Below are positions 1 through 64,000 of a stretch of DNA of 64,000 bases, piece by piece. The DNA is from Limnanthes douglasii subsp. nivea (taxonomy: Eukaryota; Streptophyta; Magnoliopsida; Brassicales; Limnanthaceae), in contig JAUPFV010000001.1 of NCBI GenBank assembly GCA_036936605.1, positions 314,790,809 to 314,854,808 on the forward strand. The letters are read 5' to 3'. The notes under the pieces were generated by a model that saw only the letters and a list, made by a program, of their open reading frames with translations, was not told the DNA's origin and searched no databases. A program made the translations under genes and the position numbers. Within the stretch, counting starts at the first letter, position 1. Each line of letters begins with the position of its first letter.

Positions 1-2368
1 TGAGAATATGACTTTACTGAAACATATAGATCGGAAAATGGTTGGAGTACAACAAGGACATCTGGGTTAGGTGGAATAAGAGGAAAAACTGTTGGGCTAG
101 GACAAGGAATCATGTCCAGAGATGTCGTTGGAGCAGAAGGACATATGATTTCTAGAGGCTCTTGGATGGTAAGCCGTCTCCCAAAATTGTGTATACGAGT
201 CTGAATCTCTTGAATGACATGATCGTCTTCCCCAACATGTTCCTGTGACTCGTTGAAATTAATAAAGCTATCGGGACCGAAGTCGTCGTCGTCTTGATTA
301 TCGTCATCTGCATTGTCCTCGATAATGATTGTAGCATCATCATTGGTTGTTTCCTTTTCGCGAGGAGGACTTTGTTGATTCCCAACTGTTATTACCTGAT
401 CCTCATCGAACAATGTGTATTCAATGGTCTTTGATTTTTTGTTCTTCTTCCCATAAGGACGGATGAAACTTTTATTTTTTGAAGATGTGGAAGTTTTCTT
501 TTTATTTGAAGAGGGTTCTTCTTTTTCCCTTCTTCGATGGTTGAAAGAGTTGTTTCTGCTGTTTTTCTTTTCAGATATTTGGGCTTCGGCTGTTTTGAAG
601 GGCTAGCACCAGATGTGCTAGCTGTTTTTTTTTAATCTTTTTTCTCCTTTTTTTCCTTTTTCTTTCGAGGCAAGTGACTGTCTGACCTATTGCGGATGAG
701 GAGGAATACCTTACAATCAGGTTGAAGTAATCTTTTGTAAGATTGATGGGCGTTGGGCTGCTCCATCAAATCTGGAGGAGGCAAGGCTCCATGTATGATG
801 GGAAAGAGATGACTATTGAGGAAGTTGATTGGTTGGAAGACGGTATGGAAATCGTTGTTCCACTCTGTTTTGGCTAAGCTGTAATATTTTTGAATATATA
901 TTTGGCCTTTGTCCAACAAATAACACAACGTCTCAGAATTTCTGAAATGATCATACAAATAAATAATGAATAAGGGAAACAACAATTAATGCTATTCTAT
1001 CTTAAAATGTATAATGTTCGAAGTACTCACGGTTGCTTCTCCAGATGAGGTTTAGTTTCGAGGGGTTGGCATCAGATATTAATTTACTGTTCTCTCATGC
1101 TCTTGAGATGAAGATAAATTTTTTCTTCCAAAATATATCCGCTTCCAGGAGATCATCGATGATTTTTAAATCATCCGCTAGAGTAAGGTAGTAAAATGAA
1201 AGCTTTGGTCCCTTTGATAATTTTGTCAAAGATATGAAATCCTTGATGCTGATCGAAATCTTGGACAACCGAGAGGCCATGATCACAGACATAATAGTGA
1301 ACCATTGATTTGGGCACATGTTTATAAGTTCAAAGTACTCCACGATCATAGAATCTATTGGGAACCGAAGACCTCAATTGATGATTTCAGGGTAGATCAC
1401 CAGTTCTTCATCTTTACAATCTAAGGGTGTTTCCCCTTTTTTAGGTAGTCGAACGGTGATGTTGTCTCCCATTCCCCACTGTCTCTTTAAATCTGATGCT
1501 TAAGTCTCTTGATATTATACATATGAAACTTTCTTCAGCTCAACAATATAATCAGCATCGAGATTTCTCAAGTTTTTGCCAATGGTTGCTCTATCCTCAT
1601 CGGAAACAATAACTATTGCCTTCTTTTTTCAAGGCTTACGAACTTTCTATTCTGTGACATTTTTCGAGTCTTTTTCATCATAATCAGCCTCATTATCAGA
1701 TTGGGTAGCTTCAGAATCAACTTCATCGGCTTCTGATGTTTCATCCCTTGATTGGGGATGATCCTTTGAGGGATTTGGTTGAGGTAATGAGACTTTCTCA
1801 ACAATTTCCCTCCGATGAGGAGACTAAGTAGGTGGATTTGACGAAGGGGAATTTGGAGCAACATCAGAATCATCTCCCATGGCTATGAAAGTTTTTCTTC
1901 TACAAGTTGGTGGAGGACAAGTTGAAGAAGGAGTAGTTTCAGTTTGTTTTGAAGATGACTTGCTTGATTCCCTACTAATTAGAGGTGATGGTTTGACTCG
2001 AGAAGTAGAGGTTCGAGGTGTTCTAGGTGTTTGAATTCTAGAAGAACGGCCCTCTTCACTAGCATAAGAAGGTGAAAAAACAGGAACTTTAGATGGATCA
2101 AAGTTACCGTAATAAGTGGTTTTGGTTGATGTTCCGATGGGAGCGTTGTTGATTAATCTGGCAGCTTTGTTCTCCTCTGCTCTTTCACTTATGCAAATAT
2201 ATTCGTACGCTCCGAATACTAGATTATCGTCAGGCTTCAGAGATTTTGGTTTTTTGGGTATCCTCAACTTAGATCTTCTGGATTTGATTTCTTCTCATAA
2301 ACTAGATGAAGACTCACCGGAAAGTATGGGTTTTCCGGCGAAAATAGCTAAAAATTTGAAGAAAGCAT
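1..2368 (-). pseudogene. Antisense gene of element F (putative gypsy-type transposon protein), decayed
   Basis: Homologous to the antisense genes of elements A, B, C, E and H. The N-terminal part (about 2267-1824) contains the conserved TFIAMGDDSD motif, which lines up with TFIAMGSDSD in C. The middle part (about 1349-1095) keeps the domain core, with CPNQWFTIMSVIMASRLS and DDLLEADIFWKKKFIFIS. A GT-AG intron is visible at 942-1030 on the minus strand (89 bp, GTGAGT donor, TTTCAG acceptor), at the same place as in A, B and C. Downstream of it KTEWNNDFHTVF matches the NWENRFHKAF segment of C. An acidic linker rich in Asp lies around 230-330. Several stops and frameshifts break it, and the start codon is uncertain (2298 or 2368). 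Family assignment (PF04195-like) is from recognition of the pattern; its function is not known. Confidence 0.65.
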
Positions 2369-2443
2369 TGAAGGTAGCCAAGGTTTTGTTGTTTCTCTCT
2401 CAAGAAATTTAGGTTGTGAAACAAAGAATGAAGTTACTGATGA

Positions 2444-2450
2444 ATTTATA
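2444..2450 (-). promoter_or_regulatory. TATA box of the antisense gene of element F
   Basis: TATAAAT on the minus strand, 82 or 152 nt upstream of the two candidate ATGs of the antisense gene. The same heptamer sits upstream of the antisense gene in elements A, B, C, E and H. Promoter activity is inferred. Confidence 0.5.
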
Positions 2451-2847
2451 AAAGGATGAGGAGGTGTGTAGAAATGAAAAATCCTTTGTGATGATTGGGC
2501 CGAATACGAAACGATAATAGAGTTATGAGTTCGATATCTGTCAGACTAGCTGCAAGCCTAGTAGCTAGGTATTCATGATGAATCAAAATGGTTAGATTTT
2601 ATAGAACCACTTTGAAACAATTTCGTGAATTGGTTATTTTCTTGAGAGTTCCGATGTGTGGTAACGTTTGGTAAAATTCGATGATTACGATTTTGAGTTT
2701 TAGATAATCAAACTTGCGTCTGAAAAGATTCAAGGAGAAATAAAGATATTATTGACTGAAAACTGTGAGTTTCTGGTATGGCTTCTGGAAATATTTGAAG
2801 ACAATTAGTTCTTATTCATTTATTGACATGAGAACTAGGGGGGCTAC

Positions 2848-3078
2848 TGATAAAGAAGTAGAAATTCAGGGACTAGACTGTAAATAATAGAAGTTTAATG
2901 GGACAATTCTGATTATGTATTTCTATTGAGGACTACAGGTAATTTATCATTTTATGTAACCGTTTTTAGTTTTGAACTAAGTCTTAACGCCTCTATATAA
3001 AGGTTAAGGCTGAACCAATAAAGGGGTTGAACATTTTTTGATTTAACTCAATTGTGTTATGACTTTCTCTTTCTAAAA

Positions 3079-3109
<31 letters not shown>

Positions 3110-3179
3110 GCTCTCTCACTAAAACGCAAGTATTACATTATGTGAAAGAAATTATAAAGTAATTTATAGTTATTGAACA
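2848..3179 (+). repeat. 3' LTR of element F
   Basis: Starts TGATAAAGAAG directly after the polypurine tract and shares segments with the LTRs of element E: GACTgtaaataat, a CTATATAAAGG TATA box near 2992, and GGGGTTGAACA. The 3' end is placed near 3179 by loose alignment with E and could be off by tens of bases. It contains the (TC)13 microsatellite at 3084-3109. Confidence 0.6.
3084..3109. repeat. (TC)n microsatellite
   Basis: An uninterrupted run of about 13 TC units inside the 3' LTR of element F. The E LTR has only short CT stretches at the same place, so the expansion is local to this copy. Confidence 0.9.
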
Positions 3180-3717
3180 TGTGATTTTTTTTATTATGAA
3201 TTTTCAAAACTAAATTAATATAATGTTTATATTATCCCATAATATCAAATTCATTTACAATTTGTTATTATCATCTCTCGGTCTCAAACAACTAACCTTC
3301 ATGTATGACTGATTATATTTCTAATCTCATAGCTCATACAATAAAGCTATATAATATAGGAATCTAGTTTAGATTTCAATAGGCCATATCTGTAGTATAC
3401 CACTCATTTAACATAAACTATTAATATACTTCCGAAATAGTTTTACCCCCTAGGTCTTAGTCTGAATCTAATAACATTTAGTTGAGCCATTAGGTAATTG
3501 AAAGCATTAAAACTAGGGTTTATTATCATTTAAGACCCAAAAGAATAATTTATATCCACTTACTACCTATATTTCATGTATTTATGAGAAAGACCCATTT
3601 AACTCAACTATTTACTATCTAAGACCCAATAATACCTTAAATACCTTAGTTAGTTATATAAAATGTTTTCTATATTGGGAAATACTTATTGGTTTTACAA
3701 ACATTTTCAATGCTAGG
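3180..3717. other. AT-rich spacer without recognisable gene
   Basis: Lies between the LTR of element F and the minisatellite. Stops occur in all frames and I see no element termini or domain remnants. Confidence 0.6.
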
Positions 3718-4413
3718 AAATTATGATAGATGAGAAACCAAACCAATTATGATAGATGATAAACCAAACCAATTATGATAGATGAGTAACCATGCCTTTT
3801 ATGATAGATGAGAAACCAGACCAATTATAAGATATGAGAAATCATGCCAATCATGATAGATGAGAAACCAAACCAATTATGATAGATGAAAGGTCATGCT
3901 AATTATGATAGATGATAAACTATGCTAATTATGATAAATGAGAAACTAGACCAATTATGATAGATAAGAAACAATGCCAATTATGATAGATGATAAACCA
4001 TGCTAATATTTATAGATGAGAAACCATACTAATTATAATAGATGAGAAACCATACCAATTATGATATATAAGAAACCATACCAATTATGATAGATGACAA
4101 ACCATGCCAATTATGATAGATGATAAACTAGGCTAATTATGATAGATGAGAAACCATGCCAATTATGATAGATGAGAAACCACGCTAATTATGATAGACG
4201 AGAAACCGTGACAATTATGATAGGTGAAAAACCACGCCATTTATGATAGATGATAAACTATGCCAACTATGATAGATGAGAAACTATGCCAATTATAATA
4301 GATGAGAAACCAAAACAACTATGATAGATGAGAAACCAGATCAATTATAATAGATAAGGAACTAGGAAAATTATGATAGATGAGAAACCAAGCTAATTAT
4401 GGTAGATGAGAAA
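3718..4413. repeat. 26-bp minisatellite array, about 27 copies
   Basis: Head-to-tail units with consensus AATTATGATAGATGAGAAACC followed by ATGCC or AAACC. The period is 26 bp, measured directly between successive ATGATAGATGA cores. Copies differ by scattered substitutions and the phase is kept throughout. No open frame or spacers are present. The array lies between elements F and D and belongs to neither on present evidence. Confidence 0.9.
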
Positions 4414-4716
4414 TTGATAAACGAGTGTTATATATATATATATATTAAATTCAAAACATATCATGAATGAATCTAGTTTTATTCGTCTTAACAAAACCAA
4501 TGGTATTTTCAGATTGTTTTCTCGAGTTACAGTTTAAAAGATATGAACCGTTAAAATTTTAAATTAAAAAAATTAAAAAAAAGAAAGTGTACATGTGTTT
4601 GCTAGATTTTATATATAAGATTATTTTAGGTATAAAATTTTACTAATATTGTTAGGCCTTTATCCACAATAAGTTTGGAGAATTGATCTTAAACAGTAAG
4701 TCTTTATTTAAATCAA
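4414..4716. other. AT-rich spacer with a short (TA)n run
   Basis: Holds a (TA) run at about 4430-4446 and otherwise nothing I recognise. It ends in ATCAA (4712-4716), the left target-site duplication of copia element D. Confidence 0.6.
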
Positions 4717-4886
4717 TGTTGAGAATGAGTCGAATAATGCCTGGACAGTGTACCATTCTTGGTGGTACAGTTTTGTGTCATTGGAAGTTTTGTGTCTTTG
4801 ATATTGTCATCTTTAGTCTTGTGGTAAGATCCCATTAGACCTATTATCTAATAAGTTCTATTTATTTCTTATAAATAGACTACTAT
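4717..4886 (+). repeat. 5' LTR of copia element D, left part
   Basis: Matches the start of the 3' LTR at 31667. A TATA motif (TTATAAATAG, about 4869-4878) lies just before the point where element B inserted. ACTAT at 4882-4886 is the left copy of the target duplication made by B. Confidence 0.9.
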
Positions 4887-5253
4887 TGGTTTGGTTTATT
4901 TTGGGTTTGGGGTAATTTTGTAAAGTGTTTTGAGTATTAAGTGTTTGGTATAAAGTAGTGAGAGACTTGAGCAGGCTGGTTGTATTAAATGCTCATTAAC
5001 CTCATTAATGAAAGTAGTTGGGGTATTTATACCATTAATTAAGGACCTATGGGCTTACGGGTCAAGTTATGAAACCGGGTCAAGTTTAAGGACCCATTAA
5101 TCTTTTAAGCTGATTAGCACATAGCTTAGTCAAAAATATGTTTAGGTGTTTTTTACTTTCGTCCTGTCCGGATAGTTTAGTGGTACGTTTATGTCTGAAT
5201 TGCCCTTGTCCGGATAACATAGTGAGTTGTGTCTGGATAATTCGAACTCATCG
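4887..5253 (-). repeat. 3' LTR of element B
   Basis: Aligns over its full length with 24916-25281. On the element strand it starts with CGATGAG, a one-base change from the TGATGAG start of the other LTR. The polypurine tract AAAAAAGTGGCTAC follows immediately on the plus-strand side at about 5254-5270. A TATA motif on the element strand is at 5025-5031. Confidence 0.9.
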
Positions 5254-5614
5254 GTAGCCACTTTTTTAGGCCTTGTCAAATATCTTTGGTAGGACTAAAA
5301 AGTTTACTTAGCCAGTAACGACTTTGTCCGACTTGCCTGTGCACTCATTACTGGGAGGTTTATCCTCATTATTAACTCAGTTTGACGTATGTCCGAACTT
5401 ACTTCTTTTTCCAGAATTCTAAGAGTTTTCTTCTTGGATCGTGGGACACGTGTTACAATCTGGTTCGACCTACCAGTCGTTTTTCTTCCTAGATCGGCGC
5501 ACCCACTAAGTCTAGAAAGTTACCTAGGCATTTAACCCTTCACACGTCTGCACCGTCTTTAATCATTGCCAAACCTTTTCAACTTCTCCTAGGTAACATT
5601 TTTTTCTACTGTTA

Positions 5615-5621
5615 TATAAAT
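5615..5621 (+). promoter_or_regulatory. TATA box of the antisense gene of element B
   Basis: TATAAAT 96 nt upstream of the ATG at 5711. Its spacing to the ATG is nearly the same in element C (101 nt) and element H (94 nt). The intervening leader is CT-rich (TTTCTAGAGAGATTTCC and similar), as in C. Confidence 0.6.
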
Positions 5622-5710
5622 CTTTTTTTACTATTTCATTATCTTCATCACCCAAAAACTTTCTAGAGAGATTTCCACTCTTCTCTTCAAAGTTGTTCTA
5701 GAAGAGTTTT

Positions 5711-8581
5711 ATGTTCACAGCCAGAAATGCACTTGTTAAAGGCGGCTGGTTAAATTTATCAGAGCTAGAAAGGGCGAGAAAAGTTGAAAGGGAGAATCAC
5801 ATTGCTGTTGGTCTCTAAGTTTCCCCAAGTAAGAAGTCTGGTGAACCGACCCAAGAAGCGGACCAAGGATCATCCTCTTCCCGAAATCCCAAGCCCAAAC
5901 AGTTATTCAAACCAAACCTCTATCCTCTCCCCTCAGGCTCTTCTGTTCAGGAGTCTGAACCTTCTGTTGCTAAAGAAAAAGTGGTTTTGAGTGTCAGAAA
6001 ACCTTCCCTTTTTTGAGCTATGGGTTCAGATGCTGAGAAATCTCCAGAGAAGTTAACCCCTTGCCGGACGACTCATCTAACCAAAGCTCAAACTTCTACT
6101 TCACTGCCAAAACCCTCTGGATCGGGGGCATCTAAAGCAGCCCCAAGGGCCAAGTCCTCCGGATCCCAAACTCAACCGGACACAAGGCCTTTAGAAACAA
6201 CAGGCACTCACTCATCCAAACAGCATTTAGTGCCAGAAGCTGATCCTCCACTATCCAAAGCAATTGATAAACCTTCCACAGTGATGGAAGAAGTAATAGA
6301 AGACAATATTGAAGAGGCTCCCTTTGAAACGGAAGCATCAGGTCAACCAAGGATGCTGCTTCTGATAGGAATGGCAAAGGCAAAGTCAAGGTCTTCTTCA
6401 ATCATCCGGAGCTTCCGGAGTGCCTAGAGGGCAAGGTTGGCCCTTGGTTGAAAAATATCACTGTTAAATATCTGCTAGCTCTTCAAAACATCAACTATGT
6501 CTAAACCCACACTGTTGAGTTGGGCCGGATCAGGACGAAACGGGGGATCCCAGAGTCATTGAAGGTAAGGATACTTGTCACTCCGGAGACTTCGATCAAT
6601 TGTAAACTCAATGAGGTGGTCATCTTCACTAAGGTGCTAAACTGGGGACTTCGGTTCCCATTGGACCCATAAATTGTCAGGTATTTCCACCCGGTGAAGC
6701 TCTGCCCAAGCCAGCTAAGCCCAAACGCATGGTATTCTCTCCTTGCTTGCATACTGGCATCAAAGTTGTCCAAAATCCCTCTCCCAATGGAGCAATTTGC
6801 CGCTGTGGCAAGTTTATGTAAGAATCACCACATTACATTCTACCATTATAATATGGGAAACGATTTCAATGTGGTAGACGACCTACTGGAGTCTGAGAAT
6901 AACTGGAGGACACAATTCCTGTTTATCAGTGGGTCATGGGAGAATGGTAGAAAGATTAAGGCCAACACCAATCCCAGTATGTTAACTAACAGATGGAAGA
7001 GTATTGGTAAGTTTTTTATTTTTATTTTTCATGTTCTTCATTTTAACTCATAAGTATTCCTCTCCTGATTTATTTGTCACTCATTTTTCAGTGCTGCCGA
7101 AGGAGTTCACTGGATACCTGGAGGAGGTGAAAACAATATGTGCCAAACTTAATGCCTGGGTTGCGCAGCGTTGCGGGAATGCCTTCCACAATTTCTTCAC
7201 CTCATGCAATCTTGTGAGGTCCCATCTATGGAACACCACAGGTCAGAGGGATCTCACATAGGAAGAGCTAACTACGCCGCCTCCTCCTGATGTGATTCTC
7301 AAGCGAACAGAGGTTAAAGATGGTAAATTGGCCTTACCTTCCAGGGCCAAAGCTCCCACCAAGATGAAAGGGAAGAAGAAGAAAGCTGCAGCAGAGCTGG
7401 TCCAAGTTGCCACATAGGGGATTGGTTCGGGGAATCAAGGGAGAATCGATGCTGCCTTGCTCAAAGTAGTAGAGGCTGAGACTGTTAGGGAGGCAGAATA
7501 ATCACAAAACCTACCAAAGCCTCCCAAGAATGACCGGAAAAGAAGAGCAAGAAGTGACGAAAACGCTGCCAAAAAGAAGAAGGTCACCTTAGGAGAAGAA
7601 ATAATTCTTCATCCTTTAGAGCTTCTACCTCCACCAGCCCCTGTTGATCCTACTCTACAAGAGAAGATTCCAACAGGTCTGCAGTCCGGAGAGGGTGCTG
7701 GGGGAGGGATTGAAGGAGTGGACATTAGTGCCCTTCAAGACATTGATTTATACTTCAATGATTTTGAGAAGGATGATTTTGCAGGTCTCTTCCGCCCTTC
7801 GAGCTATGCTAACATGGTGACCTATAATGGTAAGTCTTTCTCCGTCTCCGGAGAACAAGATGTTGTGGACCATTCCCTTCTTGATCACATCCAGTCAGTG
7901 CTTGACTTGGAGAGACAAGTGAAAATCCAGACCATTCTCATCAATTCCCTCACGTCTGACAAAGAGTCTTTATCAACCAACCTCCTCAATGCCAACCAGA
8001 GTATAGAGGAGCTGAAGAAAGAGATAGATGAATTAAAGAAAAACAAGGAGGATCTAACAACCAAGTTGGCCACTTTGGAGACTGTCAGAACTAAACTCAA
8101 AGTTAAGTACTCTGGCTTGGAAAATGACCTCATAACATCAAATGAGGACTTAAAGACCAAAGCTGGTGTCATCCAGACCCTGTCCGGAGAGAGGAATTCA
8201 TTAGAAGATACTGTGTCAAAGATGGCCAAGGAGAAAGAGGCCTTGGTAAAGCAGCAGGAGCAAGCTATCCAGGAAGGTATTGATAAATATACGAACGAGG
8301 TGATAGACTCCCTAGAGACAAGATATGTTGAGGTTAAGTCTGACATGGTGCTGCTCTTCCATGGAAATTTTCCGAAGAGGACCCTTGGTCCTTTATGGAA
8401 ATCTGTAAAATATGACGAAATCCTATTTCACACTATGGTTGTTGGTGACAAGTACAATTATACAAGTGGAATAGATTCCGCCACTGATGAAGATGAAGGA
8501 ACTGGTGAGAGTTCGAGTGCCGAACTCAAAAGTCCCAAGAAAGGAGGTGAAGAAGGAAAATCTGAAAGGAACAAGCCCTAA
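5711..8581 (+). pseudogene. Antisense gene of element B (putative gypsy-type transposon protein)
   Basis: Runs opposite to B's gag-pol. It starts MFTARNALVKGGWLNLSEL, matching C's MFTARTALIKGGWLNLSEL. Exon 1 (5711-7006) holds a Ser/Pro-rich N-terminus and the core domain with FNWGLRFPLDP-like and CPSQLSPNAWYSLLACILASKLS motifs. A GT-AG intron lies at 7007-7091 (85 bp); joining the exons restores the frame into LPKEF. Exon 2 carries W..QRCGNAFHNFFTS..LVRSHLW, Lys/Arg-rich stretches that could be nuclear localisation signals, and a long coiled coil (about 7890-8330). A conserved FHGNFPKRTLGPLW block and an acidic tail follow. Stops near 5815 and 6014, a frameshift near 6427, and further stops at 6671, 7259 and 7417 make it a pseudogene. 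The coiled-coil segment from 7718 to the end is open. Molecular function is unknown. Confidence 0.75.
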
Positions 8582-8627
8582 AGTTTAAACATCTTTTTGT
8601 TTTCTTACTTTTGTGAACGATTAAAGT

Positions 8628-8643
8628 CCTTGGATGGCCAAGG
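8628..8643 (+). terminator. Hairpin in the 3' region of B's antisense gene
   Basis: CCTTGG-ATGG-CCAAGG, a perfect 6-bp stem with a 4-nt loop, 47 nt after the stop of the antisense gene, inside the gap between the two convergent genes. Nearly the same hairpin occurs twice at the equivalent place in element C. A role in 3' end formation is only a guess. Confidence 0.35.
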
Positions 8644-9046
8644 CATATTTTGTTCTTCCTATTCGGTTAAAGTCCGAATAGGTTTATTTATCAAACCTTC
8701 TTTTAGTTAACATTTTCTTTAAACTTTTCATGGCTAATGTTTAAGTAGCCCCTGTTATTTCAGAAGTATTAAAGTGAGAATGTTTAATATCTCCGATGAC
8801 ATGTATTTAATGGTCATCACTCAACCAGGTTAATCTGATCAATCAAAGATCCAAAATGGTAAACCAAAGACTTGTACTTGAATTGAATTGTAGTTAAACC
8901 ACACCGGATGTTTTAAAAAGGCATCACATTTTATTGAATGAAAAAACCAGACACCTCATTAAAACCTCCCCGCGCCACCAGCGTAGAAAAAAGTATGCCC
9001 CCTAATATTGACATTGACATCTAATAAGTAAATATTTACACAACTT

Positions 9047-12000
9047 TTATTCTAGATATAACCTGAGCTGTTCAATATTCCATGGGTGCTTCAAAACCCT
9101 CCCTTCTTTGTCTTGAAGCCTATATGTACTAGGCTTAAGTTTTTTGGAGACCTCATAAGGGCCTTCCCATTTCGGAGCTAGCTTACCGAACTGCTTCTCC
9201 TTGGTGTGTAGGAAAACGTTTCTTAAAACTTTATCTCCCAGTTGAAAATCTCTTCTCTTGACCTTGTAAGCAAAATTGCTTCTTATCAAAACTTGGTAGT
9301 GGGCTGTTCTCAAGTGAGCTTTAACCCTTCTTTCTTCTATTAAGTCAAACTGATTCCTAATTCCTATCTCATTAGCCTGTTTGGAATAGTTATGGACCCT
9401 GTATAATGGTAGGATAACTTCAATGGGGGTAATGGCATCCATCTGATACACCAAAGCAAAAGGAGATTCTTGTGTAGAAACTCGAGGAGTAGTTCGGTAT
9501 TCCCACAATACTTCTTGCAGATAGCTTAGCCACTTCCCTACTACCCCCTCTAGGTTCTTTTTAATCCGGACAGAATAGTCGTGTTGGCAAATTCAACCTG
9601 TCCGTTCGCTTGTGGATGGAAGGGAGAAGAGAAGCAGTGCTGAATGCCTCTAGAGGCAGAAAAACTCTTCATGTCCTTGTTTTCAAACTAGGGCCCATTA
9701 TCTGTGGTAATCTTCTGAGGAATCCAAAATCTGCAACATATATTGGACAAGATGAATTTTATGACAGCTTTTGAAGTGGTTCCTGCCAAAAGAGCTGCCT
9801 CTATCCATTTCGAGAAGTAATCAATAGCAACTATAATAGTCCTGCACCCTCTGGACGCCATTGACAGAGGCCCAACTAAATCCAATCCCCAACAAGGAAA
9901 ATGTACTGGCTCAGAAATAGACTCCATAGGTATTGTTGGCACATGAATTTCATTGCCATACCTTTGACATGGATCACACTTCTTCACCATTTCTTTAGCA
10001 TCTACCATTATGGATGGCCAATAGTACCCAGCCAACAATACCCTCCGGGTGAGTGCCCTATAGCCACAATATGCTGACCCTTCTCCATCGTGTAGTTCAG
10101 ATAAAACGACTTGAGATTCTTCAACCCCCAAACAAGGCAGAAGGGGTCTACTGAAGGTTTTTTTTTATAGAGAACTTCGCTTATAATAAAAAAACCACGA
10201 GACCTGTGTTTAATTTTTCTTGCCATAGCTTTATCCGGAGGCAAACCCCCATTAGAAATGTATTCAAGAAGGGAAAATCTCAAATCTCTATGTTGAACTA
10301 CTTATACGCTGAAGCTTTCCTCCTCTTCCTTGTTCTGGCTTAACTGTATGGATGGGAATTCTTCTATAAGAATCCAAGGGTAGGACTCAGAATATGCTAT
10401 GGTTGCCAATGAATCTTCTATCGTATTTTTTGATCTAGGAATATGCTCATAACAAACACTTTTGAAATTGGCTGCCACCTCTTTAAGAATGAGTAAGTAT
10501 TTGATCAGCTGTTCCTTCTTGGTTTCAGATTGACCTTGAACGTAGTGGATAAGAAGTTGGGAATCACTCATCAACCTAACTCTTTTAGCTCCATATAGGA
10601 GAGCTAATTTAAGACCAGCTATAGCGGCTTCATATTTAGACTCATTGTTAGAGGGCTGAACCCAAAGCATATAGCCTGGTACATTATATCACCATACGAA
10701 GAGGTTAGGAAAATTCCAGCTCCACAATCCATTGTGCTTGATCCACCATCAGTCCGGACTACCTATTCTTTTTTGGTTTTCCCTTCTGAAACTTGTTTAG
10801 AACTCCTATCCGGATGGAATTCTACCAGAAAATCAGTAACAGATTGAGCCTTGATAGCAGTTCATAGGGCGAAATCAATATCATAATCACCCAACTCTAC
10901 TGACCACTTGGTCATCCTGCTTGATATGTCTGCTTTCTGAAGAACATTCTTCAATGGAAAATACTTTCAGACAAGGACGGAATGAGATTGAAAATACGGC
11001 CTTATTTTTCTTGCAGCAATCACTAAGGCTAGTGCAAGTTTTTCAACCTTCAAGTATCTCTTCTCAGCATCTATTAAACTTTTGCTGATGTAGTACACCG
11101 GATGAGGGTAATTGTCCACCTCTCTTACCAACACTGCACTTATTGCGCATTCTGACACAACCAAGTATACATGCAATGTTTCTCCTTGTATGGGTTTGAA
11201 AAGGGTCTTTGGTGAAGACAAGTGTTTCTTTATTTCGTCAAAAGCTTGGTTGCATTGTGGAGACTAATTTAAGTATTTAGCACTCTTCAAGGTTTGAAAA
11301 AACGGAGCACACTTATCTGAAGATCTTGAAATAAAACGATTCAAGGCAGCCAACCTTCCAGTAAGCCTCTAGACTTCTTTAATATTCCGGGGAGGATCCA
11401 TTTCTAATAGGGCATTCAACTGATCCGAATCGGGCTGTATCCCTTTCTCACTTATTACATACCCCAAAAACTTTCTGGATCAAACCCCAAAGACACATTT
11501 TTCTGGATTCAGTTTCAAATTCACCATTGTCAGATTGGCAATATTTTCCCGAAGGTCAATTATATAAAAATCCTCCTCTAAGCTTTTAACCATCATGTCA
11601 CCTATGTACACCTCCATATTCCTGCTAATCTAATTAGCACATGTTTTGTTTACTAGCCTATAATAAGTAGCCCCAACATTCTTCAACCCAAAAGACATCA
11701 CCTTATAACAATGGAGACCCCTGTCTGTAACAAACGTAGTATGATCTTGGTCCTTCAGATCCACTTGAATCTGGTTGTACCCAGAGAAGGCATCCATGAA
11801 GGACAACAACTTGTTGCCAGACGTTGAGTCCACCAACTGATCTATCCGGGGGAATGGATACAGATCTTTTGGGCAAACTCTGTTGAGGTTAGTAAAATCA
11901 ATACACATACGCCATTTTCCATTTTTTTTCTTGACCAACACTGGATTGGTAGTCCATAAAGGATACTGGGACTCCTTTATGTGCTCCATCTTGGTAAGCC

Positions 12001-12336
12001 GGTTAACTTCTTAGACTATTACATCAGCTTTCTCCTTAGAGAAAGCCCTCTTTTTCTGCACGACAGGTACAACATCACTCCGAATCGATAGTTTGTGAGA
12101 GATAACTCTTGCAGGCACTCCTGTTACATCACCATTGCACCAAGCAAAAACATGTTGATTGTCTGAAAAAAGGACAACAATTTCTTTTTTACCTCTGGCG
12201 CCATCTTGGAGCCAACCTTAATACTTCTACCCTCTGCCAAGGGGTGGGTTTCAACTTCTTCCACCGATATTATAACACTAGGGGCCTCTCTGGGGTCATC
12301 AATTTCACCCTCTCCCTCCGAATGCCCCAGTAACTG
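9047..12336 (-). pseudogene. pol of element B: RT, double RNase H, integrase (decayed)
   Basis: Read on the minus strand after the leaky-stop site at 12331-12342. RT is visible from about 12000 (VKKKNGKWRMCIDFTNLNR), but the active site reads YIGD near 11600, losing one catalytic Asp. RNase H connection sequence follows (YYISKSLIDAEKRYLKVEK, 11060-11120), then the second plant-type RNase H with NNESKYEAAIAGLKLAL and SDSQLL (10670-10560). Integrase has the HHCC finger, WGLDLVGPL, TTDNGP and the C-terminal region ending NIEQLRLYLE at 9047. No chromodomain is present, as expected for Tat. Many stops and frameshifts separate the blocks. Confidence 0.85.
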
Positions 12337-12342
12337 CTAATC
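12331..12342 (-). promoter_or_regulatory. Leaky-stop context between protease and RT in element B
   Basis: On the minus strand the frame reads GAT-TAG-CAG-TTA. The UAG closes gag-protease, and the same frame continues into a segment reading GEIDDPREA that is conserved with element C. UAG-CAR-YYA is the tobamovirus-type readthrough context. Readthrough itself is inferred. Confidence 0.7.
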
Positions 12343-13259
12343 TTCATTGATTCGAACTACTCCCAAAGTTTTAGGAGCAAGTGCAGTTGCATAGCACTCC
12401 CTTGCTATCTTATGACTACTTAGACAACACCCACCTGTCCTTGAACCGCATACTTCAAACACTGATGGACTGTTGAGGCCACAACATGAATTCTAGAGAG
12501 CCAAGACCTCCCAAAGATTGCATTGTAACATGTGGGGCATTCTAACACAACGAATAACGCTCTGACCAGCTTTTTAAAAGGCCCCTTACCCAACAACACA
12601 TCTTCCATAAATTCCTCGATTATATCCGCAGAGGTCCTTGTGAAGCCCACAATGGTTATGTTTGACCGTTGAATAACGACTGGATTTTTCATTTGCTTGT
12701 AAGAACTTAAAAAGAGGATGTTTGCCGAACTTCCCGTGTCTATCAGAATTCGTCTGATATCATTGCCCATAATAGATGCTCCTATCACAACAGCATCCTC
12801 ATGAGGCCCAACAATATTTCTTAAATCATCCTCATCAAAGACTATAAATGAAAAAGGGGTTTGAAACTGATAAAAAGACATACCTCCTTCCAACTGAGTA
12901 GCCACAGAGTGAACATGCCTCTTCCTTGATGAAGGAGTGGGTGCTGTCATGGTATCCCCTCAGAATATAGTGAGTGACTCAAAGAAATTAATGAGTCCCA
13001 GCACCGTCTTAGTTTGTTCTGTTATGACCCCTATTTTATTACGGGTTGGACCAGGATCCAGGTACTCCGAATCAACATCAAATCATTCAAGGATCACCAT
13101 TACCCCCTCTGGAGCAGATGTTCCCGCATTGTTCATAGGCCCAGTTCGAGGAGCATTTTCAAGCATGTTTCCACCTTTTCTTTTGATATAAGCCCCCAAA
13201 TTACCTCTTTTAATGAGATTCTGTACTTCCTGCTTCAGAGCAATGCAGTCTTGGGTGTT
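12337..13259 (-). pseudogene. gag 3' part and protease of element B
   Basis: Continuation of B's gag after nested element A. It begins in the zinc-knuckle region (HNTQDCIALKQEVQNLIKRG, 13260-13200), then the protease with active site DTGSSANILF (about 12750) and the conserved GRSWLSR block (about 12510). A one-base frameshift near 12420 precedes the terminal UAG at 12337-12339. Protease catalytic residues are intact even though the frame around them is not. Confidence 0.85.
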
Positions 13260-13264
13260 ATGGC

Positions 13265-13651
13265 TGATAAGGAAGAATAAAAGACAAGGAGAAAATTGTG
13301 AAGAAGAAACATGATAGGAGAAAATTGTAAAGAAGAAGTACGATAGGAGGAAAATGCAAAGAGGAAATTGTGTGAGGAGAAAATTGTATAAACTATCAAA
13401 GAAGTAGCTAGAATATGAAGAAAATAAGATGTAGGGACTAAAAATGTAATAAATGGGAATTAAAGCGTGTCGGGTCCGCAATTGTACTATAAAAGGACCA
13501 CACACGCTTCACAGATCCCGAGATGAATAATATATTACTTTCTCTCTCTACTTAAGCTAAGCTCCCACTTTCTCTCTCTAAAACAGCTCCTAAACAAAGT
13601 GAATTTACCTATATTGACACTAAGAGATTCTCGTATCGCATAATCACCCCC
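13265..13651 (+). repeat. 5' LTR of element A, truncated at its 3' end
   Basis: Aligns base for base with 23018-23404 (7 substitutions, no gaps). After a run of five C at 13651 the sequence switches directly into gag coding sequence, whereas the 3' LTR continues for 21 more bases to a CA end. TATA motif ACTATAAAAGG at about 13486-13496. Confidence 0.92.
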
Positions 13652-15605
13652 GGATATGGCCAAACAAAGTTTCCTGTCAGAAAAGAAGACATGGGCCCGC
13701 GAAATTCGGAGTGGCAGCATCAATATACTCTGCCATCCGAGGAAGGGCTGTACTTTCCAAGCAATGGCAATATGAGATCCAACGTCTATCGTACGAGTCA
13801 CAATTGGAGAGCTTCTCCTCTGTCCCCGGACATTTTGGTGGGAAACCTCCCAAAGCATTTCGATATCTCGAAGCTAGAAAAATTCGATGGGACGCAAGAT
13901 CCAGATAATCACATCGAACAATTCAAAAACTTCATGATTAATTTCGACGACGATGATAAGTTGCTGAGTAGAGCATTTTCTCAGACCTTCAAGGGGGTAG
14001 CTTCCAAATGGTATAATAGGCTTCCGCAGGGCTCGATAAAGAACTTCGACATGTTCTGGAATGTCTTCAGACAACACTTCGTGGGGAGCAAAAAGTTTCG
14101 AGCTAACGGAGACACGATAATCTATTGCAGACAAAAGGTTGGGGAGAGCTTGAAGAATTACACCAATCGGTTTGTCAAAACAAAAACGGACATGGAATAT
14201 TGTAAAGATTCAATGGCACTTACAGCTTTCAGGACGGGCCTACTCCCTGGATTGTTGAAGGATACGGTGGCGGAGAGTCAGGCAATGACCTTTGGAGCAT
14301 TGTTGGATCAGGTCGAGAAGATAATTCTGGTGGAGGAGACTCAGGCATCAGAGAAAGGATCCGAGATCAGTTGGATCAGAATCAATTTCAAAGATCTGAG
14401 CCGAATAGCCAAGGGCCCCGTACCAATGTTCAGGCCAAAAGTACGGGTCAATGTCCGCCGAGGCAGAAAATGAACCCACAATACTATGGCAACCAGCAAA
14501 ATTACAATCAAGGAACAAGACCCATGTCGAATAAGTGGGTTCGACCAGACTATTTTGCGGAGTTGACGGAAAATGTTGCCGCTATATTTGACAATGCGAG
14601 ATCTACAGTACCATTCAGGAAGCCTTTTCCTATACAGACTCCGAGGGAAAGTAGAAGCGTTAATAAGTATTGCAAGTATCACGAGGATATTGGGCACAAT
14701 ACCAAGGACTGCATAGCTTTGAAAAAAGAAGTGCAAGCTTTGATCGAGAATGGAATGTTGTTAGAGTATGTCAAAAAGTACTCCCAGAAGAACGATGTGG
14801 TGAAAGCTGTCCCAAAGAACACTGACACAGTCATGGTAATATCCGAAGGGGTCGACGATTTTGACATTGAACATGAATATTTGGATCCCAAGGAGAGGAG
14901 GAATAATGTGAATATGGTGGAAGAGGTTATTCCGAGGGGGAGGGTGAATAGCCTTTGTGCTTTCTTCGATTCACTAGCAATCTTTGGAGGAGACACTATT
15001 GCGGGAAATTCCAATAGCTCGCGAAAGAGGCACATGGTCAACCTGACTACCCAGATCGAAGCAGGGGGTGTCAACACAAATGCACCGATTACCCTCCCCC
15101 ATCATTTGTTTTGACGACGATGATATGCGAAATGTTGCAGGCCCGCATGAGGATGCGGTGGTGATCACCGCGGGCATCGTTGGGGATCAAGTTCAGAAGA
15201 TACTTATCGACAAAGGGAGCTCAGCGAATATCTTGTTTATGAACACTTACAGGAGAATTTCTGACCCACCAGTTATCCGACAGAACTATAGTGGGTTTTA
15301 CTGGCGCCACAGCAGTGGTAGTGGGAGAGTTTTAGTGTGTGGTCGAGTTGGGCCGTGGGCCATTCAAGAAAGAGTTGGAGGTATTGTTCATTGTTGTTGA
15401 CGCACCGACTTCGTATAATGCTATTCTGGGCCGTTCTTGGTTGTCCCGAATGCATGGTGTAATTTCAACGGTACATCAATGCTTAAAGTATGTGGTAGGA
15501 AACAATGTCGGGATAATCAGAAGTAGCCAGAAAATGGCCCGAGAGTGTTACCAAATAGTGTTATCCTCGAAGGGAGTTCGAGGAGAAGGGTCAAGCAAAG
15601 CATAG
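13652..15605 (+). pseudogene. gag-protease of element A (N-terminally deleted, frameshifted)
   Basis: The reading frame starts inside gag at the deletion junction. The gag core is clear (13691-14470): WRASPLSPDILVGNLPKHF, FDDDDKLLSRAFSQTFKG, KWYNRLPQGSIKNFD and FWNVFRQHFVGSKKF. The last motif has Arg where elements B and C have a TGA. The zinc-knuckle region reads YCKYHEDIGHNTKDCIALKKE (14670-14735). Protease has ILIDKGSSANILF near 15205, with Lys replacing the Thr of the D-T-G triad, so it is probably dead. Frameshifts occur near 14400, 15090 and 15350. It ends at UAG 15603-15605 in the leaky context. Confidence 0.85.
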
Positions 15606-15611
15606 CAGTTA
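15600..15611 (+). promoter_or_regulatory. Leaky-stop context between protease and RT in element A
   Basis: GCA-TAG-CAG-TTA. The frame upstream (15339-15602) and the pol frame downstream are the same, so only the UAG separates them. CAG-TTA fits CAR-YYA exactly. Confidence 0.75.
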
Positions 15612-18600
15612 AAGGGGTCTCCCTTCGAAGTCATCCCATGTGATGATCCGAGGGAGACACCCGGATTTCTGGTCCCGGAAGAAGATTCCGAGGCACATGA
15701 ATTTGAGAGTGGAAAATCTTTGAAGATCAGAGTAAAACTTCCTTTTGAGTTCAGAGCGAGATTAATTGCATTTTTATCTAACAAACTTGATACGTTTGCT
15801 TGGTGTGCACAAGATGTCACGGGAGTAACACTAGAGGTCATACGTCATAAACTTGCGGTACGACTCGATATTAGACCCATTGTCTAGAAGAGGAGGCCCG
15901 TTTCCCTGGAAAAGGCTACAACTATTCTTTTGGAAGTGGAGAGGTTATTAAGCATAAACCATATTCGTGAGTTGCATTATCCTGCTTGGGCATCGAATCC
16001 GGTCCTAGTTAGGAAAAAGAATGGCAAATAGAGAATGTGTGTCGACTTTACAGATTTAAACAGATCTTGTCCCAAAGATTCGTTCCCGGTACCACGTATT
16101 GATCAGTTAGTAGATTTGACTTCAGGTAATAGATTGTTATCCTTCATGGACGCGTATTCTGGGTACAATCAAATCCGGTTGGACGTTCATGATGAAGAAA
16201 GTACTTCGTTTATTACCAGGAGAGGATTATACTGCTACAAAGTTATGCCATTCAGTTTGAAAAACGCGGGGGCAACTTATCAACGCTTGGTCAACAAAAC
16301 CTTTGAGGACCAGATCGGCAGGAACATTGAAGCATATATTGATGATATGTTAGTCAAAAGTTTGCGAGACGAGGATCACTTCGCTGACCTGGAAGAGACT
16401 TTCAATAATTTGAGTAAGGTCAACCTGAAATTGAACCCAGAAAAGTGTATTTTTGGGGTGTGATCGGGTAAGTTCCTCGGATATATGATCAGTGAGAGAG
16501 GTATTGAGGCTGACCCGGATCAAATAAAGGCTTTACTCACTATGACACCACCTCGAAATATCAAGGAATTCCAAATCTTGACAGGGAGATTGGCACCATT
16601 GAACAGATTCATTTTTCGATCCTCGGACAAATGTGCACCTTTCTTTAAAGTACTACGCAATGCCAAACAATTCCATTGGACTGATGAGTGCTCAGAAGCT
16701 TTTCGTAAAATTCAAGAATTTTTGATATCCACTGATATTCTGTCTAAACCATTGGTGGGGGAAAGATTGATTATCTATGTAGCAGTGTCCGATTGTGCGG
16801 TCAGTGCTGTTTTACTTCGCGAGGAAGAGTCTCTTCTGAAACCCATCTATTATGTCAGTAAGAGTTTGTTGGATGCGGAAAAACGATATCTTAAGTTAGA
16901 GAAGGTAGCTGTGGCTTTGGTAACGGCGGCCAGAAAGATGAGACCTTACTTCCAGGCACATCCTATAGTAGTTCGGACGACTTTTCCCTTAAAGGGTCTG
17001 TTACAGAGGCCTGGTATCTCTGGAAGAATGACTAAATGGTCAGTAGAACTAGGAGATTTTGACATAACATTTGAGCCTTGAATGGCGACAAAAGCTCAAG
17101 TCTTACCTGATTTTTTGGTCGAATTCCATTCGGACAGAGAGGATAAAGAGGTCGGTGATCATGTTGATGAGACAAAATGGTTGGTATGAACGGATGGTGG
17201 GTCGAAAATTTCTGGAAGTGGGGCGGGTGTCCAGTTGATTTCTCCAGAAGGAATAGCTATGTTCCAAGCTATTCGATTTGGGTTCAAGACAACCAACAAC
17301 GAAGCAGAGTATGAAGTTGCGTTAGCGGGTTTGCGTTTAGCTCACATATGTGGGGCCAAAAAGGTTAAACTATTCAGCGATTCACAATTGGTGATAAACC
17401 AAGCCTCGGGAGAGTCCGAGGCCAGAAAAGATAAGCTGATACAGTATTTGAAAGCATTAAAGATTTGGTATCCGAATTTGAGGAAGTAAAGTATGAACAT
17501 ATTCGAAGAGAATCAAATGTTGTCCCAGATTCTCTGGCATCCGCCTCACGAACGGAGGGATATCCTTGGGTTTTGATTCAGGAACATCCTTTGATCGTGG
17601 TTGATGCAGAGCAAGCAATGAACGTTAACGATGAAAGTAATGTGGTCACAGACGATTGGATGGCAGGTATCATCGACTTCTTAGAAAACGATACTTTACT
17701 TGTCGAAAAGTACGAGGGTAGGAAGATCAGGTTCAAGTCCCATGGGTATATCATGCTGGGAGGCGTGCTGTATAAAAAATCTCTGAGTCGGCCATTATTA
17801 AGGTGTCTGAACAAGGATGAGTCGCAAATCATCCTGTCTGAATTGCACGATGGGGAAGGTTCTGCCCATTGCGGGTACAAGGAATTAATTCGACGAGTGT
17901 TTCTGGCTGGTTACTATTGGTCGACTATTGCTTCAGATGCAAAAGATTTAGTAAAATGATGTGACACGTGTCAACGCTATGCCACTGTGATCCATAAGCC
18001 TGGGGTATTCTTAGAGAGTATTTCCGAAGCAGTCCCGTTCGATAGGTGGGGCATTGATTTAGTCGGGCCTTTACCAATGGCATCCGGTGGCAGGCAGACC
18101 ATCATTGTAGCAGTGGATTACTTCTCTAAGTGGGTAGAAGTGGAACTATTAGCGGGAACAAAGGCCAAGGATGTGATCAAGTTCGTTGTGTCAAACATTT
18201 GCTGTCGTTTTGGCGTACCATTGCAAATCACAACGGATAACGGACCTCAGTTCGATAACAAGGAGTTCAAAAGTTTTTGTGTTTCCAGGGGCATACGACA
18301 ATGTTTTTCTGCCCCATTTCACCCTCAAGCTAATGGGCAAGTGGAAGTGACTAATCGCATGATTCTCGATGGTTTGAAAAAGAACTTGGAAGGAAAGGCG
18401 GGAAAATGACATGACTACTTGCAGGAAGTATTGTGGGCTTACAGAACAACTCCACGAACGGCCACTGTTGTATCTCCATTTTCCTTAGTCTACGGAATGG
18501 ACGCCATTGTCCCCCCAGAGATTGTTTTCCCCTCACATCGTGTGGCAACATATACAGCAGACACGAATGACCAAAGCAGAGCACTGGCTTTAGACTTGGT

Positions 18601-18892
18601 TGAAGAAAAAAGACAACGAGCACAGTTGACGTCCCTCCACTATCAGACTCTTATGAGGAGTCGATATGCGTCTAAAGTAAATCACAGTGGCTTTAAGGTA
18701 AGAGATAAAGTCGTACATAAAGGTTTCCTGCATACGAAAGACAAGAGCCTGGGTAAGTTGGGACCAAATTAGGAGGGCCCTTATGAGGTCACCGAGAAAA
18801 TAAAACCGGGCACGTATCGGCTAAAAGACAAGGAAGGGCGATATCTCCGTCTCCCATGAAACATTGAACATTTAAAATTGTATCTTGAATGA
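15606..18892 (+). pseudogene. pol of element A: RT, double RNase H, integrase
   Basis: Starts in frame after the UAG. RT runs from about 15960 to 16700 with VDFTDLNRSCPKD and an intact YIDDMLVKS active site (about 16335). The first RNase H/connection region follows (YYVSKSLLDAEKRYLKLEK), then the second RNase H (TDGGSKISGSGAG, NNEAEYEVALAGLRLA, SDSQLV, 17190-17400). Integrase has its zinc finger near 17850-17975, WGIDLVGPL, TTDNGPQFDN and HPQANGQVEVTNR, giving the D-D-E set. It ends with a YLE C-terminus like B and C. About ten single-base stops, several consistent with CAG to TAG, CGA to TGA or TGG to TAG, interrupt an otherwise continuous frame. Confidence 0.85.
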
Positions 18893-19030
18893 GGAGCTAG
18901 TTAGCAAGTTATGTTTGTACCTTTTTTGTATCTTCCAATAAACAAACATAGCGAGGGCATACTCTTTCCTACCCTGTTAGGCACATGAAGGTTTTAATGA
19001 GGTGTTTCTATGAGCTGCTTAATACAAAGA

Positions 19031-19430
19031 ATTCTTTGCCTTAACTATTATTTGGGTCACAGCAAGCTCTGCCTCGAATTTTTATCTCTTCGAATTATTA
19101 TGTGGGTCACATTAGTTTGTGCCTTGGATATTCTTTGCCTTAACTATTATTTGGGTCACAGCAAGTTATGCCTCGAATTGTTATCTCTTCGAATTATTAC
19201 GTGGGTCACATTAGTTTGTGCCTCAGATATTCTTTGTCTTAACTATTATTTGGGTCACAACAAGTTGTGCCTCGAATTGTTATCTCTTCGAATTATTCTG
19301 AGGGTCACATTAGTTTGTGCCCCGAATTGTTCTCTTCAAATTATTGATTTGGGTTATAACAAGTCGTGTTCCGAAGGTTTTATCTCTTCGACTTATTGTT
19401 TAGGTCACAACATTTTGTGCCCTAGCTTAA
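19031..19430 (+). repeat. 99-bp tandem repeat between pol and antisense gene of element A
   Basis: Three clear units start ATTCTTTGCCTTAAC-like at 19031, 19130 and 19229 (99-bp spacing), followed by a degenerate tail. Each unit is itself two related halves of about 50 bp with the motif TTATTWGGGTCACA and GTGCCTCGAATT. Hypervariable tandem repeats in this part of Tat elements are a known feature and a source of satellites. Confidence 0.85.
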
Positions 19431-19615
19431 ATTTCTGCCTCGCCTAATGATGATCAATTATATGACACAAGTGGAAAAACACAAACGGTATGAGAACACA
19501 AATACAAACATCAATTAGACAGTCAGCATACTACAGCGTGCCTTAGTTAACCAACTTACAAAAAGAGCCCCATAAGGCCATAGACAAAAAATATCACAAT
19601 ATCCCACATTTTTTC

Positions 19616-22398
19616 TTAGTCTGAATTCTTCGAGGAGACACTCCCCTCTGTTTCTGATTCTTCGCTATCGCTCACCACTATGTTGGGAGGACGAAGTTCC
19701 GGGGGGACAAGCTTCCAAAAAATCCCCAAATCATATTCAGGATGTTCAGCATAGATTTGGGTGATTAACCCTGCTCGAGTTATGGCATTCCGGGAATTTA
19801 AGTTACTTGTGCACTTAGCCGCATAAGCATTCACGACCTTATCTTTTTCCTCATCGACTTGTCTAGGGAAGTTTTCAACCCGCTTTACTAACTGATCTCG
19901 ATCTTCTTTCACTTTTTTAAAGCTGGTAGTACAGTATTCGAATCCGTCACAAGCTAGACGATGTCCTTTCTTATATTCAGCTAACATTTTTTCTTGGGCA
20001 TCGGTCTTTTTCTTATACAGATCCCTCTCTTCATGACAGCACCTCTCCAGCATCACCACATAATTTTCGGAGGCAGATAAACGCTCATACAAAGTATCTG
20101 CTTGGCTCTCTATGACTGCGTGCTGTTTCTTGGCTTCTTCGAACTAAGAAGCAGCCAACAACGACTTAAATTTGTAATGATTTTTCCGGTTCTCAAGGTG
20201 CTGCATCTTCTTTCCCCTATTAACTGAGGTATGCAGCAGTCGTCGAAGATTTAGCGAGAATTCATCGTCCAGAGGAACTTCGAAGGAGCTTGTCGGAGAC
20301 CCTAACGTTGTAGAGTCAAAATCAGAAAACCCACCACCAAGATTATATGGGTCAATGTGTTGAGGAGGATTTCTCCGAGGAATGGGGAAATGTGCTAGCT
20401 TTGGACTATTTTCGTAGAGGGCATGGCTTGATGCTTCAGTAAGAGGCGAGCTTGGTGTTTGATGTGAACGTTCTTTGGGTGAATCACCATTTCCTCTCTC
20501 CGGTTCACTTGATATTTCTTGAATCTCGTCGGCCTGAGCAGTGTCCTGTTTATCATCTCGTGTTTCACCATCTTCGGATAATTCTAGGATGGGTTCTAGG
20601 ATAACTTTATTCTTCTTTTCTTTTGCCTTGGTTCCCTTCTTTGGTGGAAGGATGGAAGTAGTGGGTGGAGAATTAGAATTAGATGACACAGTATTGATTG
20701 AGGGAGGAAGCTCCTGAATGTCAACTGTCCCTTCATGACCTAATTGCTGCTCTTTAGTAGAAACCTCCTCGTCAGGATCTCCAAGATGACTCTTCGAACG
20801 GGAGCGTTTGGGAAGATAAATCACTATATCTTTTTGGCTCACACGCTTCATAACTTCTCGTTCGGATGGAGAAACCATCAATCTTCTCATGCTAATTCGG
20901 TCGAGGGGGTTGAGCCTCCACAATCGACTCCTGGCTAGATTATTATTCGTGAAGCAGAGTCGAAATCGGTTCTCCCAGTGATCTTTGGCCCACAGGTGGA
21001 GTTTGGTGAACATGTTAGTGGCACCTTCAACATATTCGGTATAGGGCTTCGATACCCTAGTCATAGCTGCAAAAAGTAGGCAGCCAACATGAAGTATAGT
21101 AACATAGCAAAATTCGATGCAGAATAAGTAGCTTAGAAGGCCATAAACTTACATTTGTTGGTCCACATCAGAGACAGTTTGTGAGGATTTGAGGGGGTGG
21201 CTTCTGACCCTGTCTCCCAGTAGCCGGAGAAGAACACAAATTGCTGCCTCCATTTCTTGTCAGCCTCTAACAGATCTTTCATAACTTTTTGTCCCCGGTT
21301 GAATGTTAACGAATAGAATGGAAAGAAAGGGTTCTTTGCCAGACCAGCAAGGCCGATGAGCTGCTCTAACGAAAAATCGTGACCTGAGAGCCTAGAGACC
21401 ATAATACAGGCCATCAGGGTAAACCACATATTGGGGCCAACTTGGGAAGGACAAAGATCTATCTTTGCCAAATATTTGATGAAGAGGTCTAAGGGATACC
21501 TTTGCCCCCAGTTCATGATCTCAGTATACACTACTAACTCATTGTCCCTCACTGACAGAGGCGTCTCACCTTCCGAAGGGAACCTGATCGTAATATAGGA
21601 GGGAATGCACCATCGAGTCCTCAGCATAGGCTCCTCGGCTTGTGAAAAATACTTGTATATGATATTGTGCAGAGCTACCATGTGTTTATTTTCGATGCCC
21701 CGAATATTGCGACCGGCGATAGCATCCAGCTCTAAGGGTAGCATAATATATCCTTTGGATTTTGGGGCAATCCGACGAGCTTGCTCTTCGGATATTGTTC
21801 GAGAAGAGGAGGTCGTGTTGCTCGAGGACCCTAAAGAGGGGATTACGGGCACTTTCGGTTCGAGGGAGACTGCTGTAATTGCTTTTCCTTTGGCATCTAG
21901 GCTTTCGTCTCGTCTGTTTTGCATATCCTCTTCAGTAATGATCGTCTTCGAAGGAGAAAAACGAGTCCCATGAATGGTCATAGAGGGAGTAGAGGGCAGA
22001 CTTGACTCATCAGAATCATTTTTACGAGGAGGGCTGGTAGATGTCCGAGGAGGGCTGGTAGATATCCAGGGAGGACTCTCGACCGCTGTTGTGGAAACAG
22101 GCTCTCGAATGACCAGCGGCGTCTCCTTAGCGCGTTTTCGCTCCTGCGAACTCTTCCTATCTTTATGAGGTCTCTTTCTCTTCCCAGATGAGTGTTTGTG
22201 CTGTCTATCTTTACCCATGCTTTCGAGGGGATTAGGATCACTACGTAGGCTTTGTCGCGCGACTTCGAGGGGAATGATAGTAGTCGAATCTACTGAGGGA
22301 GGCCATGAACCAAAGAAAGTAGTAACAGATGGTTGGGGTTGGGGCCTCACGTATTCCCCAGCAACAACTCTCTCCTCGAACCTTTTGCTGATCAACAA
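19616..22398 (-). pseudogene. Antisense gene of element A (putative gypsy-type transposon protein)
   Basis: Two exons on the minus strand. Exon 1 (22398-21153) has a basic, Ser/Pro-rich N-terminus with KRKRPHKDRKSS-type stretches. The core domain follows: ITIRFPSEGETPLSVRDNE, NWGQRYPLDLF, CPSQVGPNMWFTLMACIMVS, and FFSGYWETGSEATP. The GT-AG intron is at 21067-21152 (86 bp) and joining restores the frame (TNK-S-MTRVSKP). Exon 2 has HWENRFRLCFTNNNLARSRLW, acidic and basic linkers, a coiled coil (about 20140-19800) and a conserved HPEYDLGIFWK block. One in-frame TAG at 20144-20146 is the only stop in exon 2. No in-frame ATG precedes about 22218, so the start has been lost or is not AUG. Function unknown. 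Confidence 0.75.
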
Positions 22399-22490
22399 CC
22401 ACTCAGGAATCCGACGGGGTTTATTCCCTAGTTTTCTCTCTCTAGAAAAGTTTGAACAAAAAGTTGGAGTAATGAGGGGAGGAGATCCGT

Positions 22491-22497
22491 ATTTATA
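22491..22497 (-). promoter_or_regulatory. TATA box of the antisense gene of element A
   Basis: TATAAAT on the minus strand about 100 nt upstream of the open frame at 22398, with a CT-rich leader containing TCTAGAGAGAGAAAAC, as in the other elements. Confidence 0.5.
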
Positions 22498-23017
22498 GAT
22501 GAAGGTGGGCCTTCTGGATAGACCAGGCCCGGTGACTTTTTCTGGTGTTTTCCTAGGGGCATTATGGGCTACATAGGTGCAAATTGTACTGATACATAAA
22601 CCATAGGGGAAGATGCAGAGGTTCTCTAGTCAAAAAGTGTCTTGGGAATAGGAAGCGTTTCTAAAAAGATATGCTGACAAGCATTTTCGGTTGTTGACGT
22701 CATGACGGATAGATTAATCCTGACACCCCATTTAACCTTGAAATTGATAATTTTGGTGCGTTGACACAGTGAATATCGAGGGGCTCATGTGGCTAAAATG
22801 GTGCAAGGATTAGGGGCCCCCAGTTTCAGGATTAATTCAAAGAAAGGAAGTTTTGAAAGAAGATTCTTTGGCTTCGAAAGTTCGAGGCAAATTATTAGGG
22901 TATCAAATTTTTTTCGTACTTTGCCCGAATAAGAATTATTCGAGGAGATTTGAAATGAATAATCGGAGAATCCTTTACAGTCCCAGTAAAAGAACTTTTA
23001 CTAAGACTGGGGGCTAT

Positions 23018-23425
23018 TGATAAGGAAGAATAAAAGACAAGGAGAAAATTGTGAAGAAGAAACATGATAAGAGAAAATTGTAAAGAAGAAGTACGATAGG
23101 AGGAAAATGCAAAGAGGAAATTGTGTGAGGGGAAAATTGTATAAACTATCAAAGAAGTAGCTAGAATAGGAAGAAAATAAGATGTAGGGACTAAAAATGT
23201 AATAAATGGGAATAAAAGTGTGTGGGGTCCGCAATTTTACTATAAAAGGACCACACACGCTTCACAGATCCCGAGATGAATAATATATTACTTTCTCTCT
23301 CTACTTAAGCTAAGCTCCCACTTTCTCTCTCTAAAACAGCTCCTAAACAAAGTGAATTTACCTATATTGACACTAAGAGATTCTCGTATCGCATAATCAC
23401 CCCCAGACTTTCTCAAAAATCTTCA
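23018..23425 (+). repeat. 3' LTR of element A
   Basis: 408 bp, starting TGATAAGG after the polypurine tract AAGACTGGGGGCTAT (about 23003-23017) and ending TTCA before the AGGGC duplication. This full copy shows how much is missing from the 5' LTR. Confidence 0.93.
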
Positions 23426-23430
23426 AGGGC

Positions 23431-24843
23431 CAATATCATTCTGATATTGGAAAAAATAAGTATATTGACTGTCCTTGGGAGACTACAGTGCTGCTGGTTT
23501 TCGGAAATGGACTTCATCCTTGGTCTTGTCATAAATTGTGGCCACATTCTCTTTTAATTCTGCAAAGCACTCCGGTTGAACCCACAGACCTCTTTTACTC
23601 ATTGACTGCTGACTCTGAGATTGATTTTGGTTGGATTGAGCCTGCTTATCCCCGTTGGACCTTTGTCCGATCTCTTTAGCCTTATACCCAGACTGGTTTT
23701 GGTTTTGAGCTATTGGGGTGGACCTCACCTGACGGTGCACCCTGTTTTTCTTGGTTTCATCCACGTTAATCTACTTTCCCACCTGATTTAACAAGCCACC
23801 CCAAGTCATGGCCTTCTTCCTTATTATTGAATCGACAAGATTCCCAGGGTTCAACCCTTGTCTCAAAGAAGCAATTGCCACCTGTTCGAAGCAATCTTCT
23901 AACCCATTCTTGGTATTTACGAACCGACTTATGTAGTCCTTTAAGGACTCATTTGCATCTTGGGCACAATGGATGATAGTATTTTCATCCTTACTTCCCA
24001 TAAATTGCCTTCAGAAGGCAACCCATAATGTATCAAAGTTTTTGATACATCCTTGGGGTAAACTGTTGTACCACTTAAGAGCATTTCCCGTAAAATATTG
24101 GGAGAAGTCTATACACAGAATTTTGTCATCATCATCAAAATTCATCATGAAGTTCTTAAACTTCTCTAGAAGATTGTCCGGATCTTTCCTCCCATCATAC
24201 TTCTCCATTTCGAACTGTCAAACCTTTTGGGTATGTTTCCAAACAGTATCTTGGCAGACAATGGCGATTGTCTCCAATTCCTATAACGACTGAAGACTGT
24301 GTCTTCATTAGGCATTGCAAAGATACTTGGTTCGTTCTGAAAAGCAAAAGGATCAATCAGCAACTGATCCACATACCTGTGACTGTGGCTGTGAGATGAC
24401 CCTTTGCCCAGATGCCTTTTAAGTCTCCCATGCATATCTCTCTTTCTCGAATATTTTTTAACTAGTTTTCGTTTCTTCTTGGAGCCCCCTTCATCACTGA
24501 TCGATGCAAAAAACTCCTCAAGCTCAGCCTCGTTCGAAGAGCTGTTAGAGGACTCAGAATCTGAACTTTCAACCGGCTTGGACCGGTGAGTCTTCTTAGA
24601 ACTGACATGGGTCTTCTTTAAACTCAAATAAATCTTTGCCGATGGATGATTATCCCTAGGATTGTCAGTATGATGGATGGATGACGCCTTTGACTTCTCC
24701 TTTATACCCATTTCTGCTTGTTTTATGGCCCTCAACGCCTCTATTTCTACTCTTAACTTGTTTCGCTCTTCGATGGTGTATTCTTTGTTTTCCCCAACTA
24801 CCTCCACCACAGGTGGTGGATTTGGTTTCTTGTTCGGATCCAT
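23431..24843 (-). pseudogene. gag 5' part of element B
   Basis: Starts at ATG 24843 (MDPNKKPNPPP). The N-terminal region is highly charged, with EIEALRAIKQAE, Ser-rich and KKKRKLVKKYSRKRD segments like those of C. The gag core follows (RNWRQSPLSAKIL, FDDDDKILCIDFSQYFTG, KWYNSLPQGCIKNFD). A frameshift lies near 24200. A TGA at 24011-24013 follows WVAF, at the same codon as the TGA in element C. The frame resumes immediately afterwards (MGSKDENTIIHCAQ) and runs to 23771. The zinc-knuckle region begins at 23440 and is cut by element A. Confidence 0.85.
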
Positions 24844-24895
24844 CTGAACAAGTCTTTTCTACTGGTTTTAAATGCAAGATTCAGGCACCGTCTTC

Positions 24896-24913
24896 TCCTA
24901 CTGTGGTCGCCAA
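24896..24913 (-). other. Primer binding site of element B
   Basis: TTGGCGACCACAGTAGGA on the element strand, two bases inside the LTR end, one base different from the site in element C. The tRNA is probably tRNA-Arg, but I could not verify this. Confidence 0.65.
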
Positions 24914-24915
24914 TT

Positions 24916-25281
24916 TGGTTTGGTTTATTTTGGGCTGGGGGTAATTTTGTAAAATATTTTGAGTATTAAATGTTTGGTATAAAGTAGTGTGAGATTTGAG
25001 CAGCCTGGTTGTATTAAATGTTCACTACCCTCATTAATAAAAGTAGTTGAGGTATTTATACCCTTAATTAAGGACCCATGGGCTTACGAGTCAAGTTATG
25101 AAACCGGGTCAAGTTTAAGGATCCATTAATCTTTTAAGCTGATTAGCACATAGCTTAGTCAAAATGTGTTTAGGTGTTTTTTACTTTTGTCCTGTCCGGA
25201 TAGTTCAGTGGTACGTTTATGTCCGAATTACCCTTGTCCAGATAACACAGTGAGCTATGACTGGATAATCCGAACTCATCA
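24916..25281 (-). repeat. 5' LTR of element B
   Basis: 366 bp. On the element strand it starts TGATGAGTTCGG and ends AACCA, next to the primer binding site. It matches 4887-5253 with about 30 differences, mostly transitions. Confidence 0.92.
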
Positions 25282-25286
25282 ACTAT

Positions 25287-25474
25287 GGCTACACAATACA
25301 CAGTCTGAAGTTTGTAACCCTATCTATCATAGTGAAACACTTTTCTCTGGCGGCGCCTGTGAACGTTGATAATTGTCGAACCACGTTAAATCATGTGTTT
25401 TATTTTATTTTATGTCATTTATTCGTGTTCTGTTCTTGATCCATTTGTGATAAATTTCATAGTGATTTATAACA
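25287..25474 (+). repeat. 5' LTR of copia element D, right part
   Basis: Continues the D LTR after element B. GAAACACTTTTCTCT, GAACCACGTTAAATC and TTATGTCATTTATTCGTG are shared with 31883-31981. It ends in CA at 25474. Confidence 0.9.
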
Positions 25475-25479
25475 AAAAT

Positions 25480-25490
25480 TAGTATCAGAG
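25480..25490 (+). other. Primer binding site of copia element D
   Basis: TAGTATCAGAG, one base from TGGTATCAGAG, the usual plant copia site complementary to the 3' end of initiator tRNA-Met. Confidence 0.8.
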
Positions 25491-25492
25491 AG

Positions 25493-26246
25493 TTGGTTGT
25501 GAAATTAGGTTTTCCAATTAGGGTTTCACAATTACCGTCTACAACAACAAAATATATTATTGACAAATTTGATGGAGGCTCCAAATTTTTATTATGGAAG
25601 ATTAAACTGAAAGCGTCATTGGTACTGCAAGGGTTGTGGAAGGCTGTGAAGAATAAGTTACCAGAAGAGATGAAAGAAGATGAGAAGCAAGATCTTCAAG
25701 AAAAGGCTTTGTTCTTAATTTTAATGAGTGTGAAAGATAATGTTCATCGTGAGATTAGTGAGGAGAAGAATGTTGCCTGCGCATGGAAGACGCTAGGAGA
25801 TATTTACTCAGAGAAATCAGTAATAAACCGATTATAGTTGAAGAAGTGCTTGTACGATTTCATATTGAAAGAAGGTATGTCCATAACTGAACAATTAGAT
25901 AGTTTTAAATTAATTATAATTGACTTAAAGAACATTGAGGATAAAGATCAAGCTTTGTTTGTCTTGAGATCATTAACAACTTCATATGAAAACTTCGTAG
26001 ATATAATAATATATGGTAAGGATAAGTTATCGCTAGAAGATGTCAAAGGGGGGCTGCAATCAAAAGGAGTTGAGATAGTTGCAACCACACAATCAGGCTG
26101 AAGGGGAAGGTCTTATGACTAGGGGAAGATCTGGAAGCAAAGCTAGTTCTTTAAGCATAAACAACTGGAGGTTCAAATCAAAGGTAAAGAACTCAAACTG
26201 TAATGAATGTAATGAGCAGGGTCATTATAGGATAGATTGTCCGTAA
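25493..26246 (+). pseudogene. gag of copia element D
   Basis: UBN2-type gag. The core reads KYIIDKFDGGSKFLLWKIKLK and AWKTLGDIYSEKSVINRL, then LKKCLYDFILKEGMSITEQLDSF. A TAG at 25835-25837 interrupts it at a position that is normally Tyr or Met in the family. A CCHC zinc knuckle, CNECNEQGHYRIDC, lies at about 26190-26242. There is no ATG at the start of the open frame, so the original start is unresolved. Confidence 0.85.
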
Positions 26247-28654
26247 CTGAATGATAAGAAATGAAATTAAAAGAAAAATGCAGTAAACATTGTTGAAGGT
26301 GTAAACGATTTTGATGATAGTGAAAATAGTGGTACATGAGATACATTGTTCTTTAGTTCAGACTGTGGGCAAAACTCTTGGGTACTTGATATTAGCGCTA
26401 CATATCATATGTGTTAGTTTAAGTAGTGGTTTGATACTTATAAGCCAATGCAATGAACTATCTATTTAGGAAACAATCATTACTTACATGTTGGTGGTAT
26501 CTAAAACGTCAGAATCATAATGTTTGATGGGATGGTTAGATTCGTGACGTGCTGGCATATTCCTGGGTTAAAGAGAAACCTAATTTCTTTTGGGACATTA
26601 GACTCTCGGGGTTACAAGTACCGTGCAGAAGATGGTGTAATCAAAGTGACAAAAGGCTCAATGGTGTGTATGAAAGACAAATTAGGCATGATCAAAATAA
26701 TTTGTGGCATTGGTGTCTTGGTCACATGAGTGACATAGGATTAGCTATTTTGGGAAAGAGAGATTTTTCGAAATTGTATAAAGCAGAATCATTGGGATTT
26801 TGTGAGCACTGTATGTTTGGTAAACAAACTAAAGTCAAATTCAGCAAATCAGTTGTAAGAAAGACTAAATGGACAATGAACTATATTCACTCAAATCTTT
26901 GGGGCCCAAACAAAATTCCATCGAATAATAGAGTCATATACTACATGAATTTGATCGATAATTATTGAAGGATGTTGTGGGTTTACTTTCTGAAAAGGAA
27001 AAATGAGGGATATCCAACCTTTATCAAATGGAAGAAGATGATTGAGAAGCAAACATGAAGAAAAATCAAACAATAGAGGATATATAATAGGTTAGCATAT
27101 TGCATTCGTGAGTTCAACGAGTTTGTGAAGCCGAGGGAATAATGCTCCATCGCACTTGTTCTAGAACACAACAACCGAATAGGGTAGCAGAAAAAATGAA
27201 CAGAATACTTTGTGACAACGCACGGAGCATGCTCTCGCATTCTGGTGTGGGAAAATATTTTTGGGCTGAAACTATCAATACAACATGCTACTTATTAAAA
27301 GGTCTCCATCAACAACTATTGATTATAAAACTCATTTTAAGATTTGGTCTGGATCGTCGGCTGATTACGAACAATTGAGGCTCTTTAGTTTTCATGTGTA
27401 TGCTCATGTGAGAGATAGTAAGCTTGAGCCGACAACAAAAAGGTGCATATTTATAGGATATGCTACTAGAGTGAAGAGATATAGGTTATGGTGTACCTCT
27501 CCAAAGTCTCAAGGTTTTCTCATCAGTAGGGACGTGATTTTTAACGAGTTTGCTTTGATAGAGAGTAAGAAGAAAGTATGAGAAATGGTCAAATCAGGAT
27601 CGGTTGTGTGTAAACAGGTGGAGCTTGAAGTAGAATCAGTTCCTAGCAGCTCCAATAATTCGAGTGGTTCTGAGGTGGATCCATAGTCAAGAGGTGAAGT
27701 GTCAACATCATATGATAGTGACGATGATGCACCCAAACTTAAACAATAACCTTATAACATAACATTGAGCAAAGAAAGAAGAGATATTAGACTTTCAAAA
27801 ATGTATGCGGATCTAGTTGCATATGCTCTATCAGTTGCAGAAGAAGTTGAGATGCAAGAACCTAGTAGTTATAGAGAAGTTATAGCGAGTTCAGAGGCAA
27901 ATCGATAGATTGGTGCTATGGAAGAAGAGATTGAATCTCTTAATAAGAATCAAATATGGAAGATTGTTGACTTTCCTAAAGGACAGAAGGTAGTAGGCAT
28001 CTAATGGATGTTCAAGAAAAATAAAGCTAATCCAGGGGTTGAGACATCAAAGGCAATGAATCGACTTCAATGAAGTGTTTTCTCTAGTGGTAAAGCATAG
28101 TTCAATTTTGGTTTTGTTAGCCATGGTAATTTTGCAAGATTTAGAACTTGAGCAGTTGGATGGGAAAACTGTATTTCTATATGGTGAATTGGAGGAGTGA
28201 ATCTACATGAGACAACCAAAGGTATTTATCAAACACAATATGGAGGACAAGGTTTGTTTGCTGAAAAAGTCACTATATGGTTTAAAACAGTCACCTAGGC
28301 AATGGTACAAATGCTTTGATACATTCATGGTGTCAAAAAGGTTCACGAGGAGTCCATATGATAGTTGTGTGTATCATCAAAAGATGTTAGATGATTCTTA
28401 TGTTTACTTGTTGTTGTATGCGGATGATATGGTTATTGATGCTTGTAGTATGTTACGCATTGTGCAAATAAAGAAGTAGCTTAGTGTCGAGTTTGAGATG
28501 AAGGATCTGGGTAGAGGAAAAAATATTCTTGGTATGAAGATTATCAAGAACAAAAGTGTAAGATCATTACACTTCTCTAAACTGAGCTATATTGAGAAAG
28601 TGCTACAACAATTCAACATGTTTGATGCTAAGGCAGTTAGCATCCCGTTTGCTA
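26247..28654 (+). pseudogene. protease, integrase and RT of copia element D
   Basis: Protease remnant WVLDISATYHMC (about 26380-26415) has Ile in place of the Ser/Thr of the D-S/T-G triad. Pre-integrase LWHWCLGHMSDIG and CEHCMFGKQTKVKF (26700-26850) give the zinc finger. The integrase core is broken by stops near 26965 and 27056. RT carries VCLLKKSLYGLKQSPRQWY and an intact YADDM (28250-28430). Frames change at least six times. It ends at VSIPFA, where element E inserted. Confidence 0.85.
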
Positions 28655-28970
28655 TGATATGGAAGTAGGATTTTAAGGACTAAACTATAAATAATATAAG
28701 TTTAAGGACTAAACTGCAAATAATGTAAGTTTAAGTACTAAGCTGTAAATAATGTAAGTTCAAGAGAATAATTGTGACCATGTAATATTGTTTAGGACTA
28801 AGGGTAATTAGTCCTCTTTTGTAACCGATTTCAGTTTAAGGCTAAGTCTTGGCTCCTTTATATAAAGGGAAAGAATAACCTAATAAAGGGGTTGAACACT
28901 TTTTCTACTGAACTCATTTGCACTTAGACTTTATCTCTCTAAAAACTATCTATCTCTTTCTCTCTCTAGA
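28655..28970 (+). repeat. 5' LTR of element E, truncated
   Basis: Starts TGATATGG. It contains three tandem copies of a unit of about 29 bp, GGACTAAACTGTAAATAATG plus AAGTTTAA, near 28673-28765. TATA motif TTTATATAAAGG is near 28857. About 50 bp of the 3' end are missing relative to 30450-30817. Confidence 0.88.
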
Positions 28971-29853
28971 ATTAGGCAGTCGAACTGTGATTTATCTAAG
29001 GGAGTTTCTCCTTCTTTAGGCAGTCGAACTATGATTTTATCTCCCATTCCCCATTTTTTTAAATTCTGAAGCTTGGCTCTCTTTGTAATATATGTATCGA
29101 ACCTTTTTCAGTTGAATGATGTAATTAGCATTGAAATCCCTTAAATTTCTCCCGATAGCAGCTCTTTCTTCTTCAGAAACAAATCCAGGTTCTTTCTTTT
29201 TCCGACGCTTACGGGTATTCTTATCTATGGTAGTTTCCGAATTCCCATTATCGGATTCGGCTTCATGATGAGTATTTTGGGAAGGATTTTGTTGAGGAAA
29301 TGGATCCTCAGTTTCTTGTGAAGGATTATTTGCTTGAGGAATTTCCTTTATTATCTCTCTCCGATGAGAAGCCTGAATAGTTGGATTCAAAGAGGGAGGA
29401 GTTGGGATGATATCTGGGTCGTCTCCCATGGCTATAAAAGTTCTTCTTTTTTCTGATTGTTGAAGGATGAGTCAAACAAGGAGTATTTGAAATTTGTTTT
29501 GAAGAAGATTTGTTTGATTTTTCACTAATTAAAGGAGAAACTTTAGTTTGTGAAGAAGAGACTCAAGGTGTTTTAGGCGCTAGAACTTTGGAGGAAGAAC
29601 GTTCTTCGGTCATTGGAGAAGGAGAGAAAGTAGGAATTTTGGTTGGATCAAAATTACCGTAGTAAGTTGTTTTGTTGGTTGTTCCAACATGAGCCTTGTT
29701 AATTAATCCGGCAGCTTTATATTCCTCCGCTCCTTGGGTGATTCAAAAAGAATCGTATGATCTGAAGACTAAGTTGTTGTTAGGTTCTGGAGATTTTTGG
29801 TTTTTTGGGTTTCTTAGTCTTAAATTTTCTATTTTTTGAATTTTGTTTCTCAT
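28971..29853 (-). pseudogene. Antisense gene fragment of element E
   Basis: N-terminal part only, from ATG 29853 (MRNKIQKIENLRLRN) through TFIAMGDDPDIIPT-like sequence near 29430 to ERAAIGRNLRDFNANYIIQLKK near 29130. The rest, including the intron, is deleted. At the deletion junction about 27 bp (TTAGGCAGTCGAACTRTGAT and on) occur twice, at 28972 and 29015, which suggests a repair-associated duplication. Confidence 0.7.
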
Positions 29854-29990
29854 AAACCGGATGAAGATTGATCGGAGAAGATGAATATTGATCGTAAAGT
29901 TTGAGTTTTCTGACGTTGAAGGTAGCCAAGTGTTTGAATTCTCTCTCAAGTGATTTGTTTCGTGAGAATGAAAAATGAGTTTATTGATGA

Positions 29991-29997
29991 ATTTATA
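29991..29997 (-). promoter_or_regulatory. TATA box of the antisense gene of element E
   Basis: TATAAAT on the minus strand, 144 nt upstream of ATG 29853. The region around it (TATAAATTCATCAATAAACTC) closely matches element F (TATAAATTCATCAGTAACTTC). Confidence 0.5.
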
Positions 29998-30449
29998 GAA
30001 AAATCGGAAGATGTGTGAAGTGGAAATGACTCCATGGTAATAGGGCAGAATACAAAATGGTGAGAAAGTTAAGAGTTCAACATCTTTCAGACTAGTAATT
30101 TAGTTATGGGTCTAGTAGCTAGATAGTCATAATAGATTTGAACAGTAATATGAAACGGTTACATTTGTGTACACTTTTGATGAAATTTGACGATTACGTT
30201 TTGAAGCTACTTCCATAATGATTCGAGGAGAGAGAAAATAAAATAATCGTGTTTCAGAATAATTCAATGACTGTTTTTGACAACTTCGAATCTACATATT
30301 TTTCAGTCTTTTGTTGATTTTTAGACTTCGAGTTTTATACGAAGTATTTGACTTCGTGTTTTTCTCACAACGATCGATACGACATATGGAAGAATTCGAG
30401 GATATTTTAGTTCTCATTCAGTTACTGACATGAGAATTAAGGGGGCTAC

Positions 30450-30817
30450 TAATATGGAAGTAGGATTTTAAGGACTAAACTGTAAATAATGTAAGTTTAA
30501 AGACTGAACTGCAAATAATGTAAGTTTAAGGACTGAACTGTAAATAATATAAGTTCAAGAGAATAATTGTGACTATGTAATATTGCTAAGGACTAAGGGT
30601 AATTAGTCCTCTTTTGTAACCGATTTCAGTTTAAGGCTAAGTCTTGGCTCCTCTATATAAAGGGCAAGGTTAACCTAATAAAGAGGTTGAACACTTTTTC
30701 AACTGGACTCATTTGCACTTAGACTTTCTCTTTCTAAAAACTCTCTATCTCTTTCTCTCTCTAGAGTTAGCATATTACAATTTCCTAAGGCAGCATTCTT
30801 AATATTTGAACTCACCA
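30450..30817 (+). repeat. 3' LTR of element E
   Basis: 368 bp. It starts TAATATGG (TG mutated to TA) after polypurine tract AATTAAGGGGGCTAC and ends CTCACCA before TGCTA. It carries the same triple 29-bp repeat as the 5' copy. Confidence 0.88.
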
Positions 30818-30822
30818 TGCTA

Positions 30823-31580
30823 CTCATTTCAAGTTGTCTGCAGCAGGAGCGACCAATGATGATGCTGAGTTGGAACAAATGTCAAAGGTTCCATATTCAA
30901 GTGCGGTTGGTAGTATCATGTATGCTATGGTATGCACAAGCCTTGATATTTCACATGCGGTTAGTACAGTTAGCAGGTACATGGGATGTTTTGGGAAAGG
31001 ACACTGGCAAATGGTGAAATTGATACTTCGGTATCTTAAGAATACTGTGAACATTGGCGTAACTTTTAACAAGACCGATATTGGTGGATCACTGAATCAT
31101 GTTGCAGGATCAGTGGTTGGTTTTGTTGACTCTGATTTTACATCTGATATAGATAAAAGGAGATCTCTGAAAGGATATGTATTTACACTAGCTGGGAGTG
31201 CGATCAGTTAGAAAACAGAGTTGCAAGCTACTATAGCTTTTTCTACAACAGAGGCAGAGTACATGACGATAACAAAAGCAGTTAAAGATGCAATATGGTT
31301 GCAAGGTTTGGGGGCAGATTTGGGTTTGGATAGGACTACTACAAAAGTGTTTTGTAACAATCAAAGCGCCATACACCTTACAAGGAACCAGATGTACCAC
31401 GAGTGTACAAAGCACATAGATGTCATGTATGATTTTATTCGTGATATAATATCAAAGGGAATTGTTAATGTGAAGGAAGTGTCTACACACGATAATCCAG
31501 CAGATATAATGACCAAGGTAGTATCAATTCGAAAGTTTAGGGAGTGCCTAAACTGGATTGGTGTTCGCAGTATAGAGTGA
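30823..31580 (+). pseudogene. RNase H of copia element D
   Basis: After HFKLSAAGATNDDAE comes YSSAVGSIMYAMVCT, FVDSDFTSDIDKRRSLKGY, then one TAG at 31209-31211 (normally a Trp/Lys-rich stretch) and STTEAEYMTITKAVKDAIW with the catalytic Glu. CNNQSAIHL has Asn where the catalytic Asp is usual. It ends at GVRSIE before the polypurine tract at 31653-31666. Confidence 0.88.
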
Positions 31581-31666
31581 ATGCCTTAGGGGAATTTGGT
31601 GAGTCAGAAGAAGAGAAGTTTCTTTGTTTATAGTGAAGAAATGATATTCGCCTCAAGGGGAAGATT

Positions 31667-32045
31667 TGTTGAGAATGAGTCGAATAATGCCTTGACAATG
31701 TTTCGTGCTTGGCGGTATAGTTTTGTGTCATTGACAGTTTTTTGTCTTTGATATTGTCATCTTCAGTCTTGTGGTATGATCCCATTAGGCCTATTATCTA
31801 GTAAGTTCTATTTATTCCATATAACTAGATTATTAGACTATACAAAATAGAATCTGAAATCTATAACCCTTTTCAATCATAATGAAACACTTTTCTCTAG
31901 GGCATCCGTGGACGTAAACAGTTTTTGAACCACGTTAAATCGTATGTTTTTTTTATAAAATTTTATGTCATTTATTCGTGTTCTGCTCTTTATTTGTGTT
32001 CTCTGCTTGAGCCATTTATGATAAATTGTATAATTATTTATAGCA
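31667..32045 (+). repeat. 3' LTR of copia element D
   Basis: 379 bp, uninterrupted copy of the split 5' LTR. It follows polypurine tract TCAAGGGGAAGAT and is followed by ATTAA, the target duplication. Confidence 0.9.
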
Positions 32046-32680
32046 ATTAATATTCTACGGAAAAATATAAAAGTAAATTAACAAAAACATAGATATTATT
32101 TTATAAAAAGTAACTAGAGAGGTTCAATAGCCTCGAAAGAGTAAGTTTAATCAAAACTAAATATGATCATATATAAAATAAAATATAAGAGAAAATGATT
32201 AAAAAGATAAAATAATCAAAATCAAACTCTAAATATGCAGTTAAAAATGTTTTCCTATCTATTTATGTTGTGATATTTTTTACCAAAATCCTATAACCTA
32301 TTATTTGTAACTAAAAGATAGGCTAAAAATCACTGTTAGTCCCCCATGTATACCCCCAAACATGTGAAGCCTGAGAAACTGATACGTGTCCCTAAGTTTT
32401 GTAGCACTTTCAGTCCCCTAGAATTTTACCCAATAATACCCCTGTCTATGCCACCTCACATGCCAAGTCATATGCCAGGTCAGAATTAATTTTTATTATT
32501 AAATTTTAACCACTTACCATTTACCCAAATCTACTTAAGTTGGATCGGGTCAAACTTAAATTAACCAAACTCAATTTAATATAGCCCAACCTAGCCCAAT
32601 TTAATATAACCCAACCTAATATTACCCCATACCCGATACCCGTTTAATAACCCAAATACCCAATTTACTAAATCAGAAAG

Positions 32681-33380
32681 AAAAGAACCCTAATTATCCA
32701 AGAACCCTAATAATCTGGAAAAAAGAAAAGAACCCTAATTTACTAAATCAGAAAGACATTGATGGTCAATAACCAATCTGAGTTCCTTGGACCAGTTGCT
32801 GCTGTCTTGGCTGGGTTTGAGTCTTCTTTACCTTTATTTTCGCCTTCTGCATTAAAATACTAAACTTCCAGTTGAGATAGAAGAAAAATAAAGCTTCTGT
32901 AAATTGGTATAATGTTATGTTATTGTTTTGAAACTACTATTAAATGACGAAGAACTCATAAGTCTCTCATGTATGGTATGCGTGCTTTTTTTTTCAAATA
33001 CTGTTTATTGTAATGTACAAAGCTTGTTTTGAATGATTTACTTTTTAATAAAATGTATATTAATGGTTGTTTTTATAAATTATTTACATGACTTGTTATC
33101 AATCTATTTTTCATCCACTCTGTACCATTTTGTTATGATTCTGATTTGTTTTTGAAGAAAAAAGATACACAATTATAATTTTAGGGTTTCGAATGGCAGC
33201 AATGGGTTTTGGTGATAGAAGGAAGAAGAACTGAGATATAGAAGAAATGAGATGTCAATGGACCGAGATGTCGCTGGACTTGAAATTAGGGTTTACAAAT
33301 TTGGTAAATTGATTGAATATAGAGAGAAAAGGGAGATGGAGAAGAAATGAAGTCTGTCAATGGATAATTAGGGTTCTTTT
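32681..33380. repeat. Inverted repeat pair, possible foldback or non-autonomous DNA transposon
   Basis: AAAAGAACCCTAATTATCCA at 32681-32700 is the exact reverse complement of 33361-33380. GAACCCTAA occurs three times in the left arm, and AGGGTTT motifs (telobox-like) lie at 33183 and 33288. No transposase sequence is present between the arms. The true element ends are not defined. Confidence 0.4.
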
Positions 33381-34289
33381 ATTTCTTATTCAAGTGATTT
33401 ATTTTTATTTTCCAGAATTTGAAAATTCTTAAGTTGATTGGGTATATTGTTTCAATTTTCACACATTTTACAACCTCTTTATTATCAATATATTTTTTTA
33501 TCTAGTCTAACATGTACTAATGAATTTTTAAAATATAAAAATGAACTATATAATGCATGTCTGAGCCAATTCATCTACCATATCAATGGATGAACAAGTA
33601 TCAGCATATTTAAGAAATTTTAAAGCTTCTACCATTCTAAATTAACATGCTTGTCTCCTATTCAAATGATAAATTTTCCAGCTTCAACATCGATATTAGT
33701 CTTGCTAATACCTAGAAAAAGTATTTATAAGATTAGGGGTGCAAGTTTATATTCCTCCATATCTCGTATAATAAAATCTACCTAGAAAAATAAACTTGTC
33801 CACCTTCTTTAAAACATCTTCAATTATTCCCCTAAGGTATTTAAAGAATCGATCTGCTAACTACAAGTACACACTTATGAGTTTAATTATCATTTACCTA
33901 ACTTATTATAAATATGAAATGCAATAAGAATAATAATTGCACCTAAATCACATAAGATTTTTCAAAATAAACGTATAAAGTATTAAAAGGTATAGTCAAT
34001 AACCTATTGATTCTTGAGTTTTAGTGGTAGTTTGTTTTGAATCAAAACGTTGCATTCTTTTGTAAGAACTACAGTCTTGAAGTTTATGAATCTACTCTTG
34101 TTGGATAAGATATCTTTTATGACCTTTGAGTACTTCGTCATATCTTATAGCAAGTCATCGAAATAAATATTGATTTCAAGGTTTCAAGATATCTTTATGA
34201 ATTTTATATATTTTTCCCCAATGTTTTGTTTTTTCTTACTGCCCGAGTATGAAATTTTTAGGGTGCATATTTTGAAGATTTGTGGAAGT

Positions 34290-34660
34290 TTAGTTTGCCG
34301 AAGAGACTTTGTTATGATCACCATCTTCCTTTTCATAATAAAGTTCATCTTGACAGTCTCATGTTTCATCATGGAAAAGTTCACCATGATCACTTTCAAC
34401 CTTGTTGCAATGAAGTTTATCGTGATCTCAACCATTAAACTCTGTATCGTGGTGAACATCACGAGTAAAACTTTTTGTTTCGATTTAAGATATTTTATCA
34501 CGAACATATATAACTTTATCATGGTGAACTTCAGCTTCGTCATGACCATCTTTTTTCCTAATTTCAGAAAAGTTCACCACTGTTATCTTATGGTTTTCTT
34601 AGGCACTTCGTCGCGACCACCAATTTCATTACTGTGGTGAAATTCACCTTGGTCACGACC
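34290..34660. repeat. Zone of degenerate short repeats
   Basis: Motifs like GTTCACCATGATCAC and ATCGTGGTGAACATC, related to one another on both strands, recur every 20-40 bp. Open frames across it on both strands come from the repeat periodicity and are not considered genes. Confidence 0.4.
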
Positions 34661-36464
34661 ATCAAATTTTTTGCAAATAAATTTTCCACTTTCACTTTCT
34701 ATTTTAGTTTCACCGTATTCACAATGATTATCAAAAGTTTTACCGCAAACACCAACCAATTCATCAAAATTCAGTTATACATAATTACCGATTTATCATA
34801 TTTTTCTTAATGTAATTAGATCCATCTGTTTGACTTGTTCTTTGTATTTTGAGAAAAGTTGCTTGAAATCTAAATGCCATCATAAAATGCATTTAATTGA
34901 CCTGAACGTCTAATTTCTTTAAAGATGTTCGCTAATTTTGTATCAACACCCCAACTTCTTTATGCTTGATTGTCCCTTAACTTTGTACCAACATCCTAAG
35001 TTATTTGTGAGTGATTCATTTCTTTCAAATTAATAATTTGAGGCTTTGATAAATTATTAAAGAGTGTCCTCTAGGTTTGACTTCTTCTCTAACTTATCCA
35101 TATCCTCTTACTTTTATATATTTTTGCTAATTTTCTATGAGAAATTTGGGTTTTGCTGATGGCTAACCTGATAACTATTGTTATTGTAGTACGATCTAAG
35201 GTATTCTTGGAAGTTGTTTACATACATGACATTATTCGTTGGGGTAAACTAGTATAATGGCCTTTTAAGTATATGGTTGTGTTTCTCGTCTACAACGGTT
35301 AGTCACCAATAACCACCTAGCCCGTCAACTCGAAAGATTCTCAACTGGAATATACAATTTTATTTTTTATTTACTTATTTTCTTCACACTTTTCCCACTA
35401 GCCTTCGGTATTAAAAATACCTTACTTCTCGCATTTGTGATATAATTTAGTACTTTTCCCACACTTACCATCATCGTTTAGGGTAATGATGATCATGAAT
35501 CATATCTCATAACCTTTGCCCATAACCATGCTTCCAAACCAACTTTAGAGTAAAACTCGGGTGTGATAAACACATGTGTAATCGGCCATAAACCATGTTG
35601 TTCCTCCCATTCTTATAACATCAAATCGTCAACTTGAATTACAACACAATACTATAACAAGTAAAATAATACATTTAAGACAAATTTGAGTATTTTCACA
35701 TTTCGCATGCAATTATTCAAAATATAATCATACGATGATGCTTAAGAATATCTCATCCACCATGCGATGGTTCCATACAATTTCATACCTAGGTGGCGAT
35801 AAGCATTTGCACAATCCCAAAACTAGAGCGACTCTCCAAAGCTTATTAGTTACATGGATACAATATTTTATGGAATCATTATTATATGAGTGTGTTATTA
35901 TGAAGGTTCATCGCATTCAGCGCGTAAAAATATGATTCACAAAAATTAAATTTAGAAACTTATCCGAATTGCATGATTTTTTAAAAAGTCTGACATGTTG
36001 AAACTTGAATGAGATGTAAAAATATTCATTTAGTAGTTTAGTAATGTTGATTATGTTTAAATATTTAATTTTTTGGTTTAAATGTTTTGAATGTAGATAA
36101 TTAGGTTAATAAGAGGTAGCTGAGTTTTTTTATGCTGGAAAAAAATATGAAAAAAATATATATGAAAAAATAGGAAATATAATCTAAGGTGAGTTACATA
36201 AATACCCAACCACATATGCCATTACCACTCAATGTCCAAAATTGGTAAACTACCAGTATATATCTCGTAACTAGGAAAACCAAAAGTAACCATCTTAACT
36301 TTCTTTATCCTACTTTTGTTTAATAAATGTTCCGTACCTTTCAAACTATAGTTCGGAAAAAAATCAGAATGTATTATCGACTTTATTTATTTAGACAAAC
36401 AAAACTAGATCAATAGATGATATTTTTTATATTTGTTTTTTTTTGCCAGACCTGGTAAGCGTGG

Positions 36465-36600
36465 TCCCGTATCTCTTGTCATCAAGTAATACATGTCTCG
36501 CATCTCTCCACTACCTCATGAGTAGTCTCGCATCTCTCCACTACATAATGTATGGTCTCGTATCCTTTTATTACATCATATGCGACCAACGCAAATGCAA
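36465..36600. repeat. Tandem repeat of about 30 bp, four copies
   Basis: Units resemble TCTCGCATCTCTCCACTAC followed by ATAATGTATGG or similar. A short inverted copy (ATGCGAGAC) follows at about 36629-36640. Confidence 0.7.
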
Positions 36601-37037
36601 AATACAAAATACGAGATCATACAAACGTAATGCGAGACTAAAATTATTAGATTTGACAAAAAACAAATTTACAAAAAATCAAATAACGGATATAATTTTG
36701 TTCTTCTTAAAAAACAAAATCGATTGTGTTTTCATACTTTTTTTTCTAACTCTACAATTTTTAATTTTTAAAAAAATATTGAATGGTTGAAATTTTCTGA
36801 TTGGTAAATATTAAATAAACAATTAAATATGATATTTAGATATTATATCAAGGATATACCTAAAATACCAGATGACGATCAAAATTGGGTGGTGTTGAAT
36901 AGCTTTGGATGCAATATCCTATAATCTAGAAACAATGAAAAAGTGCCCGCCACTAACGAAGCACCATCGAAATGTACCAAATATAAACAAACTGCGACAA
37001 TATTGGAAGGTAGCCAGACAGTAAACCCGAACCAAAA

Positions 37038-38816
37038 ATGGAAGTCACTTTAATTCTCTACTGCACTCTCTCGCTATCATTTTTTCTTCTCTCTCTACAC
37101 TTCTTCCTGCGAACAAAACCCAATCGTACTCTCAATTTGCCTCCAACTCCGGCCAACTGTTTTCCAATAATTGGCCACCTCCGCCTCTTGAAACCGCCGA
37201 TCCACCGTACTTTCGCTTCTCTCTCCCACAAACTCGGCCCTATCTTCTCTCTTCAACTAGGTCGCCGCCGTCTCTACGTGGTCTCCTCACTTTCCATAGC
37301 CGAAGAATGCTTCACCAAAAACGACATCGTACTCGCCAACCGGCCTCATTTCCTGGTGGGAAAGCACGTTGGCTACAACTACACTACGATGTTCAACGCT
37401 TCGTATGGAGATCTATGGCGTAACCTCCGCCGTATCGGCGCCGTCGAGATCTTCTCATCTCATCGGCTTAATAGCTTTTTACCACTCCGGAAAGACGAGA
37501 TCCAGCGGCTAATAACGAGATTATCTCGCGATTCACTCGAATCGTTTGCTAAAGTAGAAATGAGATCGGTTCTAGCGGATTTAACTTTCAATAACATAAT
37601 GAGAATGATCGCCGGGAAAAGATACTACGGCGACGATTTAATCGAAGACGAGGAGGCGAGTCATGTTAGGAAGCTGATAACGGAAGTGCTTGCCATCAGC
37701 GGAGCTGGCAATCCTGGAGATTACATATGTTTATTAGATTGGTTAACGAATCGCGAAAAGAAAGTGAAACAGATTGCTCAGAGAATGGATTCGTTTCTCC
37801 AAAGTTTGATTGATGAACATCGAAGAAAAATCGAGGAGTCTAATACTATGATCGACCATTTACTTTCTTTGCAAAAATCGCAACCTCAATATTACACCGA
37901 TCTGATCATCAAAGGACTCGTACTGGTAAATCTCAAACCTTACCGTTCGGATTTTGACTTAACACGATGGACCTCTAAGATTATCGGTTTGGATCAGACC
38001 GGTTAGGTTATGGGTTGGGACCGTCTAGTTAGGTTATTGGTTGGCATTGTCTAGTTTATGGGTTTGGTTCATTATCGGTTTTGGTTTTTAAAATGGTATG
38101 ACAGACTGAACAATTTCGAGCATTAAGAGCCCTACTGATATATAAACTATCAACCTCTACATGTTAAATATGCAAATGACATCCATTGACTAATAATTCT
38201 ATAGATCATGGTACTTGCAGGAACAGAAACATCAGCAACAACACTAGAATGGGCTTTATCTAGTCTGCTTAACAATCCAAACGTACTCAACAAAGCTATA
38301 ACAGAAATAATCGATCGAATCGGCGTTGATCGTTTAATCGAAGAATCAGATATCTCGCAACTCCCTTACCTTCAAAACGTCATAAGCGAGAATTTCCGGT
38401 TAAATCCATCCGTCCCGCTTCTAGCATCTCACTTATCTTCGGAAGAATGTAACATCGGGGGTTATAAAATGCCTAGTGATACAATGCTACTAGTTAACGC
38501 TTGGGATATTCATAGAGATCCAAATTTGTGGGACGAAGCTACTAGGTTTAAGCCTGAGAGGTTTGAAAAGGAAGGAGAAATCAAGAAGTTAATGCCTTTC
38601 GGGTTAGGAAGAAGGGCATGTCCTGGTGAAAGTTTGGCTAGACGTATGGTCGGCCTAACATTAGGAACGTTGATTCAATGTTTTGAATGGAAAAGAGTTA
38701 ATGGAGAAGAAATTGATATGTGTGAAGGTAAAGGACTTACAATGCCTAAAGCTATACCGTTAGAGGTAATGTGTAAAGCTAGACCAATTGTAAGCAAGAT
38801 TTCTATGCAAAAGTAG
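37038..38816 (+). CDS. Cytochrome P450, CYP81-like (two exons)
   Basis: Haem-thiolate monooxygenase anchored in the ER membrane. CYP81 enzymes hydroxylate or bridge specialised metabolites such as isoflavonoids, lignans and indole glucosinolates, but the substrate here cannot be told. Exon 1 is 37038-37925 (296 codons) and exon 2 38205-38816. The phase-0 intron is 37926-38204 (GTAAAT...TCTATAG), at the position common to A-type P450s. The product is 499 residues, normal for the family. Visible parts are an N-terminal membrane helix (about 4-24), the proline hinge [15 protein letters not shown] (35-49), the C-helix WRNLRR, the I-helix AGTETS (301-306) with the oxygen-activating acid/Thr pair, K-helix ENFR (358-361), PERF (413-416) and haem loop [10 protein letters not shown] with Cys435 as ligand. 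No stop or frameshift is seen. CYP81 is my best family call; related CYP82 or CYP93 is less likely. Confidence 0.93.
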
Positions 38817-39666
38817 TGATATAATTTGTAATAATGCGAGATATTGCGAGTTTTAAATTGTTTATACAATCCTTATGACTTTGTTTGATGTACTGTATTT
38901 GAAACATACTTGTTTGAGTGAAAAGGTATGGCAAAACTTACCATCCAGCCATTAGACTATTCTCTTACTTCCGTGTCGTGGGTGAAATTCATGTTTTAAA
39001 GTAGTCCGATAGTGATTAAACTTACGGGTTGGATTAGAAAAGAATAACCGGTAATCATACATAGTTGTTAAAATAACAAAAGTTGTTATTGAATATAAAT
39101 TAATAACAATTCTAAAGAAAACGACGACGAGAGAGCCTGTACCACCTGATTTAAATCCTTCACAAAAAAGCCAAAAACTGAATAGATTTGGAGGTGAAAA
39201 GAAAAAGAAAAGAAAGTTCCTAAGAAGAAAGAAGGTTTTAAGAGAGAAAATAGTATGACATATTTGGCTAAACTAATATAACATAATAAGAGAGATTTTT
39301 AATTGAGTTTTATTTTCTATATATATATATATATATATATTTATTGAATATTATGTAGAATAAAATACCAATATATTAGTTTTATAAGAATATTAATATA
39401 AATGATTATTATTCGAGTATTATAATTTTTTTAACCATCCGATAATTCTTAGATTGAAATAATAGAATTAAATAACTAAACAAAAGTCGAATATAATATG
39501 TCTTTAGATATTTTTTTTCCATGCCTCTGACTTCGTGCTTCGAGTTGTCATGTTTTAAGTCATTATAATTCTGATTGTCATGTTTTGGATCGTCAAACTC
39601 AAGTCGACATGCTTTATCAAATATCTCATAAATTGCATTACATCAAAGAGTGAAGAGGTCATGCTT
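38817..39666. other. Spacer downstream of the P450
   Basis: Holds the P450 3' flank and a (TA)n microsatellite at about 39319-39341. No poly(A) signal of the canonical AATAAA form is seen close to the stop; AATAATG at 38831 is a weak candidate. Confidence 0.6.
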
Positions 39667-39975
39667 GTCATGTTGACGAAATGGTTGCGAAAGAAGATCC
39701 TTTATATGATCAAGTTAATTAGTCATAGCTTCTGGGTCAGGCCCGTCATGTTGAAGAAGTGGTTGCCGAGAGAATTTTTTTATCTAAACATATTTTTTCC
39801 ATAACTTATGAGTCAGGCTCGTCATAATGATGAAATCGTTCTCGAAGGAGATTCTTTATCTAAAAAACTATTTCTTCATAACTTCTGGGCCAAGCTTGTC
39901 ATGTTGAAGAAGTTGTTGCCGAAGGAAATTCTTTATCTAAACAAATGGTTTCTTCATAACTTATGAGTCAGGCTT
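39667..39975. repeat. 77-bp tandem repeat, four copies
   Basis: Units start GTCATGTTGAMGAA at 39667, 39745, 39821 and 39898 (78, 76 and 77 bp apart) and share TTGCCGAAGGAGATTCTTTATC, CTTCATAACTT and TGGGTCAGGC blocks. Two more GTCATGTTT fragments precede the array at about 39548-39585. Confidence 0.85.
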
Positions 39976-40756
39976 GGTGAAAGGTTTTAGTGATGATCAA
40001 TAACTAGACTACCGAAATGAATAGATGTGTTTTTTCTTATAAATTTAATTGAAAGATTTTACATTTTCATAAGGTTTCAATCCCTTTATATATTACAAAA
40101 TCCTACACATTATCCCATTATCTCCTTAAGCAGTTTCCAATCCTAATTATGTCCAATCGTGGGTGAGTGTTCTGCCCCCAGGTTTTTCATGTTATCTAGG
40201 TAGTATTTTAAGTGGCCTCTTCCGCTTAACAGTCGTCTGTCAATAGGTACCCTTGGTCGGAAATAAGTCGCGTACTCTTTGTGGTGCAGGGCGAACTTTC
40301 CATCGACGAAACTGATAGTTGCATTTTGATGGCCGATGTCACCATAGTACCATTCTCTGATCGAACGTACCTCGTCCTTATCGATAGGTATAATCTGTTT
40401 GAAAGGTTATGACCTATCAAGACTCTCCCCTAGTCCTTTTAAATATGAACTTCTTTAATAGTTCACCTTTTGAAAAGAGTAAAAGTTGACTAGGATGAGG
40501 TGTTGTGTATTGTGTTTCTCTTTTTCTTGCCATGTGTCATATATGCGATTTACCTTTAATATGTAATGACAAGCGTGTGGTGTGCTGGTGTTAGTACTTA
40601 TTTGCTACGCGTCGTATATCTTGTGTCTATGTCTTACGAAATGGCTTTTCATATTTTCGGCTATTTGATTGGTAAACATTTTAGTACTTTGAGGCCCATT
40701 ATAACATTATGGGTCTGTACCTTAAGTCTAAATTATTCTATTGAATTATAGAGTAG

Positions 40757-40763
40757 TATAAAT
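40757..40763 (+). promoter_or_regulatory. TATA box of the antisense gene of element H
   Basis: TATAAAT 94 nt upstream of the ATG at 40851, the same arrangement as in elements B and C. Confidence 0.5.
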
Positions 40764-40850
40764 TTCCTTTGAGTTAATTTAAGACACTTTTTCCCATTTT
40801 GAATCACCATTGGACATAGAGTTAAGTTGTCCGTCTTGCTGCTTCATTAC

Positions 40851-42488
40851 ATGCCTACCTAGTTTAACGAGTTAGTAAAGAAGGTAAAGGATCGAAATTC
40901 TTGTTTCCTCTTTAGTGCATCTTTCTATTCTGTTAGTGAATGGTATTGGTTAGCTTTATCGTGGTTACCCTAAAATATCATGACCTTTAATCGAAATACC
41001 CCATTTTTTTGTTATGGTTTGCAATTCTTTGTTAACGAGTTATCTATTTGCCCCTCAGAAATACTTCACAAATGAGTTGTAAGGAAGAAGAAGCCTGCTA
41101 CTAATACCGTTCTTGGCCTTCCACCAAAGAATAATGTAAGAGATGAAGAATTTTTGAAATGTTGTTTTGATCGTCTGACCCTTTAGTCTAGACATTTGAC
41201 CGATGCAGGAACCATAAATCTAGGGGAGTATACGGGCTTCCTGATTCAGTAGAGACTAGGCTTTCCGAGCCGGGTCAAGAACCTCATCATGCTCGGGAAA
41301 TCGAAATATGCCTTTACGCGACTCTTTTTCACTAGGGGATTACGATTTCCCCTACAAGACTTTATGAGTGACATTTTTAGGTATATTAAGATATGTCCCA
41401 CACAACTTACAACCAACAGTTGGAGATTGATGCTAAGAATACTAGTTAGCTATAAGATTTTAAATATCCCCATTTTCCCGGGTAAATTTTTAGCTAGTAC
41501 AACGTTTACAAGTTGTTAAAGACCCCATTACTATTACATAACCATGGGTAGCAGGAATAAGATTTCTAACTTGCATGAATCTGAAAAACACTAAAAGTAT
41601 TTGTTTGTTTTTATTTCTGGTAACTGGGAGCATCCCGTTCAGACGAACAATCTCCAATAAGAACGAAGATGGATGGGTACATATAAGCTTACAGTTAGTT
41701 TTAGTTTTACAATTTTTTGATGTCCCATTGATAGTGAACTTTGACGGATGTGATTTTTCTTGGTTGAAGATACAATATCTTAGAAGTACAAAAAATTATA
41801 GAGAAATATTTACGGAGAACCGGAGGTAAACCCTTTAGATAAACTGTCAGTTTCTGTATTCTCTGCGTGCTATCTTAAATATCTACGTCTGTTCACCCTT
41901 TTTAATTTTTTGGCAACGGGGTTTTGGCCTGTTCAAGAGATCACTATGTCGAAGGATAAAGATGTGAGTATTTATGCTACCGGAAAATTATCCACTGCTG
42001 ATCGAGAGAGGTTAATATTTTTTGAAAGAGTGTATATGAAGATTTAGGTTGGATAATATTGTGAGAAGAATTAGGAAAGATTGTGAAAAGGTGCCCATAG
42101 TTTAGGGTGCTAAGAAGAAGGCATGCCGGATGCAGATCTCATGCAGTCTAAACAGAAAAGAAGAAAGAGTAATTGAGACGATTGAAAATACATGTCCGTT
42201 TGATACTACAGGTACTTTAATTATGTCTGATCAAAAGGGTTCAAGTGATTGTGTGGTGGTGTTTCCTTCTATAAAGAAAGATGATGAATATGAAAGATAA
42301 GTCATTTTCCTAGTTGGTTTCTTAGAAAGAGAAGGGTGTTCAAGAAAAATAGAGTTCTGATTGGTGGACAATATAAGGGGGTTGATATTCAGTCAGACAC
42401 TACTCTAGATAAACTAGCCATGGTAGTAAGTTCGACCCTCTTGGATATGCATAAAGACCAATCATAGGAAAAATATTGCACATATGAT
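40851..42488 (+). pseudogene. Antisense gene of element H, 5' part
   Basis: Recognisable by the domain core at 41320-41490: RGLRFPLQDFMSDIFRYIK, CPTQLTTNSWRLMLRILVSY and NIPIFPGKFLA. These align with FNWGLRFPLDPE and CPTQLSPNGWYTLMSCIMAS of C. KYLFVFISGNWEHPVQ-like sequence at about 41590-41645 matches the FLFVSGSWENG block. Many stops. Element C inserted at 42489 within this gene. Confidence 0.65.
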
Positions 42489-42958
42489 TGATGAGTCCGA
42501 ATTCGGAGTGCTCCCCGGAAGGGCATCCCAAAGTAAATCTCTCCGTAAACCGGACAGACTCCAAGAGCTTAATTCGGACAGGACTTTTGAATCGGACAGA
42601 TGACTTCGAACACTGCAAATCTAAAGCAGTTCGAACTATGACTAAAGTACTAAAATACCTAAACACTATCTGACTAAGCTACCTGCTCATCTACTTAAAA
42701 CTCATGGGTCTTTAAACATGACCCGTGTCCATTAAACTTGACCCAAAAGCCCATAAGGGCCCAAACTACATACTATAAATACCCAACCACCAGCATTAAC
42801 TATGGGTAACAAAAATTTATTGCTGCCAAGCTGCTCAATTCTCTCTCCACCTTGAAATATCTTGAAACACATTTACACCACCCTGAAACACCCTCACGCC
42901 GCCTTAAAACTCCACTTGAAATTACCAGCCTACCCTCAGGCTACTTTTATCCTCACCA
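42489..42958 (+). repeat. 5' LTR of element C
   Basis: Starts TGATGAGTCCG and ends CCTCACCA. TATA motif CTATAAATACCC at about 42773-42784 would start the genomic RNA. It is identical to the 3' LTR except at five sites. Confidence 0.96.
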
Positions 42959-42960
42959 AA

Positions 42961-42978
42961 TTGGCGACCACAGTGGGA
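42961..42978 (+). other. Primer binding site of element C
   Basis: TTGGCGACCACAGTGGGA two bases after the LTR, matching the site in element B except at one base. Probably complementary to a tRNA-Arg 3' end; the tRNA was not checked. Confidence 0.7.
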
Positions 42979-43032
42979 GGCGACGGTGCCTGAATCCAGT
43001 ATTCAAAACCAAGTAAAGAAATTTCTGTCCGA

Positions 43033-45382
43033 ATGAATCCGGATAATCCAGAGCTTCCACCAGCTTTGCTCGAAGTGGTGGAAGAGAATGATGAGTATAC
43101 TGTCCAAGAGCGCGACAGGTTAAAACTTGAGATAGAAGCTCTGAGGGCTGAAAAAGCCAAGATGGGCGTGAAAGAGAAATCCAAAGCATCAGCTGCTCAC
43201 CACACCGATAACCTAAGAGAGCATGGGGTTTCCAAAACTCATGAGAGCACCAAGAAGACGCATACCAGCTCTAAAAAATCTCACCGGTCCAAGCCTGTGG
43301 AGAGTTCTGACTCGAGTTCAGAGTCTTCGGACAGCTCTTCGGACAGTGAGGGAAATGAAAAGTCCTTGTCCTCTAGCAGTGATGAGGGACGAACCAAGAA
43401 GAAACAAAAGCAAGTTAAGAAGTATTCCAGGAAAAGAGATCACCATGGAAGAATGAAGAGGCATATAGGAAAAGGGTCATCTCACCACCGGAGGTATACA
43501 GACAAGATGCTGATGGATCCTTTTGCCTTCCATGATGAGCCAGGTATCTTTGCAACTCCTAATGAGGATACCGTGTTCAGTCGTGGAAGGAATTGGAGGC
43601 AGTCTCCACTGTCTTCTAAAATCCTATCCGGAAACCTCCCCAAAAGGTTTGATAGCACCAAGATGGAGAAGTATGATGGCAGTACTGATCCGGACAATCA
43701 TCTGGAGCAATTCAAGAACTTCATGATGAACTTTGATGATGATGATAAACTACTTTGTAGGGCATTCTCCCAGTCATTTACGGGGAGTGCTCTGAAATGG
43801 TACAACAGCCTGCCTCAGGGTTGTATTAAAGACTTTGATACTTTTTGGGTGGCCTTTTGAAGGCAGTTTGTGGGAAGTAAGGAGCTGAAGGGCAATTGAG
43901 ACACAATAATCCATTGTGCCCAAGAGCCAAATGAGTCGTTAAAGGAGTACATAAGTCGTTTTGTAAACACAAAGAAGGAGTACATAAGTCGTTTTGGCTG
44001 CTCCGGACTACCCCAACCTGCCCCTGAGACAAGGTTTGAACCCAGGCAACCTGGCCGATTCGGTGACCAGGAAGAAAGCCATGACCTGGGGAGGATTGCT
44101 GAACCAAGTTGGCAAGCAAATAAATGTTGATGAAACAAAAAAAACCAGGGTGCACAAACAAGTGAGATCCACCCCGGTGGCACCAACTCCAAATCAAAAC
44201 CAGTCCGGGAACAAAGCAAGAGAAACCGGACAAGGGCATGGGAGGGGAAAGGCTCAGTCTCAACCAGCTGCTCCTGCACAAAGTCAACAGTCTAGAAACA
44301 AAAGAGGGCCGTGGGTCCAACCGGAGTGGTTTGCAGAGCTCAAAGAAAGTGTGGCAACCATTTTCGAGAAAACAAAAGATGAAGTACACTACCGGAGACC
44401 GGCAACCTTGCAGTCTCCCAGAGAACATCGAAATAATTCCTTTTGCCAACACCATAATGATATTGGCCATACCACCGATGATTGCATAGCGCTGAAACAA
44501 GAGGTACAGAACTTGATTGAAAGAGGAAAGTTGGGTGCATACGTTAAAAGAAGAGGAGGCAACAGGCCTGACAACACTCGTAGGGTTGGTCTAAGCAACG
44601 CTGCCCCGGAGGGGGCTATGGTAATAGTTGAAAGGTTTGACGTGGAGTCCGAGTATTTGGATCCTGATCCAACCAGAAACAGAGTGGGTTCTATTGAGGA
44701 GCGTTCTAGATCAGTCTCCGGGCTCATTAAATTCTTCGAGTCACTGACAATCTTCGGAGGGGACACTATGACAGCTCCTACCACCTCTTCAAGAAAAAGA
44801 CATGTTCATAATTTGGCCTCCCAGTTAGAAGGAGGCATGACATCCTATCAATCTCCAAACTCGTTCCCATTTATAGTTTTTGATGAGGATGATTTGAGAG
44901 ATATTGCTGGCCCTCATGAGGATGCTGTTGTCATAGGAGCGTCTATAGGGGGCAATGAGATAAGGCGAATTTTGGTGGATACTGGAAGCTCTGCCAATAT
45001 CCTTTTTCTGAACACTTACAAGAAAATGAGAAATCCAGCTGTGATACAAAAGTCGGATATATCAATCGTGGGCTTCACGGGCAGCTCAGCCGATGTGATC
45101 GGGGAGTTTGAAGAAGAAGTGTTGTTGGGCAGGGGCCCTTTCAAGAAAATGGTTAGAATACTCTTCATCGTGGTGGATTGTCCCACCTGTTACAATGCTA
45201 TTCTAGGGAGATCATGGCTCTCTAGGATGCATGCAGTGGCTTCGACAGTCCATCAGTGTCTGAAATATGCTGTTCAGGGGCAGGTTGGGGTAGTCCGGAG
45301 CAGCCAAAAAGTTGCAAGAGAATGTTATGCCACTGCCTTGGCTCCACGAACGCTGGGGGCAGTCCGTATAAATGACCAATAG
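43033..45382 (+). pseudogene. gag-protease of element C
   Basis: Starts at ATG 43033 (MNPDNPELPPALLEVVEE). A charged N-terminus with a short coiled coil and Ser-rich and Lys/Arg-rich parts precedes the gag core (RNWRQSPLSSKILSGNLPKRF, FDDDDKLLCRAFSQSFTG, KWYNSLPQGCIKDFD). TGA stops occur at 43858-43860 and 43897-43899. A scar at 43977-44025 shifts the frame from 1 to 2. The frame is then open to 45382. It includes CQHHNDIGHTTDDCIALKQE (zinc-knuckle region, 44447-44505) and the protease with an intact DTGSSANILF (about 44977-45006) and GRSWLSRMH. The terminal UAG is in the leaky context. Gag core function is virus-like particle assembly; protease cleaves the polyprotein. Confidence 0.9.
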
Positions 45383-45388
45383 CAATTT
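45377..45388 (+). promoter_or_regulatory. Leaky-stop context between protease and RT in element C
   Basis: CAA-TAG-CAA-TTT. Upstream and downstream frames are identical and both open (43994-45379 and 45383-48670). It fits CAR-YYA except for the last base (T for A). Readthrough would give Gag-Pro-Pol from one RNA. Confidence 0.75.
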
Positions 45389-48300
45389 GAGGGCCTTTCT
45401 GGGGCTGAGGGTGAAATTGATGACCCCAGAGAGACCCCCGGAGTGTTGATCCCAGTTGAGGAGGTTGAAACACACTGTTTAGAAGAAGGAAAAAATGTCA
45501 AGATAGGATCCAAAATGCCACCAATGTTGAAAGAAGGAATGTTGAAATTCTTGAAAGACCATCAGCATGTTTTTGCTTGGTGCAATACTGATGTTACTGG
45601 AGTTCCATCAAAGGTGATTTCCCATCACCTGTCAGTCCAGAGAGATGTGGCACCAGTGGTACAAAAAAGGAGAGCTTTCTCAAAAGAAAAGGCTGACGTC
45701 ATTGTACAGGAGGTTGACAGACTCACAAAGATGGGGCACATTAAAGAATCTCAGTACCCGTTGTGGACTGCCAATCCTGTCTTGGTAAAAAAGAAGAATG
45801 GTAAATGGCGTATGTGCATTGACTTCACAGACCTCAATCGAGCTTGTCCAAAAGACTTGTATCCGGTTCCCCGGATAGACCAGTTGGTAGACTCTACTTC
45901 AGGGAACAAGTTACTCTCCTTCATGGATGCATTCTCCGGGTACAATCAGATCCAAGTGGATCCAAAAGATCAAGAGCATACCACTTTTGTTACTGATAGA
46001 GGTTTACACTGTTACAAGGTGATGCCCTTTGGTTTGAAAAATGCTGGGGCTACTTATCAAAGGTTGGTCAATAAGGCATTTGCTGGTCAAATTGGAAGAA
46101 ATATGGAGGTTTACATTGACGATATGATGGTGAAAAGCGTGGATGAGCAATTGTACTTGTCCGACCTCCAAGAGACTTTTGCCAACTTTGCCAAAGTGAA
46201 TTTAAAGTTAAACCCTGAAAAGTGTGTGTTCGGAGTGCAGTCCGGGAAGTTCTTAGGGTATATCATAAGTGAGCATGGAATACAACCCGACCCGGACCAA
46301 CTCAACGCTTTGTTCCAAATGGAGCCTCCTCGAAACATTAAAGAAGTACAGCGATTAACGGGGAGGTTGGCAGCTTTGAACAGATTCATCTCCAGGTCTT
46401 CGGACAGATGTGCTCCATTCTTTCAAACCTTGAAGGGTGCAAAGGGGTTTGAATGGACACCACAGTGTGATGAGGCATTCAATGAAATCAAGAAGCATCT
46501 GTCCTCTCCCAAGACCTTGTTTAAACCAGTCGATGGGGAGACTCTTTTTGTATATCTGGCTGTTTCAAGTTGTGCCATCAGTGCTGTGTTAGTAAGGGAG
46601 GTTGATGGGTATCCTCACCCAGTGTATTACATCAGCAAAAGCTTGATTGATGCTGAGAGGCGTTACTTAAAACTTGAAAAACTAGCTTTGGCCTTGGTGA
46701 TAGCTGCAAGAAAAATGAGACCCTACTTCCAGGCTCATCCTATCGTTGTCCGGACATCTTTCCCTTTAAAGAATGTCCTTCAAAAAGCAGACATTTCAAG
46801 CAGAATGACAAAATGGTCAGTAGAGTTGGGGGACTTTGACATAGACTTTGCTCCTCGGACAGCAGTAAAAGCTCAAGCCGTGGCTGATTTTCTGGTCGAA
46901 TTCCATTCTGACAGGGATTCAGAACAACCTGCTGATTCAAAAGACAAAAAAGTGTGGATTGTCCGAACAGATGGAGGATCCAGTACCATGGGATCTGGGG
47001 CAGGAATATGTCTCACTTCCCCCTATGGGGACAACATGTTCCAAGCTATTTGTTTTGCTTTCAGGGCATCCAATAATGAGTCCGAATACGAAGCAGCTAT
47101 AGCTGGGTTAAAATTGGCATACATCTGTGGAGCAAAAAGGGTCAAGCTACTAAGTGACTCCCAATTGCTTGTCCACCATGCTCTGGGCCTGTCAGAGGCC
47201 AGAAAGGAGCAATTGATTAAATACTTGCTCCTCCTTAAAAATGAAGCGTCAAAGTTTAAAGCTGTTGTCTATGAGCACATCCCCCGGGTAGAGAATGAAT
47301 TAGCAGACTCACTGGCAACGATTGCATATACGGAGTCCTACCCATGGATCCATGTGCTTGAAAGCCATTCTATTCAACTTGATGAAGGTGAAAAAGAGGA
47401 AGTCTTTGAAATACAAGTAAACCGGCCTCAAGACTGGAGGTCTCCTCTAATGCAATATCTGTCCGATGGCATTGTGCCCTTGGATAAATCACAAGCCAGA
47501 ACATTGAAACACAGGGCTCGTGGTTTCATTATGATTAGAGAAGTCTTGTACAAAAAGTCCTATAGCAAACCTCTCCTACGCTGTTTAGGGGATTATGAGT
47601 CACAAATGGTTCTCTCTGAATTGCATGATGGTGAGGGATCAACCCATTGTGGATTTAGAGCTTTGACAAGAAGAGTGCTTCTCTCCGGATATTATTGGCC
47701 ATCAATTATGAAAGATGCTAAGGAGCTGGTAAGGAGGTGTGACCCATGTCAGAGGTACAGCAATGAAATTCATGTACCAGCTATTCCTTTGGAATCAATT
47801 TCTGAACCCATCCCTTTTGCTCGATGGGGATTGGACTTAGTTGGGCCTCTCCCTGTGGCGTCCGGAGGGCGTAAAACCATAATTGTAGCCATTGACTACT
47901 TTTCGAAGTGGATAGAAGCAGCACCCTTGGCAGGGACGACATCAAAAGATGTTATAAAATTCATTCTGTCCAATATATGTTGCAGATTTGGTGTCCCCCA
48001 GAAGATAACAACAGACAATGGGCCACAGTTTGATAATAGAGAGATGGAGAGCTTCTGTGCCTCAAGGGGTATTCAGCATTACTTTTCTTCACCTTTCCAC
48101 CCACAGGCCAATGGGCAAGTTGAGGTGGCTAATAGAACAATACTGTCCGGCTTAAAGAAAAACTTAGAAGGGGCTGCTGGGAAGTGGCCTAGTTATCTAC
48201 AAGAGGTCCTGTGGGCCTACCGGACAACACCTGGGGCTGCAACACAAGAATCCCCCTTTGCCTTGGTTTATGGGATGGATGCAGTAGCTCCCATAGAGAA

Positions 48301-48670
48301 GACACTCCCCTCCTTTCGTGTTCATAACTTCTCCGGACAGGCTAATGAGATGACAATTAGAAATCAACTTGATTTAATTAAAGAAAGGCGGGTAAAAGCT
48401 CATCTTAGAATGGCACATTATCAAGGCTTGATGAGAAGCAGATTTGCTTCTAAAGTTAAAAGAAGGGATTTTCAACCAGGAGATAAAGTATTGAGAAAAG
48501 TTTTCTTGCATACCAAGGAAAAGCTCTTCGGAAAGCTGGCCCCAACTTGGGAGGGTCCGTATACTGTGGTTGAAAGAATCAAGCCTGGGACATACTGGTT
48601 GGAAGACAAAGATGGCAGGGTTTTAACTCACCCTTGGAATATTGAGCACCTTCGAATGTACTTGGAGTAA
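45383..48670 (+). CDS. pol of element C: RT, double RNase H, integrase (intact frame)
   Basis: Open for 1,095 codons after the UAG. The first Met at 45443 is not needed if readthrough is used. RT has KKKNGKWRMCIDFTDLNRAC, FMDAFSGYNQI and the active site YIDDMMVKS (about 46107-46140). The first RNase H/connection follows (YYISKSLIDAERRYLKLEK). The second plant-type RNase H has catalytic residues in TDGGSS, SEYEAAIAGL, SDSQLL and NELADSLA. Integrase has the HHCC finger (HCGFRALTRR to CDPCQRY), D-D-E in WGLDLVGPL, TTDNGPQFDN and HPQANGQVEVANRT, then a C-terminal domain ending NIEHLRMYLE. There is no chromodomain, and the double RNase H is the Tat hallmark. It acts in particles and the nucleus to copy and integrate the element. 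No lesions seen. Confidence 0.95.
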   Translation, partial: QFEGLSGAEGEIDDPRETPGVLIPVEEVETHCLEEGKNVKIGSKMPPMLKEGMLKFLKDHQHVFAWCNTDVTGVPSKVISHHLSVQRDVAPVVQKRRAFSKEKADVIVQEVDRLTKMGHIKESQYPLWTANPVLVKKKNGKWRMCIDFTDLNRACPKDLYPVPRIDQLVDSTSGNKLLSFMDAFSGYNQIQVDPKDQEHTTFVTDRGLHCYKVMPFGLKNAGATYQRLVNKAFAGQIGRNMEVYIDDMMVKSVDEQLYLSDLQETFANFAKVNLKLNPEKCVFGVQSGKFLGYIISEHGIQPDPDQLNALFQMEPPRNIKEVQRLTGRLAALNRFISRSSDRCAPFFQTLKGAKGFEWTPQCDEAFNEIKKHLSSPKTLFKPVDGETLFVYLAVSSCAISAVLVREVDGYPHPVYYISKSLIDAERRYLKLEKLALALVIAARKMRPYFQAHPIVVRTSFPLKNVLQKADISSRMTKWSVELGDFDIDFAPRTAVKAQAVADFLVEFHSDRDSEQPADSKDKKVWIVRTDGGSSTMGSGAGICLTSPYGDNMFQAICFAFRASNNESEYEAAIAGLKLAYICGAKRVKLLSDSQLLVHHALGLSEARKEQLIKYLLLLKNEASKFKAVVYEHIPRVENELADSLATIAYTESYPWIHVLESHSIQLDEGEKEEVFEIQVNRPQDWRSPLMQYLSDGIVPLDKSQARTLKHRARGFIMIREVLYKKSYSKPLLRCLGDYESQMVLSELHDGEGSTHCGFRALTRRVLLSGYYWPSIMKDAKELVRRCDPCQRYSNEIHVPAIPLESISEPIPFARWGLDLVGPLPVASGGRKTIIVAIDYFSKWIEAAPLAGTTSKDVIKFILSNICCRFGVPQKITTDNGPQFDNREMESFCASRGIQHYFSSPFHPQANGQVEVANRTILSGLKKNLEGAAGKWPSYLQEVLWAYRTTPGAATQESPFALVYGMDAVAPIEKTLPSFRVHNFSGQANEMTIRNQLDLIKERRVKAHLRMAHYQGLMRSRFASKVKRRDFQPGDKVLRKVFLHTKEKLFGKLAPTWEGPYTVVERIKPGTYWLEDKDGRVLTHPWNIEHLRMYLE

Positions 48671-48996
48671 AGCTTATGTAAATATTTACTTGTTTAAACA
48701 TCCATGTAAATATTTGGGGGCATACCGCTTCCTCTCTTCGGCGCCACAGAGAGCTTTCAATAAAACTTGATGCTTTCTTCAATAATTTTCTAAGTTTTTG
48801 CAAAATTCTGTTGTTTATCATACTACCCGGACTGAAAGAACTAAAGGCTACTTAAATACTAGCCAGAGAAACTAAACACTCTCACAAATGCAATAACTTA
48901 AAGCTACTTAAATTCTAGCTGTCTAAAGTGAGACAAATAATAAAAGAAGAAGATGGTTGAGTAAAATAAAAGCATTCATTCAACAACTTAAAGTTG

Positions 48997-49099
48997 CCTT
49001 GGCCTTCCAAGGACTTTTTGAACATGTTTGGGCACAGTACAAAAATCTGTCCGAATAATACGAACACCATCACAAAAAAGGTGCCTTGGCCTTCCAAGG
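48997..49099 (-). terminator. Two copies of a hairpin between the convergent genes of element C
   Basis: CCTTGG-4 nt-CCAAGG at 48997-49012 and 49084-49099. On the antisense-gene strand both read AGTCCTTGGAAGGCCAAGGC, one base different from the hairpin in element B. They lie just past the stop of the antisense gene (49140). Function is not known. Confidence 0.35.
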
Positions 49100-49139
49100 A
49101 CTTTAGTTCAAACAAAAGATAAACAAAACAAATTATAAA

Positions 49140-52124
49140 TTAAGGTTGAGCCTTTGAAGATGGCTCACCCTCATCTTTTTTCTTGCCCTTGATGTCGCTC
49201 CTCTCCTCGACAATCTTCTTACCTTTGGGGTCAATCTCCTCCTCACCTGGGCTCTCCCCGGTTTTCTCTTCGTCACCAGACGAGGACACATCGGTGTACC
49301 CTTCATCAACCATGGTCCAATATGGGAGATCATCGTCATCCACATAGCGCCATAAGTCCCCTAGTCTCCTCTTCGGGAACTTCTCGTGAAACAGGAGGAC
49401 CATATCGAACTTCACCTTTTCGATCATTAATTCTTCACTCCGTATCATCTCCCTGGCATAAGCATTGATTTTGGCCTTGATCATGGCCTCTTGATCCTTC
49501 ACTAAAGCATCTTTCTCTTCAACAGCCCGGTTCACTGCATTCTCTAAGGCAAGTTTGTCAGTGGTCAGATTGGTGACAAGCTTCTCCTTTGCTGCAGTCT
49601 CCCCTCTTGAGGCTGTCAAGTCCTTCTCTAGTCCGGACAGCTTAGCCCGGAGATCTTTTACGGTCTCTTCTAAAGAAGCAACTTTTTTGCTGCTTTCATT
49701 GTGATTCTTCTTTAGCTGTTCGTTCGACTCCTTAAGCATATCAACCTTAGTAGCAGCAGTCCTGAGGTCATCGGACAACTTCTCCTTCTCAGACTTGAGG
49801 TCTTTGATGGTGGTTGCCTGACTTCGGACTTGCCTTTCCAAAGTAAGTACTGGCTGCACGTTGCTAAGGAGAGAATGGGCTATGATGTCCCTCTCACTGG
49901 AAACCATAAAAGTCTTACCATTGAAGTTCACTGTGTTGGAACTACTTGGGGGAACATATGGCCCTGCGAATTCATCTCTGGACAGGCCAAGGAAATAATC
50001 ACCTAGTTCACCAAGACCGGTGACGTCCACTTCATCCATGTTAATCTCTCCCCTTTCGACCTCATCAGTATGGAATTCCATTGGAATCCCTTCATTAAGA
50101 TTCCCTGGGATCTCTTCGGCTAACGTCGGGTCAGTTGGGAAAGTGGGCTCCGGATCCTGGAGAGCGAGCTCTTCTCCTTGGGAAGTCTTTTTCTTTTTAA
50201 CTTCCCTGTCAGCACTGTCACTTGCTTGCTTACGGACCCGTTTCGAAGCCCTTGACGGTTTTGGGGGATTCACTCCTTGTTTCTCGCCCTCCTGTTCTAC
50301 CACCTGTAGAAGGTTTGCATCAACTTGAACCTCGGCTGGCACCTCTGCGTCTGTTGGGGCCTCTTTCTCAGTATCCTCTACCGCTTTCCTGCATTTCTTC
50401 TTCTTGCCCTTCATTTTACTTGGGGCTTTGGCCCGGGCAGGAAGGAAGAGGGTCCCATCCAGTTCGTGAGACCTTCTCAGCACAACATCTTCATCAGGTG
50501 GGGTGTAGAACTCCTCCCAGGTTAATTCTCTTCGACCTGTGGTGTTCCACAGGTGAGATCTCGCTAGGTTTCCAGGAGTGAAGGCTTTATGAAACCGGTT
50601 CTCCCAGTTCTCTGCGGCCCAAGCGTTGAGCTTGCCACAGGTGACCTGTCCGGCCTTCAGATAGTCCCCGAACTCCTTTGGCAGCTCTGACAAAACAAAA
50701 GAAAAACTGATTAGTATAAACTTAAAGGAAAGAGAGGTTCGAACAGAGACTTAGAATAAAAGCTTACGATCGCTCCTCCATCTACTTCGAAGTAGGCTAG
50801 GATTCTCCCCGGTTTTAATTTTCTTGCCATTCTCCCATGAGCCACTGACGAACAGGAACTGGCTCCTCCACTTGCTCTCCGACTCCAGGAGATCGTCAAC
50901 AGCTTTAAGATCATTCCCCATGTTGAAATGGTAAAAGGGGAACTGATGGTGTTTGCACAAGTTAGCCACAGCTGCAAACTCTTCCATAGGAAGAGGAATT
51001 CCGGATAGCCTAGACGCCATAATACATGACATCAAGGTGTACCAACCGTTGGGGCTTAGCTGTGTTGGACATAGCTTGACCAAATGAAAATAGCGCACTA
51101 TCTCTGGGTCCAGTGGGAACCTAAGTCCCCAGTTGAATAGCTCCGTAAAGAAGACTATCTCATTTCTTTTGCAGTCCATCGGGGTCTCTGGATCGATGAG
51201 AATTCGAATCTTTACATTCTCAGGGATCCCCCACTTAGTACGCAGTCATCCCAGATCTCTAGTATGAATGAACACATACTTGGTCTTTAACAGAGATAAA
51301 AGATATTTGAACTCTACCTTGTGAAAGCAGGGCCCTACTCTCCCTTCGAGGCTCTCCGGCAGGTTCGGACGCCTCAGATACAAATCCTCTTTGCCCTTCT
51401 TAGCAACAACTATAGCAGTTTCAGCTTGTCCGGAAGACTCGGACTCAAACCTAACCTCCTCAGTGGAGTCTTCCATCCTCTCCTCCATTATTGTTGGAGG
51501 AGCTTCTGCAGAAACAGCCCGGGGAGGGATGAAGCTTGGCACAGCTGATCCTCCGGACTGTTGGCTCTTTGTATGTTTTTGAGTTCTCACCTCAGTCTGA
51601 GTTTCTGAGGTTGAAGTTTCCTTGGGGGGTAGTGGGCTGCTAGCCTCCGGACCAACCGGCCTTTCCCGAAGAGTCCTAATAGTTGCCCCGGACCCTGATT
51701 CACTATTTTTCGCCCCCGATTTTGAGGGTGTACTTTTAGAAGGAAGCCCTTTAACCAATCTACTTGGTCTTTTCATGATTAGTTTATCTGGAGAATGGTC
51801 GGAGTCGGACCCCATAGCAATGAAAGTGGATTTTTTCCTAACACTTGTGACAGTGACCCCGGGTTCGACAATAGGGATCGACTCTTGGACTGGAGAGCCA
51901 GATACTATGGGGCAGAGCGTTGATTGAAAGAGTTTTCTAGGTTTTGTACCTTTAGAAGAAGATGAACCTCGGTCAGATTCTTCGATTGAAGGGGCTGGTT
52001 TCTCGACAGGCGACGCTGGAAGCCCTGCTGCAAGTCTTTTCTCTTTTTCAACCTTTTGAGCTTTCTCCAATTCTGAGAGATTAAGCCAACCGCCCTTGAT
52101 CAGTGCTGTTCTTGCTGTGAACAT
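49140..52124 (-). pseudogene. Antisense gene of element C (putative gypsy-type transposon protein), one stop from intact
   Basis: Starts at ATG 52124 (MFTARTALIKGGWLNLSEL). Exon 1 52124-50768, GT-AG intron 50767-50687 (81 bp), exon 2 50686-49140. The spliced frame is 2,904 nt, 967 codons plus stop. Domains in order are a Ser/Pro-rich N-terminus (1-285), a PF04195-like core (about 295-450) with FNWGLRFPLDPE and CPTQLSPNGWYTLMSCIMAS, and the LPKEFGDYL / NWENRFHKAFTPGNLARSHLW block (454-500). Basic stretches that could enter the nucleus (about 600-620), a coiled coil (about 725-880), FHEKFPKRRLGDLW and an acidic tail follow. A TGA at 51248-51246 falls where an Arg codon would fit (LG-stop-LRTKWGIPE) and is the only lesion. 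Antisense genes of this type are reported in Tat elements; their role is unknown. Confidence 0.82.
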
Positions 52125-52218
52125 AAACAACTAAGGAAATTTTTAGGTTTTAGAGAGATAAAGCTTTGGGTGAAATGGCAAAGTTAAAGAGATAGTGAGA
52201 CTGTGAAAGGTGAAAAGA

Positions 52219-52225
52219 ATTTATA
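52219..52225 (-). promoter_or_regulatory. TATA box of the antisense gene of element C
   Basis: TATAAAT on the minus strand, 101 nt upstream of ATG 52124, with a CT-rich leader (TCACTATCTCTTTAAC, TTTATCTCTC) between them. Confidence 0.6.
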
Positions 52226-52553
52226 GCAAATGTAAAAAAGGGGTTGATTCCTAGGAGAATCCGAAAAGTTGGGCAATGATTAAAAGACGGCGCTGATGTC
52301 ATTAATAGCATTTAAAGAGGTAGCTTGTTCGAGAAAGTGGTGCAACTTTCAAGGAGAAAAAACGGCTAAAGAGACCAACCAGAGAGTGACACGTGTCCCA
52401 CTAACTCTGACAAGAACCGTTTGGAATTCGTAACGTTTGGTCTGTCCGGTTCTGTTCTCAACTCTCTCCGAATTGATAAACCACTTCCTGAATCGGACTG
52501 TTTTTCAGTTCTTTGACAAGGATACTTGTTCAAATACCTAAAAAAGGGGCTCC

Positions 52554-53023
52554 TGATGAGTCCGAATTCGGAGTGCTCCCCGGAAGGGCATCCCAAAGTA
52601 AATCTCTCCGTAAACCGGACAGACTCCAAGAGCTTAATTCGGACAGGACTTTTGAATCGGACAGATGACTTCGAACACTGCAAATCTAAAGCAGTTCGAA
52701 GTATGACTAAAGTACTAAAATACCTAAACACTATCTGACTAAGCTACCTGCTCATCTACTTAAAACTCATGGGTCTTTAAACATGAACCGGGTCCATTAA
52801 ACTTGACCCAAAAGCCCATAAGGGCCCAAACTACATACTATAAATACCCAACCACCAGCATTAACTATGGGTAACAAAAATTTACTGCTGCCAAGCTGCT
52901 CAATTCTCTCTCCACCTTGAAATATCTTGAAACACCTTTACACCACCCTGAAACACCCTCACGCCGCCTTAAAACTCCACTTGAAATTACCAGCCTACCC
53001 TCAGGCTACTTTTATCCTCACCA
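52554..53023 (+). repeat. 3' LTR of element C
   Basis: 470 bp, preceded by polypurine tract AAAAAAGGGGCTCC (52540-52553) and followed by ATGAT. Five differences from the 5' LTR. Confidence 0.96.
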
Positions 53024-53845
53024 ATGATGAGTCAAATAACACTACTGTTATTGGAGATCGAACTCCTCTTGCAACCACCAATGGTTAAGGTCGTGCTGTT
53101 AATGAGACCCCCCGATTAAGGATGTTAGTGTTGGCCACAAGGCTTCTAATTTTATCAGTGTTGTGAATGGTGGTGGTAGTAAAGAAGATGATTTTGGAGG
53201 GGTGACCACTGCAATATATATGGGCATAAGGTCTTAACTAGGTCCCTCGTCCATAGAGTAACCATATATGTCTGGACATGCCAAGCCCTTTCTCTTTATG
53301 TACCATTAATTTAAACAATTCTAAGAGCTCACCTATTATAATAATATCTTCATAGCAGACATTCTCCATCACCAATTGGAGTTGGCAATGGATGTTAGCT
53401 TATATTCCAATATTAGGACAGAGTTCAACTGGTTAACAAAAAAAATAAATGACGCAAAAAAGGAATGGACCAATCGTGCTGCTAAAGCTTACACTAATAG
53501 AGAAATGGATACAATGAAGATTGCTCAACATTTTCCAAGAGAATGTTAAAAAATATAACATCACAGAGTTATAGAAGATGAACCCTGATTTAGAGTTGGG
53601 AAAACTAAAATAGTTAGTCTCTGAAGACGAACGAACATGGGAGATAGATAACGAGGAATATGAGGAGGATTAGTGAAGAAATATTCAATACTGGCGAGGG
53701 GGTGCCTGGTGATGCTAAGGAGTCAGCTGATAAAGATAACACTTTGGTCGACACCAAAGGGCCCCAAAACAACATTTCGAAAGAGAGCGAACCTGTGAAC
53801 GAGGATAACAATAATTCTTGTATGAAGGATGACTGCCTGGAATAG
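53024..53845 (+). pseudogene. Antisense gene of element H, 3' part
   Basis: Resumes after element C. NDAKKEWTNRAAKAYTNREM at about 53450-53510 corresponds to the end of the coiled coil in the A and C antisense genes (compare DEEKDKVVNAYAAKC of A). An acidic tail open to 53845 follows (KESADKDNTLVDTKGPQN). Stops and frameshifts throughout. Confidence 0.6.
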
Positions 53846-54579
53846 TTGTATATATTTTATCTTTTCTTTTAATTAAAACATGGTGTTTTTTGAATAATGA
53901 ATAAACTTTTGATCTTTTACACATTTTGAACAAGTAATATTTTACTACTTTTGGAATATAATGTAGAATGGTTTTTTGACGAAGAATATGTGTTGAAATA
54001 CTAACTTTTTTTGTATTTGAATAAGATTGGGGGAGTTGTGGCTCTTTATTTAAGCACAATTCGGCTTATTGCGAGGCCACCTAGGCTTAGAGTATTAACT
54101 AGTTTGCATATTGGGCTTGATAAGCCCATGCTCAATATGGCCTATAACATGGTCTTAAAGAATGACAGTTGTGTCTGATTTCTTAATTGGGCGCTGTCTC
54201 TCGAGCTCAATATGCCCCATAGCGTAGCCTTATAGGATTGGTTTATAAAACTAGTTTGATTTTTGTTAACTATTTTAGTGAGGGCTAAGTGTGACCCATT
54301 ACGTAGCCGAATCAGAGTGTCTTATTTTTGTCCGTTCACATTTATATTTTTGGCGGACCCTTTTTTTTGGTATGTTGTAGTTGATATGTTGCTTACGGAG
54401 ATTTGTATTCCTTTTATTGTTTAGTAAGTTTTGTTATTATTATTTTAATATAATAGTTAACAAATAAAATTTGGCAAATACAGATTTCATTAAGTTCTTT
54501 CACTTATAATGTACCTCATTAAAAATCCTTAAGCGTCACCAAAAGGGAAAAAAGAATGCACATCTACTCTAAGTGACAT
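53846..54579. other. Gap between convergent genes of element H
   Basis: Corresponds to the pol to antisense-gene gap of A, B and C. It holds loosely repeated GGCCTAT / CTCAATATGCCC segments around 54070-54240 and no coding sequence. The CCTTGG hairpin of B and C is not found here. Confidence 0.5.
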
Positions 54580-56579
54580 GAAGATACATTTTCAAATGAT
54601 CAATATTCCAAGGATTCTTTAATGCATTATCATACATGTCTTCCAATTTGTATGGCCCGTGGTGTCTTTTTTACTTTGTACAGACCATCACAGTCGGAGG
54701 CTAGATTTATCTTGAGCTTGGTGGAATATTTTCTTTAAGACTAGTTCGCCCACTTTGAAGCTTCAAAGTTTGAATTTGGATTTAAACTGACTTCTCATCA
54801 AACTTTTGCAGTGCTGTTATCGAACCCTTTCTTGGTCTCATCTCTCCTCAATCAGGTCGACGAATAATTGTCACTCTTCATCATTTAGGTCCTCTAAGTA
54901 GTTTTCTATGTGATAGCTCAGAATTATGATCTCTGCTGGTATAAAAACCTCCATTCCATATAGTAAAGAGAAGGGTGTATCTCCAATGATCGACCAGAGT
55001 GTAGTTCGATATGCCCATAACAACTCGACGAGTTTGTCTGGCCATTTCCTTTAGAGTTTTCTAGTTTTTTCTTTAGCCTTACCAGAATTGTTCAATTCCT
55101 AACGTCAATCTGTCCATTGGCCTGTGGGTAGTACGGTGTCGAGAAATGCTGAGTTATTTCATGCCGCCGAAAAAATGTTGTTACGATGGCATCTCAAAAC
55201 TGTAGCCCATTATCGGTCATGAAGATTCCTGGGATTAATAATTTGGAAAGGACCCAATTCATCATAAAATCATATATCTTTTGAGCCCTTGTTCTAGACT
55301 AAGTCTTTGCCTCGACCCAATTCGTGATATAGTCCATTGTCATTACTAAATATTGTTGTTTTCTCGTGGCCATAAAAAAAGGTCAAACTAAGTCTATCCC
55401 CAATTTGTTGAATGATGATGGTATGGGGATGACAATTATTGGTTCACTCGGTATATAATGTTTGTTAGCGAACTGTTGGTAGAAGTGACATCTCTGTACG
55501 AGAGCTTGCGCGTCGACCGCCAGCTTGGGCCAGTAGAATCCTGCCAGTACTAATAATACTTTTGTATCCATGGTGCATACTGGCCTCTCCTTGATGCATA
55601 TCAGTTAGGATCAGTTTTGATTTTTTTGTCGACGCAGTACAACAGTTTTTGGGTAGCACTTTTCCTATACAATATATTATCTAAGAGTGTGTATTTAGAC
55701 GCACTACCTGTAGAGATCTCGCCTCCGCTTTATTCATGGAGAGGGTTTGGTTTTGGAGATATATGACATATTTATCCCTCAAGTCAGTGTTTGTTGTTAT
55801 TGCATGTACCTTTAGTACCTCTATACTTGCTGTCACCGTCAGATTGTCTTGGGTGATGACCATAGGGTTTTCAAATTAGGTAGTCGTTTTGGTGAGTAAA
55901 TCTACAATAGAGTTATCAAACCAAGGTATATAATTGTACTTGACATGGTGTAACTTTCATTTCCATACCTTTAAGGCCTCGAGGTACCCCTGTTTGATTT
56001 CTTGTTTATTCTTAAAGTACCCCTTGGTTTGACGAATGACTGACTGAGAGTCAAATCAGACGAGTAATTTTTTGAATCTGTAGATGTGGGCTAACTTTAG
56101 ACCCCTAACATAGCTTCATATACGCCACTGACCATTCGTGTTTTTAACTAGAACGGGTTTCTCTATCCACGTCAGGTATTTGGCCTACTAAATGTGCTCA
56201 AGCTTGATTAGTTTGTCTACATCTCTAAAAATTTCCTCCAATTTCTATGAGGAAAAAGTCCATCGCTTCTGTGGTATTGGTCGGATTTTGTCTTCGATGG
56301 CCAATGAATGACATATGACTCCCGAATTGACCCCAACAACCTTTTTGGCATTCCATGCGAATATATCTTTGTTTTTTTTTGCAACATTGCTATCAATTTG
56401 TCTTTGAACAAAGGGTTGACTTTATAACCTACTCGGACGACCTTGCTTTCTTACAACATGATACAAGGTTATTCTCCGAGAGGGTCTTCTTCCCTTTCAT
56501 CCTCTCCGGGATCATCTATTTCGAGGTAGGTGAGTTTGGTTTGTCCCTAATGATCCGTGGCCCCCGAGCTTGTTAATTG
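54580..56579 (-). pseudogene. pol of element H (heavily decayed)
   Basis: On the minus strand after the UAG at 56580-56582 comes an EIDDPGED segment shared with A-C. RT is reduced to scraps. RNase H-like FDSQSVIRQTKGYFKNKQE-type sequence lies near 56000-56060. The integrase zinc finger is visible at 55640-55470 (HQGEASMHHGYKS, then CHFYQQFANKH), then LGIDLV, NGLQF and TPYYPQANGQIDVRN near 55110-55220, and an NPWNIDHLKMYL C-terminus near 54600. Stops and frameshifts are numerous. Confidence 0.7.
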
Positions 56580-56585
56580 CTATTG
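56574..56585 (-). promoter_or_regulatory. Leaky-stop context between protease and RT in element H (exact tobamovirus match)
   Basis: On the minus strand CAA-TAG-CAA-TTA, identical over 12 nt to the classic tobamovirus readthrough site. Upstream is the protease frame (ends at 56580); downstream, the frame leads to the conserved IDDP segment. Confidence 0.75.
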
Positions 56586-58732
56586 AGTTGACTTAGTAGG
56601 ATCGAGCGTTATGACATAGTAGTTCATTATTGTTCTTTGACTGCCTTTAATTTTTCCTATGAGATTACCGACGAGGTATTTGACGTATTGTCTAAACAAA
56701 CACAAAGTTGCTTTGAGTTTACGGAGCCACGGTCGTCCCATTATCGCGTGACATGAGCTTGAGGCGTCGACGATCATGAATAGTTTTCAAATTACTTTTT
56801 CATGATCCCGTGTCCTACTGTGACTAAGAGTTTGATCACCCCGCCCATTTAGTTTATTTACTCTTGTAACTAACCAGTTGCATGTCTGTAGCCTTAAATG
56901 GAGGTATTTCACCATTTGTTTGTAACTTGCCCTGAAAATAACGCTGGCTGAGCTGCCGTTGTCGACCAACACTCTAATGACCATTAGCCTTGATATTGTG
57001 GCATTAATAGTTAGGGTGTATTTGTGAGGGGCCATAATACCCCTCAAATCATCATCATTGAATGTAAATTCGGCGACCGGCTCCCGGTAGTTGTAGTGCG
57101 ATGAATTGCCCATCAGATGCATATTTGAATATATTATATGTATTTTTTGACCTGCGGCATTGGTCGCTAAAAGGGTATCTCCCCTAAAGATGGTGCATAT
57201 CCATTCTTGTTTCTCTTTAGATTCTTTCGATTTGACGGAGGCCTCCTCAATTGGGCCACCAGACTCCCTATAATTGGTCGATGTATTCTTTATTTTCTTG
57301 ACAAACTGGACGAGGTCTTTGCTATCGATCAACCTATGGACCTCCTCTATTAATTTTCAGAATTCGTCAGTTGGGTGACCGTGGTCATATGGTACATATA
57401 TATGTAACAAATGGACCTCTTTAAGGGGGCTTTGAACATACTTCTTGGATCTTGGTACTTGATCTTTTCTTTGGTTTTATCATAAATGGTAGTTATGTTT
57501 TCCGTAAGAGGCATAAATTTCATGCCATAATTATTACAATAGGAAGATCGCGGTCTACTTACTTGAGATCTGGAAGAGTTTATGTGGGGCGTCTCCTCAT
57601 GTTTCCTTATGTCGCCTTTCAAGATTCTGAGTTTTTGGGTATTTTGTTGGGAAGAGGGTATCAGATCCCTAGTTTTTAAGTCCTCTACGTGAATGAACTG
57701 GTCTAACCTAGCTATGATATCTTCCATCGTCTTGACAAGGAATCCGATGAGGTCTATGAAGAGAGGACCCTTGCGATCCAATCCCCTCTTGAAAATTGCT
57801 ACAACCATCAGTACTTCGCAAGTCGACATGAAATTCATGTCTCGGACGACCTTTTGTACATAAATTTTCAGCGTCTCTCATTAATACAGATCCATGATAG
57901 AATTTCCCTCGTGTTTATGCTCATTATTTCCCATAAAACGATTTTTGAAGGCGACCCGGAGCCCTTAGAAATCCTTAATCGACTCCTTTTAGAGGTTGTT
58001 GAACTAGTCGAGGTCGTTCCCTTTTAATGTCATGGAAAATGCTTTGCACAGTACGAATTCGTCTGGGCTGAAGGTCATCATCATGTTCCTGAAATCCTCT
58101 AGGTGGTGCTTAGGGTCTCCCAATCTATCATATGTATCTATCTCTTGTGGATCAAATTTTTGAGGGAGCTTTCCCTTCAGGATTTGTTTGATGAACGGGG
58201 ACCTACAAAACATAAGTAGCCATAGTTGGCCTTAGCTGGTCATACTCTGCCACTTCGAGCCTGTTGCCTCCGCGAACAACCTCACTGCTTGACAAGTCTT
58301 CCCGGTTGGAATACGTTGCGCTCTTTTTATTTTGCTTCTTGCTCTTACTATTGCTAGTGTATTCGCTTCCATGGGTGTGTCCTTTAGTCCTATGGCCTTG
58401 CTGGTTTATCGATACATGGTCTGTTTGACCACTTTTTTAGATAAAACATTTTTATTTAGGCGTTGTAGGGTTTTAGTGATCTTGTCGAGGCGCTTTTTGG
58501 CTTCCTTGTCCCTTGCGTGCTATTACTTGGAGGCCTTAAGTTTCTCCCCCTTAATATCTTTTTATGTAAGATTTCAAAATTTACACATTAGAAAAAGTGT
58601 GCGACTTACCTGTGTTAAGCGAAATATCCTCCTCGGCTACTCCTCCCTTGGCTTTTATCTAAGATTGATCATCATATAACTCAACTACTATCGCATAGGC
58701 TACCTGATAGGCCGTCAGGTTAGCTCCCATAT
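56580..58732 (-). pseudogene. gag-protease of element H
   Basis: Starts around ATG 58732 (MGANLTAYQVAYAIVVELYDD). A strong GTAAGT donor follows near 58611 and may start a leader or gag intron whose acceptor I could not fix. The gag core is at 58213-58000 (LKGKLPQKFDPQEIDTYD, HHLEDFRNMMMTFSPDEF), then more gag at 57840-57350. Protease VLVDNGSSASVIF (about 56965) has Asn in the D-T/S-G triad; the block MGRPWLRKLKATL (56740) corresponds to GRSWLSRMH. It has several stops and frameshifts and is more divergent from A-C than they are from each other. Confidence 0.72.
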
Positions 58733-58740
58733 TTATTTCG

Positions 58741-59540
58741 TCGTACGACGAGCTTTCCAGACACGGAAGGAAGCGATATATTTTGTGTTTAGGATTTATG
58801 ATGATGAAATTCCTAAACCTAGTCCCTTATTTATAGCATTTACAATGTGAAAGCCCAACATCGTAAAACCAATCATATTATGCTTCTTTGTGTCTGAGGA
58901 CCATAACCCGATAAATTGATAATTCAATTTATTTCATAGTTTTTAAGTGTTGAGATTTGGATCCTTTTCATCATAATGCTCAAATTCAACTCGGTTACCA
59001 CATTTAATCTCATAACGTTTTTTTCACTCATACATCTAAATTTAGTTAATTAAATAATTAATTCGATCACTTTCAACTTAAATTTCATTAAATCAATAAC
59101 CGAATATAATTTTTAATATATTGGTCCTCAATAAATAAATATATTCCAAACAGTAACTCAAACTAAAAAATTACACAATTTGAACGTAGTATTCAATCAT
59201 TTTATCTTCTATTTCTCAAAATGTTTTTAGTGAGATTTTTCGATTTTTAAGACAAAGTTTACATTATTATCTACTAAAGGTATAATTAGTGCTTTTCGTG
59301 ATGGTGTAACTAATTCAATGGCGTAATTAAAAATGAAAGGTGGATGACAAGAGTTTTTTGCTTTAAAGATAAAATAGTCAAATGATGTTTTTAGAATATG
59401 AATATAAGGTCGACGTGTAGCTGATTCTTGCGTGTTTGATTTTAATTTGTTCTCCCTAGCTGATGGAAAACGATAACCAGTATCGCAAAGTTAGTCTTTC
59501 GGTTAGATCAAAATAATTATTCCATCCCGTATTATTATTA
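58741..59540. other. Region right of element H gag, probable remains of its 5' LTR
   Basis: A TATAAAT on the minus strand at 58829-58835 lies 103 nt upstream of the ATG at 58732. No primer binding site or LTR end could be identified. The rest is AT-rich with no recognisable gene. Confidence 0.4.
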
Positions 59541-59761
59541 TTTTTTTTTTATTTTTTTTCGGAAGAAACCCGCAGCCGCTACTTAGAGTGCATTGAGTGT
59601 ACATAGGATAAACCCTCAGTCTGACGCGATAGCCTGCAAACCAACGGCAGTAGATAAACCACACAAGGTGACAGACTCAACCGAGAAAGCGAGGGACTCG
59701 AACTCATGACATTTGGTCACAAACATACCATACTCAACCAGCTTGGCTACCCCTTTGGGAC
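59541..59761 (-). mobile_element. tRNA-derived SINE
   Basis: On the minus strand it starts TCCCAAAGGGGTAGCC. An A box, TAGCCAAGCTGGTTGAG, is at 59749-59733 and a B box, GAGTTCGAGTCCC, at 59705-59693, the internal promoter for RNA polymerase III. A tRNA-unrelated body and an A-rich tail (poly-T on the plus strand, 59541-59559) follow. Length is about 220 bp, typical for plant SINEs. ATTATTA on both sides (59531-59540 region and 59762-59768) may be a short target duplication, though the sequence is simple. It is not a functional tRNA, because a cloverleaf cannot be closed. Confidence 0.8.
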
Positions 59762-60607
59762 ATTATTAAAATAATCTATAAAGATTTAGCCCTATATAAA
59801 ACTTAACCAAAACCTTAAAAAGGTTATACGATGGATATTTTGTTAAATACTTGTGTTTGGTAACGAATTTTTAAAATTATATCACTGAACGTATTATATA
59901 ATATATATTCTTATATATATTTTTTTGATTTTCTTTTATGATTATTATAATTATTTTATTATACCAAACGAAATTTTATTTAATAAATTGTTTGGGTTAG
60001 AGTAGCCTAATCCAATTAAATTAAAGTGGTATGAAAGTTTTGTTAATCTCTATAATTAAAATTAACGCATTTCATTTTCGAATGCAATTTTTTTTTGAAT
60101 TTCGTATACAATTTTTGATAGTTTCATCTTCTTCTGCGTTCTGAGTTTTCAGAACTTATTTAGAGAACAACTCCACTAAATCGATCAGATGAATGATCTT
60201 TTGGAGTATTTGAGGAGCATTTCATCACGTAATATCTCTTATAACTTTCATCTCGAGTTTTTTGTTTTCCGTATGAGAGTTGGGAGAAGATTGTAGCCGA
60301 GTCTGAGGGTTACATGTAAATATATTTTAGGATTACTTTGATTCGTTTGACTTATACTAATGTATAATATGTTAGTGTAGTTTTGCACATGAGTTATCTA
60401 TGTGTTGAACTTAATTTAATCTATGATTCCATCATCTTCAAGTCTGCACAAGACTTGTCGCTACTGTAATTTAGGTAAGTGCTTTTATTCACTTAATCTG
60501 AGGTAACCAAGATCAAGACTTTCTAGGAATGTTATAACACAAAGGTGAGCATGAAATGTTTCTTTTGTTTATTCTATTTTTTTTTGCTTAAAAGTTTCTT
60601 TAGCTAG
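59762..60607. other. AT-rich spacer
   Basis: No coding sequence or element ends recognised. Part of it may be the 3' end of the LINE remnant that follows on the minus strand. Confidence 0.5.
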
Positions 60608-60960
60608 CTAATCCATCACTTCATTTTGCTCCCAAAAGATATGATTTATACATATGTCAATTAGTGAATACATGTAAGAGGGGGAATTTCTATTAGCTAT
60701 CATTTCTAGTAACACCTTTGAGTCAATTTCAATTTCCATATTAGTGATGTTCTTTGAATTACACATAGTTAACCCATCTAACCAAAGTTTTGCATTTTGC
60801 TAAAATAACAGTTTGTTTTCCATAAATTCTTCCAAAAGCTATTATGATATCACATTTGTTGTCTCTTAAGAAATCATATCCATTGGCTTCTCCTATTGAT
60901 AAACTTGATCCATTTGTGTTTAGCTTTAATATGTTGATCTTGAAGAGGACATCATTGTAC
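60608..60960 (-). pseudogene. RNase H (RVT_3-type) remnant of a LINE
   Basis: On the minus strand INILKLNTNGSSLSIGEANG (about 60941-60880) matches the start of plant RVT_3 RNase H, with Asn in place of the first catalytic Asp. After a one-base frameshift near 60800, AKLWLDGLTMCNSKNITN and MEIEIDSKVLLEMIANRN follow, with Lys where the catalytic Glu normally sits and the Asp of IDS kept. It ends with EQNEVMD and a stop at 60608. No RT is found next to it. It lies head to head with the LINE at 61770. Confidence 0.7.
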
Positions 60961-61769
60961 TGTTGAGCATAAACTAGTTTTCTTTGAGTTGAAGTAGCAA
61001 CATAAGTTATGAGTTGTGATTAGATAACCGTTCCAATGAGTGGGTTTGAATAAATTGACATTATCTAGCTTGATGATTATAATGATGATTTGGTATATAA
61101 AAATTTAGCTAATATAGAAATTCTTTAACTGTTTTAAGCTATTTTTTATTAAAATAAGATAACAAATAGCCAATGTTTATAAAGTCCACTTTGTAAACAA
61201 AAGTTTTGAAGCAAGAGCCCATCAAAGTTATAACTCCTATATTTTAAACCAACAAATATTAATGTATTTGTTAAATACCGAGAATGACTTAAAAACCACG
61301 TAATCATTCTTTTTATCTTCTTTCTTTTTTTATGATTTTTTTTTGTTTTTTTTTGTTTTTATGTGTTTATTAACAAATATAAAAATAAATATTATTTTTT
61401 ATAAAAATAACATTAAATATTAATATAAATTAAAAAAATATGATATAACAAAATCAAATTTAATATATAAAATATATTTTAAAACTTTTTATGATAATAA
61501 AATCAATTTATCATATAAATAATATTTTTGAAAAATAGATGAAAATAAAATCAATTTAGTTATATAAAAATATATGTAAATAAAATCAAATTTGTATTAA
61601 ATATAATTCATGATATAAGTAAATTATTTTATTGATTTTTTTAATAAAATATTTTATAATATATATTTTGATATTGTTCAAGAAACATATCTTTAAAGAT
61701 ATTTAAAAATAAAATCAACCATTCTATTTAAAAAAATCTTAATATACTAATAAAGAAATATGTTGAATA
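60961..61769. other. Very AT-rich spacer
   Basis: Runs of A and T with ATATTTT motifs. No coding sequence seen. Confidence 0.6.
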
Positions 61770-61911
61770 ACAAGTCCACAAACCTCAAAAGATTCAACAA
61801 ACTCTGAACTTAAGATGCAATTTTATATCCAAGAATGCAGAAACCAAGAACCAAAGAGCATAGTCTCTTGTTCACCTTGATCTTCTTCTTTCTTCGTCGT
61901 TGATCTCTCCC

Positions 61912-62858
61912 ATGGAGATCCATAACAATGCATTGTTTCAGGAAGAAGAATTTCCAGTTCTTCAATCTGAAAACAGTGTGAAAAATCTTCCAAAGAGTTT
62001 GTTCAAAAAATCATCCGTTGACTCTGTTAAACCTTCAGAGCCAAATCTCGATCATTCTTCAACCTGATGGTATATCATAGAAATCTAATCACATTTATTT
62101 TCAATATTCTAAGGAAACCAAAGATTACTTGTTAAAAAACACCAAAATCACGCTGGTGGGAAAGTTTTCGAATGGATTACCGAAGAGCTATGTTCTTACT
62201 CAATTTCTTAATTCCTTCAAGTTCAGAGGTGCTTTCAACTGGGTTATTTGGGATTCTAGACACATATTTCTTGAGTTTGATCATAAAGATGATGTTAGAA
62301 ATATCTGGGCTAAAAAAGTTTGGAGTGTTGAAGGTTTTGTTATGCGAATTCTAAGGTGGAAACCCGATTTCAATTAAAAAAAGAATGTCATGTATCATTA
62401 CTATGGATACGAATTCAAAGATTCCTGAATATCTTTATAATAATGACATATTGCGGGAAATTGTTGCTTACATAGCCACTTATTACAAAATTATAGTTCC
62501 TGACTATAATAGAGCCTACATGAATGCAGTTTACGCTCTAGTTGAATTGGATATCACTGGAAATTTGAAAGATAACATTTGGATAGGTTTTGGTTTGAAT
62601 GACGATTACTGGATGAAAGTGGGCCACAAGAATCTTCCATCTTACTGTGATCACTGCTTACATATGGGTCATAACTCCTCTGAATGTAAGAAAATGCAGA
62701 AGCCAAACCTTGAAGATAAAAATAAAGATGATTTAATAGTTGAAGCATTGAATACAGGAAGAGAAAGAGATAAAATATCTTTAGTTTCCAAAGTCCAAAT
62801 ATACAGGCCCAAAGTTACATCAAAAGTCGTTCAAAGTAATCAATACAATGATAAATAA
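61912..62858 (+). pseudogene. LINE ORF1: DUF4283 and CCHC zinc-knuckle protein
   Basis: ATG 61912 (MEIHNNALFQEEEFPVLQ), first stop at 62065. The DUF4283 part (62129-62377) reads LVGKFSNGLPKSYVLTQFLN, WVIWDSRHIFLEFDHKDDV and VMRILRWKPDFN. A frame change leads to the rest of the domain (62385 on) and the knuckle CDHCLHMGHNSSEC at about 62647-62688. It is the RNA-binding partner of LINE ORF2 in plant L1 elements. Three frames are needed to read it. Confidence 0.8.
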
Positions 62859-63301
62859 ACTGTACAAAATGTTGATCTCAACAGAGAGAAAGATCACAAA
62901 AGTCAAGGTCTTCTTGATTCAAAAATGTCTGATAATCAATCTAAAGAAAATTATGGTCCTGAAATAATTGAAGCAATAAAATTTCTTAACCAGGATGTGG
63001 ATCAAAACACCAATCAAGACTTGGATTTATTAGAAACTGGTAGACACTCTCATGCCCAAGAATTCATTGGTAACAACCCTGTTACAACATCCATGAAAGT
63101 TTTTATCTCCTGATAACACCTTTAGCACAATACTAAACAAGAAGCTCAGAGCTGCAAGAAAGATAAAGAAGCCTAATAAACTTATTATAAAGTCTCTTAA
63201 ACACTCAGAGGCCAACATTCGTATCAAATCTTTATCTGATAATGATAAATATTCTTAATTAGAATCTGCATGACATCAACAAAAAATCTACCATTGGGAG
63301 G

Positions 63302-64000
63302 ATGAAAACTATTACTTACAAGGAGAAAGTCAAAATATTAGTTATTCAAGAACCAATGGTCAACTCCAATATTATCAGTGATATTTCTTCGAATATGGGA
63401 TTTACATATTCCAAGTTTAACATTTCCAATAATATTTGGTTGTTCTGGGATGATGATACATGCATTAATGTCCTTGTTAATCATGATCAATGCCTGAATT
63501 TGGAGGTGGAGTACCATGGTATGGATATTTCTTTTTATCTGATGGTGGTTTACGCGAAATTCCAAAGAAATCAAAGAATCAGCTTGTGTAATCAGTTCAG
63601 ATCTTTTGCTTCAACTAATAAAATGTAGATCTCTGTTGGTGACTTCAACATTATTCCCTCAAATGTTGAAAAAATAGGATGCTCAACCATTTGCCAAAAT
63701 AGTATTGACGACTTTGTGGATATGATCAGAGATTATGAGTTGGAAGATGCTAGTTATGCTGGGAAGAAGTTCACATGGAATAGAATTACTAAATACAGGC
63801 GGTTGGACAGGGCGTTGATTAACAGGGCTTGGATTGAATCTTTTAACTCTACTCAGGTTCTTCACATGGTCATAACTTGTTCTGACCATGCTCCTCTTCT
63901 AATTTCTGCCTCTCCAAATAATAACAATGCTTACAAAATTAAAAGAAGCTTTAAATTTAATGAATGTCTGGATTAATGATGTTTTTTCCTTAAGCTTGGT
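63302..64000 (+). pseudogene. LINE ORF2: AP-type endonuclease (partial)
   Basis: KVKILVIQEPM holds the metal-binding Glu, then VGDFNIIPS, KKFTWNR, RLDRALIN and SDHAPLLI, the signature blocks of L1 endonucleases that nick target DNA. There is one TAG at 63626-63628 just before VGDFN and a TAA at 63974 where KFNECLD ends early. Otherwise the same frame is kept. RT would follow beyond 64000. Confidence 0.82.

Follow-up and report, generated by a model that had tools for sequence, protein, structure and literature searches.

A conserved UAG between protease and reverse transcriptase as a likely readthrough site in four families of Tat-type plant retroelements

In the window (the whole 64,000-nt stretch of Limnanthes douglasii subsp. 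nivea DNA that was analysed), four retroelements, A, B, C and H, carry a UAG codon between protease and reverse transcriptase (RT), and we propose that in their families this codon is a programmed readthrough site (probability about 0.85). Most ribosomes would stop at the UAG and release Gag-protease. The few that placed an amino acid there instead would continue into Gag-Pol, and the enzymes would thereby be produced in low, controlled quantities; both the readthrough and its rate are inferred. In the A and H types and in part of B the signal would be UAG with CAR-UUA behind it, as in the type I setting of tobamoviruses; in the C family and another part of B it would be UAG with CAR-UUU, one base away from that setting. 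A predicted stem-loop with a GC-rich core 8 nt downstream may help readthrough. The idea of readthrough itself is not new, since rice gypsy-type elements had already been named as candidates (PMC2754532). Added here are the following of the site through four families and many copies, and the predicted stem-loop. The stops, hexamers, frames and long terminal repeats (LTRs) are located as follows, with the evidence in brackets.

12331..12336, minus strand: B hexamer CAGTTA, which fits CARYYA (sequence)
12337..12339, minus strand: B UAG (sequence, tblastn, family loci)
15603..15605, plus strand: A UAG (sequence, tblastn, family copies)
15606..15611, plus strand: A hexamer CAGTTA, which fits CARYYA (sequence)
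42489..42900, plus strand: C 5' LTR, at least this length (comparison with the 3' copy)
43988..45382, plus strand: C gag-pro frame, 464 aa (C-terminal part of gag plus protease), ending in the UAG (stop-to-stop frame, tblastn)
45380..45382, plus strand: C UAG, between protease and the pol frame (sequence, frames, family loci)
45383..45388, plus strand: C hexamer CAATTT, equal to CARYYA except for the last base (sequence)
45383..48670, plus strand: C pol frame, 1095 aa, with RT, RNase H, a second RNase H-like domain (RVT_3) and integrase (frame, Pfam)
52554..52965, plus strand: C 3' LTR, at least this length (comparison with the 5' copy)
56547..56549, minus strand: H second in-frame TAG, 30 nt beyond the first (sequence)
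56580..56582, minus strand: H UAG, in CAA-UAG-CAA-UUA (sequence, tblastn, family columns)

The codon strings around the stop that the first-pass annotation had read in A (15600-15611, plus), B (12342-12331, minus), C (45377-45388, plus) and H (56585-56574, minus) were all present. That annotation had also placed protease and the downstream linker or pol in one frame. In tblastn searches the protease end and the pol start indeed shared a frame in A (frame 3), B (frame -2) and C (frame 2), while for H the protease frame (-3) was shown to be in phase up to the TAG. C is open on both sides, as had been claimed: its frames 43988-45382 and 45383-48670 adjoin, the TAG is the sole break between them, and no further stop occurs across their 1,559 codons. 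Several features had escaped the earlier description, among them the predicted stem-loop discussed below. The gag of C is broken near 43860-43988, H has its second TAG and, beyond it, later in-frame TAAs, and in the codons alignable to C there are 10 other in-frame stops in A, 13 in B and 17 in H.

The Pfam scan, which covered C pol only, gave the domain order RVT_1, RT_RNaseH, RVT_3 (534-646) and rve, and no chromodomain was among the 7 families found at E ≤ 0.001. This order of RT, RNase H, second RNase H (aRH) and integrase without a chromodomain assigns C to the Tat lineage of Ty3/gypsy elements, of which the aRH is a mark (PMC6317226); A, B and H are placed there by their similarity to C. 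The LTRs of C are 98.8% identical (5 mismatches in 412 positions, the aligned stretch being their minimum length).

Copies were counted in the source genome of the window (1.78 Gb). TAG occupied the site in 30 of 30 C-family loci (window C included), in 19 of 20 other A-family loci and in 11 of 12 other B-family loci, and the remaining A and B locus each had TAA. The B-family reads came partly from the script's landmark (7 TAG and the TAA) and partly from inspection of the sequence by eye (4 TAG). Among 49 old H-type copies we found 23 TAG, 13 TAA, 9 other codons (CAG in one copy) and 4 gaps, that is, a stop (TAG or TAA) in 36 of the 45 alignable ones. Aligning the junction of many copies had been suggested as a check, and within this genome the stop turned out to be constant rather than variable in the A, B and C families; the counts for these three families agree with the earlier view that the match between elements is beyond chance. 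A gag-pro frame fused to pol would measure about 1,900 aa. None was present among the best 150 protease matches on each of the C, A and B lists, which hold the closest copies including the window's own and in which the longest open frames had 871 (C), 921 (A) and 821 aa (B). At least 60 codons were open after the stop in 17 of the 20 other A-family copies.

The UAG-CAR-YYA context that had been ascribed to the site held directly 3' of the stop in window A, B and H and in 19 of 20 A-family copies, but not in C or in 7 of 12 B-family copies. The hexamer of the C family was CARTTT at 29 loci and CATTTT at one, so that the last base of CARYYA failed in 30 of 30. In the B family the third codon was mostly UUA or UUU, with UUU or UUG in place of UUA in the 7 deviating copies, and the other A-family copies had CAATTA (19/20) or AAATTA (1/20). 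CAR-UUA is the form of the A and H types. In the H-type columns the A and T positions of AA-TAG-CAATTA were 84-93% like H, compared with 0 to 88% (median 63%) for the 31 other columns shown. The genome contains 549 occurrences of the 12-mer CAATAGCAATTA and 228 of the reversed string, and a Tat protease end was found at 30 of the 48 CAATAGCAATTA sites read.

The frame beyond the stop is under purifying selection. Among A, B and C, pol showed pN values of 0.14-0.28 against saturated pS values of 0.75-0.84; since silent sites are saturated while pol is conserved, working lineages must have carried the UAG. Within the A family, codons 1-95 after the stop gave a pS of 0.43 and a pN of 0.11 (16 of 21 sequences), and silent change directly after the stop was the lowest of 15 overlapping windows, with a pS of 0.25 in codons 1-20 versus 0.48 in codons 21-95. 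Silent change between B and C was likewise lower after the stop (0.40 versus 0.89), whereas no such drop was seen for A-C (0.68, 0.71) or A-B (0.85, 0.73).

Stop, position and next codon are conserved across silent-saturated families, which is consistent with the amber readthrough that the first-pass annotation had proposed, though not with its extension to Tat elements as a whole. Ogre belongs to the Tat group. Its splicing has been reported (PMC6317226). Of the protein relatives listed for C pol (120), 72 are at least 1,560 aa long and hold gag-pol in one protein, although introns may be concealed in those that are gene models. In these single-frame relatives the residue at the stop site was unreadable by alignment, as the linker is too variable. 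Gag-pro frames ending at the site gave 31 matches in the protein database, none close and none with the identity of the stop visible. The viral contigs searched gave no relatives, and three far relatives (31-32% identity) in genome contigs beyond the source genome came from bacterial bins and were set aside.

Splicing would offer another way past the stop, if an intron over the protease-RT junction were removed from some transcripts and the stop with it, as reported for Ogre in pea and Medicago (PMC6317226). Weak frame-keeping GT-AG pairs do lie across the UAG of A (donor 6/8) and B (donor 7/8). In C, however, no frame-keeping pair with a donor of at least 6/8 and an acceptor tract of at least 9/15 spans the UAG within 700 nt, and both flanks of the stop are open frame; splicing across the UAG of C appears unlikely. 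Moreover, coding constraint in the A family begins directly after the stop, and splicing would not require the conservation seen in the bases that follow it. We regard splicing as a very improbable explanation for the families together, and a restart as more improbable still. Pol would then start from a Met past the UAG, reached by reinitiation or by internal entry, and the first in-frame Met is indeed at codon 45 in both C and B, but window A has no Met in the first 90 codons, and a restart would leave unexplained the conserved UAG and CAR-UU as well as the coding constraint directly after the stop of A-family copies.

Two further explanations were considered. The UAG copies could lack a Pol of their own and have been copied by a stop-less element, as may be the case for decayed H-type copies with several stops; yet A, B and C show strong conservation of pol past the stop, and none of the best 450 protease matches listed (closest copies only) has a fused frame. 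This alternative carries even less weight than a restart. Finally, the stops could be products of decay, with methylated CHG sites of dead copies deaminated so that CAG became TAG, and shared by chance or through a hotspot. Hotspots can yield shared stops, as TGA codons are common to A and B at two other pol sites, where C has CAG and CGG. However, TAG is found in 30/30, 19/20 and 11/12 copies of three families, many with open frames, loss in the old H-type copies runs away from TAG (TAA 13/49, CAG 1/49), and C has no other stop in its 1,559 codons. On these family counts an origin of the stops from deaminated CAG was rejected, and decay is the least credible of the alternatives considered. 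Programmed readthrough remains our preferred reading.

Folding predicted, for A, B, C and some H-type copies, a stem-loop whose GC-rich core begins 8 nt beyond the UAG. In the window it is placed as follows.

12276..12332, minus strand: B predicted stem-loop, outer pair at nt 5 after the stop and GGGG core at nt 9 (folds)
15614..15662, plus strand: A predicted stem-loop, nt 9-57 after the stop (fold)
45391..45437, plus strand: C predicted stem-loop core, nt 9-55 after the stop, with weaker pairs outward (folds)

The prediction was clearest for A: the fold had a z of -3.8, its site gave the lowest z among 216 windows of the window copy, and pairing began at nt 9 in 17 of 21 sequences of the family (compared with 6 of 17 H2-type sequences). 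The junction fold ranked 13th of 276 windows in C and 56th of 176 in B, where it is weak in the window copy. A stem anchored at nt 8-10, a start window picked after A had been inspected, gave p values of 0.003-0.013 for five copies of the A family and of 0.010-0.023 for three of the C family. For B the anchored stem had p 0.037 and 0.065 in two tests, and p was < 0.05 in 8 of 11 B-family copies, read after the start window was fixed. The lowest-energy stem starts at nt 5 in C and B, and single-sequence folds of C pair from nt 1 in 26 of 30. The DDPRE codons of C lie within the 3' arm of its predicted stem-loop.

Other results did not favor the stem. It was absent at that place in the window H copy and in L147 (p 1.0), and a first pair at nt 8-10 did not by itself separate Tat (14/30) from non-Tat (5/18) CAATAGCAATTA sites. 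RNAalifold gave it no support with 21 A, 30 C, 31 C plus B or 17 H2 sequences. Fixed-structure covariation counts gave no clear support for A (18 of 21 sequences, 13 distinct, three with length changes being left out) or for B/C (39 sequences, 25 distinct, with 4 of 13 B-type sequences dropped for a one-base shift or a missing landmark). Base-pair covariation within families did not exceed that of shuffles, and B and C jointly were above them on some measures only. We therefore put forward only tentatively, from the folds, a two-part Tat signal in which a tobamovirus-type hexamer would be combined with a type II-like stem-loop whose core lies 8 nt on and which would be kept although the stem letters differ between families; its lower weight reflects that the best stem in C and B starts inward of nt 8. 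No description of such a composite signal for a retroelement was found in the literature searched.

To our knowledge, control of the Gag to Pol ratio in plant Ty3/gypsy elements has been little tested. According to PMC2754532, readthrough in plants had by 2009 been experimentally verified for viral cases only. With its UAG retained in almost all copies read from three diverged families, the site would represent a non-viral plant readthrough system, and the two-part signal, if true, would determine how much Gag-Pro is made relative to Pol across a whole group of plant repeats. There is also a warning for annotation, as an element with a single in-frame stop at this position may be miscounted as dead.

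The closest precedent is RIRE2 among the rice gypsy-type retrotransposons (Ohtsubo 1999, compared here through the citing paper), which PMC2754532 lists as readthrough candidates and which stands beside Tat4-1, Cinful-1 and Grande1-4 in a figure legend of PMC1142308. Like the elements studied here, it is a plant gypsy-type candidate; the present analysis adds four families, many copies and the predicted stem-loop. With the tobamovirus replicase signal (type I, UAG-CAR-YYA; types I and II as in PMC5382211 and PMC3542737) the families share the UAG, the CAR codon and, in the A and H types and part of B, the UUA. AA precedes the stop in the C and H types as in tobamovirus, and CAA-UAG-CAA-UUA of H consists of the same 12 bases as the tobacco mosaic virus (TMV) site in the primers of PMC2754532. 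In contrast to tobamovirus, the site lies at the Gag-Pro/Pol boundary of a retroelement, has UUU in the C family and part of B, and is followed by an additional predicted stem-loop.

The type II signals of alphavirus, tobravirus and furovirus have a stem-loop about 8 nt after the stop, the spacing also predicted here, but the viral stop is UGA followed by CGG or CUA (PMC5382211, PMC3542737), whereas A, B, C and H have UAG. Furthermore, the stem here is a predicted one, and in B and C it reaches inward of 8 nt. The gammaretrovirus protease follows the stop, while that of the Tat elements here precedes it. Gammaretrovirus gag-pol (type III in the table of PMC3542737) is nevertheless similar as a retroelement that reads through UAG into Pol, with UAG-G and a compact pseudoknot as its signal. 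Ogre, finally, is a plant element in which Gag-Pro and Pol are split at the same place as here, but there a partly spliced intron has been reported (PMC6317226), whereas in the A, B, C and H families a readthrough UAG would probably serve at this boundary.

The four codon strings that the first-pass annotation had claimed for the Tat LTR retrotransposons A, B, C and H, each with a UAG between protease and pol, were all present at the positions given when the sequence was read directly:

15603..15605, plus strand, UAG of A
12337..12339, minus strand, UAG of B
45380..45382, plus strand, UAG of C
56580..56582, minus strand, UAG of H

One frame across the stop had also been claimed for all four. 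This held for protease and pol of A, B and C (tblastn with the two frames of C), and for H as far as its protease, which is in phase with the stop; a second TAG follows 30 nt past the first in H. In C, the TAG is indeed the sole break between the gag-pro frame and the pol frame, whose 1,095 residues cover RT, RNase H, a second RNase H-like domain and integrase. The LTR copies of C, 98.8% identical across at least 412 bp, mark it as a young insertion. Its gag is broken upstream, and A, B and H have 10, 13 and 17 further in-frame stops, respectively, within the codons alignable to C; therefore, none of the four is a whole element. Two other Tat-related stretches were observed:

49140-52130, minus strand, three antisense frames (536, 164 and 294 aa) between C pol and the C 3' LTR, a region where the accessible part of PMC11963269 describes antisense frames in Retand elements
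23429-24849, minus strand, additional Tat gag stretch, 65-82% identical to C gag, with no match to its protease-RT junction within the window

We searched the same genome (1.78 Gb, 633 contigs) with the protease ends of C, A and B, listing for each the 150 closest scored matches, the window's own included. Among these, stop-to-stop lengths counted by hand recurred at 785 aa for C (44/150) and at 893 aa (30/150) and 884 aa (15/150) for A; no frame exceeded 921 aa among the 450 listed matches, while a pol-fused frame is expected near 1,900. The stop was TAG in 30/30 of the best C-family loci (window C among them), in 19 of 20 A-family copies and in 11 of 12 B-family copies, with one TAA in each of the latter two samples, which were picked along the ranking of the 150 listed and exclude the window elements. 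For the B family, a landmark script returned 7 TAG and the TAA; in L154, L155, L157 and L161, which lack the landmark or differ in length by one base, the TAG was identified by visual inspection of the sequence. The B-family copy L158 has a tandem TAG TAG followed by TTT. Among 49 old H-type copies of 150 listed for that type (29 loci plus 20 more, window H excluded), 23 had TAG, 13 TAA and 9 another codon, and 4 were gapped.

The hexamer directly after the stop was CAATTA in 19/20 A-family copies (AAATTA in one) and CARTTT in 29 of the 30 C-family loci (CATTTT in one). The twelve B-family copies had CAGTTA (5), CAGTTT (3), CAATTT (2), TAGTTT (1) and CAGTTG (1), those of length-shifted copies being read by eye. 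In AA-TAG-CAATTA of the 49 H-type copies, the A and T columns were 84-93% like H, G 58% and C 53%, with G mostly replaced by A, and C by T or A; the remaining 31 columns shown were 0 to 88% like H (median 63%). Genome-wide, CAATAGCAATTA occurred 549 times versus 228 for the reversed string, and a Tat protease lay upstream in 30 of 48 sites read (8 loci and 40 of the first hundred places listed, all on one contig). Five of the 18 non-Tat sites (L106, L109, L111, L133 and L144) have similar flanks, and the 12-mer thus seems to be present in a further repeat family as well.

For the 100 nt that follow the stop, folding yielded z of -3.8 for A, -1.8 for C, 0.3 for B and 0.9 for H. An extended predicted stem begins at the ninth base (nt 9) in 17/21 A-family sequences (mean z -2.96, n=21). 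With the stem start fixed at nt 8-10, a range selected only after A had been examined, comparison with dinucleotide shuffles (n=300) gave p of 0.003-0.013 for five copies of the A family, 0.010-0.023 for three of the C family, 0.037 for B and 1.0 for window H; among six chosen H-type copies p was 0.003-0.07 in five and 1.0 in L147. The B family provided a fresh test of this range, with p < 0.05 in 8 of 11 copies, the twelfth, without landmark, lying outside the 11. The failures were L157 and L161, whose one-base length change shifts the offset by one base, and L156, which has no such change. The predicted core begins at nt 9 in C and B, yet the stem of lowest energy already begins at nt 5 there; when C-family sequences are folded singly, 26/30 pair from nt 1. 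The 3' arm lies over the codons of the linker motif DDPRE in A, B and C, and just before it in H2-type copies. Silent change is minimal directly past the stop within the A family; between families, it is reduced near the stop for B-C, but not for A-C or A-B. Several results speak against the stem: its within-family covariation did not exceed shuffles, that of B and C together was mixed, the junction fold ranked in the middle among other windows of the same element in B and C, and first-pair position alone did not separate Tat from non-Tat CAATAGCAATTA sites (14/30 vs 5/18). We predict from these models a stem-loop past the stop, which would add a second part to the signal as first annotated.

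In pol, comparisons between A, B and C gave pN of 0.14-0.28 and pS of 0.75-0.84. Silent sites have reached saturation but the protein has been conserved, and therefore the elements were functional as the lineages separated, the simplest case being that the UAG was already there. Of 21 A-family sequences, 16 have DD at codons 13-14 and an open frame of 90 codons; across codons 1-95 past the stop, these 16 gave pS 0.43 and pN 0.11. Non-autonomous spread of UAG copies is hard to square with this conservation of pol. Deamination in decayed copies does not fit the stop counts of the families, which contradict CAG deamination as the source of the stops. In pol, A and B both have TGA at two positions that read CAG and CGG in C (its codons 750 and 956), perhaps deamination hotspots; shared stops by themselves prove little.

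Splicing that takes out the UAG has a precedent in Ogre (PMC6317226, in part) and could draw on weak GT-AG pairs in A and B, but C has no fair frame-keeping pair and the bases directly past the stop are conserved, making it improbable. Restart at a Met past the UAG fails for window A. We conclude from the sequences that UAG amber readthrough is the likely mechanism, and narrow the claim, made for Tat elements generally, to those Tat families of this genome whose copies were read.

In the literature searched, mostly outside subscription papers and partly in excerpt, no UAG-CARYYA site or stem-loop was tied to Tat elements. The portion of PMC6317226 consulted describes polyproteins split into two ORFs in some groups, naming the Ogre intron, with no mention of a stop conserved in Tat groups other than Ogre; the portion of PMC5009743 summarizing Gao 2003 has no Tat readthrough case, and the words readthrough, read-through and UAG are absent from the 2025 Retand survey (PMC11963269). 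According to the available text of PMC2754532, plant readthrough candidates include rice gypsy-type retrotransposons, with RIRE2 cited, and verified plant cases were viral. As far as PMC5382211 and PMC3542737 could be consulted, the type I signal is UAG-CAR-YYA, of tobamovirus, and type II is UGA-CGG/CUA with a stem-loop about 8 nt on. In wheat, newly inserted RLG_Wilma copies are reported to have 1.4 in-frame stops on average versus about 0.3 in two other families (PMC9744471, in part), a difference to which a programmed stop could contribute.
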